Positions 1-64,000 of a stretch of DNA of 64,000 nt are shown one piece after another (the stretch's first letter is position 1; every line of letters begins with the position of its first letter). Source of the stretch: Levilactobacillus fuyuanensis (GTDB taxonomy: Bacteria > Bacillota > Bacilli > Lactobacillales > Lactobacillaceae). Location: assembly GCF_003946395.1 (NCBI RefSeq), contig NZ_RHNZ01000017.1, positions 1-64,000 of the forward strand, read 5' to 3'. The position numbers and the translations under genes were made by a program. The notes below the pieces were generated by a model, which saw only the letters and a program-made list of their open reading frames with translations, did not search any database and was not told where the DNA came from.

Positions 1-130
1 TTCATGGCCTTTTTGACTAGTCTGAATAAAGAACTGGTCTAGTAGAGCAGGTGTTGCACTTCAATTTTAAATCGAGGAATCAAAAAAATGAGACAGATTC
101 TGCGATTTTTGCATTAGTAATAAGTACAGG

Positions 131-211
131 ATGTCTTTCAACGAAATCGTACGCAAAAAAATCGGCACCTACCAGAAAAATCCGGCAGATGACGATTATC
201 ACAAATTATAA
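131..211 (+). CDS. possible 26-residue small ORF
   Basis: An ATG-to-TAA frame reading MSFNEIVRKKIGTYQKNPAD and six more residues (DDYHKL). It is charged and soluble-looking, with no membrane segment. There is only a weak ribosome site (ACAGG directly before the ATG). It lies alone in the gene-poor left end of the window, just before repeat element A1. It may be a genuine small protein, a gene remnant or chance; I do not recognise it. Confidence 0.2.
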   Translation: MSFNEIVRKKIGTYQKNPADDDYHKL

Positions 212-309
212 AGTTTAGTCACCACAAACGTCAACATGGCATAAAATCTACCACACTTAGTGACAACCCATGAGACCCGACGAATAACGGCGCAATTCCA
301 GTAATGGTG

Positions 310-500
310 AGCCGGAGGAGGCCAGGATGGAGCCGGCTGTGACGATGGTGTTAGACCGGGCGCTTGGTTCTCCCCGGCCTTACAGCATGGGACGAGCTTT
401 AAGCCGTGCGAATTTCACGGCTTAAAGTCGAGGTAAGAGACCGCTTCTCAGGCTCTTGCCGGTCCCCACAGCAGGCGCAATCCTGGCAGCCGCAGGCGGC
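310..500 (+). repeat. family A structured intergenic repeat, copy A1
   Basis: First of six related elements (others at 23466, 31455, 31959, 36239 and 39999). Visible parts in order: AGCCGGAGGAGGCCAG; a hairpin around 350-391; GGGACGAG; a perfect 12-bp hairpin formed by CTTTAAGCCGTG and its complement (397-427); AGTCGAGG; a hairpin GGTAAGAGAC/GGCTCTTGCC; then GTCCCCACAGCAGGCG and the closing arm TCCTGG, complementary to CCAGGA at the 5' side. It lies beyond the 3' end of thiN, in the opposite orientation. No ORF is evident inside it. Confidence 0.8.
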
Positions 501-524
501 AAAACCAGTCTGCCTTAAACCAAA

Positions 525-1202
525 TTATTCGTGCCGCGCCTCATAGGTGTCGCAGCTTTGGATGACACACAATAGGCCCGTGTCGAATTGGAACTCGCCC
601 GATCCGCCCACAAACTCATTGCTAGCGAAAGAAATGGGGTACGGAATTGGCTCGTTGTGGAGTTGGTATTTTTCATTAGTCAGGCTTAAATGGTCAATGG
701 GCGTCAGCGGAATGAAGGCCAGATAGTTCTTATCGGCTTCTTTCTCCACCGTGTAATGCCCCGGCAAATAAAACGAAATCGTATTCTGTTTGTCAATCAA
801 CCGAATTCGGCTGGCATACCGCTTATACTCCGGCTGGAGCACGATAAAGAGGTTTGCTAGGAAATGGTCTAGCCGGCCACCCGTTGCGCCGTAGATGTCG
901 ATTTTATCGGCACCGTAGTCGTTTAACGCAACCGAAACGGCGAGCTGGGTGTCCGTATAGTCCTTTTCCGGCTGTGACTGACGAATATCCTTCACGTTGC
1001 GCCGAACCCGTTGGAGTTCTGGTGCTTGTAAGGAATCAAAGTCGCCAATCGCGGCCACCGGCTGAATATTCTGATCGATTAACCGTAACGTCCCCCGATC
1101 AACGCCAATCCAGGAGCCGTCAATTTTCCGTGCACGTAGGTCGTCCGGCCATTCAGCCTTGGGCCCACCCACGAGGAGATTGAACGTTCCGCCCCGTGGC
1201 AC
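525..1202 (-). CDS. thiN: thiamine pyrophosphokinase
   Basis: Transfers pyrophosphate from ATP to thiamine to make thiamine diphosphate in the cytoplasm. At 225 residues it has the family's usual size. The N-terminal catalytic part carries the expected Asp-rich segments: GVDRGTLRLI, AIGDFDSL and the PEKDYTDTQLA / GATGGRLDH stretch near residues 78-112. The C-terminal part is the beta-rich thiamine-binding domain. The GTG start shares its G with the rpe stop codon (TAGTG), so translation is probably coupled to rpe. It is the last gene of the rsgA-rpe-thiN run, and no T-rich terminator is visible before element A1. Confidence 0.93.
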   Translation of the reverse strand: MPRGGTFNLLVGGPKAEWPDDLRARKIDGSWIGVDRGTLRLIDQNIQPVAAIGDFDSLQAPELQRVRRNVKDIRQSQPEKDYTDTQLAVSVALNDYGADKIDIYGATGGRLDHFLANLFIVLQPEYKRYASRIRLIDKQNTISFYLPGHYTVEKEADKNYLAFIPLTPIDHLSLTNEKYQLHNEPIPYPISFASNEFVGGSGEFQFDTGLLCVIQSCDTYEARHE

Positions 1203-1855
1203 TATTTCGTCGCTGCTTTCAAGGCATTGATGCGTGCAACCGGGTCATCGGCGTTGAAAACATAAGACCCAGCTACGGCAACCGTTGCCCCAGCATTGGC
1301 ACAGTCAACGACCGTCTTGTCATTGACCCCACCGTCAACTTCGATATCAAAGTCGTAACCCTTGGCCTTCTTGATGGCATCGAGTTGGGCGATCTTTTCA
1401 ACCGTGCTGTGTAAGAACTTCTGACCACCAAAGCCGGGGTTGACCGTCATCACGAGGACTTGGCCAACCATGTCTAAGACGGGTTCGATAGCGGAAACGG
1501 GGGTCCCAGGGTTGATGACAACTTCTGGGGTAACACCGGCGTTTTGAATCATTTGTAAGGCCCGGTGAATGTGTGGCGTTGCTTCGACGTGAACCCCGAT
1601 GATATCGGCGCCGGCCTTGGCAAAGTCATCAACGTAACGTTCTGGGTTTTGAACCATCATGTGCACGTCTAAGACCATCTTCGTGATTGGACGAATAGCC
1701 TTGACCCAACCGGGACCGTAAGACAATGCTGGGACGAAGTTACCGTCCATGATGTCGATGTGTAAGACTTCGGCACCGGCCTTGTCGACCATTTCGATAT
1801 CTGGTTGTAAATTGACGTAATCTGCACTTAAGATTGATGGCGCTACTTTAATCAT
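1202..1855 (-). CDS. rpe: ribulose-phosphate 3-epimerase
   Basis: Interconverts ribulose 5-phosphate and xylulose 5-phosphate in the pentose phosphate/phosphoketolase route. The 217-residue TIM barrel has the family signatures: APSILSAD at the N-terminus, HIDIMDGNFVP with metal-binding His and Asp, DVHMMVQNPE, VMTVNPGFGGQKF with the phosphate loop, and EVDGGV near residue 173. It lies 12 bp after rsgA and overlaps thiN by 1 bp, a gene order common in lactobacilli. Full length, with nothing unusual. Confidence 0.97.
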   Translation of the reverse strand: MIKVAPSILSADYVNLQPDIEMVDKAGAEVLHIDIMDGNFVPALSYGPGWVKAIRPITKMVLDVHMMVQNPERYVDDFAKAGADIIGVHVEATPHIHRALQMIQNAGVTPEVVINPGTPVSAIEPVLDMVGQVLVMTVNPGFGGQKFLHSTVEKIAQLDAIKKAKGYDFDIEVDGGVNDKTVVDCANAGATVAVAGSYVFNADDPVARINALKAATK

Positions 1856-1867
1856 AAATTCTATTCC

Positions 1868-2764
1868 TCATTTCTTTTTATTGTAAACAGGTTTTTGATT
1901 CTTTAACAACGTGAGTAATTGCAGATATGTGTCATAACGACTCTGCATGAACTTACCGGCTTCAATGCCGTCTTTGACCGCACAACCGGGCTCGTTCAGA
2001 TGGACACACCCGCGGAAACGACACTCGCGAGAGGCCAACGCGAACTCGGGGAAGAATTGTCCCAACTCGCGGTAACCAATGGTCAACGTGTCGTAAGATG
2101 AAAATCCAGGCGTATCCGCCACCAGACCACCCGCAACGGGCATCAGGCTGACCTTCCGGGTCGTATGTTTCCCCCGATTCAAGGCCGTGGAGATTTCACC
2201 AGTCGCTAACGTCAGGTCCGGTGAAATGTGGTTCAGCAACGTTGACTTGCCGGCACCGGTTTGGCCCATAATGACCGTGACCTTGTCGGCTAGTAAGCCC
2301 CGCAACTCGTCCAAGCCACTCTCCGCAAACGGTTCACGGGTCAGGCAGACATCGTAACCGATCTGCCGGTATCCCGCCGCCAACGTCTCGAATTCCTGAT
2401 AACGTTCATCGGGAATCAGGTCGGTCTTGGTGAAGTAGATGACTGGCGTGATGTTGCTGATCTCTAGGGCAATCAACTGCCGGTCCAGTAGGTTCGTGGA
2501 AAATTCGGGCGACGCTACCGCCGTCACGACGACACCCTGATCGATGTTAGCCACTGGTGGCCGGGTCAATGCGTTATCCCGGGGAAGAATCTCTAAAATA
2601 TATCCTTCCTTGGGTGATGAGCTTTCAAACTGTACGCGATCCCCAACAAGCGGCGTAATTCGCCGTTTCCGGAAATTTCCGCGTGCACGGGTTCGATACA
2701 TCTCGCCGTCACTGAAGACGTCGTAAAAGCCGCTCAGTGATTGACGAATTTGTCCCTCTGACAT
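1868..2764 (-). CDS. rsgA: ribosome small subunit-dependent GTPase A
   Basis: A circularly permuted GTPase that helps late maturation of the 30S subunit. Order of parts: an OB-fold (residues 1-65), then G motifs in permuted order (FTKTDL before the P-loop GQTGAGKST near residue 167 and DTPGF near 219), then a C-terminal zinc knuckle with Cys-Cys-His-Cys in CRFRGCVHLNEPGC. At 298 residues it is full length. The start follows a strong ribosome site (AGGAGG). It heads the rsgA-rpe-thiN run; element B1 lies in its upstream region, so it probably has its own promoter between there and the prkC terminator. Confidence 0.97.
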   Translation of the reverse strand: MSEGQIRQSLSGFYDVFSDGEMYRTRARGNFRKRRITPLVGDRVQFESSSPKEGYILEILPRDNALTRPPVANIDQGVVVTAVASPEFSTNLLDRQLIALEISNITPVIYFTKTDLIPDERYQEFETLAAGYRQIGYDVCLTREPFAESGLDELRGLLADKVTVIMGQTGAGKSTLLNHISPDLTLATGEISTALNRGKHTTRKVSLMPVAGGLVADTPGFSSYDTLTIGYRELGQFFPEFALASRECRFRGCVHLNEPGCAVKDGIEAGKFMQSRYDTYLQLLTLLKNQKPVYNKKK

Positions 2765-2822
2765 GCAGCACCTCCTTATTCTTTTTTCCAGTGTTTCCTT
2801 GCATTTAGCACTTTAAACAATT

Positions 2823-3016
2823 CGCCTTACCGGGCGGTGAAAATAGGCCGGGACGCGGTGGGCGGACGCCCGGAGCCACAGTGCGGTCTCCGGGCTTGCC
2901 TTTGAACCTCTGAGAACCGAGTTTCAAAGCCACCAATTATCTAAGCGGTAAACCGCTTAGATAATTCCCACGGCTGAGCCTATTTTCACCGCCCTCACGG
3001 CTGACACTGGTTTACC
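2823..3016 (+). repeat. family B structured repeat, copy B1
   Basis: A ~194-bp intergenic fold-back region between the prkC terminator and rsgA. It has a perfect 16-bp outer stem (2832-2847 pairs with 2979-2994). Inside are GCCCGGAG/CTCCGGGC, a TTTGAA/TTCAAA arm pair, and a perfect 14-bp hairpin AATTATCTAAGCGG with its complement (2936-2967). Both ends, CGCCTTACCGG on the left and CCTCACGGCTGA...GGTTTACC on the right, recur in the inverted copy B2 at 8687-8856, which defines the element. No ORF is evident. Confidence 0.75.
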
Positions 3017-3135
3017 GTGCAGAATGCAAAGTAAACCGAACAGCCACCTTAAATCTGCGAAACCACTTACACACATCCAGCGGACAGCTGGTTGCAAGGT
3101 TGCCTTTGCCCGCTTTCCTTGAAAATTTGATAACA

Positions 3136-3175
3136 AAAAACTCAGTCCTTTATTATTATAAAAGAACTGAGCTAT
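3136..3175 (-). terminator. terminator after prkC
   Basis: Read on the minus strand, an imperfect hairpin (CTCAGTTCTTTTA pairing with TAAAGGACTGAG) is followed by a run of six T. It sits 18 bp after the prkC stop codon and ends the fmt-rsmB-prpC-prkC run. Confidence 0.85.
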
Positions 3176-3192
3176 AAATGCAGGTTTTTTCC

Positions 3193-5235
3193 TTAATTTT
3201 TCGAGACGTGATTGTCTGAAGCGACCACGTGACCATCTCTGACGACCTTGTAGGCCCCAGATTTGCCCGATGCTACTGCGAATGGCAACGTGACGGTTGT
3301 GTCCGCCGTGATCGTCATTTGTTTGTAAATCGAGCTTAACGAGTGGTCCTGATCCTTCAAGTAGATCTGAACCAGGTTACTGTCACTGCTACTGGACGAA
3401 GCGCTACTAGAAGACTCGTCGTCGCCTTCGCTCTCGTCATCGGTCGAGCCACTGTCGAATGGAATCTTCACGTTCACGCTGAACTCATCGACACTAGAAC
3501 TACTCTCACTCTGTGAACCGCGCGACACGGCCAGAGTGATCTCGTCACCTTCCTGAACAACGGCACCCTCACCCGGCGACTGCCGAATGATGCAGCCTTT
3601 GTCCACATCGCTCGAATAAGCGTACTGGAAGGCAAGGTTTAAGTTGTGATTCGTGGCGTAGCTCTGCGCTTGCCGTTTGGTCTTGTTAGTCAAGTCAGCC
3701 AACGTGACCGTTTCTGACCCCGTAGAGACTGTGAAAGTGATGTCCGTTTTGCTTGGTACCACGCTCTTACCGGCTAAGACACTCTGCTGCATGATCTTAC
3801 CGGCAGGAACGCTGGTTGAGTGGACCGATTCCCGGTGAACTGCAAAGCCCAATGCCTCCAGCTTGGCAGCCGTGCTGGCATACGAATCACCCTGATAGTC
3901 ATCAACCTTGTAGCGCTTGGGACCGGTACTGATCCACAGATCAACCACCGTATTTTGCTTTAATTGCGTCCCCGAGCGTGGTTCCGTTCGCGCAACTCGA
4001 TGAATCTTCACGGTAGCACTCGACGTCTTGTGCACGGTGCCTACCTTGAGTTTGGCAGAGACCAGTGCACTACGCGCAGCAGTCTCCTTGTCGCCGACCA
4101 CGTTTGGTACATTAGTCATCTGAGGTCGGAAAAGCGCCATGCCGATGAAGATTCCCAAAATAATCAGGAAGATAATTCCACCCGCAATCAGGAATTTACG
4201 CCGACGAGGATGCCGATACTTCTTGCGTTTCTTCTTCCCTGTCGACTGATCATTGGCCGCTGTTGCATCTTTGGTGGCCGCCTCTGCCGTCTCCTCACCA
4301 GTTGGCTTAGCGATAGCGTGAGGCACTGCCGCGGCACTCAGCGCACTGGCTGGTAGGACCTTGGTCTCGCCGTCGTCATTTTCCGCCGGCCTGAACCGTA
4401 GCTCGCCAGCTCGTTTAGGTGACAACGACGTGGCCAGATCATCCGCCATACTCGCCACATCCGTGTAACGGTCGGCTGGCCGTTTCGATGTGGCCTTCAG
4501 CACCACGTTTTCCAACGCTTGTGGAATCCGTGGGTCGATGTCTCTGACCGATGGAATCTCCGACTGGAAGTGCTTCAGGGCAATTGATACGGCAGTTTCA
4601 CCCTCGAAGGGCACCGTTCCCGTCAGTAATTCGTAGAGAATGATCCCCAGCGAATAGATGTCGGACTGCTTGGTCGCCATCCCCCCGCGTGCCTGTTCAG
4701 GCGACAGGTAGTGAACCGAGCCCAGCACCGTATTCGTCTGTGTGAGGCTGTGTTCGGACAAAGCCACGGCGATCCCGAAGTCGGTAATCTTAGCGACCCG
4801 ATTTTCATCGATCAGGATATTTTGCGGCTTGAGATCCCGATGAATAATGTTGTGCTCATGCGCCGTCTTCACGGCATTGAGAATCTGCTCCATGATCTGA
4901 ATGACTTCCTGATAGGCAATCGGGAAGTGTTTCTTGATGTAGGCTTTGAGGTCGGTCCCTTCCACGTACTCCATGACCAGGTACTGCATGCCGTTTTCTT
5001 CCCCGACATCGTAGACCTGGACGATATTATCATTGACTAACTCCGTGGCGGCAAGGGCTTCACGCTGGAACCGCCGAACAGTGCCGGGGTCATCGCGTAA
5101 ATCCAAACGTAAAAGTTTGACGGAAACGTCACGGTCCAAGATCAAGTCATGTGCCAAGTAAACGTTGGCCATCCCGCCTTCACCAAGAGAGCGAATGATG
5201 CGGTAACGGCCGTTTAACGTGTAACCCGTGCGCAT
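3193..5235 (-). CDS. prkC: PASTA-domain serine/threonine protein kinase
   Basis: A membrane kinase that senses muropeptide or lipid II through extracellular PASTA repeats and phosphorylates cell-wall and division targets. Residues 1-270 are the kinase domain: glycine loop GEGGMA (18-23), Lys40, catalytic HRDLKPQN (132-139) and DFG (152-154). A basic linker is followed by one membrane segment near residues 347-369, three PASTA-like repeats, a Ser/Asp-rich low-complexity stretch, and a short beta-rich tail. Its ATG overlaps the prpC stop (TGATG) and follows GGGGAGGTG, so kinase and phosphatase are co-translated. Full length. Confidence 0.97.
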   Translation of the reverse strand: MRTGYTLNGRYRIIRSLGEGGMANVYLAHDLILDRDVSVKLLRLDLRDDPGTVRRFQREALAATELVNDNIVQVYDVGEENGMQYLVMEYVEGTDLKAYIKKHFPIAYQEVIQIMEQILNAVKTAHEHNIIHRDLKPQNILIDENRVAKITDFGIAVALSEHSLTQTNTVLGSVHYLSPEQARGGMATKQSDIYSLGIILYELLTGTVPFEGETAVSIALKHFQSEIPSVRDIDPRIPQALENVVLKATSKRPADRYTDVASMADDLATSLSPKRAGELRFRPAENDDGETKVLPASALSAAAVPHAIAKPTGEETAEAATKDATAANDQSTGKKKRKKYRHPRRRKFLIAGGIIFLIILGIFIGMALFRPQMTNVPNVVGDKETAARSALVSAKLKVGTVHKTSSATVKIHRVARTEPRSGTQLKQNTVVDLWISTGPKRYKVDDYQGDSYASTAAKLEALGFAVHRESVHSTSVPAGKIMQQSVLAGKSVVPSKTDITFTVSTGSETVTLADLTNKTKRQAQSYATNHNLNLAFQYAYSSDVDKGCIIRQSPGEGAVVQEGDEITLAVSRGSQSESSSSVDEFSVNVKIPFDSGSTDDESEGDDESSSSASSSSSDSNLVQIYLKDQDHSLSSIYKQMTITADTTVTLPFAVASGKSGAYKVVRDGHVVASDNHVSKN

Positions 5236-5978
5236 CAGCTCACCTCCCCATCGTGGTTAGCGATGATCAAGACGGTGATGTTATCCAAACCACCGGCGGC
5301 GTTGGCCATCTCAATCAGCCGGTCACATTTCTCCGCGGTGGTCCGCTTACTCAGTAGGACCGCTTGAATCTCTTTATCGGAGACCATGTTGGTCAGGCCG
5401 TCCGTACACAGTAACAGCTGATCGCCGGTCACGAGCGGGTAAGTCTTGAGATCAAAACGGGCATCGGTCGAGATTCCCAGTGAACGAATGATGACGTTCT
5501 TTTGGGGATGATGCTGGGCGGCTTGCTTCGTGATCTCGCCGCGTTTGACCAGCTCGTTGACCAGGGAATGGTCCTCGGTCAGCTGGCGAAATTGGCGGTC
5601 ACGCAACAGGTAAGCGCGGGAGTCCCCAATACTGGCAATGACGACTTCTTCCGTAAAGTAGAGCGCGGCAACGAGGGTCGTGCCCATGCCATTCAGGTCG
5701 GCAAACTGATTGGATTTATCAATGATCGACTGGTTCTCCGCGGTAATTTCCCCGGTGATCCAGGTCCGTGCCGCAGCCGGTGTGGTCAGGTCAGTCTGCT
5801 CGAACTCGTGACCCAGGTGGGAAACGGCCATGGCACTCGCCACGTCGCCTCCCTGATGACCACCAATGCCATCAGCGATAATGGCGAGATGTTGTCCCGC
5901 CAGGTTCGTGTAAACATCCACGTAATCTTCATTATCATTGCGTTGCTTGCCGATCGACGTTCGGTATGCCACTTTCAT
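5235..5978 (-). CDS. prpC: PP2C-type protein serine/threonine phosphatase
   Basis: A cytosolic metal-dependent phosphatase that opposes PrkC by removing phosphate from the kinase and its substrates. The 247-residue protein has PP2C motifs throughout: RNDNEDY near residue 13, ADGIGGHQGGD near 35, GTTLVAAL, SIGDSRAY, TEDHSLV and LLCTDGLTN with a metal-binding Asp, and GGLDNITV at the end. It is paired with prkC by a 1-bp overlap and starts 12 bp after rsmB, as in the Firmicute fmt-rsmB-prpC-prkC-rsgA order. Confidence 0.96.
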   Translation of the reverse strand: MKVAYRTSIGKQRNDNEDYVDVYTNLAGQHLAIIADGIGGHQGGDVASAMAVSHLGHEFEQTDLTTPAAARTWITGEITAENQSIIDKSNQFADLNGMGTTLVAALYFTEEVVIASIGDSRAYLLRDRQFRQLTEDHSLVNELVKRGEITKQAAQHHPQKNVIIRSLGISTDARFDLKTYPLVTGDQLLLCTDGLTNMVSDKEIQAVLLSKRTTAEKCDRLIEMANAAGGLDNITVLIIANHDGEVS

Positions 5979-5990
5979 TGCCCGTCACCC

Positions 5991-7334
5991 CTACTTTTTC
6001 TTACGAAATGCACTCACGAAGAACCCATCCGAATCAAAATCATCCGGGTAGATCGCTAACGTGTCCGTGCTCCGGTCATCTTTGACCTTTAATTGCGTTT
6101 CCACACGAATGGATTCGAAGTCGGGATGAGCTTCCAAGAACTTGGCAGCGACATCCGCATTTTCCGTATCCAAAATCGTGCAGGTACTGTAGACCAGAAT
6201 GCCATTAGGCTTAAGCTTTTCGCTAACGGCATCCAGAATGCCCAATTGCACCTTTTGTAATTGTTGAATGTCTTGTGGAGTCTTTTCGTAACGGATTTCT
6301 GGTTTCCGCCGAATCAGACCCAGTCCAGAACAAGGCGCATCGACCAAGATCCGGTCGAATTCCTTCTTAGGAAATTGGTCGTTGATATTCCGGGCATCGA
6401 GCGCCACGGCGTCGACCCGGTCACTCACATGCATCCGGTCCGCATTCTTTTCGATCAACTTGACCTTCTTAGCGTGCAGATCAAGCGCTGTGACCTTCCC
6501 ACCGGAATGGGCATCGAGTAAGGCCGCAATCTGTGTGGTCTTCCCACCGGGAGCGGCACAGGCGTCCAGCACTTGATCGCCGGGACGGACCTGTAAGGCC
6601 TCAACGGGTAACATCGCACTCTCATCTTGAATCGTCAGCTCGCCAGTTTCAAACACATTGCTCTGGTTGGCTGCCTTATCGGTCAAACGAAAGGCGTTGC
6701 CGGCAACAACACTAGGCGTTACCGTGTAGCCTTGGGCAACCAAGGATTGTTCTACTTCTTCGACCGTAGCAACCGCCGTGTTGACCCGAACGGATTGCGC
6801 GGCTGGTTGGTTGATGGTTTCTAAAATGCTGACGGCCTTGTCATCGCCGACCTGCTTTTGAATCGCCGTGACCAACCATTCAGGGACGGAATATTTCAGG
6901 CTCAAGCGCTTCACGGGATCCTTGATTTCATTGACGTCAGGTAAACCCTGACGATCCATGGCATGCAAGACACCGGTCACAAAACGCCGAATCCCTTCGT
7001 GACCCCGGTCCTTGGCCAACTGAATGGCTTCATTGAAGATAGCCCGCTTGGGCACACGGTCCAAGTAGAGTCCTTGATATAAAGCGACCAATAGCGTCAT
7101 TTTGACCCAAGGTAAGACCTTCTGGTTAGGCTTCACGAAACCTTCCAGATAGTATTCCAACGTTAACTGATGTTGGATGGTCCCGTAGACCAAGTTGGTC
7201 ACGAAACGACGGTCAACGTCGCTCAAGTTGTGACTCTCCAAAGTTGTTTCCAATTGTAAGTTTGAGTAAGCCCCGTTGGCCACACGTGTCAGTGCTTCTA
7301 CGGCCAGAGCGCGGGGAGTTGTATTTTTTGTCAT
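5991..7334 (-). CDS. rsmB: 16S rRNA (cytosine-C5) methyltransferase RsmB
   Basis: Methylates C967 (E. coli numbering) of 16S rRNA using S-adenosylmethionine. The N-terminal ~140 residues form a NusB-like helical RNA-binding domain (RALAVEALTRV onward). The C-terminal Rossmann domain has the AdoMet site LDACAAPGGKTTQ near residue 260 and the two family cysteines in DAPCSGLG and YSTCT. At 447 residues it is full length. The start overlaps the fmt stop by 1 bp, so the two are translationally coupled. Confidence 0.96.
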   Translation of the reverse strand: MTKNTTPRALAVEALTRVANGAYSNLQLETTLESHNLSDVDRRFVTNLVYGTIQHQLTLEYYLEGFVKPNQKVLPWVKMTLLVALYQGLYLDRVPKRAIFNEAIQLAKDRGHEGIRRFVTGVLHAMDRQGLPDVNEIKDPVKRLSLKYSVPEWLVTAIQKQVGDDKAVSILETINQPAAQSVRVNTAVATVEEVEQSLVAQGYTVTPSVVAGNAFRLTDKAANQSNVFETGELTIQDESAMLPVEALQVRPGDQVLDACAAPGGKTTQIAALLDAHSGGKVTALDLHAKKVKLIEKNADRMHVSDRVDAVALDARNINDQFPKKEFDRILVDAPCSGLGLIRRKPEIRYEKTPQDIQQLQKVQLGILDAVSEKLKPNGILVYSTCTILDTENADVAAKFLEAHPDFESIRVETQLKVKDDRSTDTLAIYPDDFDSDGFFVSAFRKKK

Positions 7335-8278
7335 TATTCAGCCACCTGTTCGCCAATTGTCAGTGCATCGCTAGTTCCGTTCAGAAAGTCGGTGATACTT
7401 AACTTCGGCTTACCGGCGGGTTGAATCTCATTTAAAGCTAAAACGCCATGGTCACCGGTCGCAATCGCCAAGTGGTGCTTGTCGTGGCTAACCAGTGAAC
7501 CGGGGGCCATCTCGGTCGTCTCGTCCAAAACGGTCACGTCCCACAGCTTGGTCCGCACGCCGTTCAAGAAAATATGCGCGATGGGTGCTGGCCGCAAAGC
7601 GCGAACCTTGCAGTCAATCATGTGGGCGCTCAGGTTCAAGTCGATCCGTTCCTCATCGGACTTGATAGTCGGTGAAAAGCTGACCTTGTCCTCATCCTGA
7701 GGAACCGGCGCGATTTCACCGGCCAGCAACTTCGGCAACGTCTCCAATAGGAGGTCGCGACCCAGATCACTTAATTTATCGAACATAGAGCCCACGTCAT
7801 CCTGGTCGGTAATTGGAATTGCCCGTTGTGCCAGGACAGCCCCGGCATCCATCTTCTTTTCCATAAACATGATGGACACCCCGGTCTCCTTGTCGCCATT
7901 CATGATGGCGTAGTGAACTGGCGCACCACCGCGATACTTCGGTAACAGGGAAGCGTGAACGTTCACGGCCGCCACCTTAGCCGCCTTGAGCAGCTTCGTT
8001 GGCAAGAACTGCCCAAAGGCCGCCGTCACGATCAGGTCAGGGGCTAATTCGATGGCCCGTGCCATTTCGTCACTGCCGGAGATCTTTTGGGGTTGGAGCA
8101 CTTCGATGTCGTGAGCCACGGCAACCTGCTTCACGGGAGAAGCGGTCAGGACGTGCTTCCGTCCCACGCGCCGGTCGGGTTGAGTCACTACGGCTAAGAC
8201 GTCGTAGCCCTTTTCAATTAAGCTGCTCAGAATGGGCGCCGAAAATTCTGGCGTTCCCATAAAAATTACTGAAGTCAT
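7334..8278 (-). CDS. fmt: methionyl-tRNA formyltransferase
   Basis: Formylates initiator Met-tRNA with 10-formyltetrahydrofolate. The 314-residue protein has the N-terminal formyltransferase fold beginning VIFMGTPEFSAPIL, the catalytic region VNVHASLLPKYRGGAP (Asn, His) and a later catalytic Asp in MDAGAVL. The C-terminal OB-like domain binds tRNA. It is the first gene after a long gap that contains element B2. The ribosome site before its ATG is weak. Confidence 0.96.
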   Translation of the reverse strand: MTSVIFMGTPEFSAPILSSLIEKGYDVLAVVTQPDRRVGRKHVLTASPVKQVAVAHDIEVLQPQKISGSDEMARAIELAPDLIVTAAFGQFLPTKLLKAAKVAAVNVHASLLPKYRGGAPVHYAIMNGDKETGVSIMFMEKKMDAGAVLAQRAIPITDQDDVGSMFDKLSDLGRDLLLETLPKLLAGEIAPVPQDEDKVSFSPTIKSDEERIDLNLSAHMIDCKVRALRPAPIAHIFLNGVRTKLWDVTVLDETTEMAPGSLVSHDKHHLAIATGDHGVLALNEIQPAGKPKLSITDFLNGTSDALTIGEQVAE

Positions 8279-8686
8279 CGTACACCATACTTTCTTGGTT
8301 TTATTTCTCTTTTTGAATTATGTTAATTGTTTTTGATAGGTCACACGGATTCTGATCACATCTCACTGGACAGTGAAAGTTGATCTAATCTAACCACTCG
8401 CAAAATAGCAGCAAGGTGCTTAGTCACTAGTCTCATTTCTCTGTCGTGACACGCAGTTAAAGCATCCCCACTTGTCAGTCCACCTCAATCATATCAGATT
8501 GGGCGTCCATTCCCTATCACCTTTGGCAAATTAGATAGAAAACTTATTGTGTAAGGGTTCTCTTGAGAGAATTCTAGCAGAACTCAGAACAGTTTCTACC
8601 ATAATCAATCGTCCATCACTGAAAACGGACAGAGTCGAATCCCTGACTTCATGTAGCACTTGCCAGTCTATCTCGTTTCCAACGGT
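8279..8686. other. intergenic region upstream of fmt
   Basis: About 400 bp without a convincing gene. It presumably holds the fmt promoter; TATGAT (minus strand, about 8495) is a candidate -10 without a good -35. A short inverted repeat TTCTCTTGAGAGAA lies near 8560. The open frames across this stretch look non-coding. Confidence 0.4.
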
Positions 8687-8856
8687 GGTAAACCTCAGCC
8701 GTGAGGGTGGCCTGGTAGTGGCTCAGTGGTATCGTTTGTCTAAGTGGCGCGATTTTCGCCACTTAGACAAACGACAAGCTTTAAGACCCACGTTTCTTGT
8801 GGGGCTTAAAGTTGTGCCCACCACGTTCCAGTATCTACGAGCCCACCGGTAAGGCG
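8687..8856 (-). repeat. family B structured repeat, copy B2
   Basis: Inverted relative to B1 and sharing its two ends. An outer stem (GGTGGCCTGGTAG against CTACGAGCCCACC) pairs at 11 of 13 positions. Inside are a perfect 18-bp hairpin TCGTTTGTCTAAGTGGCG with its complement (8732-8774) and a 13-bp hairpin starting CTTTAAGACCCAC. The corresponding inner hairpin of B1 has TCTAAGCGG/CCGCTTAGA where B2 has TCTAAGTGG/CCACTTAGA, a compensatory change. It begins 34 bp beyond the priA stop. Confidence 0.72.
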
Positions 8857-8889
8857 CCGGTCATCGTCTACCAGAAAACAGACAACCAG

Positions 8890-11307
8890 CTACATGAAAT
8901 TCATGGGTTCGGAATCGATGGTGACGGAGAGGCCGTGCCGTGCCGGCACCTGTGCCGCCTGCCGGATCTGTTCCAGCACTGGCCGTAGTTGCGGCTCTCG
9001 CTTGTATTTAATCACCACTTGATAGTAGTACTTCCGCTTGACCCGTGCAATCGCCTTGGGCGTGGGGCCGAGAACAATAGCGTCCTTACTGAGTCCCTGC
9101 TTCAGCGCATCCACGATCTGATACATGGCCTTCGCCGCCACGGCTTCCTCCTCGTGACTGGCCGTCAGCTGTACCGCAAAGTAATACGGCGGGTAACTTC
9201 CCTGATGGCGCATGTGCATTTCCGTCACAAAGAAGCGTTCATAGTCCTGACTCTGCGCCAACTGAATCGCGTAGTGATCCGGGTTAAACGTCTGAATGTA
9301 GACCTCACCGGGCTTGGTTGCCCGACCGGCCCGGCCACTGACCTGCGTCAATAGCTGAAACGTACGCTCGCTGGCCCGAAAATCCGGTAATCCCAGCGCA
9401 GTATCGGCGTTCAACACGCCGACCAACGTGACATTAGGGAAATCCAGCCCCTTGGCGATCATCTGCGTCCCCAGTAAAATATCGGCCTTGTGCTCGCCGA
9501 ATTGCCGAAGAATTCGCTCGTGCGCACCCTTACGTCGCGTGGAGTCCACGTCCATCCGCAAGATTCTCGCAGTAGGCAGTAACTTTTCCAAAGCCTGTTG
9601 CACCTTCTGTGTTCCCGTACCATAGTACCGAATCTTCTTGCTATGACAGTTGGGACACACGTGTGGAATGGCCTCTTCATGCCCACAGTAGTGGCATTTC
9701 ATGCTGTGGGTATCCATGTGGAGCGTCAATGAAATATCGCAATTCGGACACTTTAAGACGAAGCCACAGTCCCGACACATCACAAACGACGAGTACCCCC
9801 GCCGGTTGAGCATCAAGACAATCTGTTCGTGACGGTCGAGTCGTTCTTGAATGGCTGTCATCAGGGGTTCGGAAAAGTCACTATCGCCTTGCTGCTTTAA
9901 CTGTTCACGCATATCGACAATGTGGACGGTTGGCATGGGTTGGGCCTTGGCTCGCTTTGAAAGAACCAGTCGGGTGTACAACCCTTTTGCCGCCCGAGCC
10001 CGCGTCTCTAGTGACGGCGTAGCACTACCCAAGACGACCGGGCAATGGTGATACTGACCGCGCCAAAGCGCAACGTCTCTGGCATGATACCGTGGATTCT
10101 CATCCTGTTTATAACTACTTTCATGTTCCTCATCCATGATGATGATGCCGAGATTCTCGACCGGCGCAAAGACGGCGGAGCGGGCACCAACGACTACCGT
10201 GGCCTCACCGCGGTCAATACGGCGCCATTCGTCGTACTGTTCACCCTTGGATAACCCGCTGTGGAGGACCGCCACCCGCTGGCCGAACCGGGCTTTAACC
10301 CGGTTGACCATTTGCGGTGTGAGAGCAATTTCGGGTACCAGCATCAACGCCGTACGTCCCTGTTGCAGGGCCTGCGCGATACTTTGCAAGTAGACCTCAG
10401 TCTTCCCGCTTCCGGTGACTCCCTCGACCAAGAAATTCTCAGTCTTCTGGCCGTCAATGGCTTGCGTGATTCGGTCCACAGCGACTTGTTGTTCCGGATT
10501 CAGCTTTAAAGGCTGGGTCGGCGTGACTGGCTGGTGGAAAGGATCGCGGTAAACTTCGAGCGTGCTCTTGGTCAGCCACCCCTTATCAGCAGCCGTGCCG
10601 ATAACCGCTGGCGTGACCCCAGCTTTTTTCGCCACAGTGGCCTGGGCAACGACCTTGTCCGCCGGCATCTGAGCCAAGTAGGCCAATAATTCAGCTTGCT
10701 TGGGTGCGCGCTTAGCCACTTCACCGGCAATCTCTTGGAGCTTGGCCGGTGTCAAGGCTGGCGTGATTCCGGTGGTCGTCTTGGCGGCCGCCTTATCCTT
10801 GACCTCGTAGACAACCTCGACCTTACCCGCCCGCTGTAATTTCAACAGACCGGCAACCGTGGCATCGTCGAGCTTTGTCGCATCAAAGTCACGCGGCGCA
10901 CCTTCTGGAAAATACGTGGCCATTTCTTCCGGTGTCAGTGTGGTTGTCGGTTGCACTTGCCGTTTCGGTTGGGTCTTTAACAGGTTGGGTAGCATCGTTT
11001 GAATACAGGTGATCCGAAAGGCGTAGGTCGTATTGGCCAGCCAATCGGCCAGCTGACGCAGCTCCGTGTTTAAAACGGGTACGAGGTCAAGCACGGTCTC
11101 AATCGGTTTTAGTTTGCCATCAAAATTGGTGACGTCGTTCAACCCGACGACCACGCCTGAGACTAGGCGGTGACCACGACCAAACGGCACGATCACGCGC
11201 ATCCCCACCTGTACCTGATGCTCCAGCTCGGCCGGAATCGCGTAGGAATACGGATCATTCGTCTGCATAGTTGGAACATCCACTAAAATTTGGCCAATCT
11301 GGGCCAT
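8890..11307 (-). CDS. priA: primosomal protein N' (replication restart helicase)
   Basis: A 3'-5' DNA helicase that reloads the replisome at stalled forks. The 805-residue protein has an N-terminal DNA-binding region, the Walker A motif GVTGSGKTEVY near residue 300, the Walker B motif DEEH, a zinc-binding insertion with repeated CxxC pairs (CRDCG, CPNC, CHYCG, CPNC) near residues 520-570, and the C-terminal helicase lobe GTQMIAKGLDFPNV. The chosen ATG follows GAGGTGACAACC; an in-frame GTG 9 bp upstream lies inside that ribosome site and is less likely. It lies 10 bp after coaBC. Confidence 0.96.
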   Translation of the reverse strand: MAQIGQILVDVPTMQTNDPYSYAIPAELEHQVQVGMRVIVPFGRGHRLVSGVVVGLNDVTNFDGKLKPIETVLDLVPVLNTELRQLADWLANTTYAFRITCIQTMLPNLLKTQPKRQVQPTTTLTPEEMATYFPEGAPRDFDATKLDDATVAGLLKLQRAGKVEVVYEVKDKAAAKTTTGITPALTPAKLQEIAGEVAKRAPKQAELLAYLAQMPADKVVAQATVAKKAGVTPAVIGTAADKGWLTKSTLEVYRDPFHQPVTPTQPLKLNPEQQVAVDRITQAIDGQKTENFLVEGVTGSGKTEVYLQSIAQALQQGRTALMLVPEIALTPQMVNRVKARFGQRVAVLHSGLSKGEQYDEWRRIDRGEATVVVGARSAVFAPVENLGIIIMDEEHESSYKQDENPRYHARDVALWRGQYHHCPVVLGSATPSLETRARAAKGLYTRLVLSKRAKAQPMPTVHIVDMREQLKQQGDSDFSEPLMTAIQERLDRHEQIVLMLNRRGYSSFVMCRDCGFVLKCPNCDISLTLHMDTHSMKCHYCGHEEAIPHVCPNCHSKKIRYYGTGTQKVQQALEKLLPTARILRMDVDSTRRKGAHERILRQFGEHKADILLGTQMIAKGLDFPNVTLVGVLNADTALGLPDFRASERTFQLLTQVSGRAGRATKPGEVYIQTFNPDHYAIQLAQSQDYERFFVTEMHMRHQGSYPPYYFAVQLTASHEEEAVAAKAMYQIVDALKQGLSKDAIVLGPTPKAIARVKRKYYYQVVIKYKREPQLRPVLEQIRQAAQVPARHGLSVTIDSEPMNFM

Positions 11308-11317
11308 GGTTGTCACC

Positions 11318-12529
11318 TCACTTCGTTGCTAAAATTGTGGCGAGTTTCGCGACCAGTGCCGCCGCAATCCGTGTCTTACTGGTCTTGGGTGTCTGATCAC
11401 TGACCCCGTCGGCCTGGATAAACGTGACCTGGTTGTCATCGCTGTTAAAGCCGATGTCGGCACGGGAAACGTCGTTGGCGGCCAATAGATCTAACGACTT
11501 ACTATCGAGCTTGTGTTGGGCATTAGCGAGTAAATTCTGCGTCTCCGCAGCAAAGCCCACCGTCACCTGATCCGCACGCTTGATTTTGGCGACTTCGGCC
11601 AGGATGTCCGGTGTTTTTTTCAATTTTAAAATTAATTCATCATTATCTTTAGTTTTCTTGATCTTCTGATCGGCAGTCGTCAGTGGCTGGAAATCGGCCA
11701 CGGCCGCGGCCATCACAAGCGCATCCGCCTCAGGAAAACGCGTTAGGACCGCGTTCGCCAAGTCCGTTGTACTTTGGATAGGCACGACAGTCACACCAGC
11801 GGGTGGCGTCAACCGCGTCGGCGCAGTGATCAATGTCACGTTGGCCCCCGCTTGCTGGGCGGCCGCGGCTACCGCGTACCCCATCTTACCGGAAGAATCA
11901 TTGGTTAAGAAGCGCACGGGATCGAGACGTTCACGCGTCCCACCGGCCGTGACAATGACCGACTTTCCTTGCAGTGTCTGAGGGGTAAAGAGAGCTAACT
12001 GACCGATTTGACGGACGATTTCGATGGGCTCCAGGAAGCGCCCCGTACCGGAATACCCTTCGGCCAACGCCCCAGTGGCGGGCATTAAGACGGTCACACC
12101 GTCAGCAATCAGTTGTTGCCGATTGCGTTGGGTCACGGCAGCCTGCCACATATGGCTGTTCATGGCCGGCACCACGATCTTAGGTGCGCTAGTCGCCAAC
12201 CAGGTCGCACTGGCCACGTCATCGGCTAGTCCGTTGGCAAACTGAGCCATTAGGTTCGCAGAGGCCGGGGCCGCAATGGCGAGGTCGGTCCAATCAGCCA
12301 ACTCGACGTGGGCAATCTGACCATCGTCGCGCCACCAGGTGGCATCGGTCAGCACCGGTTGCTTGGTCAGGGCCGCAAAGGTCGCGGGTGTCACAAATTT
12401 GGCGGCGGCTTGGGTCAGAACGATTCGCACGGTCGCGCCGGCACGTTGGAGCTCGCGGGCAAGCGTCGCGGCCTTATAAGCTGCGACACTCCCGCCGATG
12501 GTTAACGTCACATGTTTCCCTTCAAACAT
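11318..12529 (-). CDS. coaBC: bifunctional phosphopantothenoylcysteine decarboxylase/synthetase
   Basis: Makes 4'-phosphopantetheine for coenzyme A: the CoaB half joins cysteine to phosphopantothenate and the CoaC half decarboxylates the product. Residues 1-180 are the flavoprotein CoaC domain (TIGGSVAAYKA, and the PAMNSHM loop near 130). Residues 190-403 are the CoaB domain (VTAGGTRERLDPVRF, SGKMGYAVA, AAAVADF, KIKK). The start is ATG after GGAGGGA; a longer frame starting 27 bp upstream has no ribosome site. It sits between rpoZ and priA, as in many Firmicutes. Confidence 0.96.
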   Translation of the reverse strand: MFEGKHVTLTIGGSVAAYKAATLARELQRAGATVRIVLTQAAAKFVTPATFAALTKQPVLTDATWWRDDGQIAHVELADWTDLAIAAPASANLMAQFANGLADDVASATWLATSAPKIVVPAMNSHMWQAAVTQRNRQQLIADGVTVLMPATGALAEGYSGTGRFLEPIEIVRQIGQLALFTPQTLQGKSVIVTAGGTRERLDPVRFLTNDSSGKMGYAVAAAAQQAGANVTLITAPTRLTPPAGVTVVPIQSTTDLANAVLTRFPEADALVMAAAVADFQPLTTADQKIKKTKDNDELILKLKKTPDILAEVAKIKRADQVTVGFAAETQNLLANAQHKLDSKSLDLLAANDVSRADIGFNSDDNQVTFIQADGVSDQTPKTSKTRIAAALVAKLATILATK

Positions 12530-12565
12530 ACTTTCCCTCCGTTCGCATTTTAGCAATAGTTAAAA

Positions 12566-12602
12566 AAAGCCAGATTACCCAACGGCAACCTGGTCTTTTC
12601 TG
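12566..12602 (-). terminator. terminator after rpoZ
   Basis: On the minus strand an imperfect stem (AGACCAGGTT with AATCTGGCT) is followed by seven T. It lies between rpoZ and coaBC, so coaBC-priA probably also has its own promoter or depends on read-through. Confidence 0.7.
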
Positions 12603-12613
12603 AAATGCCCGTG

Positions 12614-12829
12614 TTAGGCGTTCAAATCCTTTTCGTCCGGATCGATCATTAAAGCACCGGCCGCAATTTCTTCGAGGGCCCGGCCAATCGTCTTAGGCGA
12701 CTTGTAGTCGGTCAACAGTGGCTTAGCGCCGGCATCAAGTTCATGTGCCCGCTTGCTAGCCAACATAATCAAAGAATACCGTGAATCCACTTGTGCCAAT
12801 AAATCATCAACTGAGGGATAAAGTAGCAT
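12614..12829 (-). CDS. rpoZ: DNA-directed RNA polymerase omega subunit
   Basis: A small subunit that chaperones assembly of beta-prime. At 71 residues it has the family core: [17 protein letters not shown], then [17 protein letters not shown], then the conserved [11 protein letters not shown]. It starts 3 bp after the gmk stop, with its ribosome site (GGAGA) inside the end of gmk. The gmk-rpoZ pairing is typical of the phylum. Confidence 0.95.
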
Positions 12830-12832
12830 TAT

Positions 12833-13447
12833 TTATTCGTCTCCAATCATTTGTTCGTAATCCGGCATGACCCGGGTTACCCGTAACCGTTCACTGCGAA
12901 TAATCATTTGAATCCGATCAACTGCCTTGTTGACTTCGTCGTTTACCACGGCGTAGTCGTAGTTGCGCATCATTTGAATTTCACCAACGGCCTTCTTGAT
13001 TCGTTTGTTAATGACGTCCATGGCGTCAGTTCCTCGACCAATCAACCGGTGCTTCAATTCCATCAAGTCAGGCGGCGTCAAGAAAACAAAGACAGCATCG
13101 GGACAATTTGCCCGAACCTGCATAGCACCGTTGACTTCGATCTCCAAGAAAACATCCTTGCCTTGATCCAAGGTCTCATTAACATATTTTAACGGGGTGC
13201 CATAGTAGTTGTCAACATACTTGGCGTATTCCAGCATCTGTCCGGTCCGAATGTTCTCTTCAAATTCCTCTTTGGAGACGAAGTAATAGTCGACACCGTT
13301 GACTTCGCCTTCACGCGGTTTCCGCGTTGTCATCGAAATGGAGTAAGAAAAGTCGGTCGCGCCGGTCTCAAACAATGCCTTACGCACCGTTCCCTTACCA
13401 ACACCGGATGGACCTGAAAGCACAATGAGCATTCCACGTTTAGCCAT
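12833..13447 (-). CDS. gmk: guanylate kinase
   Basis: Phosphorylates GMP to GDP with ATP. The 204-residue protein has the P-loop [11 protein letters not shown] near residue 11, the GMP-binding segment [20 protein letters not shown] (34-53), and [12 protein letters not shown]. The lid and C-terminal RRxGT-like region ([16 protein letters not shown]) are intact. It is the first gene of gmk-rpoZ and is divergent from the plus-strand gene at 13862. Confidence 0.96.
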
Positions 13448-13800
13448 CGTTTAAAAATCCCTTCAATAAAAATTTAATTATGACACCGTCACCACTGGCC
13501 ACCGTGTCGTTTAAAGTCAATCATCTTTGACTTCAGCTATAATCTATAGGTTACTATATTACCACTATTTAGGAAGAAATACTCCCCTTAGCACCGAAAA
13601 CGTTGAAAAAAGTCCGGCTCGACGCTTGAAACAGCTGTTCGGGGCGGCATCCCCCGTTTCCATACCGAAGTCTATCCCATTATCAAACTTATTCAAAATA
13701 GAGAATACTAGACAATCTCGCAAACAGTTGGTATCACTGGTCTGACTGATCGTTAGCCACCTGAAAGATTAAGATAATCGCAAATCACGAGAAAAAAGAC
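13448..13800. other. intergenic region between divergent gmk and the LexA-box gene
   Basis: No convincing gene. It should contain the gmk promoter and leader. A short 72-codon open frame here (13527-13745) has no ribosome site and no recognisable product. Confidence 0.4.
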
Positions 13801-13829
13801 TTGCAATATCAAACACGTGTTCGTATAAT
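13801..13829 (+). promoter_or_regulatory. sigma-A promoter of the 13862 gene
   Basis: TTGCAA (13801-13806), a 17-bp spacer, then a consensus TATAAT (13824-13829). The spacer holds one LexA-like box and the second lies just after the expected transcription start, so repressor bound there would block the promoter. Confidence 0.85.
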
Positions 13830-13850
13830 GAAAATACAAACAAACGTTCG
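13810..13850 (+). promoter_or_regulatory. two LexA (DinR)-like operator boxes
   Basis: Box 1, CAAACACGTGTTCG, is at 13810-13823 and box 2, CAAACAAACGTTCG, at 13837-13850. Each differs from the Gram-positive pattern CGAAC-N4-GTTCG at a single specified position (A for G at position 2). One sits between -35 and -10 and the other between -10 and the ribosome site. SOS control is inferred from sequence match and placement. Confidence 0.75.
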
Positions 13851-13861
13851 AGGTGATCAGC

Positions 13862-14191
13862 ATGCAAAACTTAATTACTAATGGCACGACTGCCCTGTCT
13901 GATCGGGTAGCAATAGCGTACAAAGAACTCTTCAGTGACTTGCCAGTGATTAACGGTCAAGTCGTTTATCCGCAGATGCCCGCCTTCCAATTAACTTATT
14001 TTATTCAGCAAGCACTCGACCGACACTATTTAGTTCGAATTCAATTTAAGGCTGCTACGGATGTGGCCCCTGCCACAGTCATCGGCCATCTGAAAGCAGA
14101 CGCCGCTGGTCACCTTATCCTCAAGCAGAGCCGGACCCTAACGACCATCGTTACACCCGGTCTCTTACGTTCGGTTCAACGTGCTCGGTAA
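13862..14191 (+). CDS. small protein, possibly YolD-like, with SOS-type promoter
   Basis: A 109-residue soluble protein. The C-terminal half (residues ~45-105) alternates short hydrophobic strands (HYLVRIQF, ATVIGHLKAD, GHLILKQS, TLTTIV), as in YolD-like proteins, which often accompany Y-family repair polymerases; this family link is tentative. The ATG follows GAGGTGATCAGC; an in-frame GTG 9 bp earlier is part of that ribosome site. It is monocistronic between two LexA-like boxes and a strong terminator, the only plus-strand gene in the first 35 kb. No polymerase gene is adjacent. A DNA-damage-induced role is inferred from the operators. Confidence 0.7.
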   Translation: MQNLITNGTTALSDRVAIAYKELFSDLPVINGQVVYPQMPAFQLTYFIQQALDRHYLVRIQFKAATDVAPATVIGHLKADAAGHLILKQSRTLTTIVTPGLLRSVQRAR

Positions 14192-14206
14192 AAAAATTAT
14201 AATTAC

Positions 14207-14262
14207 AAAGTCCCTCTGGAACAGCTCAGGTTTACGATAAGCTCTCCGGAGGGACTTTTTTC
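14207..14262 (+). terminator. terminator after the 13862 gene
   Basis: A long hairpin with arms AAAGTCCCTCTGGA and TCCGGAGGGACTTT (one G-U pair) followed by six T. Confidence 0.9.
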
Positions 14263-14330
14263 TTATTCCGAATAGAAAAACTGATCTCACTCAGATTGTC
14301 TGAACGAGGTCAGTCCTGTAAAATTAATTA

Positions 14331-16274
14331 TCACTTAGCGTGAGTTCTGCGCCACTGTGAAGCGGCGAGGCTCAAGCCTAGGATTAAGAAACCAACCAGT
14401 ATGGCTAACAAGCTACGTTGACCATTAGTTCGTGGCAAGTAGCTGTTGCCGTTAGTGTGATGCTTAACAGTCTTAGAAGCCGTGTTAGCCGTTGTTCCAG
14501 CTGCGGTTCCACCGCTGCGTGGTGTGTTAGAGCTAGAATTGCTGGACGCCACGTTAGCTACTGTGGTGCGCTTGGCTTTGGTGGATGAAGTGCTTGTGGA
14601 ACTAGTGTTGGAGCTGCTAGAACTTGATGATTTGCTTGATGTGGATAGGTTACTCGACTCTGAAGAAGAATGGCTCGAGCTAGAAGAGGGCGTAACAATA
14701 GGTGTAGAACCACCATCCGAAGTGTTAGATTCATCCTGCTGCGTAACATTAACCGTATCACTGCCATTTTCAGGGACAATTGCTTGAACCTTTTGGGAGT
14801 TAATCTTGTAGCCATCTGGTGCCGTAGTTTCTTCAAAGTAATAAGTTCCAGCATTCAAACCAGAAACTTTTAACTCACCCTTGTCGTCAGTTTTCAAATT
14901 ATCCTGAAGAACGTTTCCATCTGCATCCTCTAAATTATAGACAGCATTAGCTAAAAGCTTTTTGCCTGTTTTATCGGTTTTAGTCAAAATAACTGACGTT
15001 TGCTGATCCTCTGTCGTTTCTTCTATTGGTGAAAAATCGGTAGATGCTTGCACAACAACGTCATGCTTAGTAGGACTAACAAGATAACCATCTGGCGCCT
15101 TAGTTTCTTGATAGTAATAATCCCCTGGTGCCATATAGGACCACGTTATCTGCCCGGCGTCATTCGTTGTCGCAGTGTAAGTTTCATCCGTATCATTTTT
15201 ATTGGTTAAGGTATACTCAGCCCCCGCTAACGGCTGACCATCTGCACCAGTCTTGGTTAATATAATATTCTGTCGATAATAACCATTGATAAGTGCCGTA
15301 CCACCCCAATAAGTATCCGCATTCGTATCAATTGGAGTTTCGGCTGTTCCTGGACCTGGTTTTCCATCTTCTCCAGTAGATCCATTGTCACTAGTTAGCT
15401 GAACATTATTTGTGAAATATCCCCCGGATCCTGCAAGGCCCGGCGTCACTTTTGTTTGATAATAAATTTCTATTTTTTTAGAATTGATATTGGTAAACGA
15501 AAAAGTAATTTTCTTACCGTTCACCGAATGAGATAACGTTGTATCCTTATCAATCTCCGGTGAATATTCATATACACTATCATCTTTACCACCGGGATAC
15601 GTAGTTTTAACATATCTTGTAATCTTGTCAAAAGTCTGATTATCCCCCAACGTATCTACTAAGGTAACCCTACCCATGTCAGCATATTGCAAATTGAATA
15701 CAATATCCCAAGTGATGGTAGTCGGTAAGACTTTTTCGCTACTAGTGTCAGACCATCCCACTTTGTTAACTACCATTTTGCCGTCTGAAGAACCATCGCC
15801 CTCAGAACCACTTCCCTTTACAACAAATTGAAGTGACCCGGTCCGACCAACATTCGTTTTTGCCAATCTATCATTGAACTGAATATATGCCTTAGGATCA
15901 TGTGAATCGTCAATATAAAAATCTCCAACTTTGTTTTTACTATCCGTACTGCTGAAGACATCAACGTGATTCTGCTGTGTAGTATTGCTTCCATTAGGTA
16001 AAGTGACAGCAACAGTGTCGCCATCATGAATAGCAACATCATCATTAACTCCCCAATTGTAGGTTAGCTGATAATTATTTCCTGACAGCAAGTTAGTGAT
16101 ATCTGATGGATCAGCAAACTGTCCATGGCCCATCCCTAATTGAATAGTCGCAGGTGCATTCAGGCCAGTGGTATCATCCGTAGTTACCGCATGAGCATTC
16201 ATCTGACCACCGCCGACTAAAATAAGCAACCCAACTAACAAACTAAATCCTAAAATCCCAATTCTTTTCCACAT
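14331..16274 (-). CDS. sortase-anchored surface protein with CnaB (SpaA-like) repeats
   Basis: A secreted cell-wall protein of 647 residues. Order of parts: signal peptide (residues 1-29, hydrophobic core ending NAHA); an adhesin-like beta domain to about residue 330; two CnaB/SpaA-type repeats beginning IILTKTGADGQPLAGAEY and VILTKTDKTGKKLLANAVY, each ending in a YYxxE(T)xAPDGY motif typical of isopeptide-bond folds; a Ser/Thr-rich wall-spanning stretch; sorting signal LPRTN near residue 613, hydrophobic segment and basic tail RRTHAK. The fifth sorting residue is Asn rather than Gly. The start is ATG after AGAGGTG. The gene is visibly more AT-rich than its neighbours, especially 15.4-16.1 kb, suggesting acquisition or rapid change. 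Probably an adhesin; the ligand is unknown. Confidence 0.9.
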   Translation of the reverse strand: MWKRIGILGFSLLVGLLILVGGGQMNAHAVTTDDTTGLNAPATIQLGMGHGQFADPSDITNLLSGNNYQLTYNWGVNDDVAIHDGDTVAVTLPNGSNTTQQNHVDVFSSTDSKNKVGDFYIDDSHDPKAYIQFNDRLAKTNVGRTGSLQFVVKGSGSEGDGSSDGKMVVNKVGWSDTSSEKVLPTTITWDIVFNLQYADMGRVTLVDTLGDNQTFDKITRYVKTTYPGGKDDSVYEYSPEIDKDTTLSHSVNGKKITFSFTNINSKKIEIYYQTKVTPGLAGSGGYFTNNVQLTSDNGSTGEDGKPGPGTAETPIDTNADTYWGGTALINGYYRQNIILTKTGADGQPLAGAEYTLTNKNDTDETYTATTNDAGQITWSYMAPGDYYYQETKAPDGYLVSPTKHDVVVQASTDFSPIEETTEDQQTSVILTKTDKTGKKLLANAVYNLEDADGNVLQDNLKTDDKGELKVSGLNAGTYYFEETTAPDGYKINSQKVQAIVPENGSDTVNVTQQDESNTSDGGSTPIVTPSSSSSHSSSESSNLSTSSKSSSSSSSNTSSTSTSSTKAKRTTVANVASSNSSSNTPRSGGTAAGTTANTASKTVKHHTNGNSYLPRTNGQRSLLAILVGFLILGLSLAASQWRRTHAK

Positions 16275-16382
16275 GCCGCACACCTCTACCCCATTTTTGT
16301 TTGCTAAATCAATTATATATCAATCTTTAATCTAATTTAAGGGGTAATTTGTAATAGTATTAAACTAAGCTGAACACAATAA

Positions 16383-16421
16383 TAAAAGCTGTTATCAATC
16401 ACCTGATAACAGCTTTATTAT
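16383..16421 (-). terminator. terminator after recN
   Basis: A perfect 13-bp inverted repeat (AAAGCTGTTATCA with its complement) with T/A-rich flanks on both sides. It begins 8 bp after the recN stop and could act on either strand. Confidence 0.88.
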
Positions 16422-16428
16422 ACACCGA

Positions 16429-18144
16429 TTAGTTTTTAGCTTTGCGATGAGAGTCCTTGACCTCACCGGCTAATTTCAATAATTCATGTGCATGTTCCAA
16501 CGCGAGCTTCGTCACCTGAGTGCCGGCTGACATTCGGGCCAATTCATCCACTCGGCTGGATTCGTCCAAACGCGTCAGAGAGGTTTCGGTGCGGTCCGCC
16601 ACAACCTGCTTGGCAATGAAATAATGGTGATCGGCCATCGCAGCGACTTGTGGTAAGTGCGTGATACAGAGCACCTGCGAGGCCTGAGCAATCCCACTGA
16701 TCTTTTCGGCAATGGCCTGCGCCACCCGACCGCTGACACCGGTATCGACCTCATCAAAGATAATTGAGGTGATCCCCTGTGACTCGGAGAAAATCGTCTT
16801 CAACGCCAGCATAATCCGAGACAGCTCCCCACCAGACGCGATCTTGGCTAGTGGGCGCATGGCTTCTCCCGGGTTGGTCCGCAGGTAGAATTCCACGTGA
16901 TCTAACCCAGTACTCATCAACGACTGGGTCTTGGAACGGGTGAAATGCACAGCAAAGACGGTCTTATCCATATAGAGATCCGCCAATTCACCATGAATGG
17001 CTTTTTCCAAGCGTTTAGCAGCCTCTTGCCGAGCCTTGCTTAACTTCTCTGCTAACTTCAACAGCACGGATTCCTGACTGGCAACCCGATCTTCCAGGTC
17101 GTCCGCTGTCTCATCGGTTGACTGCATCTGCTTGAGTTCCGCGGCAATCTTGTCATAGTAACTGAGCACCTGTTCTTCGGAATCGCCGTACTTGCGCTTC
17201 AACTGATTGATCACGTCCAAGCGTCGTTCGATCTCATCTAAACGGCCCTCGTCCCATTCCAACAAATCTAGCTGAGAGGACACATCCCCCACGGCATCGC
17301 TCAGCGCGTAGTAGGCCGTTTCTAGACTGGCCGCAATCTGCTTAAATGCCGGATCAAAATCGGCAATGGCCTGCATCGATTGCATGGCACTTCCAATCTG
17401 ATCATTCGCGCCGGCACTGGTCTCCTCACCGGTCAAAATGACCTGCGTCTGTTGCAGGGCATCGTTGATCTTTTGGAAATTATCCAACCGGTCACGCTCC
17501 GCCACCAACTCATTTTCTTCACCAGCCTGAAGCTGAGCCGTTTCAATCTCGTTAACCTGAAACTTTAACATGTCGAGGTGTTGGGCCCATTCCTTCTCGT
17601 TTGCCCGCCGGCTCTCCAGCGTCGCCTTGAGTTGCGTGTATGCCGCGTATTTTTGCGTGTAGTCCTCGCGTAACTTGGCCACTTTGTTTCCGGCGAACTC
17701 ATCCAGCATTCCCAAGTGCTTCTCTGGTTGCATCAGTTCTTGATGCTCGTTTTGACCGTGGATATCGACCGCCGTTTCACCGATTCGCTTCAGGGTACTG
17801 GTATTGACCAGCATGCCATTCACGCGACAGGTGTTGCGGCCATTGGCGTGAATCTCCCGCTGGAGAATCACGCTACCATCGTCATGATCGATGCCCAATT
17901 CGTCCAACACCCGGTAGGTCGTCCCTCCGGTCGGAAAAACAAAGCTTCCCTGGATGATAGCCTTGTCGGTACCCGTCCGCACAAAGCTGGCCGAACCGCG
18001 ACCACCCGCCAGCAAGCCCACGGCGTCAATGATGATTGACTTCCCGGCACCGGTCTCCCCGGTCAAGACGGTCATGCCATTTTTAAAAGCCACATCCAGT
18101 TGATCAATAATGGCAAAATTTTTAATAGACAGCTCCTGTAACAC
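16429..18144 (-). CDS. recN: DNA repair protein RecN
   Basis: An SMC-like ATPase that acts early at double-strand breaks. The 571-residue protein has the Walker A motif GETGAGKSIIIDA near residue 30, long coiled-coil arms in the middle, the signature region KIASGGELSRIMLALK near 430 and Walker B IIFDEVDTGVSG. GTG at 18144 (protein starting VLQELSIKNF) is chosen because GGGAGG lies 7 bp upstream; a TTG 15 bp earlier would overlap that site. It follows argR with a gap containing a terminator-like fold. Confidence 0.95.
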   Translation of the reverse strand: MLQELSIKNFAIIDQLDVAFKNGMTVLTGETGAGKSIIIDAVGLLAGGRGSASFVRTGTDKAIIQGSFVFPTGGTTYRVLDELGIDHDDGSVILQREIHANGRNTCRVNGMLVNTSTLKRIGETAVDIHGQNEHQELMQPEKHLGMLDEFAGNKVAKLREDYTQKYAAYTQLKATLESRRANEKEWAQHLDMLKFQVNEIETAQLQAGEENELVAERDRLDNFQKINDALQQTQVILTGEETSAGANDQIGSAMQSMQAIADFDPAFKQIAASLETAYYALSDAVGDVSSQLDLLEWDEGRLDEIERRLDVINQLKRKYGDSEEQVLSYYDKIAAELKQMQSTDETADDLEDRVASQESVLLKLAEKLSKARQEAAKRLEKAIHGELADLYMDKTVFAVHFTRSKTQSLMSTGLDHVEFYLRTNPGEAMRPLAKIASGGELSRIMLALKTIFSESQGITSIIFDEVDTGVSGRVAQAIAEKISGIAQASQVLCITHLPQVAAMADHHYFIAKQVVADRTETSLTRLDESSRVDELARMSAGTQVTKLALEHAHELLKLAGEVKDSHRKAKN

Positions 18145-18299
18145 GTTCTGGCCTCCCAAATTAAAAGCAAATATATTCGTTCTCGTTAATTTTATACGTG
18201 ATTTCTGAATATTAGATAACTGTATATTTCCAGTCTCTCAACTCTATTTTATAACTTTCTCGGCCAGAACACGACCCAGCCGGCAAAACTTCAGGCATC

Positions 18300-18372
18300 G
18301 GTAAACGCCTCGCTGAGACTAAAACGACCACAGCTGCTTCGTCAGCACTGTGCTGGTCGGTCAGTCGTGGTC
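18300..18372 (-). terminator. branched terminator-like structure after argR
   Basis: On the minus strand, CGACCAC pairs with GTGGTCG around an inner palindrome (CAGCAC/GTGCTG), followed by a short T run. It begins about 7 bp after the argR stop. Confidence 0.6.
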
Positions 18373-18378
18373 GGTTTC

Positions 18379-18834
18379 TTAGTCCGCAATCATGCGGTCA
18401 ATCGTCTCTTCTAATTGTAGTGCGCCCTTGTGGGAAACACAAACGGTCAGCACGGAACTGTCGTCACCGACCGTGCCAAACACGAACTCATAGCGCATCT
18501 GATCCAGCAGTGAGGCAATCACCGGACCGTTACCTGGCAACACCTTCAGGATAGTAAACTCACCCTGTACGGCGAAGGAGACGTAGGCGTTTTGCAAAGT
18601 CCGTTGCAGCTTCTTCTGCGTATCAATTTTCTTTTGGACCGGAAGGCTGTAACGATACCCGCCAGATTCGGCAGGTAGCTTAACCAGCTGCATCTCCTTA
18701 ATGTCCCGTGAAATCGTCGCCTGCGTGACATGAATGCCATCGGCTTCCAGGAGATGGACGAAATCCTCCTGCCGTTCGATTTCTCGTGAGGTTAATAAGC
18801 GTTTGAGTAATTGCTGGCGTTCTTGCTTCTTCAT
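18379..18834 (-). CDS. argR: arginine repressor ArgR/AhrC
   Basis: An arginine-responsive transcription factor. Residues 1-70 form the winged helix-turn-helix (QATISRDIKEMQLVKLP with the SR recognition pair). Residues 80-151 are the arginine-binding oligomerisation domain containing GTVGDDSSVLTVC (the GDD motif) near 120. At 151 residues it is standard length. It sits between tlyA and recN, the usual Firmicute order, so it may act mainly as a global regulator in trans. A strong GGGGGG-type ribosome site precedes it. Confidence 0.95.
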   Translation of the reverse strand: MKKQERQQLLKRLLTSREIERQEDFVHLLEADGIHVTQATISRDIKEMQLVKLPAESGGYRYSLPVQKKIDTQKKLQRTLQNAYVSFAVQGEFTILKVLPGNGPVIASLLDQMRYEFVFGTVGDDSSVLTVCVSHKGALQLEETIDRMIAD

Positions 18835-18930
18835 ACCTGGCCCCCCTTTTTCTCTGATAAAAAATGCATAATCTTATCATATACCAGACCTAAGTATTTG
18901 GAAAGCAAATTCTCATAATTTTCTCATAAA

Positions 18931-19746
18931 CTAGTGATTTAGGCCCTCATAGGCAGCATCAATCGTCTGTTCAACGGAAACTGAACTTGCACAGACTGCA
19001 TTTTTATCAACCGAGCGTAAATGCACCAGGAATTCAATGTTGCCTTCGCCCCCCTTGATTGGGGAGAAATCCAAACCAAGGACACTGTAGCCCGTCGCTA
19101 CCGCAAAGTCAATAATCCGTTGTACCACGGCGGTATGAACAGCGCGGTCGCGAACGATGCCGTGACTGCCGACGTCCGCTCTGTCCGCCTCGAATTGTGG
19201 CTTGATCAAAGCAACCACATCTCCGCCAACGGCAATAATGTCCTTCAATGGTGGCAAAATCATCTTTAACGAGATAAAGGACACGTCGATTGAGCTGAAC
19301 GTGGGCTGGCCGCTGGTAAAGTCGGCTAACTTACTGTAGCGGAAGTTGGTATGCTCCATGACGATGACCCGGGGGTCCTGGCGCAACTTCCAGACGAGCT
19401 GGTTACTGCCGACATCTAAGGCATAGCTGAGCTTAGCCCCATTCTGTAACATCACATCGGTAAAGCCACCGGTCGATGACCCAATGTCTAAGACGACCCG
19501 GTCGGTCACATCGATCTTGAAGACATCGAGTGCCTTGGCCAGCTTAAAGCCACCCCGTGAGACGTAGGGTAACGGATGCCCTTTCAAATGGAGTTCAGTA
19601 TCTGCCGGAATCATCGAGCCCGGCTTATCTAGGCGTTCCTCGTTGGTTCCTAGAATTTCACCGGCCATGACGGCACGTTTCGCCTCATCTAGCGATGTAA
19701 ACAAGCCCTGTTCAACTAATAAATCCGCAACGCGTTTCTTCTTCAT
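18931..19746 (-). CDS. tlyA: TlyA-family rRNA (cytidine-2'-O) methyltransferase
   Basis: Predicted to methylate ribose in rRNA. The 271-residue protein has an N-terminal S4 RNA-binding domain (KKRVADLLVEQGLFTSLDEA, residues 3-22) and a C-terminal FtsJ-like Rossmann domain with the AdoMet loop LDIGSSTGGFTD near residue 86 and IKPQFE near 185. In this family annotation as hemolysin is historical. Its ATG overlaps the ispA stop by 4 bp (ATGA). Confidence 0.9.
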   Translation of the reverse strand: MKKKRVADLLVEQGLFTSLDEAKRAVMAGEILGTNEERLDKPGSMIPADTELHLKGHPLPYVSRGGFKLAKALDVFKIDVTDRVVLDIGSSTGGFTDVMLQNGAKLSYALDVGSNQLVWKLRQDPRVIVMEHTNFRYSKLADFTSGQPTFSSIDVSFISLKMILPPLKDIIAVGGDVVALIKPQFEADRADVGSHGIVRDRAVHTAVVQRIIDFAVATGYSVLGLDFSPIKGGEGNIEFLVHLRSVDKNAVCASSVSVEQTIDAAYEGLNH

Positions 19747-20648
19747 GCCTTCACCCGTTTCGTATCAAAGTAACTGAAAAATGACGCCAAGAGGTCGCGT
19801 CCCTCACCGACTGGCAAGGTGGCTAACGCCTGCTTACCCGTCTGAATCGTGTCGATCAGCGCCTGATTCGCTCCCGCTAAGCCCAGCTTACCCGGATAGG
19901 TATTCTTGGCTTCGCCGGCATCCTTTTGCGTGGCCTTGCCCAACTCGGCCGCTGTTCCAACCACGTCGAGAATGTCATCGTAGATCTGGAAAGCCAGCCC
20001 AAAGGCATCGGCGAATTGTAGATACGGTGCCCACTGCGCTTGTGGCGCCTGACCGATAATCAATCCGGCCTGCACTGCGTAGTGGAGTAAGGCCCCCGTC
20101 TTTTCACGATGGAGCACGCGCAACTTAGCCAGTGGTAAATCCACGTGTTCGGACTGCACGTCCTTAGCCTGACCCGCAACCATGCCGCCAGGACCGGCCG
20201 CAACGGCCAGCGCCTGCACCAACTGGGTCTGCGTTGTCGCCGGCAGATCTGTGGCCGTCAGCCATTGAAAGGCTAACGTCAAGAGACCATCCCCGGCCAA
20301 AGTCGCCATCCCCGCACCAAATTTGACGTGGTTAGTCGGTTCCCCGCGACGGAGATCATCATTGTCCATTGCTGGTAAATCGTCGTGAATCAGGGAGTAG
20401 GTGTGCAACAGCTCCAGTGCCATGGTTGGCCGCCAGTCGCGATCCTCGTCAAATGGCACGTTCAGGGCTTGCAACGTGGCGACCGTCAATAATGGCCGCA
20501 GTCGCTTACCACCGGCCATGACGGAATAAGCCATGGCTTCGGCCAGCCGTGGGTCACCGCTATCCTGAGCGATAGCCGCTTGCAACGGTGCGTTTAGCCG
20601 TGGTACCCAGGTCGTTTCAAATTGTTTTAGCCGTGTATCAATCGGCAT
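19743..20648 (-). CDS. ispA: (2E,6E)-farnesyl diphosphate synthase
   Basis: Condenses isopentenyl and dimethylallyl/geranyl diphosphate to farnesyl diphosphate for undecaprenyl carrier lipid. The 301-residue helical protein has the first Asp-rich motif DDLPAMDND near residue 90 (DDxxxxD spacing, typical of bacterial farnesyl synthases), GGKRLRPLL near 48, KTGALL, and the second Asp-rich motif IYDDILD near 220. ATG 20648 follows GGGGG at 8 bp and overlaps the end of xseB. Confidence 0.95.
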
Positions 20649-20886
20649 CACCTGTGCCCCCTTGTGGCGTCTCGAAAGCTTGTTCTTGATCGTTATCGTC
20701 CATCATCGTAGCTAAAGTCTTCTCGGCCCCTTGCAGCGTACTTTGCAGATCCTTGCTTAACGCCACACCCTTTTGAAATTGCGAGAGTGCCTGTTCCAAG
20801 GGAATATCTCCCTGTTCCAGTTGGGCAACGATATTTTCTAGAGTCGTTAAATTTTCTTCAAAGGTTGGTTTTTGTTCTTCACTCAT
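20638..20886 (-). CDS. xseB: exodeoxyribonuclease VII small subunit
   Basis: Partner of XseA in the multimeric single-strand exonuclease. The 82-residue helical protein ([20 protein letters not shown], then the conserved [19 protein letters not shown]) has a short acidic tail. The ATG 1 bp after the xseA stop is chosen over an in-frame ORF extending 57 bp into xseA because GGAGG lies directly upstream. It overlaps ispA by 11 bp. Confidence 0.95.
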
Positions 20887-20887
20887 G

Positions 20888-22231
20888 TTAATCCTCCGAT
20901 GTTGGTTGAATGTCAGTAATATCAGCTGTTGCGGTACCGTCACTCAAGTGAATCGTGGCGGGTCCGGCCTTCAAATCAGCCGTCTGCCGCACCACATGAT
21001 CGTCTTGCGTCACGTAGCTGTAGCCGCGACCCATGATCTTCAGTGGACTCAGATAGTCCAGACCATTGATCAGCTTGCCCACATGTTCTTGGCGATCAGC
21101 CAGGTACCGCTTAGCCTCACTATTGAGCCGGTCGGCCAGCTGTGTCACCGTCGTCTGGTCGCGTTGCACTCTAGCCAGTGGATTATGGCCTTGCAAGCTC
21201 TGCTGGGCCAACTGGTAGCGCTGCCGCGTCTGTTGGAGCTGTGTCCGCATGTTGCGTGCCAGGCCCTGCTGTGCATGATCCAGCCGCTGGACGTAAGTCT
21301 CATACAGGCGTTGGGGCTGCCGGAAAACGTAGGCGGCCATTAATTTATTGAGGCGTTCCTGTTGGAAATTGATCCGGTTGGTCATCGCGTTATACAGTCG
21401 TGTCCGCTGCTGCTGCAGCTTGACCACTTCATCGGTCAATACCGGCACGGCCAATTCAGCCGCGGCGGTTGGCGTGGCTGCCCGCACATCCGCAACCAGA
21501 TCGGCAATTGTCGTATCCGTTTCATGCCCGACGGATGAGATCACGGGAATCTGACTCGCGGCAATGGCCCGCGCCACCGTCTCCTCGTTGAACGGCCAGA
21601 GGTCTTCGATGGAACCTCCACCACGGCCAATGATCAGTGTGTCATAGGTCCCGGCCGCATTGACCCGTTCGAGCTGCCGCACCAGGTCTGGTGCCGCGCC
21701 ATCTCCCTGCACCACTGCGGGGTACAGAACAATCTGTGCGATCGGATAACGCCGCCGCGTGGTGGTAATGATGTCTCGAATAACCGCCCCACTAGGACTC
21801 GTGATGACCGCGATGCGTTTGGGAAAACGGGATAACGGCCGCTTAGGTGCTGAGAACAGCCCCTCGTCAGCCAACTTTTTCTTCAGTTGTTCATAAGCCT
21901 GATAGAGTTGGCCGATACCATCGGGCTCCATCCGTTCCACGTAGATCTGATACTGACCAGTCGGTTCGTACAGAGAGATCCGACCAGTGACCAGAACCTT
22001 CATCCCCGTTTCCGGCGTAAACTTTAGCTTTTCAAACGCCGAACGAAACATGATTGCGCTGATCTTAGCGTGGTCATCCTTCAAACTAAAATACTGGTGG
22101 GCGTGTGGCCGCAGACGAAAGTTTGAAATTTCACCTGTCAGGTAGACCTTACCCAAATAAGGATCCACCTCAAATTTGCGTTTTAAATACTGGGTTAGCG
22201 CCGTGACCGTTAAGTAATCAGTTGCTGCCAA
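20888..22231 (-). CDS. xseA: exodeoxyribonuclease VII large subunit
   Basis: Nuclease subunit with an N-terminal OB-fold ([12 protein letters not shown], then GEISNFR), the catalytic core ([13 protein letters not shown], then [20 protein letters not shown]) and a long C-terminal coiled-coil. Its start is uncertain: TTG 22231 lies 8 bp after GGAG, while GTG codons at 22240 and 22249 also fit. All overlap the end of folD. About 447 residues from TTG, normal for the family. Confidence 0.94.
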
Positions 22232-23084
22232 GTTGCTCACTCCACTCACATAAGTCTACCGTCTGCTGCATCAGCGTGGCAATCGTCATTGGACCCACGC
22301 CGCCCGGAACCGGCGTAATCGCCCCGGCCCAGTCTACGGCGGCATCGAAATCAACGTCGCCAGTCAGCTTACCATTTTCATCGCGGTCCATCCCGACATC
22401 AATGACGATGGCCCCGCGTTTAATATCATTGCCTTTAATCAAGTGAGTCACGCCGGTTGCCACGACTAGAACATCGGCGGTCCGGGTGATCTCTTCCAAG
22501 TGTTTCGTGTGGACGTGGGCTACGGTCACCGTCATGTCGGCATTCAACAGCATTGCTGCCATTGGTCGCCCCACGATCATACTGCGACCAACGACCACGG
22601 CCTGCTTCCCACGAAGGTGCTCATTCAGGCTATCCAGCATCGTCATGATGCCGCGCGGCGTGCATGAGACGGGATAATGGCCCGGCAAATTAGCAAAAAG
22701 CCGGCCCACGTTCAGTGGATGAAAGCCGTCCACATCCTTCTTAGGGTCGATAGCGGCCACGACCGCCTGCTCGTCCAATCCCACGGGGAGTGGCGACTGG
22801 ACCAAGATGCCGTGGATACTGTCGTCGTGATTATAACCGTTCACAATCGCGAGGAGTTCGGCCTGACTGATGGTTGCGGGAAGTTCCCGTACCACGGACT
22901 TAATACCCAGTTTGACGGCCTTACGGTGCTTGTTCCGCACATAAATGGCGCTGGCCGGATCATCGCCCACGATAATAACGGCGAGACCGGGAACGGCCCC
23001 CTGTTCTTTCAGTGCGGCGACCCGTTGCTGGGTCTGCGCGTTGAGGTCCTTTGCGATCTGTTTCCCGTCGATAATGATTGCCAT
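22218..23084 (-). CDS. folD: bifunctional methylenetetrahydrofolate dehydrogenase/cyclohydrolase
   Basis: Interconverts 5,10-methylene-, methenyl- and 10-formyl-tetrahydrofolate with NADP. The 288-residue protein has the catalytic Tyr-Lys pair in [15 protein letters not shown] near residue 49, [21 protein letters not shown], the dinucleotide site [17 protein letters not shown] near 160 and the C-terminal [17 protein letters not shown] precedes the start. It heads the folD-xseA-xseB-ispA-tlyA-argR run. Confidence 0.97.
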
Positions 23085-23465
23085 GCGACTTGTCCTCCCC
23101 TAAAATTCAAAGTTACTTTCCATTTTAGCATACCTTATCTGAAAACGGGGGTGGTATCCGTTCCCACAAAAAAATCTATATATCTGGCATGTTTGACGGG
23201 CATTTTCCCTAATAGCCAATCTCGATCATTGAAAAATCGGTTTTACTTTCTAAGCTTACTGCGCTTACTTCTCATGCCTACCTGATTGCCCACCTGCCAA
23301 TTATTGCCTTCATTTCAATGGCATCAGTCCCGCTCGTTGCCGTCGATTCACCACACCCTCAAGGTTCCAGTCGAAGCCACAGCAATAACTAAGATACCGA
23401 CAGCCCCACTGGCAACGCCATTTTGGGTTTGCAGACCCACCACGCTGACACCAGCGACAAGTCGT
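23085..23465. other. intergenic region upstream of folD
   Basis: About 380 bp between folD and element A2. It is expected to hold the folD promoter. The open frames here lack ribosome sites and family resemblance. No clear regulatory element was identified. Confidence 0.35.
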
Positions 23466-23613
23466 AGCCGTAGGAGGCCAGGGGTGTAGCCGGCCGGGAC
23501 GGCGGTGTTACGCCGGGCGCTTGGGCCTCCCCGGGGTTACAGCGCGGGACGAGCTTAAAGTCGAGGTGCGAGACCACTCCACAGGCTCGCACCAGTCCCC
23601 ACAGCAGGCGGCC
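23466..23613 (+). repeat. family A structured repeat, copy A2 (short form)
   Basis: Shows AGCCGTAGGAGGCCAG, the first hairpin (GCGGTGTTACGCCGGG with CCCCGGGGTTACAGCGC), GGGACGAGCTT, AGTCGAGG, the hairpin GGTGCGAGAC/GGCTCGCACC and AGTCCCCACAGCAGGCGG. The second hairpin is reduced to CTTAAAG and the 3' closing arm is missing, so this copy is probably truncated or degraded. It lies beyond the nusB terminator. Confidence 0.75.
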
Positions 23614-23647
23614 ACTTTCCTCTACAGTCATAACTCGCAAGTCTGCA

Positions 23648-23688
23648 AACAAAAAACCGGCCACCTCAAAGGGCAGTCGGTCTCTTAG
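23648..23688 (-). terminator. terminator after nusB
   Basis: On the minus strand ACCGACTGCC pairs imperfectly with GGTGGCCGGT and is followed by six T. Confidence 0.75.
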
Positions 23689-23689
23689 T

Positions 23690-24121
23690 TTAAGCTTGTG
23701 AATCAGCGGAATCGCCGTCCAAAGTATGGGCGAGAACTCCGTTGATGAAGCGACGAGAGCGGTCATCACTGAAGTTCTTGGCTAATTCCAAGGCTTCGTT
23801 GACGGCAACTCGGTTCGGCACTTCTTCCACGTGCTCGATTTCAAAGAAAGCGATGCGCATAATGACCAGGTCGGTCTTTGCGATCCGCTTTAATTGCCAA
23901 CCGGTACTCAAGTACTGGTCGATTTGGGCATCCAACTCGGGTTGGTTCGCCAAAACACCTTGTACTAAAGTGGTCAGGTAGGCGGGCACGGGAACGGTTT
24001 GGTTCGGGTCATCGGTCAGAACACGTTGGTACAACGCGTCTTGATCAGCTTCGGGATTGGCATTCAATGCAAAGAGCATTTGAAATGCACGTTCCCGAAT
24101 TTGATGTCGTGTAAGTGTCAC
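23690..24121 (-). CDS. nusB: transcription antitermination factor NusB
   Basis: RNA-binding protein of the rRNA antitermination complex. The 143-residue all-helical protein opens with the family motif TRHQIRERAFQMLFAL and has the conserved LVIMRIAFFEIE and VAVNEALELAKNFSDDRSRRFINGVL stretches near residues 87-130. Its GTG start shares its G with the stop codon of the Asp23-family gene (TAGTG). Last gene of the pepP-efp-Asp23-nusB run. Confidence 0.96.
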   Translation of the reverse strand: MTLTRHQIRERAFQMLFALNANPEADQDALYQRVLTDDPNQTVPVPAYLTTLVQGVLANQPELDAQIDQYLSTGWQLKRIAKTDLVIMRIAFFEIEHVEEVPNRVAVNEALELAKNFSDDRSRRFINGVLAHTLDGDSADSQA

Positions 24122-24561
24122 TATTGGTCACTGTCTCCTTCATCGCTCTGGTTGAACAGGTTGTCTGGATCGACCTGTTGCGCCGTCTTTTCGGGAATGA
24201 CGCCTTCCACGTGAACGTTTACTTCACGTAAATCGAGGTCCGTCATGAACAACAATTGTTGCTTCACGCTATCTTGAATGGCCAAGGCAACCTTGGGAAC
24301 CGCTACCCCGTAATTCAAGTAAACGTACACATCAACTGCTAGTTCGTCGCCATCAAACACGAGCTTAACGCCCTTACCGTGTTGTTCTTTGCGACCCAAA
24401 AGCTCCGTGACGCTGTTTGCCAGTGAACCACGCATCCGCGCAACGCCTTCAGTTTGGCTAGCCGCAATGCCGACGATGATTTCGAGGACTTGTGGCGCCA
24501 CTTCGATTTTACCCAGTGCGGGTTCCTTTGATTCTAAAATGATATTAGTATCTTCTGCCAT
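24121..24561 (-). CDS. Asp23/Gls24 family (YqhY-like) envelope stress protein
   Basis: A 146-residue protein of the Asp23 family, whose members associate with the cytoplasmic side of the envelope or influence acetyl-CoA carboxylase; the exact role here is not known. It has the family core GKIEVAPQVLEIIVGIAASQTEGVARMRG, KGVKLVFD, VYVYLNYGVAVPKVALAIQ and VNVHVEGV. No membrane segment. It lies between efp and nusB, the typical YqhY position, and overlaps nusB by 1 bp. Confidence 0.92.
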   Translation of the reverse strand: MAEDTNIILESKEPALGKIEVAPQVLEIIVGIAASQTEGVARMRGSLANSVTELLGRKEQHGKGVKLVFDGDELAVDVYVYLNYGVAVPKVALAIQDSVKQQLLFMTDLDLREVNVHVEGVIPEKTAQQVDPDNLFNQSDEGDSDQ

Positions 24562-24598
24562 TCGTTGACCCTCCCTTACTGTTTAAACGTATAAAAAC

Positions 24599-25159
24599 TT
24601 AGGCACGAGAAATGTAGGTACCGTCAGTCGTGTTGATGGAGAGCTTGTCGCCTTCGTTAACGAAGAATGGCACTTGAACGACTAAGCCAGTGTTCATGGT
24701 AGCAGGCTTGGAACCACCAGAAGCGGTGTTCCCCTTGATACCAGGTTCAGTAGCCGTAACTTCCAAAACAACGGTGTTTGGTACTTCGATACCGAGAACT
24801 TCGTTACCGAATTGTACCAAGTCAACGTTCATGTTTTCTTGCAAGTAAGGCAATTGTGCCTTGATTTGGTCGTCAGGTACTTCGATTTGTTCGAAGTTGT
24901 CCGTATCCATGAAGACCCGGTTGTCAGCGTCTTCGTAAAGGTATTGCATTGAACGCGTTTGGATATCAGCACGTTCCATCTTAGCACCGGCACGGAAAGT
25001 CTTTTCTTGCACAGCACCAGTCCGTAAATTCTTAAGCTTTGAACGAACGAAAGCGCCACCCTTACCTGGCTTTACGTGTTGGAATTCAACGATCCGCCAG
25101 ATTGCGTGATCGACTTCGATAGTTAAACCATTTTTAAAATCAGCAGTAGAAATTGCCAT
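24599..25159 (-). CDS. efp: translation elongation factor P
   Basis: Relieves ribosome stalling at polyproline. The 186-residue, three-domain beta protein has the tip loop [18 protein letters not shown] near residue 29, whose Lys is the usual modification point, and the C-terminal ending [17 protein letters not shown]. It is preceded by AGGAGG. Codon use is biased toward frequent codons, consistent with strong expression. Confidence 0.97.
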
Positions 25160-25236
25160 AATGTTGTCAGCCTCCTAAAATATGTCCTCTTTATAATATC
25201 AATTCTTACCCATAAAAAGCAAGATGAGCGTGTTAC

Positions 25237-26301
25237 TTACAGAATAATTAAATTCCGTGGTGCCGTCGTCAGCGTCTCATGACCCTCAGACGTCACCAAC
25301 AAATCATCTTCGATCCGTAGACCGCCCTGATCTGCAAAATACACACCGGGTTCGACCGTGATGACTTCATTAGCCGCCATCACGTCGGGCCAGCCGCGAC
25401 CAATGTTAGGACCTTCGTGAATATCCAGTCCAATCCCATGACCGGTCCCATGAATAAAGACCTCGCCGTAACCCTGCGTGGTCAGGTAATCGCGTCCGAT
25501 TTTATCGAGATCGCCACCGGTCACACCGGGCTTAACGGCTGCCATGATTTTCTCCTGGGTCGTTTGGACGGCCTGGTAAGCCGACTTGAGCAACTCACCG
25601 GGATCGCCCAAGGCCACAGTCCGTGTCACATCAGACGTGTACCCATCAACGTAGAATCCACAGTCAATGGTGACCATGTCATGATCCGCCAATAACTTAT
25701 CACTGGCGGAGCCATGCGGCCAAGCAGACCGTTTGCCACTCGCCACGATTGTATCGAAGCTCGTACCTGTCGATCCGTGATCACCCATCCACCGTTCCAG
25801 CCATTGAGCAGCTTGGCGTTCGCTCATACCCACATGGAGCTGATCGAATAACGCCGTCACCCCTTGACTAGTCAGAGCAGTAGCCTTACGAATCGCCGCA
25901 ATCTCGGCCGGTTCCTTAATCTGCCGCAAATTATCCACGACCCCTGCCAACGGCACAATGTCCGTCCACAGGTGCTCGTCTAACCACTGATACTCGTTTA
26001 AGGATAAACTATCCTCAATTCCGAGTACGGTGGCTCCTACGGCCTGCAAATGGTCGTTAGCGGCCTGTAGATAGTCCCGAGTGATTGCCAGTGGCATATC
26101 TGGAATGGTTGCTTTCAATTCCGTCAAATACCGGGCATCGGTAATGAATACAGCATCCTTGGCCGTGACCAAGAGATAGCCATCGCCGCCCTCAACGCTC
26201 GCACCAGCTAAGTACTGCTGATTGCTTGCGCTGGACACCAAGAAACTATCGATACTGAGCCGGTCAAATTGTGCTTGTAACCGTTCGATTCTAGTCGACA
26301 T
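25237..26301 (-). CDS. pepP: Xaa-Pro aminopeptidase/dipeptidase (M24 family)
   Basis: A two-metal cytosolic peptidase that removes or splits residues next to proline. The 354-residue protein has an N-terminal creatinase-like domain (residues 1-125) and a pita-bread catalytic domain with ligands in TIDCGFYVDGYTSDVTRT (two Asp), HGTGHGIGLDIHEGP (His), TVEPGVYF (Glu) and the last Glu in RIEDD. The start is the ATG rather than a TTG immediately upstream. Whether the product is an aminopeptidase or prolidase cannot be read from sequence alone. Its position directly upstream of efp is conserved in Firmicutes. Confidence 0.92.
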   Translation of the reverse strand: MSTRIERLQAQFDRLSIDSFLVSSASNQQYLAGASVEGGDGYLLVTAKDAVFITDARYLTELKATIPDMPLAITRDYLQAANDHLQAVGATVLGIEDSLSLNEYQWLDEHLWTDIVPLAGVVDNLRQIKEPAEIAAIRKATALTSQGVTALFDQLHVGMSERQAAQWLERWMGDHGSTGTSFDTIVASGKRSAWPHGSASDKLLADHDMVTIDCGFYVDGYTSDVTRTVALGDPGELLKSAYQAVQTTQEKIMAAVKPGVTGGDLDKIGRDYLTTQGYGEVFIHGTGHGIGLDIHEGPNIGRGWPDVMAANEVITVEPGVYFADQGGLRIEDDLLVTSEGHETLTTAPRNLIIL

Positions 26302-26621
26302 CAACCCAACCCCTTTGCTATTTTAGAGATGAATTTGATTCTGAAAATCGCCCTTACTGACGTTAACCACCAGCAAAAGCTGTCGCATCCCTTTGCGACT
26401 TCCCTGGTAAGCGTACCATTTTACAGGAAAACGGCAACCCCCAGTCAGAGAAATCGCCGACCCGTAGCCACTCGTCACCACCAAAAAAGATATGTAGCTA
26501 ACCCAAAAACGGGCTAGCTTCTTCAGTTGTGACAGCGGCTACTGATAGCCGGTCCGAGAAACACCCTGTCATCATCAGTTGGTACCAGCCTGACGGAACG
26601 TCTTTCATTTTAGAGAGAGAA
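26302..26621. other. intergenic region between pepP and rpmA
   Basis: No gene seen. A hairpin AGCTAACCC/GGGCTAGCT at about 26492-26520 is followed on the minus strand by an A/T-rich tract and may be a secondary terminator for the ribosomal operon. The pepP promoter should lie near 26310-26400. Confidence 0.35.
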
Positions 26622-26662
26622 AGAAGAGCTTAAAGCGAATTGGTCTCGCCTCAAGCTCTTCA
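26622..26662 (-). terminator. terminator after rpmA
   Basis: Perfect 9-bp arms (GAAGAGCTT and AAGCTCTTC) around a loop, then TTTCTC, on the minus strand about 24 bp after rpmA. Confidence 0.75.
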
Positions 26663-26684
26663 GTCGTACGAGGAAAACCTCGTG

Positions 26685-26984
26685 TTATTTAGCTACTTCT
26701 TCAGTAACTGGGTATACGGATACTTGACGCTTGTCACGGCCAAGACGTTCGAATTTAACGACGCCAGCAACCTTAGCAAACAGAGTATCATCCCCACCGC
26801 GGCCTACGTTCACACCTGGGTAGATGTGCGTACCACGTTGACGGTAGAGGATAGAACCACCGGTAACAGTTGAGCCATCAGCAGCCTTCGTCCCAAGACG
26901 ACGACCAGCAGAGTCACGACCGTTAGCAGTAGACCCACCACCTTTATGGTGAGAGAAGAATTGTAAGTTCATGTTCATCAGCAT
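26685..26984 (-). CDS. rpmA: 50S ribosomal protein L27, Prp-processed type
   Basis: Ribosomal protein whose N-terminus reaches the peptidyl transferase centre. The 99-residue protein begins [10 protein letters not shown] before the mature SHHKGGGST. That NLQFF extension is the Firmicute form cut by the protease Prp, encoded just upstream. The core [20 protein letters not shown] is intact. ATG 26984 lies 7 bp after GGAGGT; the GTG 9 bp earlier is part of the ribosome site. Third gene of rplU-prp-rpmA. Confidence 0.96.
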
Positions 26985-27002
26985 AAGTTTCACCTCCGCA
27001 AA

Positions 27003-27341
27003 TTAGTCTTTGGTTTCTGCGAATTTAATAAAATCCGCGTAATTTGTGGCGACATCTCTTAACCCATCCGCAAAACTCTGGAGGAGCGTTTGTCCCTTAA
27101 GTTCAGCCGTTGCTTCCAGCTTTGGTGGGAGGTGGACTTCCAGAAAGCCACCTTCCTGATCACGGTTGTCGACCTGCACCGGAATCTTAGCGATTCGTTG
27201 CAGGCTATTGACGGTCGTAATCGCAAGCACCGATACTGCGGCACAAACAATGTCTTGACCATACTCACCTGAGTCAGCATGGCCAGTGATTTGGAATGAA
27301 TCGATTCGGTTAGCTCCGTGATGGAACGTCGCGTGAATCAT
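27003..27341 (-). CDS. prp: ribosomal-processing cysteine protease Prp
   Basis: Cleaves the N-terminal extension of L27, an essential maturation step in Firmicutes. The 112-residue protein shows the catalytic His21 in ITGHADSGEYG and Cys33 in DIVCAAVSVLA, with the glycine-rich loop between them. It lies between rplU and rpmA, whose product carries the matching cleavage motif. Older annotations call it YsxB or a DUF464 protein. Confidence 0.95.
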   Translation of the reverse strand: MIHATFHHGANRIDSFQITGHADSGEYGQDIVCAAVSVLAITTVNSLQRIAKIPVQVDNRDQEGGFLEVHLPPKLEATAELKGQTLLQSFADGLRDVATNYADFIKFAETKD

Positions 27342-27368
27342 CGAGATCGCCTCTCTTAATCTTTAGGC

Positions 27369-27677
27369 TTAAGCGTTGATAGCATCAACGACAACCTTGG
27401 TATATGGTTGACGGTGACCCTTCTTCGTATGAGTACCCTTTTTGGCCTTATACTTGTAAGTAACAACTTTCTTTTCCAGACCCTGCTTTTCAACAGTTCC
27501 AGTAACAGTTGCACCTGCAACAGTTGGCGTCCCAATCTTAGGCGTTTCGCCACCGACAAAGACAACTTGGTCAAAAGTAACCTTTTCACCAGCTTCAACG
27601 TTCAACTTTTCGACGTAAACAGCTTGGCCTGCTTCGACCTTGTACTGCTTGCCGCCAGTTACGATAATTGCGTACAT
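27369..27677 (-). CDS. rplU: 50S ribosomal protein L21
   Basis: Large-subunit rRNA-binding protein of 102 residues ([18 protein letters not shown]..., then [21 protein letters not shown]). The ATG at 27677 follows AAGGAGGTG; a longer open frame upstream runs into the leader region and is rejected. First gene of the L21-Prp-L27 operon. Confidence 0.97.
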
Positions 27678-27689
27678 GTGTGTGCACCT

Positions 27690-27800
27690 CCTTATAATTT
27701 TAGACTTAGACTCGCCGAAAACAAGTGCTCCGCAAGCGGAAAACTTAATGACTCGTCCCGAGCGGTTGCAGCTGTGGAAGTCCACAAATACAACATGAAA
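27690..27800 (-). promoter_or_regulatory. rplU leader region (L21-leader-like)
   Basis: The 5' untranslated region contains a short hairpin TGTGGACTTCCACA (about 27774-27787), a GC-rich stretch CGCTCGGGACGAG and a further fold before AAGGAGG. A structured L21 leader is known upstream of this operon in Firmicutes. The match here rests on position and local hairpins, not a model search. Confidence 0.5.
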
Positions 27801-27904
27801 ATTATACTTGATAGGATTTCCTACGTCAAGCTTTATTTTCATTTCGGGTGGAACCGATAGACTGCTTTACTCCCAATCCCTACAGTAGACAAAGGGCCCG
27901 GTGC

Positions 27905-28534
27905 TTACTTTTCCAGATTGCACGTGATGAACCACTCGCGCAACTTGGTAGCTTCGGAACTCGGCAACAGCGCCGCAAAGCTACGACCCAGGTGGCTGTA
28001 GCTAAAGCGCCGGTCATCGGCCAGCCACTGCATGACCATCCCCATGAAGGCAGAGGCCAGGTAGCTCGCCGGAATTTCATTTTCCGTCATGTGGAAGTTT
28101 TGTTGTTTCCCCTCAAAGTTCAAGCCAAACTCATACAGCTTCTGAATCAGTGTAGACAGTAAGTATTCCCGAAAGCGTGGAAACTGGGTGTCGAACAGTG
28201 TGGTCAGAATCTGATGATGTGTATCGGCGTATTCTAATGCCGCATTCAAATCAAAACCGGTCACCTGTAAGACGCCTGCGGCCGTATTGGTATCGGTAAT
28301 GGCCGTGATTGTTTCGGCGTGGAAAAACCACTCATCCACGACTTGTCGCTCCGTTTGTAGGAGGAAGTCGGCCTTATCTTTATAGTGGAGATAAAAGGTT
28401 CCGCGGGTGATTTGGGCGGTCTTCGTCAATGTCTGCACGGAGACTTCCTTCAATTGATGATCTTCAAGTAAAACGCTTAGGGCTTGACGTAGCCGCTCAT
28501 TGGTCCGAATGACCCGTGGATCGACGTGACTGAT
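27905..28534 (-). CDS. TetR-family regulator lacking a canonical start codon
   Basis: A ligand-responsive DNA-binding repressor by family. The helix-turn-helix is VQTLTKTAQITRGTFYLHY; the C-terminal ligand/dimer domain follows. The open frame extends upstream of a TTG at 28453 through a typical TetR first helix (DPRVIRTNERLRQALSVLLE), so the true protein is probably ~209 residues. At the expected start, 6 bp after GGAGGGG, the codon is ATC (28532-28534), and no ATG, GTG or TTG is available before an in-frame stop. Either a rare ATC start is used or the start is mutated. A 22-bp palindrome (28555-28576) upstream suggests autoregulation. No obvious target gene is adjacent. Confidence 0.75.
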   Translation of the reverse strand: MSHVDPRVIRTNERLRQALSVLLEDHQLKEVSVQTLTKTAQITRGTFYLHYKDKADFLLQTERQVVDEWFFHAETITAITDTNTAAGVLQVTGFDLNAALEYADTHHQILTTLFDTQFPRFREYLLSTLIQKLYEFGLNFEGKQQNFHMTENEIPASYLASAFMGMVMQWLADDRRFSYSHLGRSFAALLPSSEATKLREWFITCNLEK

Positions 28535-28554
28535 AAGAGTCCCCTCCCTTTTGG

Positions 28555-28576
28555 TTCATGAAACCTGTTTCATGAA
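28555..28576. promoter_or_regulatory. palindromic operator upstream of the TetR gene
   Basis: TTCATGAAAC and its exact complement GTTTCATGAA around a 2-bp centre. It sits 8 bp upstream of the ribosome site of the 27905 gene, as expected for a TetR autorepression operator. The regulator is inferred from position. Confidence 0.75.
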
Positions 28577-28648
28577 TTTTTTGAATATTCAGCCGTAACT
28601 CCCACTCTTAAATAATTTAAAAGTTTTAGGACAGTTACGATTACGTAT

Positions 28649-28686
28649 AGAACTATTAGTTAATTATGATATTAACTAATAGTTCT
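28649..28686. repeat. perfect AT-rich 16-bp inverted repeat
   Basis: AGAACTATTAGTTAAT and its exact complement separated by TATGAT. It lies in a 375-bp gene-free stretch. It is not followed by a T tract on either strand, so it is not an ordinary terminator. Function unknown. Confidence 0.8.
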
Positions 28687-28866
28687 TAACACATAGCTCT
28701 TGCATTTTAACAGTCCCCGCTTAAAAATACCAGCAGTCTTCTCCTAATTATCGCGACTGTTACCATCTTTGACGCGTGGCTCCCGTGACATCGCGTGTCC
28801 CCGTTGTGGGCAGCCCACCACACTATCAACGACTCTGTGAAAAGCTTAACTTCCTCCAGAGACGCA

Positions 28867-28897
28867 AAAAGGATCGGCGATTGGGCGATCCTTCTGC
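28867..28897 (-). terminator. terminator after the 28910-31277 operon
   Basis: On the minus strand an AGGATCG/CGATCCT hairpin is followed by five T, 13 bp after the last stop codon. Confidence 0.85.
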
Positions 28898-28909
28898 ATT
28901 ATTGCTGTT

Positions 28910-29452
28910 CTAATAATCATTTGCCTGGCGATCCAGGTTAACTTTGCGTTCTTCTTCATAAGCCGCTTGAATCTCATCTTGGCTAAAACCAAAATCAACG
29001 AATCCCCACTTCAAGAAGAGCCGCCATGCATGACGGAAATCTTCCTGGCGGTGATCGAAGTGACTGTTAAATAACATGCGTTTTAAGATTAAGTATTGTT
29101 GATCAAGATCCTTCGCTGGCCGACTCTTCTCTAATCCAGTCAGGTCCTCTTCAGTAATCATGATCAGGTGGGTCCAGGTCTTCTTGGCCGCAACCAGGAA
29201 GAAGAAATCCATGGCATCGGTATATTCCGTCAGTAAGGTCTGACGTGGCGTTTGGCCTTCGTCAGCCTTACCACGGTGCGTCTTCCACACCTTGAACCAC
29301 TCGGATGTGTTGGCCGTTTCTGCCAATTCAACATCCAGGGCCACGTAGGCGTTCTCGATCTGAACCTTTCGTGGGAGTTCAATGTCTCTGTCCCGAGTAA
29401 TCTGTTCGTCCAACGCAATCGACTGTTGGACCAATTTTGCTAGCTCTAACAC
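28910..29452 (-). CDS. dUTPase-like protein (all-alpha NTP pyrophosphatase fold)
   Basis: A 180-residue helical protein. The pair E42-x2-E45 in ELAETANTSEWFKVWK and E76-x2-D79 in LLTEYTDAMDFFF match the metal-binding motifs of dimeric dUTPases of the MazG-like superfamily, which hydrolyse dUTP or other NTPs. The identification rests on these motifs and the N-terminal LxxLxxxQxxxD-like helix. GTG 29452 is chosen because AGGAGG lies 8 bp upstream. It is the last of three closely packed genes; the first two I cannot identify. Confidence 0.7.
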   Translation of the reverse strand: MLELAKLVQQSIALDEQITRDRDIELPRKVQIENAYVALDVELAETANTSEWFKVWKTHRGKADEGQTPRQTLLTEYTDAMDFFFLVAAKKTWTHLIMITEEDLTGLEKSRPAKDLDQQYLILKRMLFNSHFDHRQEDFRHAWRLFLKWGFVDFGFSQDEIQAAYEEERKVNLDRQANDY

Positions 29453-29464
29453 CGCGTGAGCCTC

Positions 29465-30406
29465 CTATTCAAAGACAAGTGGATCCGACTTGATTTCCAA
29501 ATCCGTCAGATTTTCTAAGTACCAGTCCCGCATGAATGGGTACTTCAACAGCACGTCGAACCAGGAAATCTTCTGATCATCATCGTGGACCGTCAAGACC
29601 CATTCGGGCTGACCTTCCAATTGATTGTTGAAGATGTCCACGACCACGTTGTTATCCAACGTGATCTCAGCGCCGTTGCCATTCACACCATTCGTCAGCA
29701 TGTAATCGTTCTTGGCGGCCGTCACAAACAACCGGTCGACGATACCTGCAGGCAAGTCAGCGGCCCGAACAGAATAATTCTGGCGGTTGGCAGCATCCAA
29801 GATGTTAAAGTCCACGGAGTACCCGTAATCTTCCTTCAAGTAGCGGGCAAAGTCCAGCAGGACCTGGACGGACGTCTTCACTGTTTCGGCTGGAACCGTC
29901 TCGTGGAGGTCAATGATAAAGAGTTGGGTCAATGCGTGGCTGTTAAAGCGGAACATCTTGCGTTCCAAGTTCAGATAGAACAAGGATTGGCCGGTTGCCC
30001 GTTCGCGATAGAACACCCCACCATTTTCAGAAGTTTCTACTCGGAAATTAAAGGTGCCCCGGTCGCCCAGCGTTGTCAACTGTTGCGTCAACTCTTCACG
30101 GTGATCGCGTGATTGCAGAATCACTTGGCTGCCTTGATCATGCAGTTCCAACATCCGCGACATGAATAACAGGTAGTAATCGGCATTGCTGTACTGGTGT
30201 GGGAACGTCACGTAGTCGGAATCCAATTGAAAGTCGGCGAGTTGCGTGGCCGCATTGACCAGCTCGTCAGCATCGGTCGTCCGAATCAATTGGTCCATGA
30301 GTTTCGTAAAGGTCAACCCAGTTTGCAGGCCGTCCTTAATGGCTTCGTTATAGTTCAGCAGGCGGCCGCTCGTGGTTAACGTGGATGGATCATTTTCGTT
30401 AATCAT
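29465..30406 (-). CDS. hypothetical protein, middle gene of three-gene operon
   Basis: A 313-residue, acidic, soluble protein; I recognise no domain. It has no signal peptide, membrane segment or nucleotide-binding motif. Visible features are mixed alpha/beta composition and aromatic-rich segments (YSNADYYLLFMSRM, FRFNSHALTQLF, YLKEDYGYSVDF). It starts inside the end of the upstream gene (8-bp overlap) and ends 12 bp before the dUTPase-like gene, so the three are almost certainly co-expressed. An intracellular partner of its neighbours is a guess only. Confidence 0.85.
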   Translation of the reverse strand: MINENDPSTLTTSGRLLNYNEAIKDGLQTGLTFTKLMDQLIRTTDADELVNAATQLADFQLDSDYVTFPHQYSNADYYLLFMSRMLELHDQGSQVILQSRDHREELTQQLTTLGDRGTFNFRVETSENGGVFYRERATGQSLFYLNLERKMFRFNSHALTQLFIIDLHETVPAETVKTSVQVLLDFARYLKEDYGYSVDFNILDAANRQNYSVRAADLPAGIVDRLFVTAAKNDYMLTNGVNGNGAEITLDNNVVVDIFNNQLEGQPEWVLTVHDDDQKISWFDVLLKYPFMRDWYLENLTDLEIKSDPLVFE

Positions 30407-31277
30407 CGACTGTCACCTCACCCTCGCTCTTGCCCAATAGGCTGTTCAAGTAATCGGCATACAAGCTGGCATTGTGGGCTTCGAAGTGTTCGAAATCATC
30501 AAAGGCATCACGAATGCTTTGCTTTTCATAATTCAAGATCGTGTCTTCCTTGGACAAGACCAGAATCTTATCGTCATTTTCTTTGATCAGCTTGTGGGCG
30601 TTCAGGGCCTTCTCGTCCTCATCCGCCAGCTGAGTCAGTTGATCGATAATATCTTGGCGTTCGCCCTTAACCTTACCAGATTCCCAAGGCATGCTACTCT
30701 TGCCACTATTTTCTTTCAACTGGTCACGGAGCTTCGTCTTTTCGTTATCTCGAGTCGTTTGGGCATCGACCAATTCCTGAAGCTTTTCGCTTTCAGCGGA
30801 AATGGCTTCGATCTTCGACGTGTTCAAGCGTTGGCCTTGGCCTTCTAAGCCAAATGAATCACGGAGCTTTTGGTATTCGGTCTTGTCGAACTCAAAACGG
30901 ACATTGATGACGTCTAGGTCACCAAATAGGCGCCGATCCCACCAGTTACCAAAGTAGATATGGAACATCCCCGTTGTAAATTCTTCATAGTAGAAGAACG
31001 GGTAGATGTGGCCTAAATAATCGATTAAATTGTCACTCAAATAATGGCTAATTTGGGGATGAATGTTGTCGACCAATTCGGCCAAATGGTTCACGGACCG
31101 GTTAGCACGGGTCTTCTTTACTTCTTGGTAGTAGCGAACTTGGTCAAGAAGTTCGTAGATTTTTCGGTCATCGCCATGCTGAACCGCTGCCTGCATCGTA
31201 CTTAAGTAATCGAGTTTACCTGCGATTACTTGCGTCAGGGCATCGGCTGCATTGGCTTGCTGTTCTTGATTTTCCAT
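30399..31277 (-). CDS. hypothetical coiled-coil protein, first gene of three-gene operon
   Basis: A 292-residue soluble protein without recognised family. Residues 1-150 hold helical segments and an aromatic patch (GHIYPFFYYEEF, FHIYFGNWWDRRLFG). Residues ~155-255 are charged heptad-like sequence predicted as coiled coil (ISAESEKLQELVDAQ, RQDIIDQLTQLADEDEKALN). The C-terminus is acidic. It heads the operon with the 29465 and 28910 genes. Its upstream region contains element A3 in the same orientation. Confidence 0.85.
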   Translation of the reverse strand: MENQEQQANAADALTQVIAGKLDYLSTMQAAVQHGDDRKIYELLDQVRYYQEVKKTRANRSVNHLAELVDNIHPQISHYLSDNLIDYLGHIYPFFYYEEFTTGMFHIYFGNWWDRRLFGDLDVINVRFEFDKTEYQKLRDSFGLEGQGQRLNTSKIEAISAESEKLQELVDAQTTRDNEKTKLRDQLKENSGKSSMPWESGKVKGERQDIIDQLTQLADEDEKALNAHKLIKENDDKILVLSKEDTILNYEKQSIRDAFDDFEHFEAHNASLYADYLNSLLGKSEGEVTVDD

Positions 31278-31454
31278 GGATTATCCCTCATTCTCATGTT
31301 CCCTAGCCTGTGCTGAAAACATTTGGTTATACGTTCATGTTACCAAAAAATGCCGCATAATAAAGCAGTTTCGCCCAATTTCGCCGGAAAACAATGAAAT
31401 TTTTACAATTTTTGACGATGAAGGGCCACATTGCTGATGGGATTATCGGAACTG
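31278..31454. other. promoter region of the 28910-31277 operon
   Basis: No gene. AT-rich, with candidate -10 hexamers (TTTATTATG near 31355 and GTATAAC near 31330, minus strand) but no convincing -35. The short tandem GGCGAAA-like repeats near 31375-31390 are noted. Confidence 0.35.
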
Positions 31455-31622
31455 GTCGTCTGCGGCTGTCAGGGATTCTGCCTGCTGTGGGGACCGCTTG
31501 CAGCCACAAAACAGGCTTCCAGCTCGGTTTGAACCCTCACCAAGTTCAGGTGAGTTTCCAAACATATCCCACGGTGTTAACACCGTTGTCACGGCCGGCG
31601 CCATCCCTGCCCTCCTCCGGCT
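31455..31622 (-). repeat. family A structured repeat, copy A3 (inverted)
   Basis: The only minus-strand copy. In its own orientation: AGCCGGAGGAGGGCAGGGAT, GCCGGCCGTGACAACGGTG, a shortened first hairpin (ACGGTGTTAACACCGT), a diverged middle, GCGGTCCCCACAGCAGGCAG, closing arm ATCCCTG and GCCGCAGACGAC. The closing arm ATCCCTG is complementary to CAGGGAT at the 5' side, a different base set from copies A4 and A5. It lies upstream of the three-gene operon and 337 bp from A4. Confidence 0.75.
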
Positions 31623-31832
31623 ACGACTCAGCATTACCAACGTCCTCTCAACTTACCTCAAATTTGGACAAAGTCACTTGTTCCATGCCAATCACTATAG
31701 TCGCGGCTAGCTTTAATTTAAATCACCAAATGCTGACTGACATATTCCATCACTTACTAATCAATTGAATGGAAATCCAATAACTCAGCTCATCAGTACT
31801 CCCGTCAAATCATTGTCATATCAACTATTCGT

Positions 31833-31876
31833 TCAAAAAAAGCCATTGTCCGAGGCAAAAGTCCAGGACAACAGCT
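31833..31876 (-). terminator. terminator of the glnR-glnA transcript
   Basis: On the minus strand TTGTCC pairs with GGACAA in a ~33-nt hairpin followed by seven T. It lies ~300 bp beyond the glnA stop, so the glnA mRNA would carry the complement of element A4 in its 3' untranslated region. Confidence 0.65.
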
Positions 31877-31958
31877 TTATTAAACGATTTAAAATGGATT
31901 ATTTATATTGCGTACGCGGAATTCAATCACGTATATTGAGCGGATGAACAACTATCTT

Positions 31959-32146
31959 AGCCGAAGGCGGCCAAAGATGTAGCCAGCCGTGACGGTGGTC
32001 TTAGCTGGCGCATTATCAGCCAGCTTAGACCACGGGACGCGCTTGGAGACGTCTGAACTTTGACGGCTTCAAGTCGAGGCATAAGACCGCTCTATGGCTT
32101 ATGCCGATCCCCACAGCAGGCAGAGTCTTTGGCAGCTACAGGCGAC
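31959..32146 (+). repeat. family A structured repeat, copy A4
   Basis: The best-folded copy. First hairpin: GTGGTCTTAGCTGGC with GCCAGCTTAGACCAC (14 of 15 pairs, one T-T mismatch kept in other copies). Second hairpin CTTGGAGACGTC/GACGGCTTCAAG with G-U pairs. Third hairpin GGCATAAGAC/GGCTTATGCC. Closing arms GCCAAAGA/TCTTTGGC. The invariant CCCCACAGCAGGC is present. It begins 28 bp beyond the glnA stop in opposite orientation. Confidence 0.82.
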
Positions 32147-32173
32147 AACTTCCATCCTCCAATCAACTTCCGT

Positions 32174-33514
32174 TTAGTACAATTCCAGGTACTGATCGCG
32201 TTCCCATTGGGAAACCTGCGTCCGGTAAGAGTTGTATTCCAAGTTCTTAGCTTCCATGAAGCTCTGGAACAAGTGATGACCCATAGCGTTACGCATCACT
32301 TCATCGGCTGCCAAGTCCTTCAACGCATTGTGCAACGTATCTGGCAAGTTGGTGATGTGGTTTTCCTGACGTTCTTCAGCATCCATCCGGTAAATGTTCC
32401 GGTCGATGGCTTCACGTGGAGCCAATTGGTTCCGCAAACCATCTAGGCCGGCTTCCAGAACGGCAGCGATGGCCAGGTATGGGTTAGCCGCTGGGTCCAC
32501 ACTCCGGAGTTCCAAACGGGTGGACAAGCCACGGGAGTTTGGTACTCGGATCAGTGGTGACCGGTTAGAACCGGACCAAGCAACGTAGACAGGGGCTTCG
32601 TAGCCGGGAACCAACCGCTTGTAACTGTTAACGATTGGGTTGCAGATGGCGGTAAAGCTCCGGGCATGCTTCAACAGTCCACCCAAGAAGTGGAAGGCAT
32701 CTTCTGACAGTTGCATGTTACCCTTTTCATCGAAGAAGGCATTACCCTTGTCGTGGAAGAGTGACATGTTCAAATGCATCCCGGAACCGTTGATGCCAGC
32801 CAATGGCTTTGGCATGAACGTGGCGTACAGCCCGTATTTCCGAGCGATGGTCTTTACGACCAGCTTGAACGTTTGAATGTTGTCGGCGGCGGTTAGGGCG
32901 TCGGCATACTTGAAGTCAATTTCATGTTGGCCGGGAGCCACTTCATGGTGGGCCGCTTCAACATCGAAGCCCATATCTTCCAAGGTCAAGACGATTTCAC
33001 GGCGACAATTTTCACCCAAGTCCATTGGGGCCATATCGAAGTAGCTCCCCTTATCGTTGAGTTCCGTCGTTGGCTTGCCGTTTTCATCCATCTTGAACAG
33101 GAAGAATTCGGGTTCTGGTCCGATGTTAAAGTCGGTGAAGCCGGCCTTACGCATGTCACTTAAGACCCGGATCAGGTTGTTCCGTGGGTCGCCTTCGAAA
33201 GGCTTGCCATCCGTCGTGTAGACTTCACAAATAACCCGCGCAATCTTGCCACGTTCCGTGCTCCAAGGGAAGATCATCCAAGTTGAAAGGTCAGGGTACA
33301 GGTACATATCACTTTCTTCGATCCGCACAAAACCATCGATCGATGAACCATCAAACATCAGCTTGTTATCGAGCAATTTGTCCATCTGACTGATGGGTAC
33401 CTCAACGTTTTTGATTGTCCCGAATAAGTCGGTAAACATTAACCGTAAAAATTTAACGTTTTCGTCCTTTGCCATCTGGCGAATATCATCTTTGGAATAG
33501 TCCCGTTTTGCCAT
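32174..33514 (-). CDS. glnA: glutamine synthetase, type I
   Basis: Makes glutamine from glutamate, ammonia and ATP in the cytoplasm. The 446-residue protein has the family landmarks: [34 protein letters not shown] (Glu-flap and metal ligands), [38 protein letters not shown] and [28 protein letters not shown]. Its length is that of the GlnR-regulated alpha-type Firmicute enzyme, which lacks the adenylylation insertion. It follows glnR by 44 bp and is under the GlnR box at 34006-34022. The GlnR-GlnA interaction is known in Bacillus relatives. Confidence 0.98.
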
Positions 33515-33558
33515 TAAAATCGCTCCCTGTCAGTTTTTGTTTCTCCAAAATGTCGTGG

Positions 33559-33942
33559 TTAAAGAGGCCGCTGTTGCAGCCCCGGTTCCGGATGACCCAG
33601 ACCACCCTGCCGAATGAATTCATCCTGCAAGATGCGGCGCACATCCTCATCGGTCAACGGTTGCTGTTGCGCATCCCGTTTGGCCCGAGCCGCGGCCTGT
33701 TGCTGGTCGTAAATGGCTTTGATACCCGCCACGTTCACGCCATCTGCGAGGTAATCACGAATCTCGAGCAAGCGGTCAATATCGTTTAACGAATACAATC
33801 GCCGATTACCATCGCTCCGTTCGGGAGAAATCAGCCCCTGAGACTCATAATAGCGAATCTGCCGGGCCGTTAAGCTCGTCAACTTCATCACGGTTCCCAT
33901 TGGCAACACGGCCATTGACCGTCGTAACTCTTTCTCCTTCAT
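33559..33942 (-). CDS. glnR: nitrogen repressor GlnR (MerR family)
   Basis: Represses glnRA and nitrogen-scavenging genes when glutamine is plentiful. The 127-residue protein has the MerR winged helix (KLTSLTARQIRYYESQGLISPERSDGNRRLYSLNDID, residues ~21-57) and a C-terminal tail (EFIRQGGLGHPEPGLQQRPL) of the type that senses glutamine synthetase. It is the first gene of the glnR-glnA operon with a clear GlnR operator upstream. Confidence 0.97.
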   Translation of the reverse strand: MKEKELRRSMAVLPMGTVMKLTSLTARQIRYYESQGLISPERSDGNRRLYSLNDIDRLLEIRDYLADGVNVAGIKAIYDQQQAAARAKRDAQQQPLTDEDVRRILQDEFIRQGGLGHPEPGLQQRPL

Positions 33943-33970
33943 GCGATTGGCCCCCTTTAACTATGAGGCT

Positions 33971-33998
33971 ATCATACCACCCTGTGACCGGGAGTCAA
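33971..33998 (-). promoter_or_regulatory. glnRA promoter
   Basis: On the minus strand TTGACT (33993-33998), a 16-bp spacer, then TATGAT (33971-33976). Confidence 0.8.
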
Positions 33999-34005
33999 GA
34001 GCTTA

Positions 34006-34022
34006 TGTTATGTTTTGTGACA
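34006..34022. promoter_or_regulatory. GlnR operator
   Basis: TGTTATGTTTTGTGACA matches the TnrA/GlnR consensus TGTNA-N7-TNACA at every specified position and lies just upstream of the glnR -35, supporting autoregulation of the glnR-glnA operon. Confidence 0.9.
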
Positions 34023-34067
34023 TGAAACTTGATTTTTAAAAATTCTTTAGTTAATTTCTAGACCAAA

Positions 34068-34985
34068 TTAAGCTTTCAGCCAGTCGGATACCTGTGTTTC
34101 AATGATTGTCCGTTGTTCGGGGTGCTGGACCAAATCGTACCAAGTGGCGGTCGTTTGGTTACGGAACCAGGTTAGTTGACGCTTGGCATAGTGCCGCGAG
34201 TCTTGTTTAACTTGATCGATGGCCGCTGAGATTCGCTCAGGTTGGTCGAGAACTGGTAGTAACTCCCGGTAGCCGATACCGGTAGCCGCTGGAAGATCAG
34301 TGCCACCCTGGCTGGCCAGCCACCGCACCTCATCCACGAGGCCATCTTGAGCCATCAGATCGACCCGTTGATTGATCCGGTCATACAGCAAACTGCGGTC
34401 TGTGTTCAGCGCCAAGTAAAGTTCATCATACTGGGGTCCCCCATTCTCCTGATGGGAGAAGAGCTGCCCCGTTACCGTGATGACCTCCAAGGCCCGCACC
34501 GTGCGACGAATGTTAGTCACCGGAATCTTGGCAGCGGCCTGGGGATCCTTGGCGTCCAACTGTTGCCACAGGTACTCGGCCCCTTTCTCCTGAGCAATTG
34601 CTCGGAAACGGTCGCGGACGGTCGGATCACCCGGCGCCTCGGCTCCGAGTTTCAAGCCATCGAATAAAGCTTGTAAATAGAAACCCGTCCCGCCCGCAAT
34701 GATCGGCAAGTGGCCGCGCGCCGTGATGGCCGGAATCAGCTCTTGGGCGGCCACCACGAACTGGGCCACCGTAAATTGCTGGTCAACATCTTTGACATCG
34801 ATCAGATGGTGCGTCGCCTGTGCTTGTTCTGCCGGTGTGGCCTTGGCCGTCCCAATGTCGAGGTGGCGATAGACCTGCATGGAATCTCCGGAGATGATCT
34901 CCCCGTTAAATTTTTGTGCGAGGTCGATGGCTAGGGAAGTTTTCCCCACAGCGGTCGGCCCCACGATTGCTAAAACTTTTTCCAT
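34068..34985 (-). CDS. miaA: tRNA dimethylallyltransferase
   Basis: Adds an isopentenyl group to A37 of tRNAs reading UNN codons. The 305-residue protein has the P-loop AIVGPTAVGKTSLAIDLA near the N-terminus, DSMQVYRHLDIGTAK, the GGTGFYLQALFDG motif near residue 100 and a C-terminal KQDSRHYAKRQLTWFRNQ segment. The ATG (MEKVLAIV) 10 bp after AGGAG is preferred to an ATG 9 bp earlier that almost touches that site. It overlaps the end of ugpQ. Confidence 0.95.
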   Translation of the reverse strand: MEKVLAIVGPTAVGKTSLAIDLAQKFNGEIISGDSMQVYRHLDIGTAKATPAEQAQATHHLIDVKDVDQQFTVAQFVVAAQELIPAITARGHLPIIAGGTGFYLQALFDGLKLGAEAPGDPTVRDRFRAIAQEKGAEYLWQQLDAKDPQAAAKIPVTNIRRTVRALEVITVTGQLFSHQENGGPQYDELYLALNTDRSLLYDRINQRVDLMAQDGLVDEVRWLASQGGTDLPAATGIGYRELLPVLDQPERISAAIDQVKQDSRHYAKRQLTWFRNQTTATWYDLVQHPEQRTIIETQVSDWLKA

Positions 34986-35737
34986 GAATCGCATTCTCCT
35001 TGTATTTGGTAGCGCAGGCGTACGGCCTGTGCCGGATAGTCAGTGATGATACCCGCAAAATGGTGCTTGAAACAATAGGTCATGTCGGCTGATGAGTTAA
35101 CTGTCCACGGCCGTAGTTGCACGTGGGGCAACCAGAAGCGATGGGCCTTGACCCAACGAATATCCGGATGGAGGTCCGCCACCTGATGACGCCGCTGCAT
35201 CTGCTTGGCCTGACGACTAGCCGTCTGGAAGAGCTTGGCGTATTCGGCCTGTGGGTACAAGGCCTTCAGCGTCAGTAAGGATTGTGCCCGAAAACTTGAG
35301 AACACCAGTCGAAACGGGACATCCCGCTGTTTAAAATATGTTGCCAGCTGTTGTTCAATGCCTGGATACGGAAATTTATTGGTCTTCAATTCCAGATTGA
35401 ATATCCCGGTAAACTGGTTCTGATCGAGCAACCGAATCACCTCGTCCAACGTCGGAATCCGGGTGCCCGCATAGTCAGCGGCAAAATGGCTACCAGCATC
35501 CAGCTGTTTGAGCTGGACCAGCGTCAGATCCCTGATATTTCCCATCCCATCAGTTGTCCGATCGACCTGCTCGTCGTGCATGATCACCATCTGGCCGTCC
35601 TGAGACAGCTGTACATCGGTCTCAATGCCATCTGCACCAGCGTCTAATGCCGCCTGAAACGCAATCAGGGTATTTTCCGGTCGCGTCCCCTTACTTCCAC
35701 GATGGGCCAGAATTTGGGTCCCTTGCCGTTTGAACAT
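34970..35737 (-). CDS. ugpQ: glycerophosphodiester phosphodiesterase
   Basis: Hydrolyses glycerophosphodiesters to glycerol 3-phosphate and an alcohol. The 255-residue TIM-barrel protein has AHRGSKGTRPENTLIAF, GIETDVQLSQDGQMVIMHD with catalytic Glu/Asp and His, and the C-terminal TVNSSADMTYCFKHHFAGIITDYP. There is no signal peptide, so the enzyme is cytoplasmic. The start is the ATG 8 bp after GGGAG. Its end overlaps miaA. Confidence 0.93.
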   Translation of the reverse strand: MFKRQGTQILAHRGSKGTRPENTLIAFQAALDAGADGIETDVQLSQDGQMVIMHDEQVDRTTDGMGNIRDLTLVQLKQLDAGSHFAADYAGTRIPTLDEVIRLLDQNQFTGIFNLELKTNKFPYPGIEQQLATYFKQRDVPFRLVFSSFRAQSLLTLKALYPQAEYAKLFQTASRQAKQMQRRHQVADLHPDIRWVKAHRFWLPHVQLRPWTVNSSADMTYCFKHHFAGIITDYPAQAVRLRYQIQGECDSWKKF

Positions 35738-35894
35738 TACCGCCACTCCCTTCATCGTTTTTCCTAAAGGCTAGCGTATCACAAAACCCCTGACTTTTTC
35801 GACTGGATTCAGCTAATTGCTGGCTATTTCACAGTAAAACCAGCATAATGGAAGCGGATAACTAATTTATTAAAAAATGATAGGAGTCGATACT

Positions 35895-36071
35895 ATGAAG
35901 CATTTCACTAAGGGCTTTCTCTTTGGCGTAGTCGCTACGGCCAGTGCCGTTGCTGGCGCTGTCTTCTCTTTCAAAAAAAAGGTCGTTCAACCAATCGAAG
36001 ACCAAGAATCACGTTTTGAAGAAAACCGCAAACGGGCCAACCGGAAGAGCCACTCAGCTCACAACGGTTAG
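35895..36071 (+). CDS. DUF3042 family small membrane protein
   Basis: A 58-residue protein of a short family typical of lactobacilli: one N-terminal hydrophobic segment (GFLFGVVATASAVAGAVFSF) then KKKVVQPIEDQESRFEENRKR and a basic tail. Function unknown; likely anchored with the charged tail in the cytoplasm. The ATG follows ATAGGAG; an upstream in-frame ATG (35877) has no ribosome site. Single plus-strand gene with its own terminator. Confidence 0.88.
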   Translation: MKHFTKGFLFGVVATASAVAGAVFSFKKKVVQPIEDQESRFEENRKRANRKSHSAHNG

Positions 36072-36077
36072 TTAGCA

Positions 36078-36113
36078 AGGAACCTGGGATTGTTTATTCC
36101 GGGTTCCTTTTTT
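36078..36113 (+). terminator. terminator after the DUF3042 gene
   Basis: GGAACCTGGGA pairs with TCCGGGTTCC (one G-U pair and one bulge) and is followed by six T. Confidence 0.88.
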
Positions 36114-36238
36114 AGTTGCTCTCTGAATTAAGTACGAACCCACGTGACGGCAATGTGACTCAGCAAGCTTACTGCTAAATATTCTGCCAATATCTTAATC
36201 TACGGTCAGGACAATTGATTATAGCTGAGAATTAGCCT

Positions 36239-36423
36239 AGCCGGAGGAGGCCAGTAACGTAGCCGGCCGTGTCGATGACCTTGGCTGACGTTCTCTGTCA
36301 GGTTAGGTCATGGGGCGAGCTTGGAGATGCACGATTTTTGCGGCTTCAAGTCGAGGTTCAAGACCGCCCTTTGGCTTGGACCAGCCCCCAAAGCAGGCGG
36401 AGTTACTGGCATCCGCAGGCGAC
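36239..36423 (+). repeat. family A structured repeat, copy A5
   Basis: First hairpin ATGACCTTGGCTGAC/GTCAGGTTAGGTCAT, second hairpin CTTGGAGATGCA/TGCGGCTTCAAG, third hairpin GGTTCAAGAC/GGCTTGGACC, perfect closing arms GCCAGTAAC/GTTACTGGC. The core reads CCCCCAAAGCAGGCGG instead of CCCCACAGCAGG. It lies between two facing terminators (36078-36113 and 36441-36476), so any transcript of it would need its own promoter. Confidence 0.82.
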
Positions 36424-36440
36424 AACTCTCAGACTGATAG

Positions 36441-36476
36441 AAAAAGGACCCGCGGCAAAAATGCCGTGGGTCCTTG
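36441..36476 (-). terminator. terminator after the rhodanese-like gene
   Basis: AAGGACCCGCGGCA and TGCCGTGGGTCCTT form a near-perfect stem with an AAAA loop; T-rich on the minus-strand exit side. Confidence 0.85.
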
Positions 36477-36481
36477 CTTGT

Positions 36482-36895
36482 TTAGTACTTCGTCTTCTTC
36501 GTCTTACCTTCCCAACGCACGTAACCATTCTTCAGGATAAAGATCTGGTCGAAACCATCTTTACCTAACATGATTGCTGCCCGCGTGCTGATGGTCTTCC
36601 CTTGGTCATATAAGTAGACCGGGAGATCCTTGCGGAGTTGGCTGTGATAAGCCTTGAACGTTGAGTAAGGGAAATTGCGCGCCCCCAAAATGTGTCCCGC
36701 GTCAAAGTCCTTTTTTTCGCGTAAGTCAACGACTTGAGCCGTCCGAATACCAGCTTCAAATGTTTCGGCGTCGATCAACTTTGCGACCCGGTTACGCCGG
36801 ATGATCGTTGTCAACTGCCAGCCGCCCCACACGGCAATAAGAATGATGAGGACAATCGTGTAAACTGTCCATCCTGAGATTGCACCAATAACCAA
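36482..36895 (-). CDS. membrane-anchored rhodanese-like protein without the active-site cysteine
   Basis: A 137-residue protein with one N-terminal membrane helix (residues ~8-28, VYTIVLIILIAVWGGW) and a rhodanese domain (VVDLREKKDFDAGHILGARNFP near 55-76). In catalytic rhodaneses a Cys opens the active loop; here that position is Asp97 in YLYDQGKTISTRAA, so sulfur transfer is unlikely. Such YqhL/YibN-like proteins are common in Firmicutes and may bind rather than transfer. It follows glcK by 33 bp. Confidence 0.9.
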   Translation of the reverse strand: MVIGAISGWTVYTIVLIILIAVWGGWQLTTIIRRNRVAKLIDAETFEAGIRTAQVVDLREKKDFDAGHILGARNFPYSTFKAYHSQLRKDLPVYLYDQGKTISTRAAIMLGKDGFDQIFILKNGYVRWEGKTKKTKY

Positions 36896-36928
36896 AACGA
36901 AATCTTCCTTCCTAATCCTCTAAATCTT

Positions 36929-37900
36929 TTAGTTTGTCTTTTGGAACCGTAATGCTAATGAAGCGGCCCCGATGACCCCAGCGTCATTTCCGAGTTGTGC
37001 TAGCCGCAGCTTGGTTGAATCCCGAACTGCTGGGAAGGCATTTTCTTGGAAGTAACGGGTCGTCGGTTGTAACAAGGTGTTGCCGGCGTTTGAGACCCCA
37101 CCACCGATGATGATGTTGGCTGGGTTCAAGATGTTGGCAACGTTAGCCAAGGCTAAACCTAAGTAGAACGTCACCCGGTCAACGACTTGGTTGGCCAAGA
37201 TGTCGCCGTTGTCAGCCAAATAGAAGACCATCTTAGACGTGACGCTTTCCTGATTGTCTTCCATTTCCTTCAAACGTGACGTGCCCATGAAGTCCTTGGC
37301 CATGTCAGAAGCCACGTGAACAACCCCAGTTGCTGAAGCGTATTGTTCCAAGCAACCGCGCTTGCCACAGGTACACAGGTAACCGTTTGGTTGCACCGTG
37401 ACGTGGCCGAGTTCACCGGCCCCACCGTTGATCCCGTGCAACAGGTGACCGCCAGCGATGACCCCACCGCCGACACCGGTTCCTAAGGTAACGAAGACGA
37501 CATCTGCGTCCTTTTCACCGGCACCCTTCCAGTATTCACCCAGGGATGCCACGTTGGCATCGTTGTCCAAGATGAATTGCAGGCCGATACCTGCTTGAAT
37601 CTGGTCACGAACCTGTTGACGCTTCTTCCAGTTTAAGTTGAAGGCCCCGATGACCGTCCCATTTTCAATGTCGACTGAACCGGGCGTCCCCATCCCGATA
37701 CCGATAAAGTCGTTTTTGCTAAATACTGAGTTGGTAATGTGTTGATTGATCGAATCGATAATATTGGGAACGATGTGGCTACCTTCGTCTGAGATATCCG
37801 TGGGAATGCTCCACTTTGCCAGAATTTCTCCAGCGGTGGAGAGGAATGCCATCTTTGTCGTAGTCCCGCCTAAATCGATTCCAATTAAATTCCGTGCCAT
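36929..37900 (-). CDS. glcK: glucokinase (ROK family)
   Basis: Phosphorylates intracellular glucose with ATP. The 323-residue protein has the N-terminal phosphate loop IGIDLGGTTTKMAF, the sugar-binding GTGVGGGVI and GGAGELGHVTV region near residues 140-170, and the ROK zinc motif CTCGKRGCLEQYAS. Full length. It follows yqgQ by 3 bp in the ygfA-gluP-yqgQ-glcK run, whose order is conserved in Bacillales and lactobacilli. Confidence 0.96.
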   Translation of the reverse strand: MARNLIGIDLGGTTTKMAFLSTAGEILAKWSIPTDISDEGSHIVPNIIDSINQHITNSVFSKNDFIGIGMGTPGSVDIENGTVIGAFNLNWKKRQQVRDQIQAGIGLQFILDNDANVASLGEYWKGAGEKDADVVFVTLGTGVGGGVIAGGHLLHGINGGAGELGHVTVQPNGYLCTCGKRGCLEQYASATGVVHVASDMAKDFMGTSRLKEMEDNQESVTSKMVFYLADNGDILANQVVDRVTFYLGLALANVANILNPANIIIGGGVSNAGNTLLQPTTRYFQENAFPAVRDSTKLRLAQLGNDAGVIGAASLALRFQKTN

Positions 37901-37903
37901 ACT

Positions 37904-38134
37904 CTAAATCCCTCCAATGGATTGGTGCTGATCTCTTGCATGTTGTACTTCAATGCGGTGTTCATGTGTGAGAACCACCTTAGCCGCCACAAAGGTCTTG
38001 TCATCGACCACCCGTGCTTTACGGAGGTGATCCAATTCCAATGCCATGACTTCGATGTCCCAAAGACGTTTGCCCACGTAGACATAAATACCAAATTTTT
38101 TAAGTAGCTGCTGAACATCATATAACGTTTTCAT
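37904..38134 (-). CDS. yqgQ: YqgQ family (DUF910) small protein
   Basis: A 76-residue helical protein of unknown function whose Bacillus homologue binds single-stranded nucleic acid in vitro. The family body is MKTLYDVQQLLKKFGIYVYV, GKRLWDIEVMALELDHL. ATG 38134 is preferred: GGAGG lies 10 bp upstream and the longer frame has no site. It sits between gluP and glcK, its characteristic position. Confidence 0.9.
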   Translation of the reverse strand: MKTLYDVQQLLKKFGIYVYVGKRLWDIEVMALELDHLRKARVVDDKTFVAAKVVLTHEHRIEVQHARDQHQSIGGI

Positions 38135-38176
38135 TGTGCCACAACCTCCGTGAAATTGCACGGGACATTTTCGCTT

Positions 38177-38860
38177 CTACTGCGCCATGCCGTGCATATA
38201 CAGCCAGACCAATCCACCAATCAAGACGATAGTTGCTACAACGCGTTTAACTACGCTAACCTTACCAATTCTAGGAACACCCAATGAATACGCTACCAAA
38301 AAGCCGGCAGCCAGTCCACCAATGTGCCCTGCTAAATCAATCCCTGGTGCGAATAAATCAAAGATAATGTTCATCACGACAAAGGCCAAGAAGGTCTGGG
38401 CGAGCTGACGAATCACTGGATTCTGCCAGAAGGATTCCCCGAGCATCATGAAGGCCCCAAACAGGCCGAAGATGGCCGTGCTGGCCCCCGCTGATAAACT
38501 ATTCGAGAAACAGAAGCTGGCGACGTTACCGCCGACCCCAGACACCAAGAACAGTACCAGGAACCGGGCGTGGCCGAATGCTGCTTCAATCTGAATCCCC
38601 ACAAAGTACAGGGTGATCATGTTCATCAAGATATGGGTAAACCCGATATGCAGGAACATTGGCGTAAAGAGCCGCCACCATTCGCCCTGTTGAATCAGTG
38701 GGTTCAGCTTCGCACCAAAGGTAATCAAGACGTTTGCACTGGTACTTCCACCGTCTAACGTCATGGCACCGTATACCAGAACCATGATCACGATGAGGCC
38801 GACCGTCATGAACGGATATTGATTGAGCCGATTGAGCCGATACTTCATTTGCTGCGCCAC
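38177..38860 (-). CDS. gluP: rhomboid family intramembrane serine protease
   Basis: Cleaves substrates within the membrane. The 227-residue protein has six to seven hydrophobic segments. The catalytic serine is Ser127 in SAGASTAIFGLFGAF (GxSxxxxG) and the catalytic histidine is His179 in AGHIGGLAAG. The L1-loop region WWRLFTPMFLHIGFTHILMN carries the conserved WR and HxxxN. The Bacillus homologue has been linked to cell division and glucose export. GTG start after GAGGAAG. Confidence 0.94.
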   Translation of the reverse strand: MAQQMKYRLNRLNQYPFMTVGLIVIMVLVYGAMTLDGGSTSANVLITFGAKLNPLIQQGEWWRLFTPMFLHIGFTHILMNMITLYFVGIQIEAAFGHARFLVLFLVSGVGGNVASFCFSNSLSAGASTAIFGLFGAFMMLGESFWQNPVIRQLAQTFLAFVVMNIIFDLFAPGIDLAGHIGGLAAGFLVAYSLGVPRIGKVSVVKRVVATIVLIGGLVWLYMHGMAQ

Positions 38861-38875
38861 GATGCCGCTTCCTCT

Positions 38876-39430
38876 CTATTCTAAATTAGCGGCTAGTACC
38901 GCGTCCAATAATATGTCAAAGGAATCAACATGCCAAGTCGGTGCGGCAATCTGCTGGGCGGGTAAGGCTAAGGCAACCTTAGTCCCCGTTGTCTTAGGCA
39001 GGTAGCGGTCATAGTAACCACCACCGAAGCCAACGCGCTCACCAGTGGCCGCAAAGACCAATCCAGGCACAATAATGAGGTCGAAGTCGGCCGGATCGAT
39101 CACCCGATTATCTTGCGGCTCCATCAGGCCGAATTTCGTCCGGATCAGCGTGGTTGTCTCATCCATCACGTGAAAGGCCATCTGGCGTTGTGGTAGTGTC
39201 TGCGGGACTGCTACCGTCTTGCCATCGGCCTGTGCCCGTTCGATAATCGGCCGGGTAGCAAGCTCAAAGCCGCCACTGATAGTTGTCGCAATCGTTGTCG
39301 CCTGCTGATAGGCTGGCAACGCCCACAGCTGTCGATAGAGGTCATCAGACGCCCGTCGACGGTCGACAACAGCCATCGCAGACAGGGCCTTAATCGTTTG
39401 TTGCCGAATCTCTGCTTTACTTGGCATCAT
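38876..39430 (-). CDS. 5-formyltetrahydrofolate cyclo-ligase
   Basis: Converts 5-formyltetrahydrofolate to 5,10-methenyltetrahydrofolate with ATP (YgfA/FthC family). The 184-residue protein has IRQQTIKALSAM at the N-terminus, GFELATRPII, and the C-terminal catalytic stretch IVPGLVFAATGERVGFGGGYYDRYL near residues 121-145. Two adjacent ATG codons follow GGGGG; the second may be used. First gene of the run leading to glcK. Confidence 0.94.
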   Translation of the reverse strand: MMPSKAEIRQQTIKALSAMAVVDRRRASDDLYRQLWALPAYQQATTIATTISGGFELATRPIIERAQADGKTVAVPQTLPQRQMAFHVMDETTTLIRTKFGLMEPQDNRVIDPADFDLIIVPGLVFAATGERVGFGGGYYDRYLPKTTGTKVALALPAQQIAAPTWHVDSFDILLDAVLAANLE

Positions 39431-39457
39431 TTACCCCCTTGATTCATTCGATGTATA

Positions 39458-39485
39458 AAAAAAGGGTCGGACTCTCGCCCGTACC
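39458..39485 (-). terminator. terminator after rpmG
   Basis: AAGGGT and ACCCTT close an imperfect hairpin followed by seven T on the minus strand, directly at the rpmG stop. Confidence 0.8.
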
Positions 39486-39486
39486 C

Positions 39487-39636
39487 TTACTTAGTTTCGC
39501 GATGCAAAGTTACTTTCCGGTCACGTGGGCAGTACTTCTTAAATTCAACACGATCCGGGTTATTACGCCGGTTCTTGCTGGATAAGTAGTTGCGTTCGTG
39601 GCATTCAGTACATTCTAAAGTGATGTGTACACGCAT
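39487..39636 (-). CDS. rpmG: 50S ribosomal protein L33
   Basis: A 49-residue ribosomal protein: [40 protein letters not shown]. It keeps the first CxxC but has CPRD instead of the second CxxC, so it is not the full zinc-binding form. Start ATG after GGGAGG; the longer frame upstream is untranslated leader. A ~190-nt leader with a hairpin at its 5' end precedes it. Confidence 0.96.
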
Positions 39637-39806
39637 TATGGGTAACCTCCCAACTTGTTCATAATTACAGGCATGAGCCTTAACTCGTAATATATTACCA
39701 TTATTTCGGGACAATTACCAGCCATAATTCTAAATATGTTAAGGAAAAATACTTAACAGCTAAATTACCTAGAGTTGCAATCGATTCGGTGACCGATGAT
39801 TGTCCT

Positions 39807-39851
39807 ACTGTGTCGGGCTGGTAAACCAGTGGTCCAATTGCTCCCGACACA
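39807..39851 (-). promoter_or_regulatory. hairpin at the 5' end of the rpmG leader
   Basis: A perfect 10-bp stem (CTGTGTCGGG and CCCGACACAG, 39807-39816 and 39842-39851) with an inner CTGG/CCAG hairpin. On the minus strand TATAAT lies just upstream (about 39856-39861), so the hairpin would form at the very start of the rpmG mRNA, ~170 nt before the start codon. Role unknown. Confidence 0.6.
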
Positions 39852-39998
39852 GATTTATTATACACCCTTACTTTCAATGTCCTGGAAACTATTACAAATT
39901 TGCCAATAATAATTGAAAAACCACAGGTCAACGAGCTAAGGGATTAGTCACCTAGCTCACACGATTTCGCAACATTTTACTGTTTGAGAGCCATCCTA

Positions 39999-40159
39999 AA
40001 CTAGAAGGAACAGAACGTAGCTAGCCGTGACGGCGGCGTTAGACCGGACATTTGACTCTCCCAGCCTTACTACGCCGGGTTCCAAGTCGAGGTGAGAGAC
40101 CGCTGCTCAGGCTCGAACCGGTCCCCACAGCAGGCGGAATTCTGGCAGCCACAGGCGAC
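39999..40159 (+). repeat. family A structured repeat, copy A6
   Basis: A diverged copy: CTAGAAGGAACAGAACGTAGC at the 5' side, GCCGTGACGGCGGCGTTAGACCGG, a shortened middle ending CCAAGTCGAGG, GTGAGAGACCGC, GGCTCGAACCGGTCCCC, ACAGCAGGCGGAATTCTGG and GCCACAGGCGAC. Closing arms are CAGAA/TTCTG. It lies beyond the terminator of the penicillin-binding protein gene, in opposite orientation. Confidence 0.75.
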
Positions 40160-40185
40160 TGTTCAACAACACTCTAGGTAATGCA

Positions 40186-40232
40186 AAAGCGGTGTGAACT
40201 ATCCGACGAATCGGATCATTCACACCGCTTTA
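40186..40232 (-). terminator. terminator after the penicillin-binding protein gene
   Basis: Perfect 13-bp arms AAAGCGGTGTGAA and TTCACACCGCTTT with an inner ATCCGA/TCGGAT hairpin. A-rich flank gives a modest T run on the minus strand. Confidence 0.8.
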
Positions 40233-40239
40233 AACTGTC

Positions 40240-42306
40240 TTACTGATTAATTGTGGAAGTTGATTGAACCGTCTTCCAGTATGCTGCATAAATCTTCTTG
40301 GCCAACGTCATGTTGTTACTTTCAGCGTTGACACCCAGGTTAGGCATAGCCAAGGCCACAACCACTTGTGGATGCGTTGACGGTGCGAAAGACGCCAGAC
40401 TCAGAGTAACCGTTTCGTTCCCCTTGTAGTACGTTTGCGCCGTCCCAGTCTTGGCAGAGATCTTAGGCGTAATGGAAGACATTGCCCCACCGGTCTTGTA
40501 GGTGTTGCTCCCATGAACCACGTCGTAGAGCCCTTCCTTGACTAAGTTCTTCTGTGCAGTCGTCATGTCAATGGTGTTCAAGACCTTAGGTTCAACGGTC
40601 GATTTAACCGCGCCTAATTGTCCATTTGAGGTCGTCCCACGAATGGATTGAACCACGTGTGGTGCGATCCGCGTGCCACCATTGGCAATGGTCGACATGT
40701 ACTGAGCCACTTGCATGACCGTGTAGGCATCGTAGTTCCCGAAGGACAAGTCCAGTGCGTTCCCAATGTGGGCAAACGAACTCGACCCTTCCAACCCGGC
40801 ACTTTCACCAGGCAAGTCGATGCCGGTCTTAACACCCAAACCGAACTGCTTAAAGTAGCCCCGTTCGATATCGAACGCTTTGGTGCTCATGGTCAAAGCA
40901 GCACCGGAAGAATAGTTAAATCCGGCTTCCTTCATGGCCAATTGCATCATGTAGGAGTTAGAAGATACTTCTAGGGCGCCAGCGGCATTGACGGCGATAT
41001 TAGAACCGCCCCCGTGGTTAAACCAGGAAGACTTCTTGACCCCACCAACAGTGATCGGCATATCGGTCAGCGTACTATTGGTAGGCGTGATGACACCCTT
41101 CATTAAGGCACCAGAGACCATGGCTCCCTTGACGACGGACCCCATAACGATATCACTGTTGATCGTACCCAGCGCGTTATCGGTCGTCTTACCCGTTGAA
41201 GGATTGCGGTCGACACCGGCCATCCCAATGACCCCACCAGTGTTGGGGTTCATAACAACGGCATAGGTCCCCGTCGAATTACCACCAGCACCGGCCTCAG
41301 CCGACTTGACTAGGGATTGCAGTTGACTCTGGAACTTGGAGTTGATGGTCAATTGAAGGTTGTCCCCCTTTTGCCCACCGTACTTCTTGACTTCCTTCGT
41401 CACTGTATTGTTCCCAGCCACTTCGACCTGCTTTTCAGCCTTGGTCCCACGCAGAACAGATTCATACTCCTGTTCCAGGTAGGATTGTCCGACACTGTCA
41501 TTTCGAGAATAGCCTTGCGCCAACAGTTCGTTGACTTTATCACTTGGCAACCCAGTCTTTTCAGACGAAACGGTCCCGATGATGGAATTCATCGATTTTC
41601 CGTTCGGGTAGTTCCGCGACCAGCTCGTCCCCACCTGAACCCCAGGCATTTCAGACAAGTGTTCACCGATTTCGGCAATTTCTTGACTGGAGACACCCGA
41701 GTCCTTGATGTAGGTGGTCGACAGGGCGTAGGCCCCACTCATCTTCGCAAAGATAGCGGCGGCATTCTTTTGGGTCTTGGTTAATTTAAAGGATGAATCG
41801 TCTTCCAAATAACTCAAGGCCTTGTTGTAGAGTGCCGTTGTCGACAGTCCCTTGGTCCCGGAAAGCTTGCTTTCGACCGCCTTTAACCGCTTTTGATCGG
41901 TCAAATAGTAGTCGATCGACTGCCGGGGCGTCAATGAACTGGTTGAAACGGTCAAATAATTTCCTAACTTGTTGGCGATGTCATACATGCTTGTCGACAG
42001 CACGTTGACTCCCTTCGTATAGGAAATTGCTTGATGGGCCTTGTTTCCCACTAAGACCTTACCGGTGGAATCGTAAACCATCCCCCGTTGCACGTTCGTC
42101 GTCTCAATGGTGGTATCGGTCGAATTGACCTCCGCCTTAAATTTCGACCCGTACATCACTTGCAAATACGCCAACTGACCGATCAGCGCCGCAAATAACA
42201 GGGCAACGATAATGAATAGGAAGTTTAACCGAAACGGAATCTGTGACCGCTGAGGGCCGCCAGACCGCTGATTTCGATTACTAACTCGATTATAAAAATT
42301 CTTCAC
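40240..42306 (-). CDS. class B penicillin-binding protein (transpeptidase)
   Basis: Cross-links peptidoglycan outside the membrane. The 688-residue protein has a short cytoplasmic tail, one membrane anchor (residues ~28-48, FLFIIVALLFAALIGQLAYL), an N-terminal dimerisation/pedestal domain, and a transpeptidase domain with active-site SVVK near residue 389, SSN near 452 and KTGTA near 620. No C-terminal PASTA repeat is seen. It resembles PBP2B/PbpA-type elongation or division enzymes; which one cannot be decided here. Monocistronic. Confidence 0.94.
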   Translation of the reverse strand: MKNFYNRVSNRNQRSGGPQRSQIPFRLNFLFIIVALLFAALIGQLAYLQVMYGSKFKAEVNSTDTTIETTNVQRGMVYDSTGKVLVGNKAHQAISYTKGVNVLSTSMYDIANKLGNYLTVSTSSLTPRQSIDYYLTDQKRLKAVESKLSGTKGLSTTALYNKALSYLEDDSSFKLTKTQKNAAAIFAKMSGAYALSTTYIKDSGVSSQEIAEIGEHLSEMPGVQVGTSWSRNYPNGKSMNSIIGTVSSEKTGLPSDKVNELLAQGYSRNDSVGQSYLEQEYESVLRGTKAEKQVEVAGNNTVTKEVKKYGGQKGDNLQLTINSKFQSQLQSLVKSAEAGAGGNSTGTYAVVMNPNTGGVIGMAGVDRNPSTGKTTDNALGTINSDIVMGSVVKGAMVSGALMKGVITPTNSTLTDMPITVGGVKKSSWFNHGGGSNIAVNAAGALEVSSNSYMMQLAMKEAGFNYSSGAALTMSTKAFDIERGYFKQFGLGVKTGIDLPGESAGLEGSSSFAHIGNALDLSFGNYDAYTVMQVAQYMSTIANGGTRIAPHVVQSIRGTTSNGQLGAVKSTVEPKVLNTIDMTTAQKNLVKEGLYDVVHGSNTYKTGGAMSSITPKISAKTGTAQTYYKGNETVTLSLASFAPSTHPQVVVALAMPNLGVNAESNNMTLAKKIYAAYWKTVQSTSTINQ

Positions 42307-42471
42307 AACAGCTCTGCTCCTTATTGTACAGCTACTATTTTACCAAACTTCGCTGGAGACAACTATCCCGCTACCGAAATTTAATGTTTCTATGCTATTC
42401 TAGAGAGCAGAAAGCAAAATGTACAGGCTCCAAGGTAACTTTTACAATTTCTAAAGATTGAGGTGGCTTAC

Positions 42472-45102
42472 TTGCAAGTTCGAAACCGGCGCTGGCGCCT
42501 CTCGCCACGCCAATTTACCCTACTTGGGGCTTTTTTAGCTCCTTTCATTCTCATGACGGCCTATTTCATCTACCGCCAAATGGCGCCATTCGGGTCGAGT
42601 AGTCTGTTAACAGTCGATTTAGGGCAACAATACATCGACTTCTTTGCTTACATGCGACGGGCGTTACTCCACGATCCTAGTAGCATCTTCTATTCCTTCG
42701 CCAACGGTTTGGGGGGCGAGATGCTGGGGACCTGGGCCTACTACCTGCTGAGTCCCCTGAACTGGATCTTACTCCTGTGTCCGGGTGCCTCCCTAACCAC
42801 GGGGGTCTTCTTTCTGACCGTGATCAAATACGGTCTGGCAGGATTGACCTTTGCTTGGGTGCTACTCAAGACAACACAGCAATCCGGTCTAAAGGCGATT
42901 ACCTTTGCCACGGCCTACGCGCTGATGGGCTGGTCGATTGCCAATCAACTGAATATCATGTGGCTGGACGCAGCCTACCTATTGCCACTGGTCTTCTACG
43001 GCCTGTATGTACTGATTCACACGGGCAAGTGGCGGACCTACGTCATTTGGCTGGCGATTAGCTTAATTGTGAACTACTATATGGCCTACATGATCTGTCT
43101 CTTTATGATTCTGACGTTCATTTACCTGGCCGTCGACCGCTACACGAACTTCCGTGGCTTCATGGCCCAGGTTGGTCGCTTCGCCTGGACGTCGATTACG
43201 GCTGGGTTACTCTCGGCAGTTATTTTACTGCCAACCTGGTGGTCGTTGTCTCAGAGTAAGGCGCAATACACGGTCACAACCTTTAAGTGGAAATTCGAAT
43301 TTTTCCCACCCAAGATGCTTGCCAAATTCTTCCTGGGTGCCTTCAACTTTGATCAAATGCCCGACGGCACAGCAAACCTGTTCATCGGAGCAATCGCCCT
43401 GCTCGGGGCGCTCTTCTACTTCGGCGACCGCAAAATTGCGTTGCGTACCCGCATCACGGCCGGGATCATCACGACCTTTCTGGCACTGTCCCTGTGCTTC
43501 CAGCCACTAGACTTACTCTGGCACGCCGGTCAATTTCCCGTCTGGTACCCTTACCGATTCTCCTTTATCGTCAGCTTTTGGCTGATTTGGTTAGCGGCGC
43601 AGACGTTGACCAACGACTTTGAGCCCGGCTGGTTCGCTATTGCACTAGTCACCATCATCGTGGTTGCCGGTGCAGCCTATGTGGCGCTCAACCTGAAGCT
43701 ATTTAAATTTCTACAAATGAACCAAGTCCTGCTGGGCATGTTCTTCGTGGTCATGGCACTCGTGCTGACCACGCTGCCTATCAAGCATCACTGGATCTAT
43801 CCATTTCTCTTCTTTGTCATCGGCGTCACCGAAATCTCGGCCAACGCCTTTACCTCGCTCAATAACATTAGTTACGTCTCACAGAGTGAATACGGCAACT
43901 ATACCAATGAGCTTCAACGGTTGGTCAATAAGGTACAGAAGAACGATAAGGGTACCTACCGGATGGGCAAAACCTTCATGCGGACCAAGGGGGATGCTTT
44001 CCAGACCGGCTTCAACGGTGGTGGTGTCTTCTCCTCAGTTCTGCCTAAGGCGGTGCCAACCTTCTATGGCAATACCGGGAGTCCGGATGGTGACGGATTC
44101 GTCGCTTACACCAACGGGACCCTGGTCACCGATTCACTGCTGAACATGAAGTACTACTTCCAGCAAAAAGAATTATCTGGCGCACTCAGCGGCTCTAGTA
44201 TGCTGCCTGCGATGTCTAACAAGGCCGACCTGGCCGATTACACCAAGATTGGGACCGATAACTGGGCAACGACCTACAAGAACCCCTACGCGCTCCCATT
44301 GGGCTATGCGGCAAGCTCACAAATTCTGTCACTCAAGAATAAGACGGCCGATCCTGCGCAGTATCAGGCTAACTGGCTGGCAGCGTTGACCGGTAATTCT
44401 GCGGACAGTAAACTTTACACCGCTCAGAACTTCGATCAAGTAACGTTTGCCAATATTAACCAGCAAACGAAGATCACCGGTGCCGTTCTCCAGAAGAAAA
44501 ACCTGTTGAAGCCCGGAAGTATCACGTTGACCATGAAACCAACGACCAACGATCCGTACTACCTAACCTTTGGATCCACGGTCAATCCGGACAACGCGAC
44601 CTTCGTCCTGAATGGCAAGACACTAAACCAGTACAAGACTTATCGCAATACGATTCTGGTGAGTGTGGCCGATCACGCTAAGGGTAAGACCGTCAAGCTG
44701 ACGATTACCCTGAAGAAGGGCTCGCTGTGGTTGGAAAACTTCACGCTCTATAGCCTGAATACTAATGTCTTTAAGTCGGCAGTAACCCGGTTGCAATCCC
44801 AACCCTGGCACCTGACTAAGCACTCCAGTCGCTACTTCAGTGGTCAGATCACGACAACCAAGGCAGGCGAAGTCTTGAACACGTCCATTCCGTATTCACA
44901 AGGCTGGCACGCTACCGTTAACGGCAAGACGACCAAGACCTACAAGACGATTGGCATGTTTACTGCAGTCAAGTTACCTAAGGGTAAAAGTACCGTCACC
45001 CTGTCCTACTGGCCACCGCTGTTGAATCTGGGGCTGTTGATCAGTGGACTGACGCTGGTTGTACTGACTGGTGGCTGGTGGTTGATTCACCGGCGACACT
45101 AG
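42472..45102 (+). CDS. YfhO family membrane protein (predicted glycosyltransferase)
   Basis: An 876-residue integral membrane protein with about 12-13 hydrophobic segments in residues 15-460, an extracytoplasmic domain of ~370 residues, and a final membrane helix (LLNLGLLISGLTLVVLTGGW) with a basic tail. The N-terminal loop holds TVDLGQQYIDFFAYMRR, matching the acidic loop of GT-C-like YfhO proteins; Bacillus/Listeria relatives glycosylate lipoteichoic acid. The start is probably TTG 42472, 7 bp after GAGGT; a GTG 9 bp upstream lies within the ribosome site. Single plus-strand gene. Confidence 0.9.
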   Translation: MQVRNRRWRLSPRQFTLLGAFLAPFILMTAYFIYRQMAPFGSSSLLTVDLGQQYIDFFAYMRRALLHDPSSIFYSFANGLGGEMLGTWAYYLLSPLNWILLLCPGASLTTGVFFLTVIKYGLAGLTFAWVLLKTTQQSGLKAITFATAYALMGWSIANQLNIMWLDAAYLLPLVFYGLYVLIHTGKWRTYVIWLAISLIVNYYMAYMICLFMILTFIYLAVDRYTNFRGFMAQVGRFAWTSITAGLLSAVILLPTWWSLSQSKAQYTVTTFKWKFEFFPPKMLAKFFLGAFNFDQMPDGTANLFIGAIALLGALFYFGDRKIALRTRITAGIITTFLALSLCFQPLDLLWHAGQFPVWYPYRFSFIVSFWLIWLAAQTLTNDFEPGWFAIALVTIIVVAGAAYVALNLKLFKFLQMNQVLLGMFFVVMALVLTTLPIKHHWIYPFLFFVIGVTEISANAFTSLNNISYVSQSEYGNYTNELQRLVNKVQKNDKGTYRMGKTFMRTKGDAFQTGFNGGGVFSSVLPKAVPTFYGNTGSPDGDGFVAYTNGTLVTDSLLNMKYYFQQKELSGALSGSSMLPAMSNKADLADYTKIGTDNWATTYKNPYALPLGYAASSQILSLKNKTADPAQYQANWLAALTGNSADSKLYTAQNFDQVTFANINQQTKITGAVLQKKNLLKPGSITLTMKPTTNDPYYLTFGSTVNPDNATFVLNGKTLNQYKTYRNTILVSVADHAKGKTVKLTITLKKGSLWLENFTLYSLNTNVFKSAVTRLQSQPWHLTKHSSRYFSGQITTTKAGEVLNTSIPYSQGWHATVNGKTTKTYKTIGMFTAVKLPKGKSTVTLSYWPPLLNLGLLISGLTLVVLTGGWWLIHRRH

Positions 45103-45149
45103 AAACCCAAGCTTGACTTGAAACTACCAAAATCAAACCTGTCTAAAAC

Positions 45150-45200
45150 AAAGAGATGCGCGATCCTGCCAGTTAAATTGGTGGGACCACGCATCTCTTT
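45150..45200 (+). terminator. terminator after the YfhO-family gene
   Basis: AAAGAGATGCG and CGCATCTCTTT close a long hairpin with a T-rich exit (TTTTCGTCTCTCTT). Confidence 0.85.
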
Positions 45201-45315
45201 TCGTCTCTCTTAATTTTGAAGGTTGCTTGCTGTGGCTCAAATACTACCGGAGTCCTCCGGGAAACACAAGTGAAACCGGCCAGCTAGTAGAAATTCACTA
45301 TAATTTTGCTTATAC

Positions 45316-45350
45316 AAAAGGCTCTGAGGCGTGTTCCAGAGCCAAAGTTA
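45316..45350 (-). terminator. terminator after the HesB-like gene
   Basis: On the minus strand GGCTCTG pairs with CAGAGCC and is followed by four T. Confidence 0.75.
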
Positions 45351-45382
45351 CCACGAATTTTGCCATGGTCATTATTCGAATT

Positions 45383-45700
45383 TTAGTCTTGCTTACCGTC
45401 CAGCTCCCCGTTGTCCTCGTAGATGTAGGTAGGACCATCCGTCTTAGGATCGTAATCGATCGTTAGGTCATAGCCGACAAAAAACCACTGGTCGCCCTCG
45501 GTGATATAGTAGGTCACGTCGTCCTTGGTCTCCGCCACGATTGGATCGCGGGGATGATCATCTGGGGTCATCCCCAGTGAAAATCCTTCATGCACCGGGG
45601 TCTTGCCATAAACTTTTCCGAAGAAACGGATACCGCGTCCAGTCATTCCCATTTCCTCTCGAAACCATTTACTTGCTGCATCAGTAACCGTAATTTTCAT
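45383..45700 (-). CDS. HesB/YneR-like protein without cluster cysteines
   Basis: A 105-residue protein of the HesB-like fold (A-type iron-sulfur carriers): MKITVTDAASKWFREEMG at the start, GIRFFGKVYG in the middle and FVGYDLTIDYDPKTDGPTYIY near the end. Genuine carriers have three conserved Cys; none is present here, so iron-sulfur transfer is doubtful. Such YneR-type proteins are widespread in lactobacilli, function unknown. Strong ribosome site (AGGAG). Confidence 0.88.
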   Translation of the reverse strand: MKITVTDAASKWFREEMGMTGRGIRFFGKVYGKTPVHEGFSLGMTPDDHPRDPIVAETKDDVTYYITEGDQWFFVGYDLTIDYDPKTDGPTYIYEDNGELDGKQD

Positions 45701-45847
45701 TATCCAAGACTCCTCTTAGGCAGACTGTGAATCCGTTTTCATTCTCCTCCTCTTTATAACACGAGGAGGCAGTTCTTGGCAAGTTTCTTACACAAAGCTC
45801 CACTTTTCTAAGTATCAATTTCAACATTAATTATCCTCTAAAATACA

Positions 45848-45886
45848 AAAAAGAACCAACCCCCGCAGGATCAGTTCTTCAAAATA
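45848..45886 (-). terminator. terminator after greA
   Basis: On the minus strand AAGAAC and GTTCTT close a hairpin followed by six T, ~5 bp after the stop codon. Confidence 0.85.
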
Positions 45887-45890
45887 CAAT

Positions 45891-46367
45891 TTATTCCACA
45901 TCCAAAACCTTAACGGACATGTCGCCACCTGGCGTATCGAACGTGATTTCTTCACCCTTGCGGTGGCCTAACAGGCCCTTAGCAATTGGGGAATCGTTTG
46001 AGATCTTACCAGACATTGGGTCGGCTTCAGCGGCCCCTACGATAGTGTATTCTTCGGGTTCTTCATCGGGCAATTCCTTGAAAGTAACCTTCTTACCAAC
46101 CGTGATTTCGTCCTTGTCGGTCCCATCATTATCGATGATTTGGGCGTATTGCAGCATCCGTTCAACGGTGCTGACCCGCGTTTCCAACATACTTTGTTCG
46201 TCCTTAGCTGATTCGTATTCTGAGTTTTCAGATAAGTCCCCGTAAGAACGGGCAATCTTGATCCGGTCAATGACCTTAGGCCGTTGAACCATCTTTAAGT
46301 CTTCGAGTTCTGCCTCGAGCTTTTCCTTACCTTCTTCAGTCATTGGATACATTTTATCTTGTGCCAC
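45891..46367 (-). CDS. greA: transcription elongation factor GreA
   Basis: Rescues backtracked RNA polymerase by stimulating transcript cleavage. The 158-residue protein has an N-terminal coiled coil ([22 protein letters not shown]) with the acidic tip in [17 protein letters not shown], and a C-terminal FKBP-like domain ending with [14 protein letters not shown] 46367 (protein [10 protein letters not shown]) is chosen: AAGGGGTGG lies 5 bp upstream. Downstream of udk with a terminator between them. Confidence 0.96.
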
Positions 46368-46433
46368 ACTGGCCACCCCTTAATTGGTATATTTTTAAAT
46401 ATTGACGCGCACGCCAATCTAAATTTTTGTTTG

Positions 46434-46468
46434 TAGAAAAGGTTAGCCGATTTACCAGCTAACCCGTC
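46434..46468 (-). terminator. terminator after udk
   Basis: GGTTAGC/GCTAACC hairpin followed by four T on the minus strand. Confidence 0.8.
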
Positions 46469-46473
46469 CTATT

Positions 46474-47157
46474 CTATATGGTTGTATCTGGATTGTCAAA
46501 AACTTCTTCATTGCCACTAGCTTCGAGGATTGCCCGAATCTTGGTGACCAATAGGTCGATAGCGACTTGGTTTTCGCCACCTTCAGGCACAATCAAGTCC
46601 GCGTAACGCTTGGTTGGTTCCACGAATTGATGGTAAGTTGGCTTAACCGTTGCGAGATATTGTTGAATGATAGATTCCAAGGACCGGCCCCGTTCATTCA
46701 TATCCCGTTCGATCCGCCGAATGATGCGGATGTCATCGTCCGTATCAACGAAGACCTTAATATCCATCAGGTCCCGTAGTCGTTCGTCATCCAGAATTAA
46801 GATCCCTTCCAGAATGATGACGTCACGCGGTTCCTGGTGAATCGTCTTGGTGCTTCGCGTTGAAAGCGTGTAATCGTAAACTGGTTTTTCAATCGGCTTA
46901 CGGTCCAACAGCTGCTTGAGTTGTGAGATCAACAGGTCCGTATCGAAGGCCAGTGGGTGGTCGTAGTTGACGGCTGCCCGTTCCTCCATCGTCATTTCAG
47001 ACTGATCGTTGTAATACGAATCCTGTTGTAAAATCATGATTGAATGTCCAATCAATTGATTAAAAATTGCCCGACTAACCGTTGTCTTACCACTACCGGA
47101 ACCCCCGGTAACCCCAATAATAATCGGTCGCTTTTTGTCTGCCAACACTGTCGCCAT
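46474..47157 (-). CDS. udk: uridine kinase
   Basis: Phosphorylates uridine and cytidine in pyrimidine salvage. The 227-residue protein has the P-loop [14 protein letters not shown] near residue 15, [20 protein letters not shown] and the [17 protein letters not shown] lid region near 150. Starts 3 bp after mltG, with which it is co-transcribed; the mltG-udk-greA order is frequent in lactobacilli. Confidence 0.96.
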
Positions 47158-47160
47158 CCT

Positions 47161-48294
47161 TTACTTATTATCGCTTGCTAATGAACTGGTCTTTTCTTGA
47201 TGCTCTGCGTAAGTCTGGGAGAAGTAAACTTTCCCAGTCTTGGTATTTGCAATGAAGTAGTAGTACCCCTTCTTCTGGTCCTTCGGGTGCAGTACCGCAT
47301 TGATTGAGGAAACACTTGGATTATCAAATGGCCCTGGGCCGTACCCCGTATGCACATACAGATTGTATGGTGACTTAACCTTCAAATCTTTGTAGGTCAA
47401 CGTCTTCTTGGTGGTCTTCAAGGCATATTGCACGGAAATATCGGATTGTAAGGCCATCCCTGCCTTGATGCGGTTCAAGAATACACCGGAAATCTTATCC
47501 CGGTCGGTCTGTGAGACCCCTTCACGTTCAACCAGGGACGCCAACGTCATGACCTCTTGGACACTCCGTTTTTGTTTCTTGATTGTCGCATAGTTGCCTT
47601 GCAGGTTCTGATTAGACTTGGCCACCATCTGGGTGATGATGTCTTTCAACGTCATCTTCTTACCGGCTTGGTACGTGGCGGGTGCCAGGTAGCCTTCTAA
47701 CCGGTAACGAACATGCTTAGCGGACTTCGCGGAGCTCAACAGTTGTGGATATTTCTTCGCCAACTGATTGAAGAACGCTTCATCCTTCATCAATTTCAAG
47801 AATTCCGCCTTGGTGAAGTCGGTCTGAATAGGAATCTCAGCGGCCAACTGGTCGACATTTTCTCCTTCACGAACCAACAGCTTGCCTGCCGTACTCTGGA
47901 TAGGTTCAGCCGAACCACCCTTCTGTAACTGCTTAGCAATCTGATTGAGCGTCATGGACGGTTTCAACTGGTAATACCCCGCCTGAAAATTCGTGAACTT
48001 ATTTGATTTCACGTAGTAATTGAAGACCATCCCACTCTTAACGACCTTTTTATCCTGCAAGATCTGTCCAATCTTGTTGGAAGTCGCCCCAAGGGGAACG
48101 TGGACTTGTACCACGTTATTATTCTTCGTATTCATGGGCTTGAGTGCCGTCTGGAAGTAATGATACCCGAAGATTCCGATAATCACTGCCAGCAGGACTA
48201 ACAAACTCGCCACGCCAACCATAATTCGCCGGCCAAAAGACCGCTTCTTGCCCGAATCCTGTCTTGACGGTGTGGGCGTATTGCCATTATCCAA
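47161..48294 (-). CDS. mltG: endolytic murein transglycosylase MltG
   Basis: A membrane-bound lytic transglycosylase that trims nascent glycan strands. The 377-residue protein has a short basic cytoplasmic tail, a membrane helix (residues ~26-48, MVGVASLLVLLAVIIGIFGY), a LysM-like subdomain (VPLGATSNKIGQILQDKKVV) and the YceG catalytic domain with the essential Glu in ASLVEREGVSQTDRDKISGVF. TTG start 8 bp after CGGAGG. Confidence 0.95.
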   Translation of the reverse strand: MDNGNTPTPSRQDSGKKRSFGRRIMVGVASLLVLLAVIIGIFGYHYFQTALKPMNTKNNNVVQVHVPLGATSNKIGQILQDKKVVKSGMVFNYYVKSNKFTNFQAGYYQLKPSMTLNQIAKQLQKGGSAEPIQSTAGKLLVREGENVDQLAAEIPIQTDFTKAEFLKLMKDEAFFNQLAKKYPQLLSSAKSAKHVRYRLEGYLAPATYQAGKKMTLKDIITQMVAKSNQNLQGNYATIKKQKRSVQEVMTLASLVEREGVSQTDRDKISGVFLNRIKAGMALQSDISVQYALKTTKKTLTYKDLKVKSPYNLYVHTGYGPGPFDNPSVSSINAVLHPKDQKKGYYYFIANTKTGKVYFSQTYAEHQEKTSSLASDNK

Positions 48295-48757
48295 CTTATT
48301 TCCTCCGTTCTATGCCATAGTCTTCTTTATTATACAGAAAATCTGAGGCTGTGGGGGCTTGAAATGCTACTTTGAGAAAAATTTAGGAAAAGAGTGCGGT
48401 AAAAGAGTGTGGAAGCAGGCGGGAGTTAGTGAGCATTAACGTCAATAAGGATAAAAGCCCGGACCTGGCTTTTTCCTTATTGGGGTTAAGCGGAACTGAC
48501 TGACTGCTGGAACACGTTTCGGCTATAGAAAATTAAGGCGAGCTCCAAACAAATATAAGCTCGATATCTAATCTTTCCCTTAACCGAAATCAAACGCAGT
48601 GCCCCACCTTCTGTACCCCATTTCAGCTACAGAAAATCAGAGCAAGCCCCAAACCAATCGCCACACGCCACTGATTCAAACTCAGAGCACACCGTCAGCG
48701 GCCGACCCAAAGTCCTCAGCCTGCCCTAACACTTCCCCTAAAAACTTTCCCATTCGC
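48295..48757. other. long intergenic region with imperfect direct repeat
   Basis: About 460 bp with no gene. It contains two 38-bp direct repeat units, 48517-48554 and 48621-48658 (30 of 38 bases identical, differences mostly transitions; both start TTTC and contain AGAAAAT), and a hairpin-like AAGGATAAAAGC/GCTTTTTCCTT at about 48448-48480. A short run AAGCAGGCGG at 48413 resembles the family A core but lacks the rest. Confidence 0.5.
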
Positions 48758-48804
48758 CAAAGACGCGTTTGACTTCCTACCCAGGAATCAAGCGCGTCTT
48801 TATC
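48758..48804 (-). terminator. terminator after pheT
   Basis: Arms AAAGACGCGTTTGA and TCAAGCGCGTCTTT (one G-U pair) around a 17-nt loop; moderate T run on the minus strand. Confidence 0.8.
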
Positions 48805-48826
48805 ACGATTTACTAATGAATCTGAA

Positions 48827-51235
48827 TTAACGAATCTGAGCGCCTAAGTCGTCTTCCAGACGCTTAGAAACCTTATCGAAGGCCTGGGTCACAGCGTCAT
48901 CTACCAAGGTTTCATGCTTGTCTTGGTAAGTCAGCGTGTAAGCCAAGGACTTCTTGCCCTTTGGTACCTTAACCCCATCGTACACGTCAAACAGCTTGAC
49001 GGACTGAAGGAAGGCACCCCCGCGGCGTTCGATCAACGCAACGACTTGATCGTTCGTCACATTGTCGTCCACGAGCATGGCAATGTCTCGCGTGATAGCT
49101 GGGTAACGAGAAATCACGTCGTATTGGTTTTCTTGCTTAGGCATATCGATGATGGCCTGTAAGTTCAATTCGAAGACGTAAGTGGCACCAATCTTGAATT
49201 GCTTGGCAATCAACGGGTGAATCTGCCCTAAGAAACCAATCCGGTGGCCGTGAACTAAGACGTCCGCGGTCCGACCGGGATGCATTTCAGGCATATCGGT
49301 ATTTGGTTCATAAGTCACGTCACCATTGACCGCCATGTCCTTCAAGTAAGCCGCCACAATACCCTTCATTTGGAAGAAATCAACGGGTTGCGCTGGTTGG
49401 TTCCAGGCTTCAGGCATCAAGGTCCCGGTAATGGCACCGGCGATGTGCTCCTCTTCGCTAGGACGGTCGTTGCCATCCTCACGGTAGAAGACCCGGCCTT
49501 GTTCGTAAAGGGCCACGTCCTTAACCTTCCGGGCGGAGTTGTAAGCGATGTCGTCCAACAAACCGGAAACCACGTTCATCCGTAGGACAGCGTGGTCCAT
49601 GCTCATTGGCCAAGCCAAGTTGGTCGTTTCGCTGGCTTGCATCATGAACATCTTCGCCTTTTCTTCGGTCGTCAAGGCGTAGGAAATAGCTTGGTTCAGG
49701 CCTAAGCCTTCGAGGGAGTGACGCGTTGCGCGCATCAGGCGTTGTTTAGCCGTCAGTGTCCCCATCGTCATCCGACCAGTTGGTAACGTGGCTGGTAATT
49801 GGTCGTAACCGTAGATCCGAGCGATTTCTTCCAGCAAATCAGCTGGAATATGAATGTCGTTCCGACGAACAGCGACCGTCACCGTCAACGTATCGCCGTT
49901 AACAGCCACTTTAAAGCCCAAACTTTCCAGAATGTGGGAAACTTGATCCATGGTCAATTCCGTTCCGAGAATGGCGTTGACGTGGGTCAGCGTAATGTCG
50001 ATAACGGCGGGTTCAGGAATGTTGCTGTTGCCAACAACGGAGCCCGTTTGGACTTCCCCATCAGCGAGTTCGTTCATCATCTGAGCGGCAGCGTCCAAGG
50101 CTTCTTGCACACCAGCTTGGTTAACGCCCCGTTCGAAGCGTTGGGAAGCATCCGTGTGGAGGTTATGCCGTTGGGCAGCCTTCCGAATGTGGTCGTGTTC
50201 GAAGACGGCGGATTCAATGGCCACCGTAGTCGTACCGTCCTGAATGGAAGCATCCAACCCACCCATGACACCGGCTAAGGCGATTGGGCCCTTTTGATCG
50301 GCAATCACAATATCATTTTCGTCGAGGTCGTGATCGTTTTCATCCAAGGTGGTCAACTTTTCGCCAGCCTTGGCAGTCCGCACGTAAACATCCTCACCAT
50401 TGAATTTATCGTAGTCAAAAGCGTGCAGCGGTTGACCGTATTTCATCATAATGTAGTTCGTGATATCAACCACGTTGTTGATTGGCCGCATACCAGCGTT
50501 CCACAGACGAATCTGGAGCCACATTGGACTTGGGGCCAACTTCACGTTCTTCACCAGACGCATCCGGTATTGTGGTGATAATGCTTCATCCACGTGAACG
50601 GCCAATTGGTCAGCAATTGCAGCGCCAGCTTCCTTAACTTCTGGATGGTCTAATTCGACTGGCTTGTCATAAATGGCAGCCAAGTCATGCAACGTCCCGT
50701 AGAGGCTCAACATGTCCCCACGGTTAGGTGTTACATCGAGATCAATTAAGCTGTCGTTCATCCCTAAGTAATCGTACACAGCATCCCCAGGCGTTGCATC
50801 TTCTGGTAAGACATAGATACCATCCACATAGTCCTTAGGCACAACGTCTTCAGGGAAGCCAATTTCTTGTAAGGCACAGATCATCCCAGCGGATGGGATA
50901 CCGCGCATCTTAGACTTCTTAATCTTAACGTTGTCGGCGATCCGTGACCCTGGTAAAGCCACAATGACGTTTTGACCGGCAGCCACGTTAGGCGCCCCAC
51001 AAACGATTTGTAAGGGTTCATCTTCACCAACATCGACTTGGCACACGTGTAAGTGATCGGAATCTGGATGAGCTTCCAGGGAAAGGACGTGCCCAACCAC
51101 GATCTTCTTCAGACCGTCGCTAGGTGTGGTCACACCGTCGACTTCCACGGAAGTCCGTTCGATTTTTTCTGCCAGATCAACGGGCTTAACATTTAAATCT
51201 AAATATTCTTTAATCCAATTGTATGAAATCTTCAT
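48827..51235 (-). CDS. pheT: phenylalanine-tRNA ligase beta subunit
   Basis: Beta chain of the heterotetrameric synthetase, with tRNA-binding and editing domains. The 802-residue protein has an N-terminal EMAP-like OB domain (VGHVLSLEAHPDSDHLHVCQVDVG), the B3/B4 editing domain (MRLVKNVKLAPSPMWLQ..., DITNYIM), the B5 and catalytic-like region and a C-terminal anticodon-binding ferredoxin-like domain (ISRYPAITRDIAMLVD). Follows pheS by 9 bp under the shared T-box. Confidence 0.97.
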   Translation of the reverse strand: MKISYNWIKEYLDLNVKPVDLAEKIERTSVEVDGVTTPSDGLKKIVVGHVLSLEAHPDSDHLHVCQVDVGEDEPLQIVCGAPNVAAGQNVIVALPGSRIADNVKIKKSKMRGIPSAGMICALQEIGFPEDVVPKDYVDGIYVLPEDATPGDAVYDYLGMNDSLIDLDVTPNRGDMLSLYGTLHDLAAIYDKPVELDHPEVKEAGAAIADQLAVHVDEALSPQYRMRLVKNVKLAPSPMWLQIRLWNAGMRPINNVVDITNYIMMKYGQPLHAFDYDKFNGEDVYVRTAKAGEKLTTLDENDHDLDENDIVIADQKGPIALAGVMGGLDASIQDGTTTVAIESAVFEHDHIRKAAQRHNLHTDASQRFERGVNQAGVQEALDAAAQMMNELADGEVQTGSVVGNSNIPEPAVIDITLTHVNAILGTELTMDQVSHILESLGFKVAVNGDTLTVTVAVRRNDIHIPADLLEEIARIYGYDQLPATLPTGRMTMGTLTAKQRLMRATRHSLEGLGLNQAISYALTTEEKAKMFMMQASETTNLAWPMSMDHAVLRMNVVSGLLDDIAYNSARKVKDVALYEQGRVFYREDGNDRPSEEEHIAGAITGTLMPEAWNQPAQPVDFFQMKGIVAAYLKDMAVNGDVTYEPNTDMPEMHPGRTADVLVHGHRIGFLGQIHPLIAKQFKIGATYVFELNLQAIIDMPKQENQYDVISRYPAITRDIAMLVDDNVTNDQVVALIERRGGAFLQSVKLFDVYDGVKVPKGKKSLAYTLTYQDKHETLVDDAVTQAFDKVSKRLEDDLGAQIR

Positions 51236-51244
51236 GGTTGGCGA

Positions 51245-52291
51245 TTATCCTTTCTTTGTGAATTGTGTCAGGAAGCGGACGTCGTTCAAGTAGAAGTTCC
51301 GGATATCATCGACACCGTACTTCAACATAGCGAACCGGTCGGGACCTACCCCAAAGGCAAATCCGCCGTAAACGTCTGGATCCACGCCAGCCATCTTTAA
51401 GACGTTCGGGTGAACCATACCGGCACCCAGAACTTCGATCCAGCCAGTGTTCTTGCAAACCTTGCAACCCTTACCGCCACAGTTGAAGCAGGTAATATCG
51501 GCTTCTACTGAAGGTTCGGTGAATGGGAAGTAACTTGGGCGTAACCGCACATCGAACTTGTCCCCGAACAATTCGTGGGCCAAGACCTGCAGCGTCCCCT
51601 TGAGGTCGGCCATGGTGATGTGCTTATCGATAACCAGACCTTCTACCTGATGAAACTGGTGAGAGTGGGTTGGGTCATCGGTATCGCGCCGGTAAACGAC
51701 ACCTGGGGAGATCATCTTCAATGGGCCTTTGCTGAAATCATGCTTTTCCAGCGTCCGTGCCTGCATTGGTGACGTCTGCGTCCGCATCAAAATTTCCTTC
51801 GTAATGTAGAAAGTATCCTGCATGTCACGGGCTGGATGATTCTTAGGCAAGTTCATCATTTCAAAATTGTACTTGTCTTCTTCGACTTCGGGACCGCTGA
51901 GCACTTGGTAACCCATGCCCAAGAAGAGGTCTTCAATCTGATCCACGATCTGTTGAATAACGTGGGGTTCACCCTTGGCAACCGGCGTTCCTGGCAAGGT
52001 CACGTCGATGGTTTCCTTAGCTAGTTGGGCGTTCAAGACAGCCTTTTCCAATTCTTCCTTACGTTGGGCAAGGGCGTTGGCTAAGTCGTCACGAATTTCG
52101 TTGGCAAATGCCCCAACTTTTGGCCGTTCTTCGGCATCGAGGTCCCGCATCCCGCGTAAGACTTCGGTGATGGGTCCTTTCTTCCCTAATAATTGGACAC
52201 GCACTTGATTAACGTCTTTTAAATCTGATGAATCTTTAATATCTGCTAAACCGCGTTGCCGCAGTTCGCTGAGCTTATCCTTTAACGACAT
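51245..52291 (-). CDS. pheS: phenylalanine-tRNA ligase alpha subunit
   Basis: Catalytic chain that charges tRNA-Phe. The 348-residue protein has an N-terminal coiled coil and the class II core: motif 1 region ([25 protein letters not shown]), motif 2 ([20 protein letters not shown]) and motif 3 ([12 protein letters not shown]). A [16 protein letters not shown] cysteine cluster ([17 protein letters not shown]) lies before the end. GGAGG precedes the start. Controlled by the upstream T-box. Confidence 0.98.
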
Positions 52292-52344
52292 ACGTCATCC
52301 TCCATTTTCTCTACTTTTCTACTTCCGGTTGGCTGAATTTTCCA

Positions 52345-52595
52345 CAAAAAAAGGCTCCGTCCCCATAACTAGGGACGAAGCTTCGCGGTACCACCCTGAT
52401 TCAGCTAGTCTCCTCGCGAAAACTAACCACACTCAGAAGTGATAACGGTCACTCACCGGAAAATCATTCATCGTGTCACCACGACTCCCGATTACAACTC
52501 AAGAACTGAATTCACCCAGTAATTTGAAGTTTGCTTCCAGTCTTGGCAAACTCTTCCTGACAAATTGCACCGGCTACTGCTTTTCTATCATCGTT
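52345..52595 (-). promoter_or_regulatory. T-box riboswitch of the pheST operon
   Basis: On the minus strand the leader carries the diagnostic T-box sequence AGGGTGGTACCGCG (within 52383-52398), followed by a terminator hairpin (CTTCGTCCC with GGGGACGGAG) and a run of seven T before pheS. A TTC codon in GTGAATTCAG within the Stem I region fits a Phe specifier. Uncharged tRNA-Phe would stabilise the antiterminator and allow pheS-pheT transcription. Confidence 0.93.
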
Positions 52596-52644
52596 TTTAA
52601 ATTATTACATGTTATAGACTAGCCGACTTTTTCGATGCTGTCAA

Positions 52645-53016
52645 CTACTTCTGGTCTGCCTCAGTTGGGCAATACCACTTATCCGACCAAGCATGAACCG
52701 CCGCCATGACGTCCTTAAACTCTTCACCCTTCTGCGTCAATTCGTATTCGATCAACGAATTGTCTGGAAAGGTTCGGCGAACGATCACACCATTGTATTC
52801 CAATTCCTTAAGTCGTTCGACCAAGACACGGTCGCTACAACGTGGAATCTTGTGTGCCAAGTCTCTGAACCGTTGTGGCCCCTCGTGGAGGAGCACATCA
52901 ATAATCAGCCCGTTCCATTTCTTCCCTAGGAATGAGAAGGTCTGTTCAAACCGCGGACACAGCGCGAAATCCACGCCGCCTTCCTCAGGCTTTGTCTCTG
53001 ATGACATCATTTGCAT
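52645..53016 (-). CDS. HxlR-family transcriptional regulator
   Basis: A 123-residue winged-helix regulator. The family signature Cys is in ALCPRFEQTFSFLGKKWNGLIID near residue 20, followed by FRDLAHKIPRCSDRVLVERLKELEYNGVIVR and the wing YELTQKGEEF. A second Cys (PRCSDR) replaces the usual Ser/Gly. HxlR proteins often sense reactive species through Cys; the target here is not evident. Followed downstream by no gene on the same strand before the pheS leader. Confidence 0.9.
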   Translation of the reverse strand: MQMMSSETKPEEGGVDFALCPRFEQTFSFLGKKWNGLIIDVLLHEGPQRFRDLAHKIPRCSDRVLVERLKELEYNGVIVRRTFPDNSLIEYELTQKGEEFKDVMAAVHAWSDKWYCPTEADQK

Positions 53017-53048
53017 AGTGCTTCTGACCCCCCATTTCTCAACCGAAA

Positions 53049-53546
53049 CTAGGCGTTAGGCGTAAGCTTTTCAACAAAGGCTTGGACGTGCTTGCGAGTT
53101 GGGCCAAAGAATTCATGGACCGCTTCGTAATCATCAACCAAGGAAACAATGGCACTTTCCCGATATTTAGGTGTTGCCAGAGTTGCGCCCCACATGTGTT
53201 TCAAGATAATATCCTTTTCCATGTCGTTCAAGTCGGTCAGCTTTTCAGCGTTCCGCAGAGCAACTCGTGGATGGATAAAAGCGTGCGAACCTAAGTTGAA
53301 CTTCGTCGTGCGCCAATCATAATAGAATAAATCATGTAACAACCCACCTCGTGCGGTGGCCCGGGTATTCAAACCAAGTTTCTTTGCAACTAAATAACTG
53401 TTATAGGACACTGAAATTGAGTGTTCCAAACGCGTTGAATGGTGGTGCTGGGTGTAATTCGCCAGGCGTTGAACCGGCTCCTGTTCCAACAAGTCAGAAA
53501 CTAAATCGAGGTACTCAGAGTCATCACGCCAAGTAAGTTTGGTCAT
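53049..53546 (-). CDS. HD-domain hydrolase
   Basis: A 165-residue metal-dependent phosphohydrolase. Metal ligands: His in TRLEHSISVSYN, the HD doublet in GGLLHDLFYYD near residue 70, His in GSHAFIHPRVAL, and Asp in VSLVDDYEAV. ATG 53546 follows AAGGAAG; an ATG-type start 18 bp upstream has no site. Its substrate is unknown; related small HD proteins act on nucleotides or nucleic acids. Lies 32 bp upstream of the HxlR gene, possibly co-transcribed. Confidence 0.88.
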   Translation of the reverse strand: MTKLTWRDDSEYLDLVSDLLEQEPVQRLANYTQHHHSTRLEHSISVSYNSYLVAKKLGLNTRATARGGLLHDLFYYDWRTTKFNLGSHAFIHPRVALRNAEKLTDLNDMEKDIILKHMWGATLATPKYRESAIVSLVDDYEAVHEFFGPTRKHVQAFVEKLTPNA

Positions 53547-53674
53547 AGAATGCTTCCTTTTCATTTAGAATTATGATTTTCAGTCATGCTTAATTACCCT
53601 ATATCATACTTCCTTTTTGATAAAAAGCAATGAAAATGTTCTGAAAGTGATTGTGATTTACCGTTTCTTAACGT

Positions 53675-54445
53675 TCAGCCAACCAATCGGAACATCACGA
53701 TGCCCGCTGCGACAGCCACATTAAGTGATTCTGCCTGACCCTTAATTGGAATGTAAAGGTTTCGTGTCGTTAACTGTTGCAGGTCAGGTGCCATGCCATT
53801 GCCTTCGTTACCCATGACGATTGCCCCGGCTTGCAAGGCATCAATGTCGCGATAATCCTTGGCCTGGGGATCCAGATTGGTCCCGTAGACCGGCAAGTGC
53901 CGCTGCGTAAAGACCGTGATCCACTCGTGCAGGTCACCTTCGACTAACTGAATATGGAATTGGCTCCCCTGCATGGACCGCAGTACCTTGGGCAAGAAAC
54001 GGCTCGCACTACCCTGACCCAGTACAACGCCAGTCAAGCCAGCGGCATCGGCCGTCCGCACCATGGTGCCAATGTTACCGGGATCTTGGACCTGATCTAA
54101 GAACAGCCACGTGCCAGTCGCCGTTGCGGGATCAACCGCCGTATCATCCGGCATAGGGGCTGTTGCGAAGATACCTTGGGGCGTGCTGGTATCGCCCAGT
54201 GTTTTCGCAATGCTGTCAGTCAGTTCGAAGACGTTCACGTTAGCTGGGAAACTCCCTGTATGCGCGTCTAACTGCTCAGCGGTCCCCATGATGGCTGTGA
54301 GTGGCAGCTGGGCCTTCAGGGCCTCCTGTACCAAATGCCAGCCTTCTAACAGGTAAGACTGCGTTGCCTTCCGTCCCTTCTTCGAGGTTAAGGCCCGCCA
54401 CTGCTTGACCCGTTTATTTTGACCCGACGTGATTTTTTCTTTCAT
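53675..54445 (-). CDS. TrmH/SpoU family RNA 2'-O-methyltransferase
   Basis: A SPOUT methyltransferase for rRNA or tRNA ribose. The 256-residue protein has an N-terminal substrate-binding domain (KRVKQWRALTSKKGRKATQSYLLEGWHLV) and the knotted catalytic domain with DQVQDPGNIGTMVRTADAAG near residue 115, VMGNEGNGM near 212 and IPIKGQAESLNVAVAAGI at the end. Divergent from acyP, as in other lactobacilli. Confidence 0.94.
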   Translation of the reverse strand: MKEKITSGQNKRVKQWRALTSKKGRKATQSYLLEGWHLVQEALKAQLPLTAIMGTAEQLDAHTGSFPANVNVFELTDSIAKTLGDTSTPQGIFATAPMPDDTAVDPATATGTWLFLDQVQDPGNIGTMVRTADAAGLTGVVLGQGSASRFLPKVLRSMQGSQFHIQLVEGDLHEWITVFTQRHLPVYGTNLDPQAKDYRDIDALQAGAIVMGNEGNGMAPDLQQLTTRNLYIPIKGQAESLNVAVAAGIVMFRLVG

Positions 54446-54687
54446 ATTAATTTATCCTCACTTTTAATGACTCATTTATTTATTTGCTAAATGTTCTTTA
54501 TTAATGGTAGATTTACGTCAAAAGTTTGTTCATTCTCGTACAAGTCGGTTCCACCTGACCGCGGTCTCAATACCTTTCGCCGTTAGCGTTAGGCAAAACC
54601 GCATGGTTAATTCTACCATATCGCTAGGCAGACGCGACACTTCGCGGTATGATTAATCTAAATTTTCCAGCATAAGGGGGAACTTTT

Positions 54688-54963
54688 GTGGTCACGCAAC
54701 ACTTTTTAGTCACTGGTCAGGTTCAGGGCGTGGGCTTTCGCTGGTCCGCGGCCCGCTTGGCCCAGCAGTTAGGAATCACTGGCACCGTGCAAAATTTACC
54801 AACCGGTCAAGTCGCTATCGTCGCCAGCGGTAACCCAGAACAGTTAGCAGACTTTGCCCGCCAGATAAAGGCTGGTGTGACGCCTTGGGCTATCGTTCAC
54901 GACCTTAAGGTAACCGCGGCTCGGACGCAACGATTTGCGGAATTCCGGATAATCACTAGATAA
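54688..54963 (+). CDS. acyP: acylphosphatase
   Basis: Hydrolyses carboxyl-phosphate bonds such as acetyl phosphate. The 91-residue protein has the catalytic Arg18 in QVQGVGFRW and Asn36 in TVQNLPTGQV, with GVTPWAIVHDLKV in the second half. GTG start 7 bp after AAGGGGG. Upstream of yidC on the same strand (111-bp gap). Confidence 0.95.
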   Translation: MVTQHFLVTGQVQGVGFRWSAARLAQQLGITGTVQNLPTGQVAIVASGNPEQLADFARQIKAGVTPWAIVHDLKVTAARTQRFAEFRIITR

Positions 54964-55074
54964 TCATTTGAAAATCACCTACAAATCAAGTAATATGTTT
55001 GATGTTAGCGGCGTTTTCGTCGTTTGGGGGCGTCCGCGCTCTACGTTTTAAATACAAAGGGGTTCAAAATTAAA

Positions 55075-56016
55075 ATGAAAATCTCCAAGAAAGTCACGGT
55101 TACCGGTGCATTGGCGGCTATGGCCCTCGTCCTGAGTGGCTGTGTGCAGACCAAGAATGGGAAACCGTATGGCTTCGTCTATGACTATCTGGCCGTCCCT
55201 GGACAACACGTAATGGACTGGCTCGCACAGGTCTTTGGCAACAGTTATGGGTGGGCAATCATTGGGTTAACCGTTATCGTGCGGATGGTCTTACTGCCAA
55301 TCATGATCAAGCAGATGCGGAGTGCCACCGTGCAACAGGAAAAGATTTCGATGGTTCGTCCGCAAATGGCTGCCATGCAGAAACGGCAAAAAGAAGCAAA
55401 GACACCTGAAGAACAGACTGCTGCCAGCCAAGCCATGATGGCCCTGTATAAAGAAAACGGGATCAGCATGACCGGTGGTATCGGTTGTTTGCCATTATTG
55501 ATTCAGATGCCAATCTTTGCTGCCTTATACGCCGCTATTCGGTACTCACCAGAATTATCTGGGGCCGTCTTCCTCACGATTCCACTTGGGAAATCTAGCT
55601 GGATTCTGGCTATTCTCTCCTTCCTATCCTACCTGTTACAGGGTTACTTATCTATGCTGGGGATGCCGGAAGACCAGAAGAAGCAGATGCGGTTTACCTT
55701 GCTGCTCTCACCCGTGATGATTTTATTCTTCACGATGAGCTCACCAGCCGGATTAGGCCTGTACTTCTTCGTCGGTGGACTGTTCGCCTGTGTCCAAACG
55801 TTAATTATCAACTTCTACCGGCCTAAGATTCGTCGGGAGATCAAGGAACAGATGGAAAGTCGTCCTAAGCCAAAGCCAGTTGTTGAACCGGTCGCTGCCA
55901 AGCCAGCAGCGCCGGCAACACCCGCTTCGTCAGCTGCCAATCAACCAGCTGCAGCCAAGATGCAAGACAAGAAAAATCGTAACCGCAATGCCGGGAAGCA
56001 ACAACGGCACCATTAA
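55075..56016 (+). CDS. yidC: membrane protein insertase YidC/OxaA
   Basis: Inserts proteins into the cytoplasmic membrane with or without Sec. The 313-residue lipoprotein has a signal peptide ending in the lipobox LSGC (Cys at ~24), five hydrophobic helices, the conserved hydrophilic-groove Arg in GLTVIVRMVLLPIM, and GCLPLLIQMPIFAALY. The C-terminal tail is Ala/Pro-rich then strongly basic (KKNRNRNAGKQQRHH), suited to ribosome contact. The start is the ATG before KISKKV; the longer frame upstream has no ribosome site. Confidence 0.96.
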   Translation: MKISKKVTVTGALAAMALVLSGCVQTKNGKPYGFVYDYLAVPGQHVMDWLAQVFGNSYGWAIIGLTVIVRMVLLPIMIKQMRSATVQQEKISMVRPQMAAMQKRQKEAKTPEEQTAASQAMMALYKENGISMTGGIGCLPLLIQMPIFAALYAAIRYSPELSGAVFLTIPLGKSSWILAILSFLSYLLQGYLSMLGMPEDQKKQMRFTLLLSPVMILFFTMSSPAGLGLYFFVGGLFACVQTLIINFYRPKIRREIKEQMESRPKPKPVVEPVAAKPAAPATPASSAANQPAAAKMQDKKNRNRNAGKQQRHH

Positions 56017-56029
56017 TCACAACTGAACG

Positions 56030-56068
56030 TTAAATCCCCCTCGCCGATATTGGTGAGAGGGATTTTTA
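56030..56068 (+). terminator. terminator after yidC
   Basis: AAATCCCCCTC/GAGAGGGATTT-type hairpin with GCC/GGT closing pairs around GATATT, followed by five T. Confidence 0.88.
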
Positions 56069-56444
56069 TTATCTTCACTTGTTAAGGCACATTGCTTTCG
56101 GTTGTTAGGAATTTCCATCTGCAATAGGGGCTGCTTCCAGGCACAGATCAGATTGAAGTCTCGAACGACAAACCCACCGTTCCCCGTCCTAAGTCCGTTA
56201 CCGACCCAATACAATTCCGATTGGACTGTCGCTATCACAGCCTCTTAATGTTGCAACTGAATAAATAGGACACACGGAGACCTCAGCAACTGGATCAGAA
56301 CTGTGGCTATGAAAAAGTCAATGTAATTGTATATAACAAAATCAACATTTTCTATATACAAAATGCCATATACCAGCATTAAGAGAAGCACCATCACGGG
56401 AGAATTTACATTCCTACAATGGCGACCCTTTTACGTTCAATAAA
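56069..56444. other. intergenic region with an AT-rich inverted repeat
   Basis: No gene seen. At 56329-56359 an imperfect inverted repeat, GTATAT plus AAAAT against ATTTT plus ATATAC around CAAC, lies in AT-rich sequence. It is not attached to an obvious promoter. The rest lacks recognisable signals. Confidence 0.4.
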
Positions 56445-56849
56445 TTACGACATCATCAAATTCTGTCGCACCCCGCTCGGTACTTCAGCCCGGTCAACGG
56501 CCTCCCAGGTCTCTACATTTTGCCCCTTAGTATTAATTTTAAGGTAACGGTTGGGCTTCAGCACCCACTGCGAATCAAATGTGAGCTTGCGCATCTGACC
56601 ATGATTATTGTAGGTAGCCAATTCATAGACGTATTCCTTCTCGCCCCCACCGCCAATGTAATGGCGGATTGGTTTTACCGAGGTACTCGCGTAGACGTCT
56701 TCTGCCTTGACCGCTGGATTCACGTTGTCGATGGCCATAGCCAACTCGGTCCCGTGGTCCTTAGTTAAATTAGGCGTAATGACGGCGACCGCTCCAATTA
56801 AAACGATTAACCCCACGCAGAACATCCCAAACTTCATTAAAAATTTCAT
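56445..56849 (-). CDS. YxeA family (DUF1093) exported protein
   Basis: A 134-residue protein with an N-terminal hydrophobic signal/anchor (residues ~9-28, MFCVGLIVLIGAVAVI) and a small beta domain (KPIRHYIGGGGEKEYVYELATYN, RKLTFDSQWVLKPNRYLKINTKG) ending with VETWEAVDRAEVP. YxeA proteins are of unknown function; some are induced by envelope or antibiotic stress. Expression probably from the promoter at 56903-56931 and controlled at the palindrome 56871-56892. Confidence 0.88.
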   Translation of the reverse strand: MKFLMKFGMFCVGLIVLIGAVAVITPNLTKDHGTELAMAIDNVNPAVKAEDVYASTSVKPIRHYIGGGGEKEYVYELATYNNHGQMRKLTFDSQWVLKPNRYLKINTKGQNVETWEAVDRAEVPSGVRQNLMMS

Positions 56850-56870
56850 TTTCGTATCCTCCCCATATTA

Positions 56871-56892
56871 GTTAGCTACTATAGTAACTAAC
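56871..56892. promoter_or_regulatory. palindromic operator of the YxeA gene
   Basis: GTTAGCTACTATAGTAACTAAC is a 22-bp palindrome with one mismatched pair, between the -10 (56903) and the ribosome site, so a bound protein would block initiation or clearance. The regulator is not known. Confidence 0.65.
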
Positions 56893-56902
56893 TAGTTATC
56901 AT

Positions 56903-56931
56903 AGAATACCTGATACCCCTGAACTTGTCAA
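56903..56931 (-). promoter_or_regulatory. promoter of the YxeA gene
   Basis: On the minus strand consensus TTGACA (56926-56931), a 17-bp spacer and TATTCT (56903-56908). Confidence 0.8.
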
Positions 56932-56950
56932 CACCCAAATGACTGTATGC

Positions 56951-56990
56951 AAAAACGACTCAAGACACCATCGTCCTGAGTCGTTACTTT
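56951..56990 (-). terminator. terminator after arlS
   Basis: AACGACTCA and TGAGTCGTT close a hairpin followed by four to five T, on the minus strand just after the arlS stop. Confidence 0.88.
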
Positions 56991-56995
56991 AAATC

Positions 56996-58663
56996 TTATT
57001 TAGCGTCATGAGAATCGCTGTCATCAGTATTAGCCGCCGCATCATCATGCGGTGAATCTTCCAACAATGCTGACTTGATACCAGGAATTCCCGTATCGTT
57101 GGCTTCAGCCTGAACGCGTTCCTTCTTCTCGTTGAGAATGCGTGCATCCTCATCCGACAAGATCGGCAACGAGATGCGGAAGACGGAGCCGTAGCCCACG
57201 GCACTTTCGATGGTGATTTTCCCGTGGTACGCCTCGATCAAGCGTTTAGCGATGGCCAATCCCAGCCCATTGCCACCCTTGGTCCGCGAACGGGCCTTGT
57301 CGACACGATAGAAGCGGTTAAAGACCCGGTCGCGGTTCTCTTGAGAGATTCCCTCACCAAAGTCTTGAACGGCCACCTCGACGTTCCTAGAGTCACTCTC
57401 GAAGGTCAGGTGGATTTCCTTGCGCGTCTGGGTATACTTCACAGCATTATCCAGGAGAATAATCAGAATCTGTTCCAAATGGTTTCGGTAGACCTGCGCC
57501 TGAACCGGCCGCTGCACGTCGTCATCTAGGATAAAGACGAAGTCGGGATGGATCATCTTGAAGTTATCGTAGACCTGTTGCACCACTTCACTCACGTCGG
57601 TGACTTCATTGGTGTAGTTGACCTCGATCTGTTCAGCCCGTTGCAGGTCCAACATTTCTTGAACCAGGCTCTTCATCCGTTTCGTCTCTTGTAAGGAGGC
57701 CTTAATGGACTCATCGAGCACTTCGGGATCATCCTTCCCCCAACGATCCAGCATCTCCATGTGGCCTTGGATGATGGCCACTGGCGTCCGCAATTCATGG
57801 GAAACATCCTCCACGAACTGCTGCTGCTGATCCATGTACCCCTGAGTGGTATCGAGCATCCCGTTGAAGAGATTACCCAAGTCACTCAGTTCATCGGTGT
57901 GTCGAATCTCCGGCACTCGCTTATCGGTCTGGGGATCGTCTCTGACGGCGTGAATCGTCTCGCGAATGGCTTCGACGGGCCGCAACAGAAACGATGCCAA
58001 GATGTAGCTGAGAATGGCCACAGCCAAGCCGGCAATCAGGCCCAGCACAATAGCAACCTGGAACAGCTTAACTTGCGTCGCCCGGTAATCCTTGAGATTA
58101 TCCGTGACCTGCACGTAGCCCAGCAAGCTGTCATTCTCCTTACTGTGGATCGGCATCCGTCCCACCAGATGTTTCCGGTGATTCAGTGTGGTCACCGCGA
58201 TCCGTTGCTTACCAACGGCCTTAAAGGCTGCGGTCGTATCCCCCGTGGAGAAGAGTGCCTTCCCCGCGGTATCGTAGACCGTGACCGTCTGACTGTCGCG
58301 AGCCAGCGTGGTGACGACCGCATTGTTATACGGTGCCCCCTGTTGACTGCCGCTGGTCTCGTCGGCCAGGACGTTGCGTGGCCGCAAGAGCTGATCGACT
58401 TGACTGTCGGTAAGTGTCTCACTCTGATTGCTCAGACGTTCGACGACCACGTTCAGTGAATCCGCCACGTGCGTCTTTTCCTGGCGCATCAGCACCGTCA
58501 TAAAACTACTAAAAATTAAGAAAACGATAGCCGCAAAAATAATCAGAACACCAAAAGCCGTCGATAACGTCCATTCCCATTTCAGGGAGAAACGAAACCC
58601 CTTCTTTTGCTTAGGTTCTTCCTCTTCTGCGGCATCCCGTTCTTCAATATTTATTGATTTCAC
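56996..58663 (-). CDS. arlS: sensor histidine kinase, ArlS-like
   Basis: Membrane sensor kinase that phosphorylates ArlR. The 555-residue protein has two membrane helices (~31-60 and ~195-225) flanking an extracytoplasmic sensor domain, a HAMP linker, the phosphoacceptor His near residue 283 in EDVSHELRTPVAI, and an ATPase domain with N box LLDNAVKYT, G1 DFGEGIS and G2 GGNGLGLAIAKR. The acidic C-terminal tail is unusually long (~50 residues). GTG start overlaps the arlR stop by 4 bp. Confidence 0.94.
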   Translation of the reverse strand: MKSINIEERDAAEEEEPKQKKGFRFSLKWEWTLSTAFGVLIIFAAIVFLIFSSFMTVLMRQEKTHVADSLNVVVERLSNQSETLTDSQVDQLLRPRNVLADETSGSQQGAPYNNAVVTTLARDSQTVTVYDTAGKALFSTGDTTAAFKAVGKQRIAVTTLNHRKHLVGRMPIHSKENDSLLGYVQVTDNLKDYRATQVKLFQVAIVLGLIAGLAVAILSYILASFLLRPVEAIRETIHAVRDDPQTDKRVPEIRHTDELSDLGNLFNGMLDTTQGYMDQQQQFVEDVSHELRTPVAIIQGHMEMLDRWGKDDPEVLDESIKASLQETKRMKSLVQEMLDLQRAEQIEVNYTNEVTDVSEVVQQVYDNFKMIHPDFVFILDDDVQRPVQAQVYRNHLEQILIILLDNAVKYTQTRKEIHLTFESDSRNVEVAVQDFGEGISQENRDRVFNRFYRVDKARSRTKGGNGLGLAIAKRLIEAYHGKITIESAVGYGSVFRISLPILSDEDARILNEKKERVQAEANDTGIPGIKSALLEDSPHDDAAANTDDSDSHDAK

Positions 58664-59346
58664 GAACGCATCACGTACCCCGTGCCCCGCACCGTCTGAA
58701 TGTAACTCTTCTGGCCGGCCACATCAATTTTGTTCCGAAGGTAACGTACGTAAACATCGACGACGTTGGTTTCGACTTCGGATTCGTAACCCCAGACCTT
58801 GGTCAGGAGAACATCGCGGGCCAAGACCACGTTGATGTTTTCCATCAGAGCCAGGAGCAATTCATATTCACGCTTAGTGAGGTTAATAACTTCATCCCCC
58901 CGCCGCACGATCCGGTTTTCCTTTTCAATGGTGAGATCCTTGAATTTGACGGTCGTTTGCTTGGTGTTCTTCTGTTCACCTTCCAAATGAATCCGCCGTA
59001 ACAAAGCCCGCACCCGAGCAAGGAGTTCTTCAATGGCAAATGGCTTGACGATATAGTCGTCGGCACCATGGTCTAACCCAGAAACCCGGTCAATCACGGA
59101 ATCCCGAGCCGTCATCATAATGATCGGCGTACTCTTGACTTCGCGAACGCGGCGGGCCACTTCGATCCCGTTAAGTTCTGGCAACATAAGATCCAGTAAA
59201 ATAACGTCGAAGTCTTGGGACAGCGCTGCTTCCAGCCCCGTACGACCGTTGAACTGCACGTTAGTCTCATAACCTTCGTGCTTCAATTCAAGCTCGACAA
59301 AGCGGGCGAGATTTTTTTCATCTTCAATAATTAAAATTCGACTCAT
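58660..59346 (-). CDS. arlR: OmpR-family response regulator, ArlR-like
   Basis: DNA-binding partner of the ArlS kinase. The 228-residue protein has a receiver domain with acidic pocket IEDEKNL, phosphoacceptor Asp near residue 52 in DVILLDLMLPELNG, the Thr in MMTARDS and Lys in IVKPFAIEELLAR; then an OmpR winged helix (LTKREYELLLALMENINVVLARDVLLTKVWGYES, VDVYVRYLRNKID). An 8-bp hairpin (CCGCTCCC/GGGAGCGG, about 59381-59412) lies in its leader. Confidence 0.95.
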   Translation of the reverse strand: MSRILIIEDEKNLARFVELELKHEGYETNVQFNGRTGLEAALSQDFDVILLDLMLPELNGIEVARRVREVKSTPIIMMTARDSVIDRVSGLDHGADDYIVKPFAIEELLARVRALLRRIHLEGEQKNTKQTTVKFKDLTIEKENRIVRRGDEVINLTKREYELLLALMENINVVLARDVLLTKVWGYESEVETNVVDVYVRYLRNKIDVAGQKSYIQTVRGTGYVMRS

Positions 59347-59699
59347 TGCGCTTTAACTCCTCTGGCTATTTAAATGCGTCCGCTCCCAAACAAATCCATA
59401 CCGGGAGCGGCCGTCCGTTATTCATTTCAACATTTAATTTTATCATAGTTTCTCATAATTGTATGCGAAAACCACCGTTCGGTTCACATTTATCTAATTT
59501 TCCACTTATTAATGGCATTATTTTCAGCCACCCAGAAATTGGCAACCGGTTGCATACAACCATCTGGATTGGTCGTGAAAACCCTTTAAACTTTTTCTTT
59601 CACATTCAGACATTTGCTCAACAATCTAGGAAAGCGAGCGTTAGTAGGCTTGCACAACCAATCACATTTCAATTATTTTGTTTTTGTTCACATTTTCAC
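59347..59699. other. divergent regulatory region between arlR and adhP
   Basis: No gene. It holds the arlR promoter, a perfect 8-bp hairpin (CCGCTCCC/GGGAGCGG) in the arlR leader, and the 12-bp palindrome GCAACCGGTTGC at 59542-59553, which resembles a catabolite-response element only partly. An in-frame stretch of 127 codons here has no ribosome site or recognisable product. Confidence 0.45.
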
Positions 59700-59727
59700 T
59701 TGAAATTGCATGATTTTTTAGTATACT
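59700..59727 (+). promoter_or_regulatory. adhP promoter
   Basis: TTGAAA (59700-59705), a 16-bp AT-rich spacer, then TATACT (59722-59727). Confidence 0.75.
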
Positions 59728-59763
59728 AGGCATTGTAGAAAAAAAGAAAAGGGGTTTTTTGAA

Positions 59764-60780
59764 ATGAAAGCTGCTGTTATTCGCGATTCAGTCGACGGTT
59801 ATGTTGATATTAAAGATGTTACTTTACGTCCTATCACCCATGGTGAAGCTTTAGTTAAGATGGAATACTGTGGTCTCTGTCACACCGACTTACACGTCGC
59901 TGCTGGTGACTTCGGTAAGCAACCTGGCCGGATCATTGGGCATGAAGGTGTCGGCCGTGTTATCCAAGTTGCCGATGACGTTGAAAACTTAAAGATCGGT
60001 GACCGGGTTTCTATCGCTTGGTTCTTCAAGGGCTGTGGCCACTGTGAATACTGCCTGACTGGCCGCGAAACACTTTGCCGGAACGTCAAGAACTCTGGTT
60101 TCACTGTTGACGGTGCCATGGCTGAAGAATGTATCGTTGATGCTAACTACGCCGTTAAGGTTCCAGAAGGCTTGGACCCAGTTGAAGCAACTTCCCTTAC
60201 CTGTGCCGGTGTTACCATGTACAAAGCTCTTAAGACTGGTGAAACTAAGCCAGGCCAATGGGTTGAAGTTGTTGGTGCCGGTGGTTTAGGTAACTTGGCT
60301 ATCCAATACGCGCACAACGTCTTCGGTGCCCACGTTATCGCCGTTGATGGTAACCCTGACAAGTTAGCTGCTGCCAAGAAAGACGGTGCAGAAATTTTAA
60401 TCAACCGTCATGATGGTGACGTTGCTGAACAAATCCAAGAAAAGGTCGGTGGTGTTGATAACGCCCAAGTTACTGCCGTTACCAAGGATGCCTTCACTCA
60501 ATCCGTTAACGCTTTGAAGCCAGATGGCAAGTTAGTTGCCGTTGCTTTACCTCAAGGTGACATGGAATTGAACATTGCCAAGACTGTTCTGGATGGTATC
60601 TCAGTTCGTGGTTCCTTAGTTGGTACCCGTCAAGACTTAGCTGAAACCTTCCAATTCGGTGCTGAAGGCAAGGTTCACCCTATCGTTCAAACCCGTCGTC
60701 TTGACGAAGTTAACGATATCATCGACGAAATGAAAGCTAACAAGATTGTTGGCCGGATGGTTGTCGACTTCACTAAGTAA
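59764..60780 (+). CDS. adhP: zinc-dependent alcohol dehydrogenase (AdhP type)
   Basis: NAD-dependent interconversion of ethanol and acetaldehyde, a NAD-recycling step in heterofermentative growth. The 338-residue protein has catalytic-zinc ligands in CGLCHTDLH and GHEGVG, structural-zinc Cys in [15 protein letters not shown], and the cofactor loop [13 protein letters not shown] near residue 178. Codon use is strongly biased (GGT, GTT, AAG, GAA), unlike neighbours, consistent with very high expression. AAAGGGG precedes the ATG. Confidence 0.96.
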
Positions 60781-60802
60781 TTTCTAAAAACTTCAATACT
60801 TC

Positions 60803-60838
60803 CGAAAACCCCACTCTGTCGTGAAGAGTGGGGTTTTT
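60803..60838. terminator. bidirectional terminator between adhP and the TetR gene
   Basis: AAAACCCCACTCT and AGAGTGGGGTTTTT close a hairpin with T runs on both sides, serving the converging adhP and 60837 transcripts. Confidence 0.92.
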
Positions 60839-61403
60839 ATGTCGTCAGATTGTCCGGCACAATCTGCTTAAGAATCGCCGCTAGTTCCGCTGGTGACTCT
60901 CGTTTACCGGTCGTCAACCACGCCTGCACTACCCCGAAAATGGCACTGGTCCAGAAGGTAATCAAGTAGTTAACCACCGTTGCATTGGTCATGTCAATGC
61001 CGGTCGTGTTGAGATGGGCAAGCATCTTTGTCCGAAAGATCTGGCGCATGCCCTGTTTAAATTGATTCTGAATTGCCAGCGTCCCATTGTCTGATAGCAA
61101 GCTGCCCAGAAGCGCGCCCTCACTATCCAGAAACGGCATAAGCTGCGAGAGAAAGTTAGCCGGATTATAGTCGTTATGCCGAACCACCTGAACGATTCGC
61201 ATCATGACCTCCTGTTGATAGGCCGCAACCAGCGCAGTCGTATCAGGAAAGTGATGGTAGAACGTCGCCCGGCTGATGTGCGCCGCTTGGGCAATCTCCG
61301 AGACACTGATCTGGTCAAACCGCTTCTCTGTCAGTAGTTCTGCTAAGGCGGCAAATAGCTTTTGTCGCGTCTTTACAATCCGTAAATCCTCAAAGTCTGC
61401 CAT
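60837..61403 (-). CDS. TetR-family transcriptional regulator
   Basis: A 188-residue repressor-type regulator with helix-turn-helix VSEIAQAAHISRATFYHHFPDT near residues 34-55 and a TetR C-terminal ligand/dimer domain. Divergent from the HXXEE gene, which it probably controls. The shared promoter gap carries ACTGTACAGT (61426-61435) and TTGTACAA (61524-61531), both centred on TGTACA, as plausible operators. Start follows AAGGAGTGGG. Confidence 0.93.
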   Translation of the reverse strand: MADFEDLRIVKTRQKLFAALAELLTEKRFDQISVSEIAQAAHISRATFYHHFPDTTALVAAYQQEVMMRIVQVVRHNDYNPANFLSQLMPFLDSEGALLGSLLSDNGTLAIQNQFKQGMRQIFRTKMLAHLNTTGIDMTNATVVNYLITFWTSAIFGVVQAWLTTGKRESPAELAAILKQIVPDNLTT

Positions 61404-61555
61404 GATTGCCCACTCCTTTAATTTTACTGTACAGTTTCGTCAGATGTGACGCACTACGTTAAAAAGTGATTGTCAGCTCACCTAAGACCTGTATACTGAA
61501 TTTATCGAAAGAAATTATACACTTTGTACAATAAAAAGGAAAGAGGTCATGACTC

Positions 61556-62215
61556 ATGACATTTTTTAGAGATCATTGGTACGATATTGGCGGTGTCGTT
61601 GGTATCTGCGTAGCCATCGCTATCTGGCTCAACTGGGGAGGCATGTCGACTTTGCTTAAAATTGCGGCCCTGAACTTCTTCGTCATTCTCTGGCATGAAT
61701 TTGAAGAATTCCGTTTTCCCGGTGGCGAACCAGCCATCACCAACCTCGCCATGCAACCCAGCACTGACGGACCCGCAGACCGATACCCACTCAATCAGAA
61801 CAACGCCATGGTCATCAACGTTGCCGCGGCCTACATCTGTTACCTACTGCCGGTCTTCTTCCCAGAAGTGATTTGGCTCGGCTTCATGCCTATCGTCTCC
61901 GGAATCGCTCAGCTCGTCATGCACGTGATTCTCACCCCCATCAAGATTCACGCCCTATATTCCCCCGGTGAACTTGCCGTTGTCTTTGGCCACTTGCCAC
62001 TAGGCATCTGGTGGTTCATCTACACCATCAGCAATGGTCTCTTAGACTGGCTGAGCGTACTCTTCGGTCTTCTCTACACAGTCGCTTTCATTGGTATCTT
62101 TATGTTGCGAATCGGCTACGGCACGCTCAAATCCACCAGCTCCCCCTATGTCTTTCCCAAAGCGGAGTTCGAACGGGCCGGCTATGCGGAACGCATTCGG
62201 AATCAGAAAAAATAA
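61556..62215 (+). CDS. HXXEE domain-containing membrane protein
   Basis: A 219-residue integral membrane protein with about five to six hydrophobic segments. The family motif H-x-x-E-E is at WHEFEEFRFPGG near residue 45; other polar markers are NQNNAMVINV and HVILTPIKIHALYSPG, the Glu/His set suggesting metal-dependent chemistry. Function unknown; the family is often TetR-linked. The second ATG after GAGG is used; the first gives a seven-codon frame. Its own terminator follows. Confidence 0.88.
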   Translation: MTFFRDHWYDIGGVVGICVAIAIWLNWGGMSTLLKIAALNFFVILWHEFEEFRFPGGEPAITNLAMQPSTDGPADRYPLNQNNAMVINVAAAYICYLLPVFFPEVIWLGFMPIVSGIAQLVMHVILTPIKIHALYSPGELAVVFGHLPLGIWWFIYTISNGLLDWLSVLFGLLYTVAFIGIFMLRIGYGTLKSTSSPYVFPKAEFERAGYAERIRNQKK

Positions 62216-62228
62216 CAGCTTTACGCGA

Positions 62229-62271
62229 AAAATAACCATGAACGGAAATCAACCGCTCATGGTTATTTTAT
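62229..62271 (+). terminator. terminator after the HXXEE gene
   Basis: AAAATAACCATGA-type arms with perfect complement TCATGGTTATTTT around a short inner hairpin; works in both directions and also ends the 62304 gene. Confidence 0.88.
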
Positions 62272-62303
62272 TAAAAGACTTCTATTACTAATTGAATCAC
62301 CGC

Positions 62304-63305
62304 TTAGAATTGAATCAGTACTTTTCCCTTGGGATGACCCGTTGCGACCAATTCCAGCGCCTGGTTGATATCTGCTAACTTGAATTCTGTCGGATCAATG
62401 GCGGGGACAATGTTTTCACGTTCTACCAGCTCCGTAATCTTGCGGAGTTGGGCACCATCGCTACGGACAAAGATGAACCGGTACTGTGCACCAACAGCCT
62501 TTGTCTGTCGATCGAGCCGCGCACCTGCCAGAGAGAACAGGGTCGTCTTCAACCAGGAAAGATGATGACTCTGGGCGAAGTGACGGTTTGGTCCCATTCT
62601 GAGGGAGAGCAATTTGCCCCCGGACTTCAGTACTTTAAGCTCATGGTCCAGCTCCTTAGGACCAATCGTATCGATCACGTAATCTACCGGTGCGAGTTCT
62701 TCCCAGTAATTCTCCTGACGGTAATCGAAGTATTGGTCCACACCGTTGGCCAGCGCAGCTTCCTTGCTTCTAGCGTTACCACTCACACTGACATTCAGCC
62801 CCATTTCACGGGCGATGGGAATTGCCATTTGACCGAATGAACCCGACCCACCGGGAATCATGACACGTTCGCCGGATTGCGCGTGGAGTTCCTCGTGTAA
62901 GCCTTGGTACGCCGTCAGTCCAGTCAACGGAACGGCGGCACTGTGCGCAAAGTCCAAGTTCTCAGGCTTCAAGGCAACTGCGTCCTGATCAATCGCAGCA
63001 AATTCCGCAAAGGCCCCGATCTTACCCAAAGGTAACCGCGAATACACGGCGTCCCCCGCTTTAAAATCGGTCACGTTGGCGCCGACTGTTATCACGACCC
63101 CAGAAAGCTCGCTGCCCATCGTGGTTGGCATCGCGTAGTCCTGAATCAACTTGACGCTACCGGTACCGATCAGCATCTCCAAGGGATTGACAGCGGCGAA
63201 TTTCACTTGTACCAAGACCTCGTTGGCCGTTGGCGTGGGCATCGGAATATCCTTGACCTCGAGTTTGAAATTTTTATCGTATTTGTTTAATTGGGCAGCT
63301 TGCAT
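62304..63305 (-). CDS. zinc-less NADP-dependent alcohol dehydrogenase/quinone oxidoreductase
   Basis: Medium-chain dehydrogenase/reductase of the quinone-oxidoreductase branch, predicted to reduce quinones or enones with NADPH. The 333-residue protein has a GroES-like domain (residues 1-115, VKFAAVNPLEMLIG, GSELSGVV) lacking the zinc Cys ligands of alcohol dehydrogenases, and a Rossmann domain with GGSGSFGQMAIPIAREMG near 152. Divergent from the TetR gene at 63499, the probable regulator. GAGGA precedes the start. Confidence 0.92.
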   Translation of the reverse strand: MQAAQLNKYDKNFKLEVKDIPMPTPTANEVLVQVKFAAVNPLEMLIGTGSVKLIQDYAMPTTMGSELSGVVITVGANVTDFKAGDAVYSRLPLGKIGAFAEFAAIDQDAVALKPENLDFAHSAAVPLTGLTAYQGLHEELHAQSGERVMIPGGSGSFGQMAIPIAREMGLNVSVSGNARSKEAALANGVDQYFDYRQENYWEELAPVDYVIDTIGPKELDHELKVLKSGGKLLSLRMGPNRHFAQSHHLSWLKTTLFSLAGARLDRQTKAVGAQYRFIFVRSDGAQLRKITELVERENIVPAIDPTEFKLADINQALELVATGHPKGKVLIQF

Positions 63306-63440
63306 AGTGGCTGGTCCTCCTCTAAAAGTGATTTATTATTTTTCATCTGTTTTAAAACTTCCCCATGAGTTTACCAAACTAGGTTACAAAATGCAAATAA
63401 AGTTACTTATTTGATTTTTGTGTTATACTATATAAAAATC

Positions 63441-63497
63441 ATGCTAAAGGAGGCGGGTCGCCAGAATTCTCTGTTTTCCAGGGATTCGGCAGCATAA
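63441..63497 (+). CDS. possible 18-codon leader ORF before the terminal TetR gene
   Basis: ATG CTA AAG ... TAA encodes MLKEAGRQNSLFSRDSAA. The stop TAA at 63495-63497 lies 1 bp before the TetR ATG (TAATATG). A candidate -10 TATACT (63424-63429) would start transcription ~5 nt before this ATG, so it would be almost leaderless. The ribosome-site-like AAAGGAGG (63446-63453) lies inside it. Coupled translation is inferred. Confidence 0.3.
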   Translation: MLKEAGRQNSLFSRDSAA

Positions 63498-63498
63498 T

Positions 63499-64000
63499 AT
63501 GACACTAACGACTCGTGAAAAGATTCTCAGCACGGCTGAGCGCCTGATTCAAGAGACCGGCAATGCTGAGGTAACGCTGGCTCAAATTGCCACAGCACTT
63601 GGCATGACGCATGCCGCCCTCTATAAACATTTCCAAAACAAACAGGCCCTCTGGGAGGCGGTGTCGGCCGCCTGGTTCCAACGGGAAATCATCGACCAGA
63701 TTCAATGTGATCCGACCGCTACGCCGCAGTCACAGCTGCACGACTGGCTGTGGGCCTTCGTGACGGCTAAAAAGCACGCGTACAATACCAATCCCCAGAT
63801 GTTTGCGCTCAATACCCGCTACATCGACAACAATCCTAAAGTACTGCGTGACGTCCTGATTCCGGCATACACGATTGTCTCCCACATCATGGGTTATCAC
63901 GACTCTAACAACGAACAAGCCGAGTCTATCCTAGCCACCTTCGCCATCTTCACCCTCCCGAATTTTAAGGAGACCTGGAACGACCCCGACTACGCGCAAC
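63499..64000 (+). CDS. TetR-family regulator, partial at window edge
   Basis: Runs off the right end; 167 codons are visible. Begins MTLTTREKILSTAERLIQET; helix-turn-helix VTLAQIATALGMTHAALYKHFQNK near residues 28-51, then the start of the C-terminal domain (AWFQREIIDQI, LHDWLWAFVTAKKH). No normal ribosome site lies directly before the ATG; AAAGGAGG is ~45 nt upstream. Probably represses the divergent 62304 oxidoreductase. Confidence 0.9.
   Translation, partial: MTLTTREKILSTAERLIQETGNAEVTLAQIATALGMTHAALYKHFQNKQALWEAVSAAWFQREIIDQIQCDPTATPQSQLHDWLWAFVTAKKHAYNTNPQMFALNTRYIDNNPKVLRDVLIPAYTIVSHIMGYHDSNNEQAESILATFAIFTLPNFKETWNDPDYAQ

Follow-up and report, generated by a model that had tools for sequence, protein, structure and literature searches.

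The question raised by this 64-kb stretch of Levilactobacillus fuyuanensis DNA, referred to here in its entirety as the window, is what a strongly folded sequence of about 150-200 nt is doing in so many intergenic positions. Are the copies RNAs of which the host makes use, or are they parts of a DNA that moves? The sequence-only reading had described six copies, all of which are present on the strands it assigned and are matched (77-191 bits) by a covariance model, R1, built from 60 copies of the own genome. Copy A1, a full-length member of subfamily A, lies at 305-502 (+; 185 bits), A4 at 31954-32148 (+; 191 bits) and A5 at 36234-36425 (+; 179 bits), and as these three are among the 60 sequences they match by construction. 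Outside this set are A2 at 23461-23634 (+; 102 bits), A3 at 31453-31627 (-; 153 bits) and A6 at 39994-40161 (+; 77 bits), the last with hairpin H2 reduced in the six-way alignment. Two further copies had gone unreported, one of subfamily B (the 162-type) at 2819-3007 (-; 65 bits, E 1.4e-16) and one of a short type at 8692-8860 (+; 48 bits, E 1.2e-11), which brings the window total to eight. Of the 62 full-length own copies, the R1 alignment leaves out two, L042:3812-3994 and the window copy A3. A3 and A4 form an inverted pair, in which A3 is the left member with its 3' end leftward and A4 the right member, the 5' ends facing each other across a spacer at 31628-31953 (from the R1 coordinates and the pair rule given below). 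The 3' end of A4 points to the 3' end of a minus-strand ORF at 32174-33514, and just 3' of A5 there is a hairpin with a T-run that, by eye, belongs to the convergent ORF 36482-36895(-). A1 and A2 have orthologues in genome G007, at L067:11382-11577 and L239:8302-8505, respectively.

The feature common to the copies is their fold. The shared motifs and compensating arms pointed out earlier are seen in both the six-way and the 60-way alignment, and the T-T mismatch said to recur in the first hairpin corresponds to columns 50/79 of the latter. Each domain comprises, in order, a basal stem P1, a stem P2 and then three hairpins, or two in a sister type. For instance, when the consensus helices are mapped by hand onto the plus strand of A1, the 5' arm of P1 (helices 1-2) falls at approximately 311-330 and pairs with about 476-497, the 5' arm of P2, GCYGTG (helix 3), falls at approximately 333-341 and pairs with about 467-475, and there follow hairpin H1 at approximately 343-390 (helix 4, containing the mismatch), H2 at approximately 393-430 (helix 5) and H3, the 'third hairpin' of the earlier description, at approximately 431-460 (helix 6). 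Double-sided changes occur in 13/15, 12/15 and 3/3 pairs of these hairpins, respectively, and in 43 of 55 pairs altogether. Standard pairs make up 96.9% of cells in the 60-way alignment compared with 84.3% in 500 column-wise shuffles, and double-sided change is found in 424 cells compared with 114.7 in the shuffles, none of the 500 being as high, with the qualification that the shuffle leaves kinship in and that the consensus structure derives from the same 60 sequences. Shifting the partner by 1-3 columns reduces the double-sided cells to 31-46. Covariation thus exceeds both controls, which supports the earlier proposal that structure is under selection, whether as RNA or as single-stranded DNA. 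Because each genome holds dozens of copies that vary independently, one genome suffices for strong covariation, and the fold is therefore close to solved. The unpaired motifs around the junction are also conserved in the 60-way alignment. As to which strand folds, G-T cells outnumber A-C cells by 184 to 32 in this alignment, and by 146 to 29 when the count is confined to the 38 pairs showing three or more strict Watson-Crick double changes; an excess of at least 5:1 indicates that the element strand is itself the folded strand, as RNA or single-stranded DNA.

The earlier reading is not so much wrong as incomplete, its six copies being drawn from a family that is very large. The own genome has at least 71 matches to the covariance model, and at least 71 matches each are present in 21 of 35 Levilactobacillus genomes; 34 of the 35 are matched, the low end of the genus consisting of one genome with no match and two with 2 and 9. 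These counts exclude two alignments numbered A4 and A5, which are not the window copies and hold opposite-strand shadows. A search for relatives had been proposed at the outset, and the model matches well beyond the source genome, with four further genera of Lactobacillaceae matched and a second family matched weakly. A model of hairpins H1 and H2 only (R2, 22 pairs), run on 348 genomes of the class, gave single weak matches in six genomes outside the own genome (E 1e-5 to 6e-5); one of these, L286 in G035, is by BLAST part of a high-copy relative and the other five, all in f4, are unproven matches. Not noted before were how many copies there are, their (-)(+) pairing, the inverted repeats that flank them in copy-specific form and their occurrence in other genera.

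The same reading had failed to recognise the family and had called for an Rfam search, which in Rfam 15 gave no match to the element. At gathering score the sole match in the window is L21_leader, with none on the elements; at E<=1 eight own-genome loci have none on the copies (one MIR395 match lies 49 bases past the L005 copy), and the elements of L187, L189, L190, L193, L203, L236 and L286, six of which are from other genera, are unmatched. In L282, whose kinship is doubtful, Rfam SSRC8_2 matches below threshold, at 45 vs 72 bits. An origin from a plasmid or phage is weakened, as A1 matched none of the 72,556 plasmid or 50,697 phage records searched, L193 none of the plasmid records, and the repeating unit of G198, described below, gave three partial Lactiplantibacillus plasmid matches at 8-12% coverage. 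A literature search, with most subscription journals outside its reach, gave no description of the element family.

How, then, are the copies arranged? Of 23 neighbouring pairs less than 700 bp apart in the own genome, 20 are (-)(+), two (-)(-), one (+)(+) and none (+)(-), with a spacer between neighbours of 39-548 bp. In the (-)(+) pairs the 5' ends point inward and the 3' ends outward, and in this the copies look unlike independent RNA genes. With ORFs called by script, it is the 3' end that lies closer to an ORF in 74/87 own-genome elements, and for 41/87 no partner was detected within 900 bp. In G198, where the copies are less diverged, a repeating unit of about 750 bp can be discerned, made up of element(-), about 330 bp and element(+); 19 of 28 G198 copies align in one block over about 750 bp to L203, and the unit could be measured at 27 of 30 loci, where it spans 543-753 bp. 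Four G198 units contain open frames, the longest with 142 residues between stops, that share neither position nor length, and among 11 extra G198 stretches around E1 domains without a listed partner, judged by match layout only, there was no gene-carrying unit. Like a MITE, the element is dispersed, multi-copy, non-coding and polymorphic between relatives.

This polymorphism is observed by comparison of the same intergenic region between genomes, where 'no element' means no nhmmer match at E<=1e-3. Region IG4 measures 67-103 bp and is element-free in 19 of 20 syntenic genomes; G007 and the own genome have a (-)(+) pair there, in a region of about 690 bp. No element was detected at IG1 in 8/20 and at IG2 in 10/20 syntenic genomes, although some element-free regions are not short (296 bp for IG2 of L221, 169-202 bp in L229 and 355 bp for IG5 of L229), and at IG5 L230 and L235 carry fragments only; IG3 and IG6 were excluded, their anchors overlapping or failing in the majority of genomes. 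Relatives also have another element type at the same site or within the same basal stem, and at some sites the inner domain is missing while the basal stem persists as a hairpin. Since these same-site differences separate genomes that are about 93-95% identical, the movement or exchange is recent, with gain versus loss unpolarised for most differences.

The reading preferred here, with a probability of roughly 0.55, is that the copies are the structured terminal domains of a small DNA unit, mobile but non-autonomous, that behaves like EFAR or REPIN/MITE repeats. It builds on the observed fold, strand asymmetry, pair rule and G198 unit and on the observed presence/absence and same-site type differences between relatives. 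Transposition would be the source of the same-site differences, the recognised form would be single-stranded DNA ends rather than RNA, and mobilisation would occur in trans through a candidate enzyme from outside the unit. The unit would consist of two domains in inverted orientation, 3' ends outward and joined by the spacer; the folding strand would be the one whose 3' end forms the outer end of the unit, and this outward-3' strand is the one that a transposase or single-strand DNA recombinase would expose and transfer. Units would sit between genes with their ends close to them, and the basal stem that they share may lack the inner domain or enclose one of another type. Against this reading stand the 41/87 own-genome elements with no detected partner, the pairing that orthologous copies retain and, in 20 G198 units, the lack of a clear target-site duplication; nor did Y1 and RVT_1 searches of the 35 genus genomes or the layout of the 11 extra G198 stretches point to a mobilising gene.

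Could the copies be functional RNAs instead, folding within read-through transcripts in 5' or 3' untranslated regions to affect mRNA stability or regulation, spread by duplication and kept by selection? The conserved unpaired motifs around the junction favour this, as does the behaviour of the copies after insertion, when most orthologous copies keep their pairing and the G-T excess over A-C. Ten G000/G007 orthologue pairs have 101/1062 substitutions at paired, 119/791 at unpaired and 235/1128 at 5' spacer positions (10 of 20 candidates, >25% divergent, were skipped, seven being true same-site pairs and three cross-matches or shadow). Substitution is lower at paired than at unpaired positions in 28 of 35 orthologue pairs from six genome groups, and single-sided changes give 43 G-T vs 20 A-C over 27 orthologue pairs, not all independent. 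Conserved pairing in place is unexpected for a dead insert, and gene conversion from intact copies could explain it. Against an RNA used by the host, however, paired sites are not slower in five of the seven G020/G011 orthologue pairs (paired below unpaired in only 2/7), close relatives have the same intergenic region without the element or with another type, and genomes of the genus with few or no matches exist. There is no fixed relation to the neighbour's mRNA either, the 3'-side ORF being antisense to the element in 51/91 cases and sense in 40/91, and a promoter-like signal towards the element is absent (mean 7.44, opposite strand 7.39, shuffled 7.29, n=79), a background level by which an independent RNA gene with its own promoter is rejected or weakened. 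A host-used RNA is considered rather unlikely.

For a mobile DNA unit, the flanks bear on how insertion takes place. Full A copies have copy-specific, imperfect flanking inverted repeats with near-symmetric arms, 21/159 scoring >=24 vs 1.4 expected (orthologous copies included). Insertion of each domain singly into pre-existing stem-loops, an EFAR-like targeting, would explain them; the element-free G007 site L217:4595-4603 is hairpin-like by eye, and the basal-stem hairpins at sites without an inner domain also fit. However, at IG5 of G000 the 5' arm resembles the inverse of the neighbour gene's coding end, and by eye such an arm is absent from the element-free relatives L226 and L234, so a second flanking arm may arise at or after insertion. 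Only 4/20 left and 7/20 right G198 unit ends lie at terminator-like hairpins, against a background of 7% and with T-run hairpins only counted. Single insertion into stem-loops is held to be rather unlikely; as far as targeting goes it is compatible with the main reading. No convincing target-site duplication was found in 20 G198 units; by eye there is one 9-bp candidate in G256 L209, and the 9-bp duplication at first suspected at IG4 is too insecure to be upheld. The lack of a clear target duplication, the inverted structured intergenic pairs and the strand-specific fold would suit repeats of the REP/REPIN type, mobilised in the form of single-stranded DNA by a Y1 (RAYT/TIRYT) transposase, and 23/35 genus genomes have Y1 genes. 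Yet 12/35 have no Y1 match (most are drafts, in which genes can be missed), the element-rich G001, G011, G016, G030 and G032 among them, three of four inspected Y1 loci are element-free in their flanks (L248 and L249, about 1.5 kb per side; L041, 1.5 and 5.0 kb), and the domains span about 150-200 nt, not 20-40. At L244 a Y1 gene and a 452-residue opposite ORF occupy about 2 kb between two elements, a stretch absent from the sister genome L245. A Y1-dependent REPIN is rejected or weakened by the genomes without a Y1 match and the inspected loci, and is regarded as improbable. Retrotransposition of an RNA, with a group II or other reverse transcriptase acting in trans, is more improbable still. 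Group IIC introns prefer intrinsic terminators as sites, the fold is RNA-like on one strand and 16/50 antisense 3' flanks have an intrinsic-terminator-like site vs about 3% of random windows, but terminators are expected near gene ends anyway, and a unit with two domains on opposite strands is at odds with copying from a single RNA. RVT_1 had no match in 25/35 genus genomes, most of them draft and including the own genome and G007, by which an RT-dependent retroelement is rejected or weakened. Neither Y1 nor RVT_1 tracks with the elements across the 35 genomes.

What known systems does the proposed mobile unit resemble? EFAR elements, in the description ascribed to Venditti et al. 2007, are reportedly mostly about 170 bp with presence/absence between strains, and are said to integrate into unrelated stem-loops, leaving part of the target stem at their ends. 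Both kinds of element are high-copy, strongly folded and intergenic, and the present one differs in its paired outward domains, three-hairpin junction and Lactobacillaceae hosts, a comparison by description rather than sequence; the relatives from family f2, L193 and G035, may themselves resemble EFAR. PMC3733652 names EFAR of Enterococcus as a MITE family. The likeness to REP/REPIN lies in structured intergenic units, often in inverted pairs, and suspected single-stranded DNA transposition, whereas REPs are given in PMC3733652 as 20-40 bp with GTAG or CGTC tags and the present domains have about 150-200 nt, three hairpins and no visible dependence on an associated Y1 (RAYT) gene. Efa-1 of E. 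faecalis, a 163-bp 'double hairpin' in PMC2267715, is similar by description, not sequence, in size, multi-hairpin fold and intergenic position. BOX and RUP of Streptococcus pneumoniae, with lengths of 84 and 63 in a table of PMC2267715, are by description likewise structured intergenic MITE-like repeats (RUP also in PMC3733652). For L. johnsonii, the sole Lactobacillus surveyed there, the same table gives a genic family only.

In these food bacteria the element is a dispersed sequence of very high abundance without an Rfam match. Tentatively, it may belong to a Lactobacillales superfamily with large multi-hairpin ends that are read on the outward-3' strand by a structure-recognising enzyme, with inner domains exchanged like cassettes in a fixed basal stem. 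Were this so, the conservation in place would mean that many copies do not decay but keep their competence or their use. With the fold nearly solved, the identity of the enzyme that would recognise a 3' strand folded over about 190 nt and move such pairs can be put to the test.

The element folds as a basal stem (P1) that leads into a second stem (P2, GCYGTG/CACAGC) and then into three hairpins, H1, H2 and H3, with P1 extended by copy-specific flanking arms in many copies; a sister type without H3 was recognised by eye in the genomes G003 (stretch L236), G246 and G256. The covariance model R1, built on 60 full-length copies from the own genome, recovers all six copies that the sequence-only reading had proposed in the window (77-191 bits), three of which belong to the 60 training sequences and are thus matched by construction, and adds two more at 2819-3007 (-) and 8692-8860 (+). 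The family had not been recognised in that reading, and Rfam 15 likewise gives no match on the six copies (for the locus of copy A1 also at E<=1). At gathering score the window has a single Rfam match, an ordinary ribosomal protein L21 leader (RF00559; 27698-27777, -; 62.6 bits).

The compensatory changes that had been claimed from the six copies are borne out in the 60, where 43 of the 55 pairs found with RNAalifold change on both sides in a compensated manner, beyond both shuffled and slid controls. Standard pairs make up 96.9% against 84.3% after shuffling, double-sided cells number 424 against 114.7 and the covariation score is 0.419 against 0.186, and none of five pairing and covariation measures is reached by any of 500 shuffles, a control that leaves relatedness in; sliding, which removes relatedness, leaves 31-46 double-sided cells, and the structure came from the same sequences as were tested. 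Since G-T cells exceed A-C cells on the element strand (184 vs 32, and 146 vs 29 over the 38 pairs showing three or more strict Watson-Crick double changes), the folded strand is this one and not its complement, a result compatible with RNA and with single-stranded DNA alike.

The own genome holds at least 41 BLAST matches to A1 (the best 40 of 164 candidates scored). R1 finds matches (E<=0.001) in 34 of 35 genus genomes, with two in G031, nine in G015 and none in G021, and at least 71 scored candidates in 21 of the 35, the own genome among them, counts that may include opposite-strand shadows of the kind already met in the window scan. An exact 27-base pattern, searched in named genomes, gave at least 118 stretches, those listed being 117 from Levilactobacillus and one from an uncultured Lactobacillus MAG. 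Of 246 genomes sampled from the order, nine have a match: the own genome, six that belong to its family but are spread over four further genera, and, with weak scores, two from a second family. BLAST with each relative's own copies shows the element to be multi-copy there, with at least 40 matches in G198 (76-100% identical, two partial; all 40 candidates scored match), 10 in G256 that span 126 or more of 156 bases, besides four short ones, and, partial ones counted, 9, 23 and at least 40 in G145, G169 and G035 of the second family. A folded 159-bp element with a GTGGTG/CACCAC core lies at 1501-1659 of L282-L285 and L287, stretches from f4/g4 genomes, with one match per genome; it is matched weakly (E 1e-5 to 6e-5) by R2, a smaller model of 22 pairs in H1 and H2 run on 348 class genomes, and in L282 below threshold by Rfam SSRC8_2, and is possibly a distant relative of the repeat or a coincidence.

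The arrangement of copies was read from 21 stretches of the own genome, all but one of them picked for holding copies. Among 23 neighbours less than 700 bp apart, 20 are (-)(+), as at 31453-31627 (-) and 31954-32148 (+), two (-)(-), one (+)(+) and none (+)(-). The 3' end is nearer than the 5' end to an ORF, as called by a simple script rather than annotation, in 74 of 87 elements (33 of 41 singletons), and the ORF on that side is sense to the element in 40 of 91 cases and antisense in 51. The pair appears as a unit in G198: of 28 copies compared with L203, 19 align to it in a single block of ~750 bp, made up of a (-) element, a ~330 bp middle that carries an inverted repeat at its centre, and a (+) element; unit length is 543-753 bp in 27 of 30 loci, the other three having no left end (two) or being cut (one). 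In two of 11 further G198 stretches (L304, L310) the right element has no inner part and keeps its basal stem. In L257, L259, L263 and L265 the motif CAATCTTCGATTG, a candidate target motif or remnant, stands 19-20 bases to the left of where the unit ends; L260 and L276, whose left end is doubled, have it 86-87 bases inside that end. By eye, a second, GGCCGCTTACACTCCGACTTCTAACCG-like hairpin repeat family lies near the element in three G256 stretches (L199, L213, L216), apparently fused to it in L216.

Sites differ between relatives. In a 20-kb syntenic block compared between the own genome and 20 genus genomes, with four usable intergenic regions, no element was detected in 8 of 20 genomes in IG1, 10 in IG2, 3 in IG5 (with fragments only in two more) and 19 in IG4, where the region measures 67-103 bp, compared with ~690 bp and an element pair in G007. 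Between the own genome and G007 the same site, with the same flanks, can hold a different element type. G020 and G011, genomes 94-95% identical, have two elements with near-identical basal arms and different inner domains (L222:15148-15330 vs L224:14578-14685), and in three more, unpolarised comparisons (L222/L224 twice, L228/L242 once) the inner domain is present or absent with the stem kept. Among 159 full copies, a set that includes orthologues, the flanks form inverted repeats scoring >=24 in 21 cases against 1.4 in a partner-shuffled null (an earlier such test covered 121 copies), and direct repeats mildly above the null (5 vs 0.7 at >=24); no clear target duplication was seen in 20 G198 units. 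In some copies (L029:15008-15300 and 9300-9420) the arm flanking the 5' end looks, by eye, like the inverted coding end of the neighbouring ORF, an arm that the element-free relatives inspected do not have, which may hint at the mode of insertion or at quasi-palindrome correction.

Is the fold, then, one of RNA or of DNA? That copies are conserved in place keeps an RNA used by the host as a serious rival. In 10 orthologue pairs between the own genome and G007, 101 of 1062 paired sites differ, compared with 119 of 791 unpaired and 235 of 1128 in the 5' spacer, and paired sites are the slower in 28 of all 35 orthologue pairs (<=25% diverged), the exceptions being five of seven G020/G011 pairs, the pair that copy A1 forms between the own genome and G007, and a single one among the four pairs from the G033 group. 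Watson-Crick pairs changed to G-T 43 times and to A-C 20 times in 27 pairs (<=12% diverged; binomial p 0.0026, ignoring double use of some genomes). This conservation reflects either selection on copies in place or renewal by conversion from intact copies, and conversion is likely for the more diverged copies because differences between the own genome and G007 cluster hairpin by hairpin. A DNA reading, with the copies as the structured ends of a unit that is non-autonomous, is nonetheless favoured, because a search for promoter signal towards the element found none and there is no fixed relation to gene sense.

In each domain the strand that folds has its 3' terminus at the unit's outer end, and DNA transposition, by DDE and ssDNA recombinase chemistry, exposes and transfers such a 3'-end strand; the domains would be the structured ends of a non-autonomous mobile unit. 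In the draft assemblies of the genus, the presence of neither the transposase family Y1 nor the reverse transcriptase family RVT_1 follows that of the element. One ~2 kb stretch between two elements (L244:15703-17677), missing from the sister genome L245, holds a Y1 gene together with an ORF of 452 residues in the opposite orientation, a tnpB-like candidate by position and size. Membership of the REP class fails on element size and on Y1 association. The element works like a MITE, with some traits that are EFAR-like or REPIN-like, a likeness at the level of traits.
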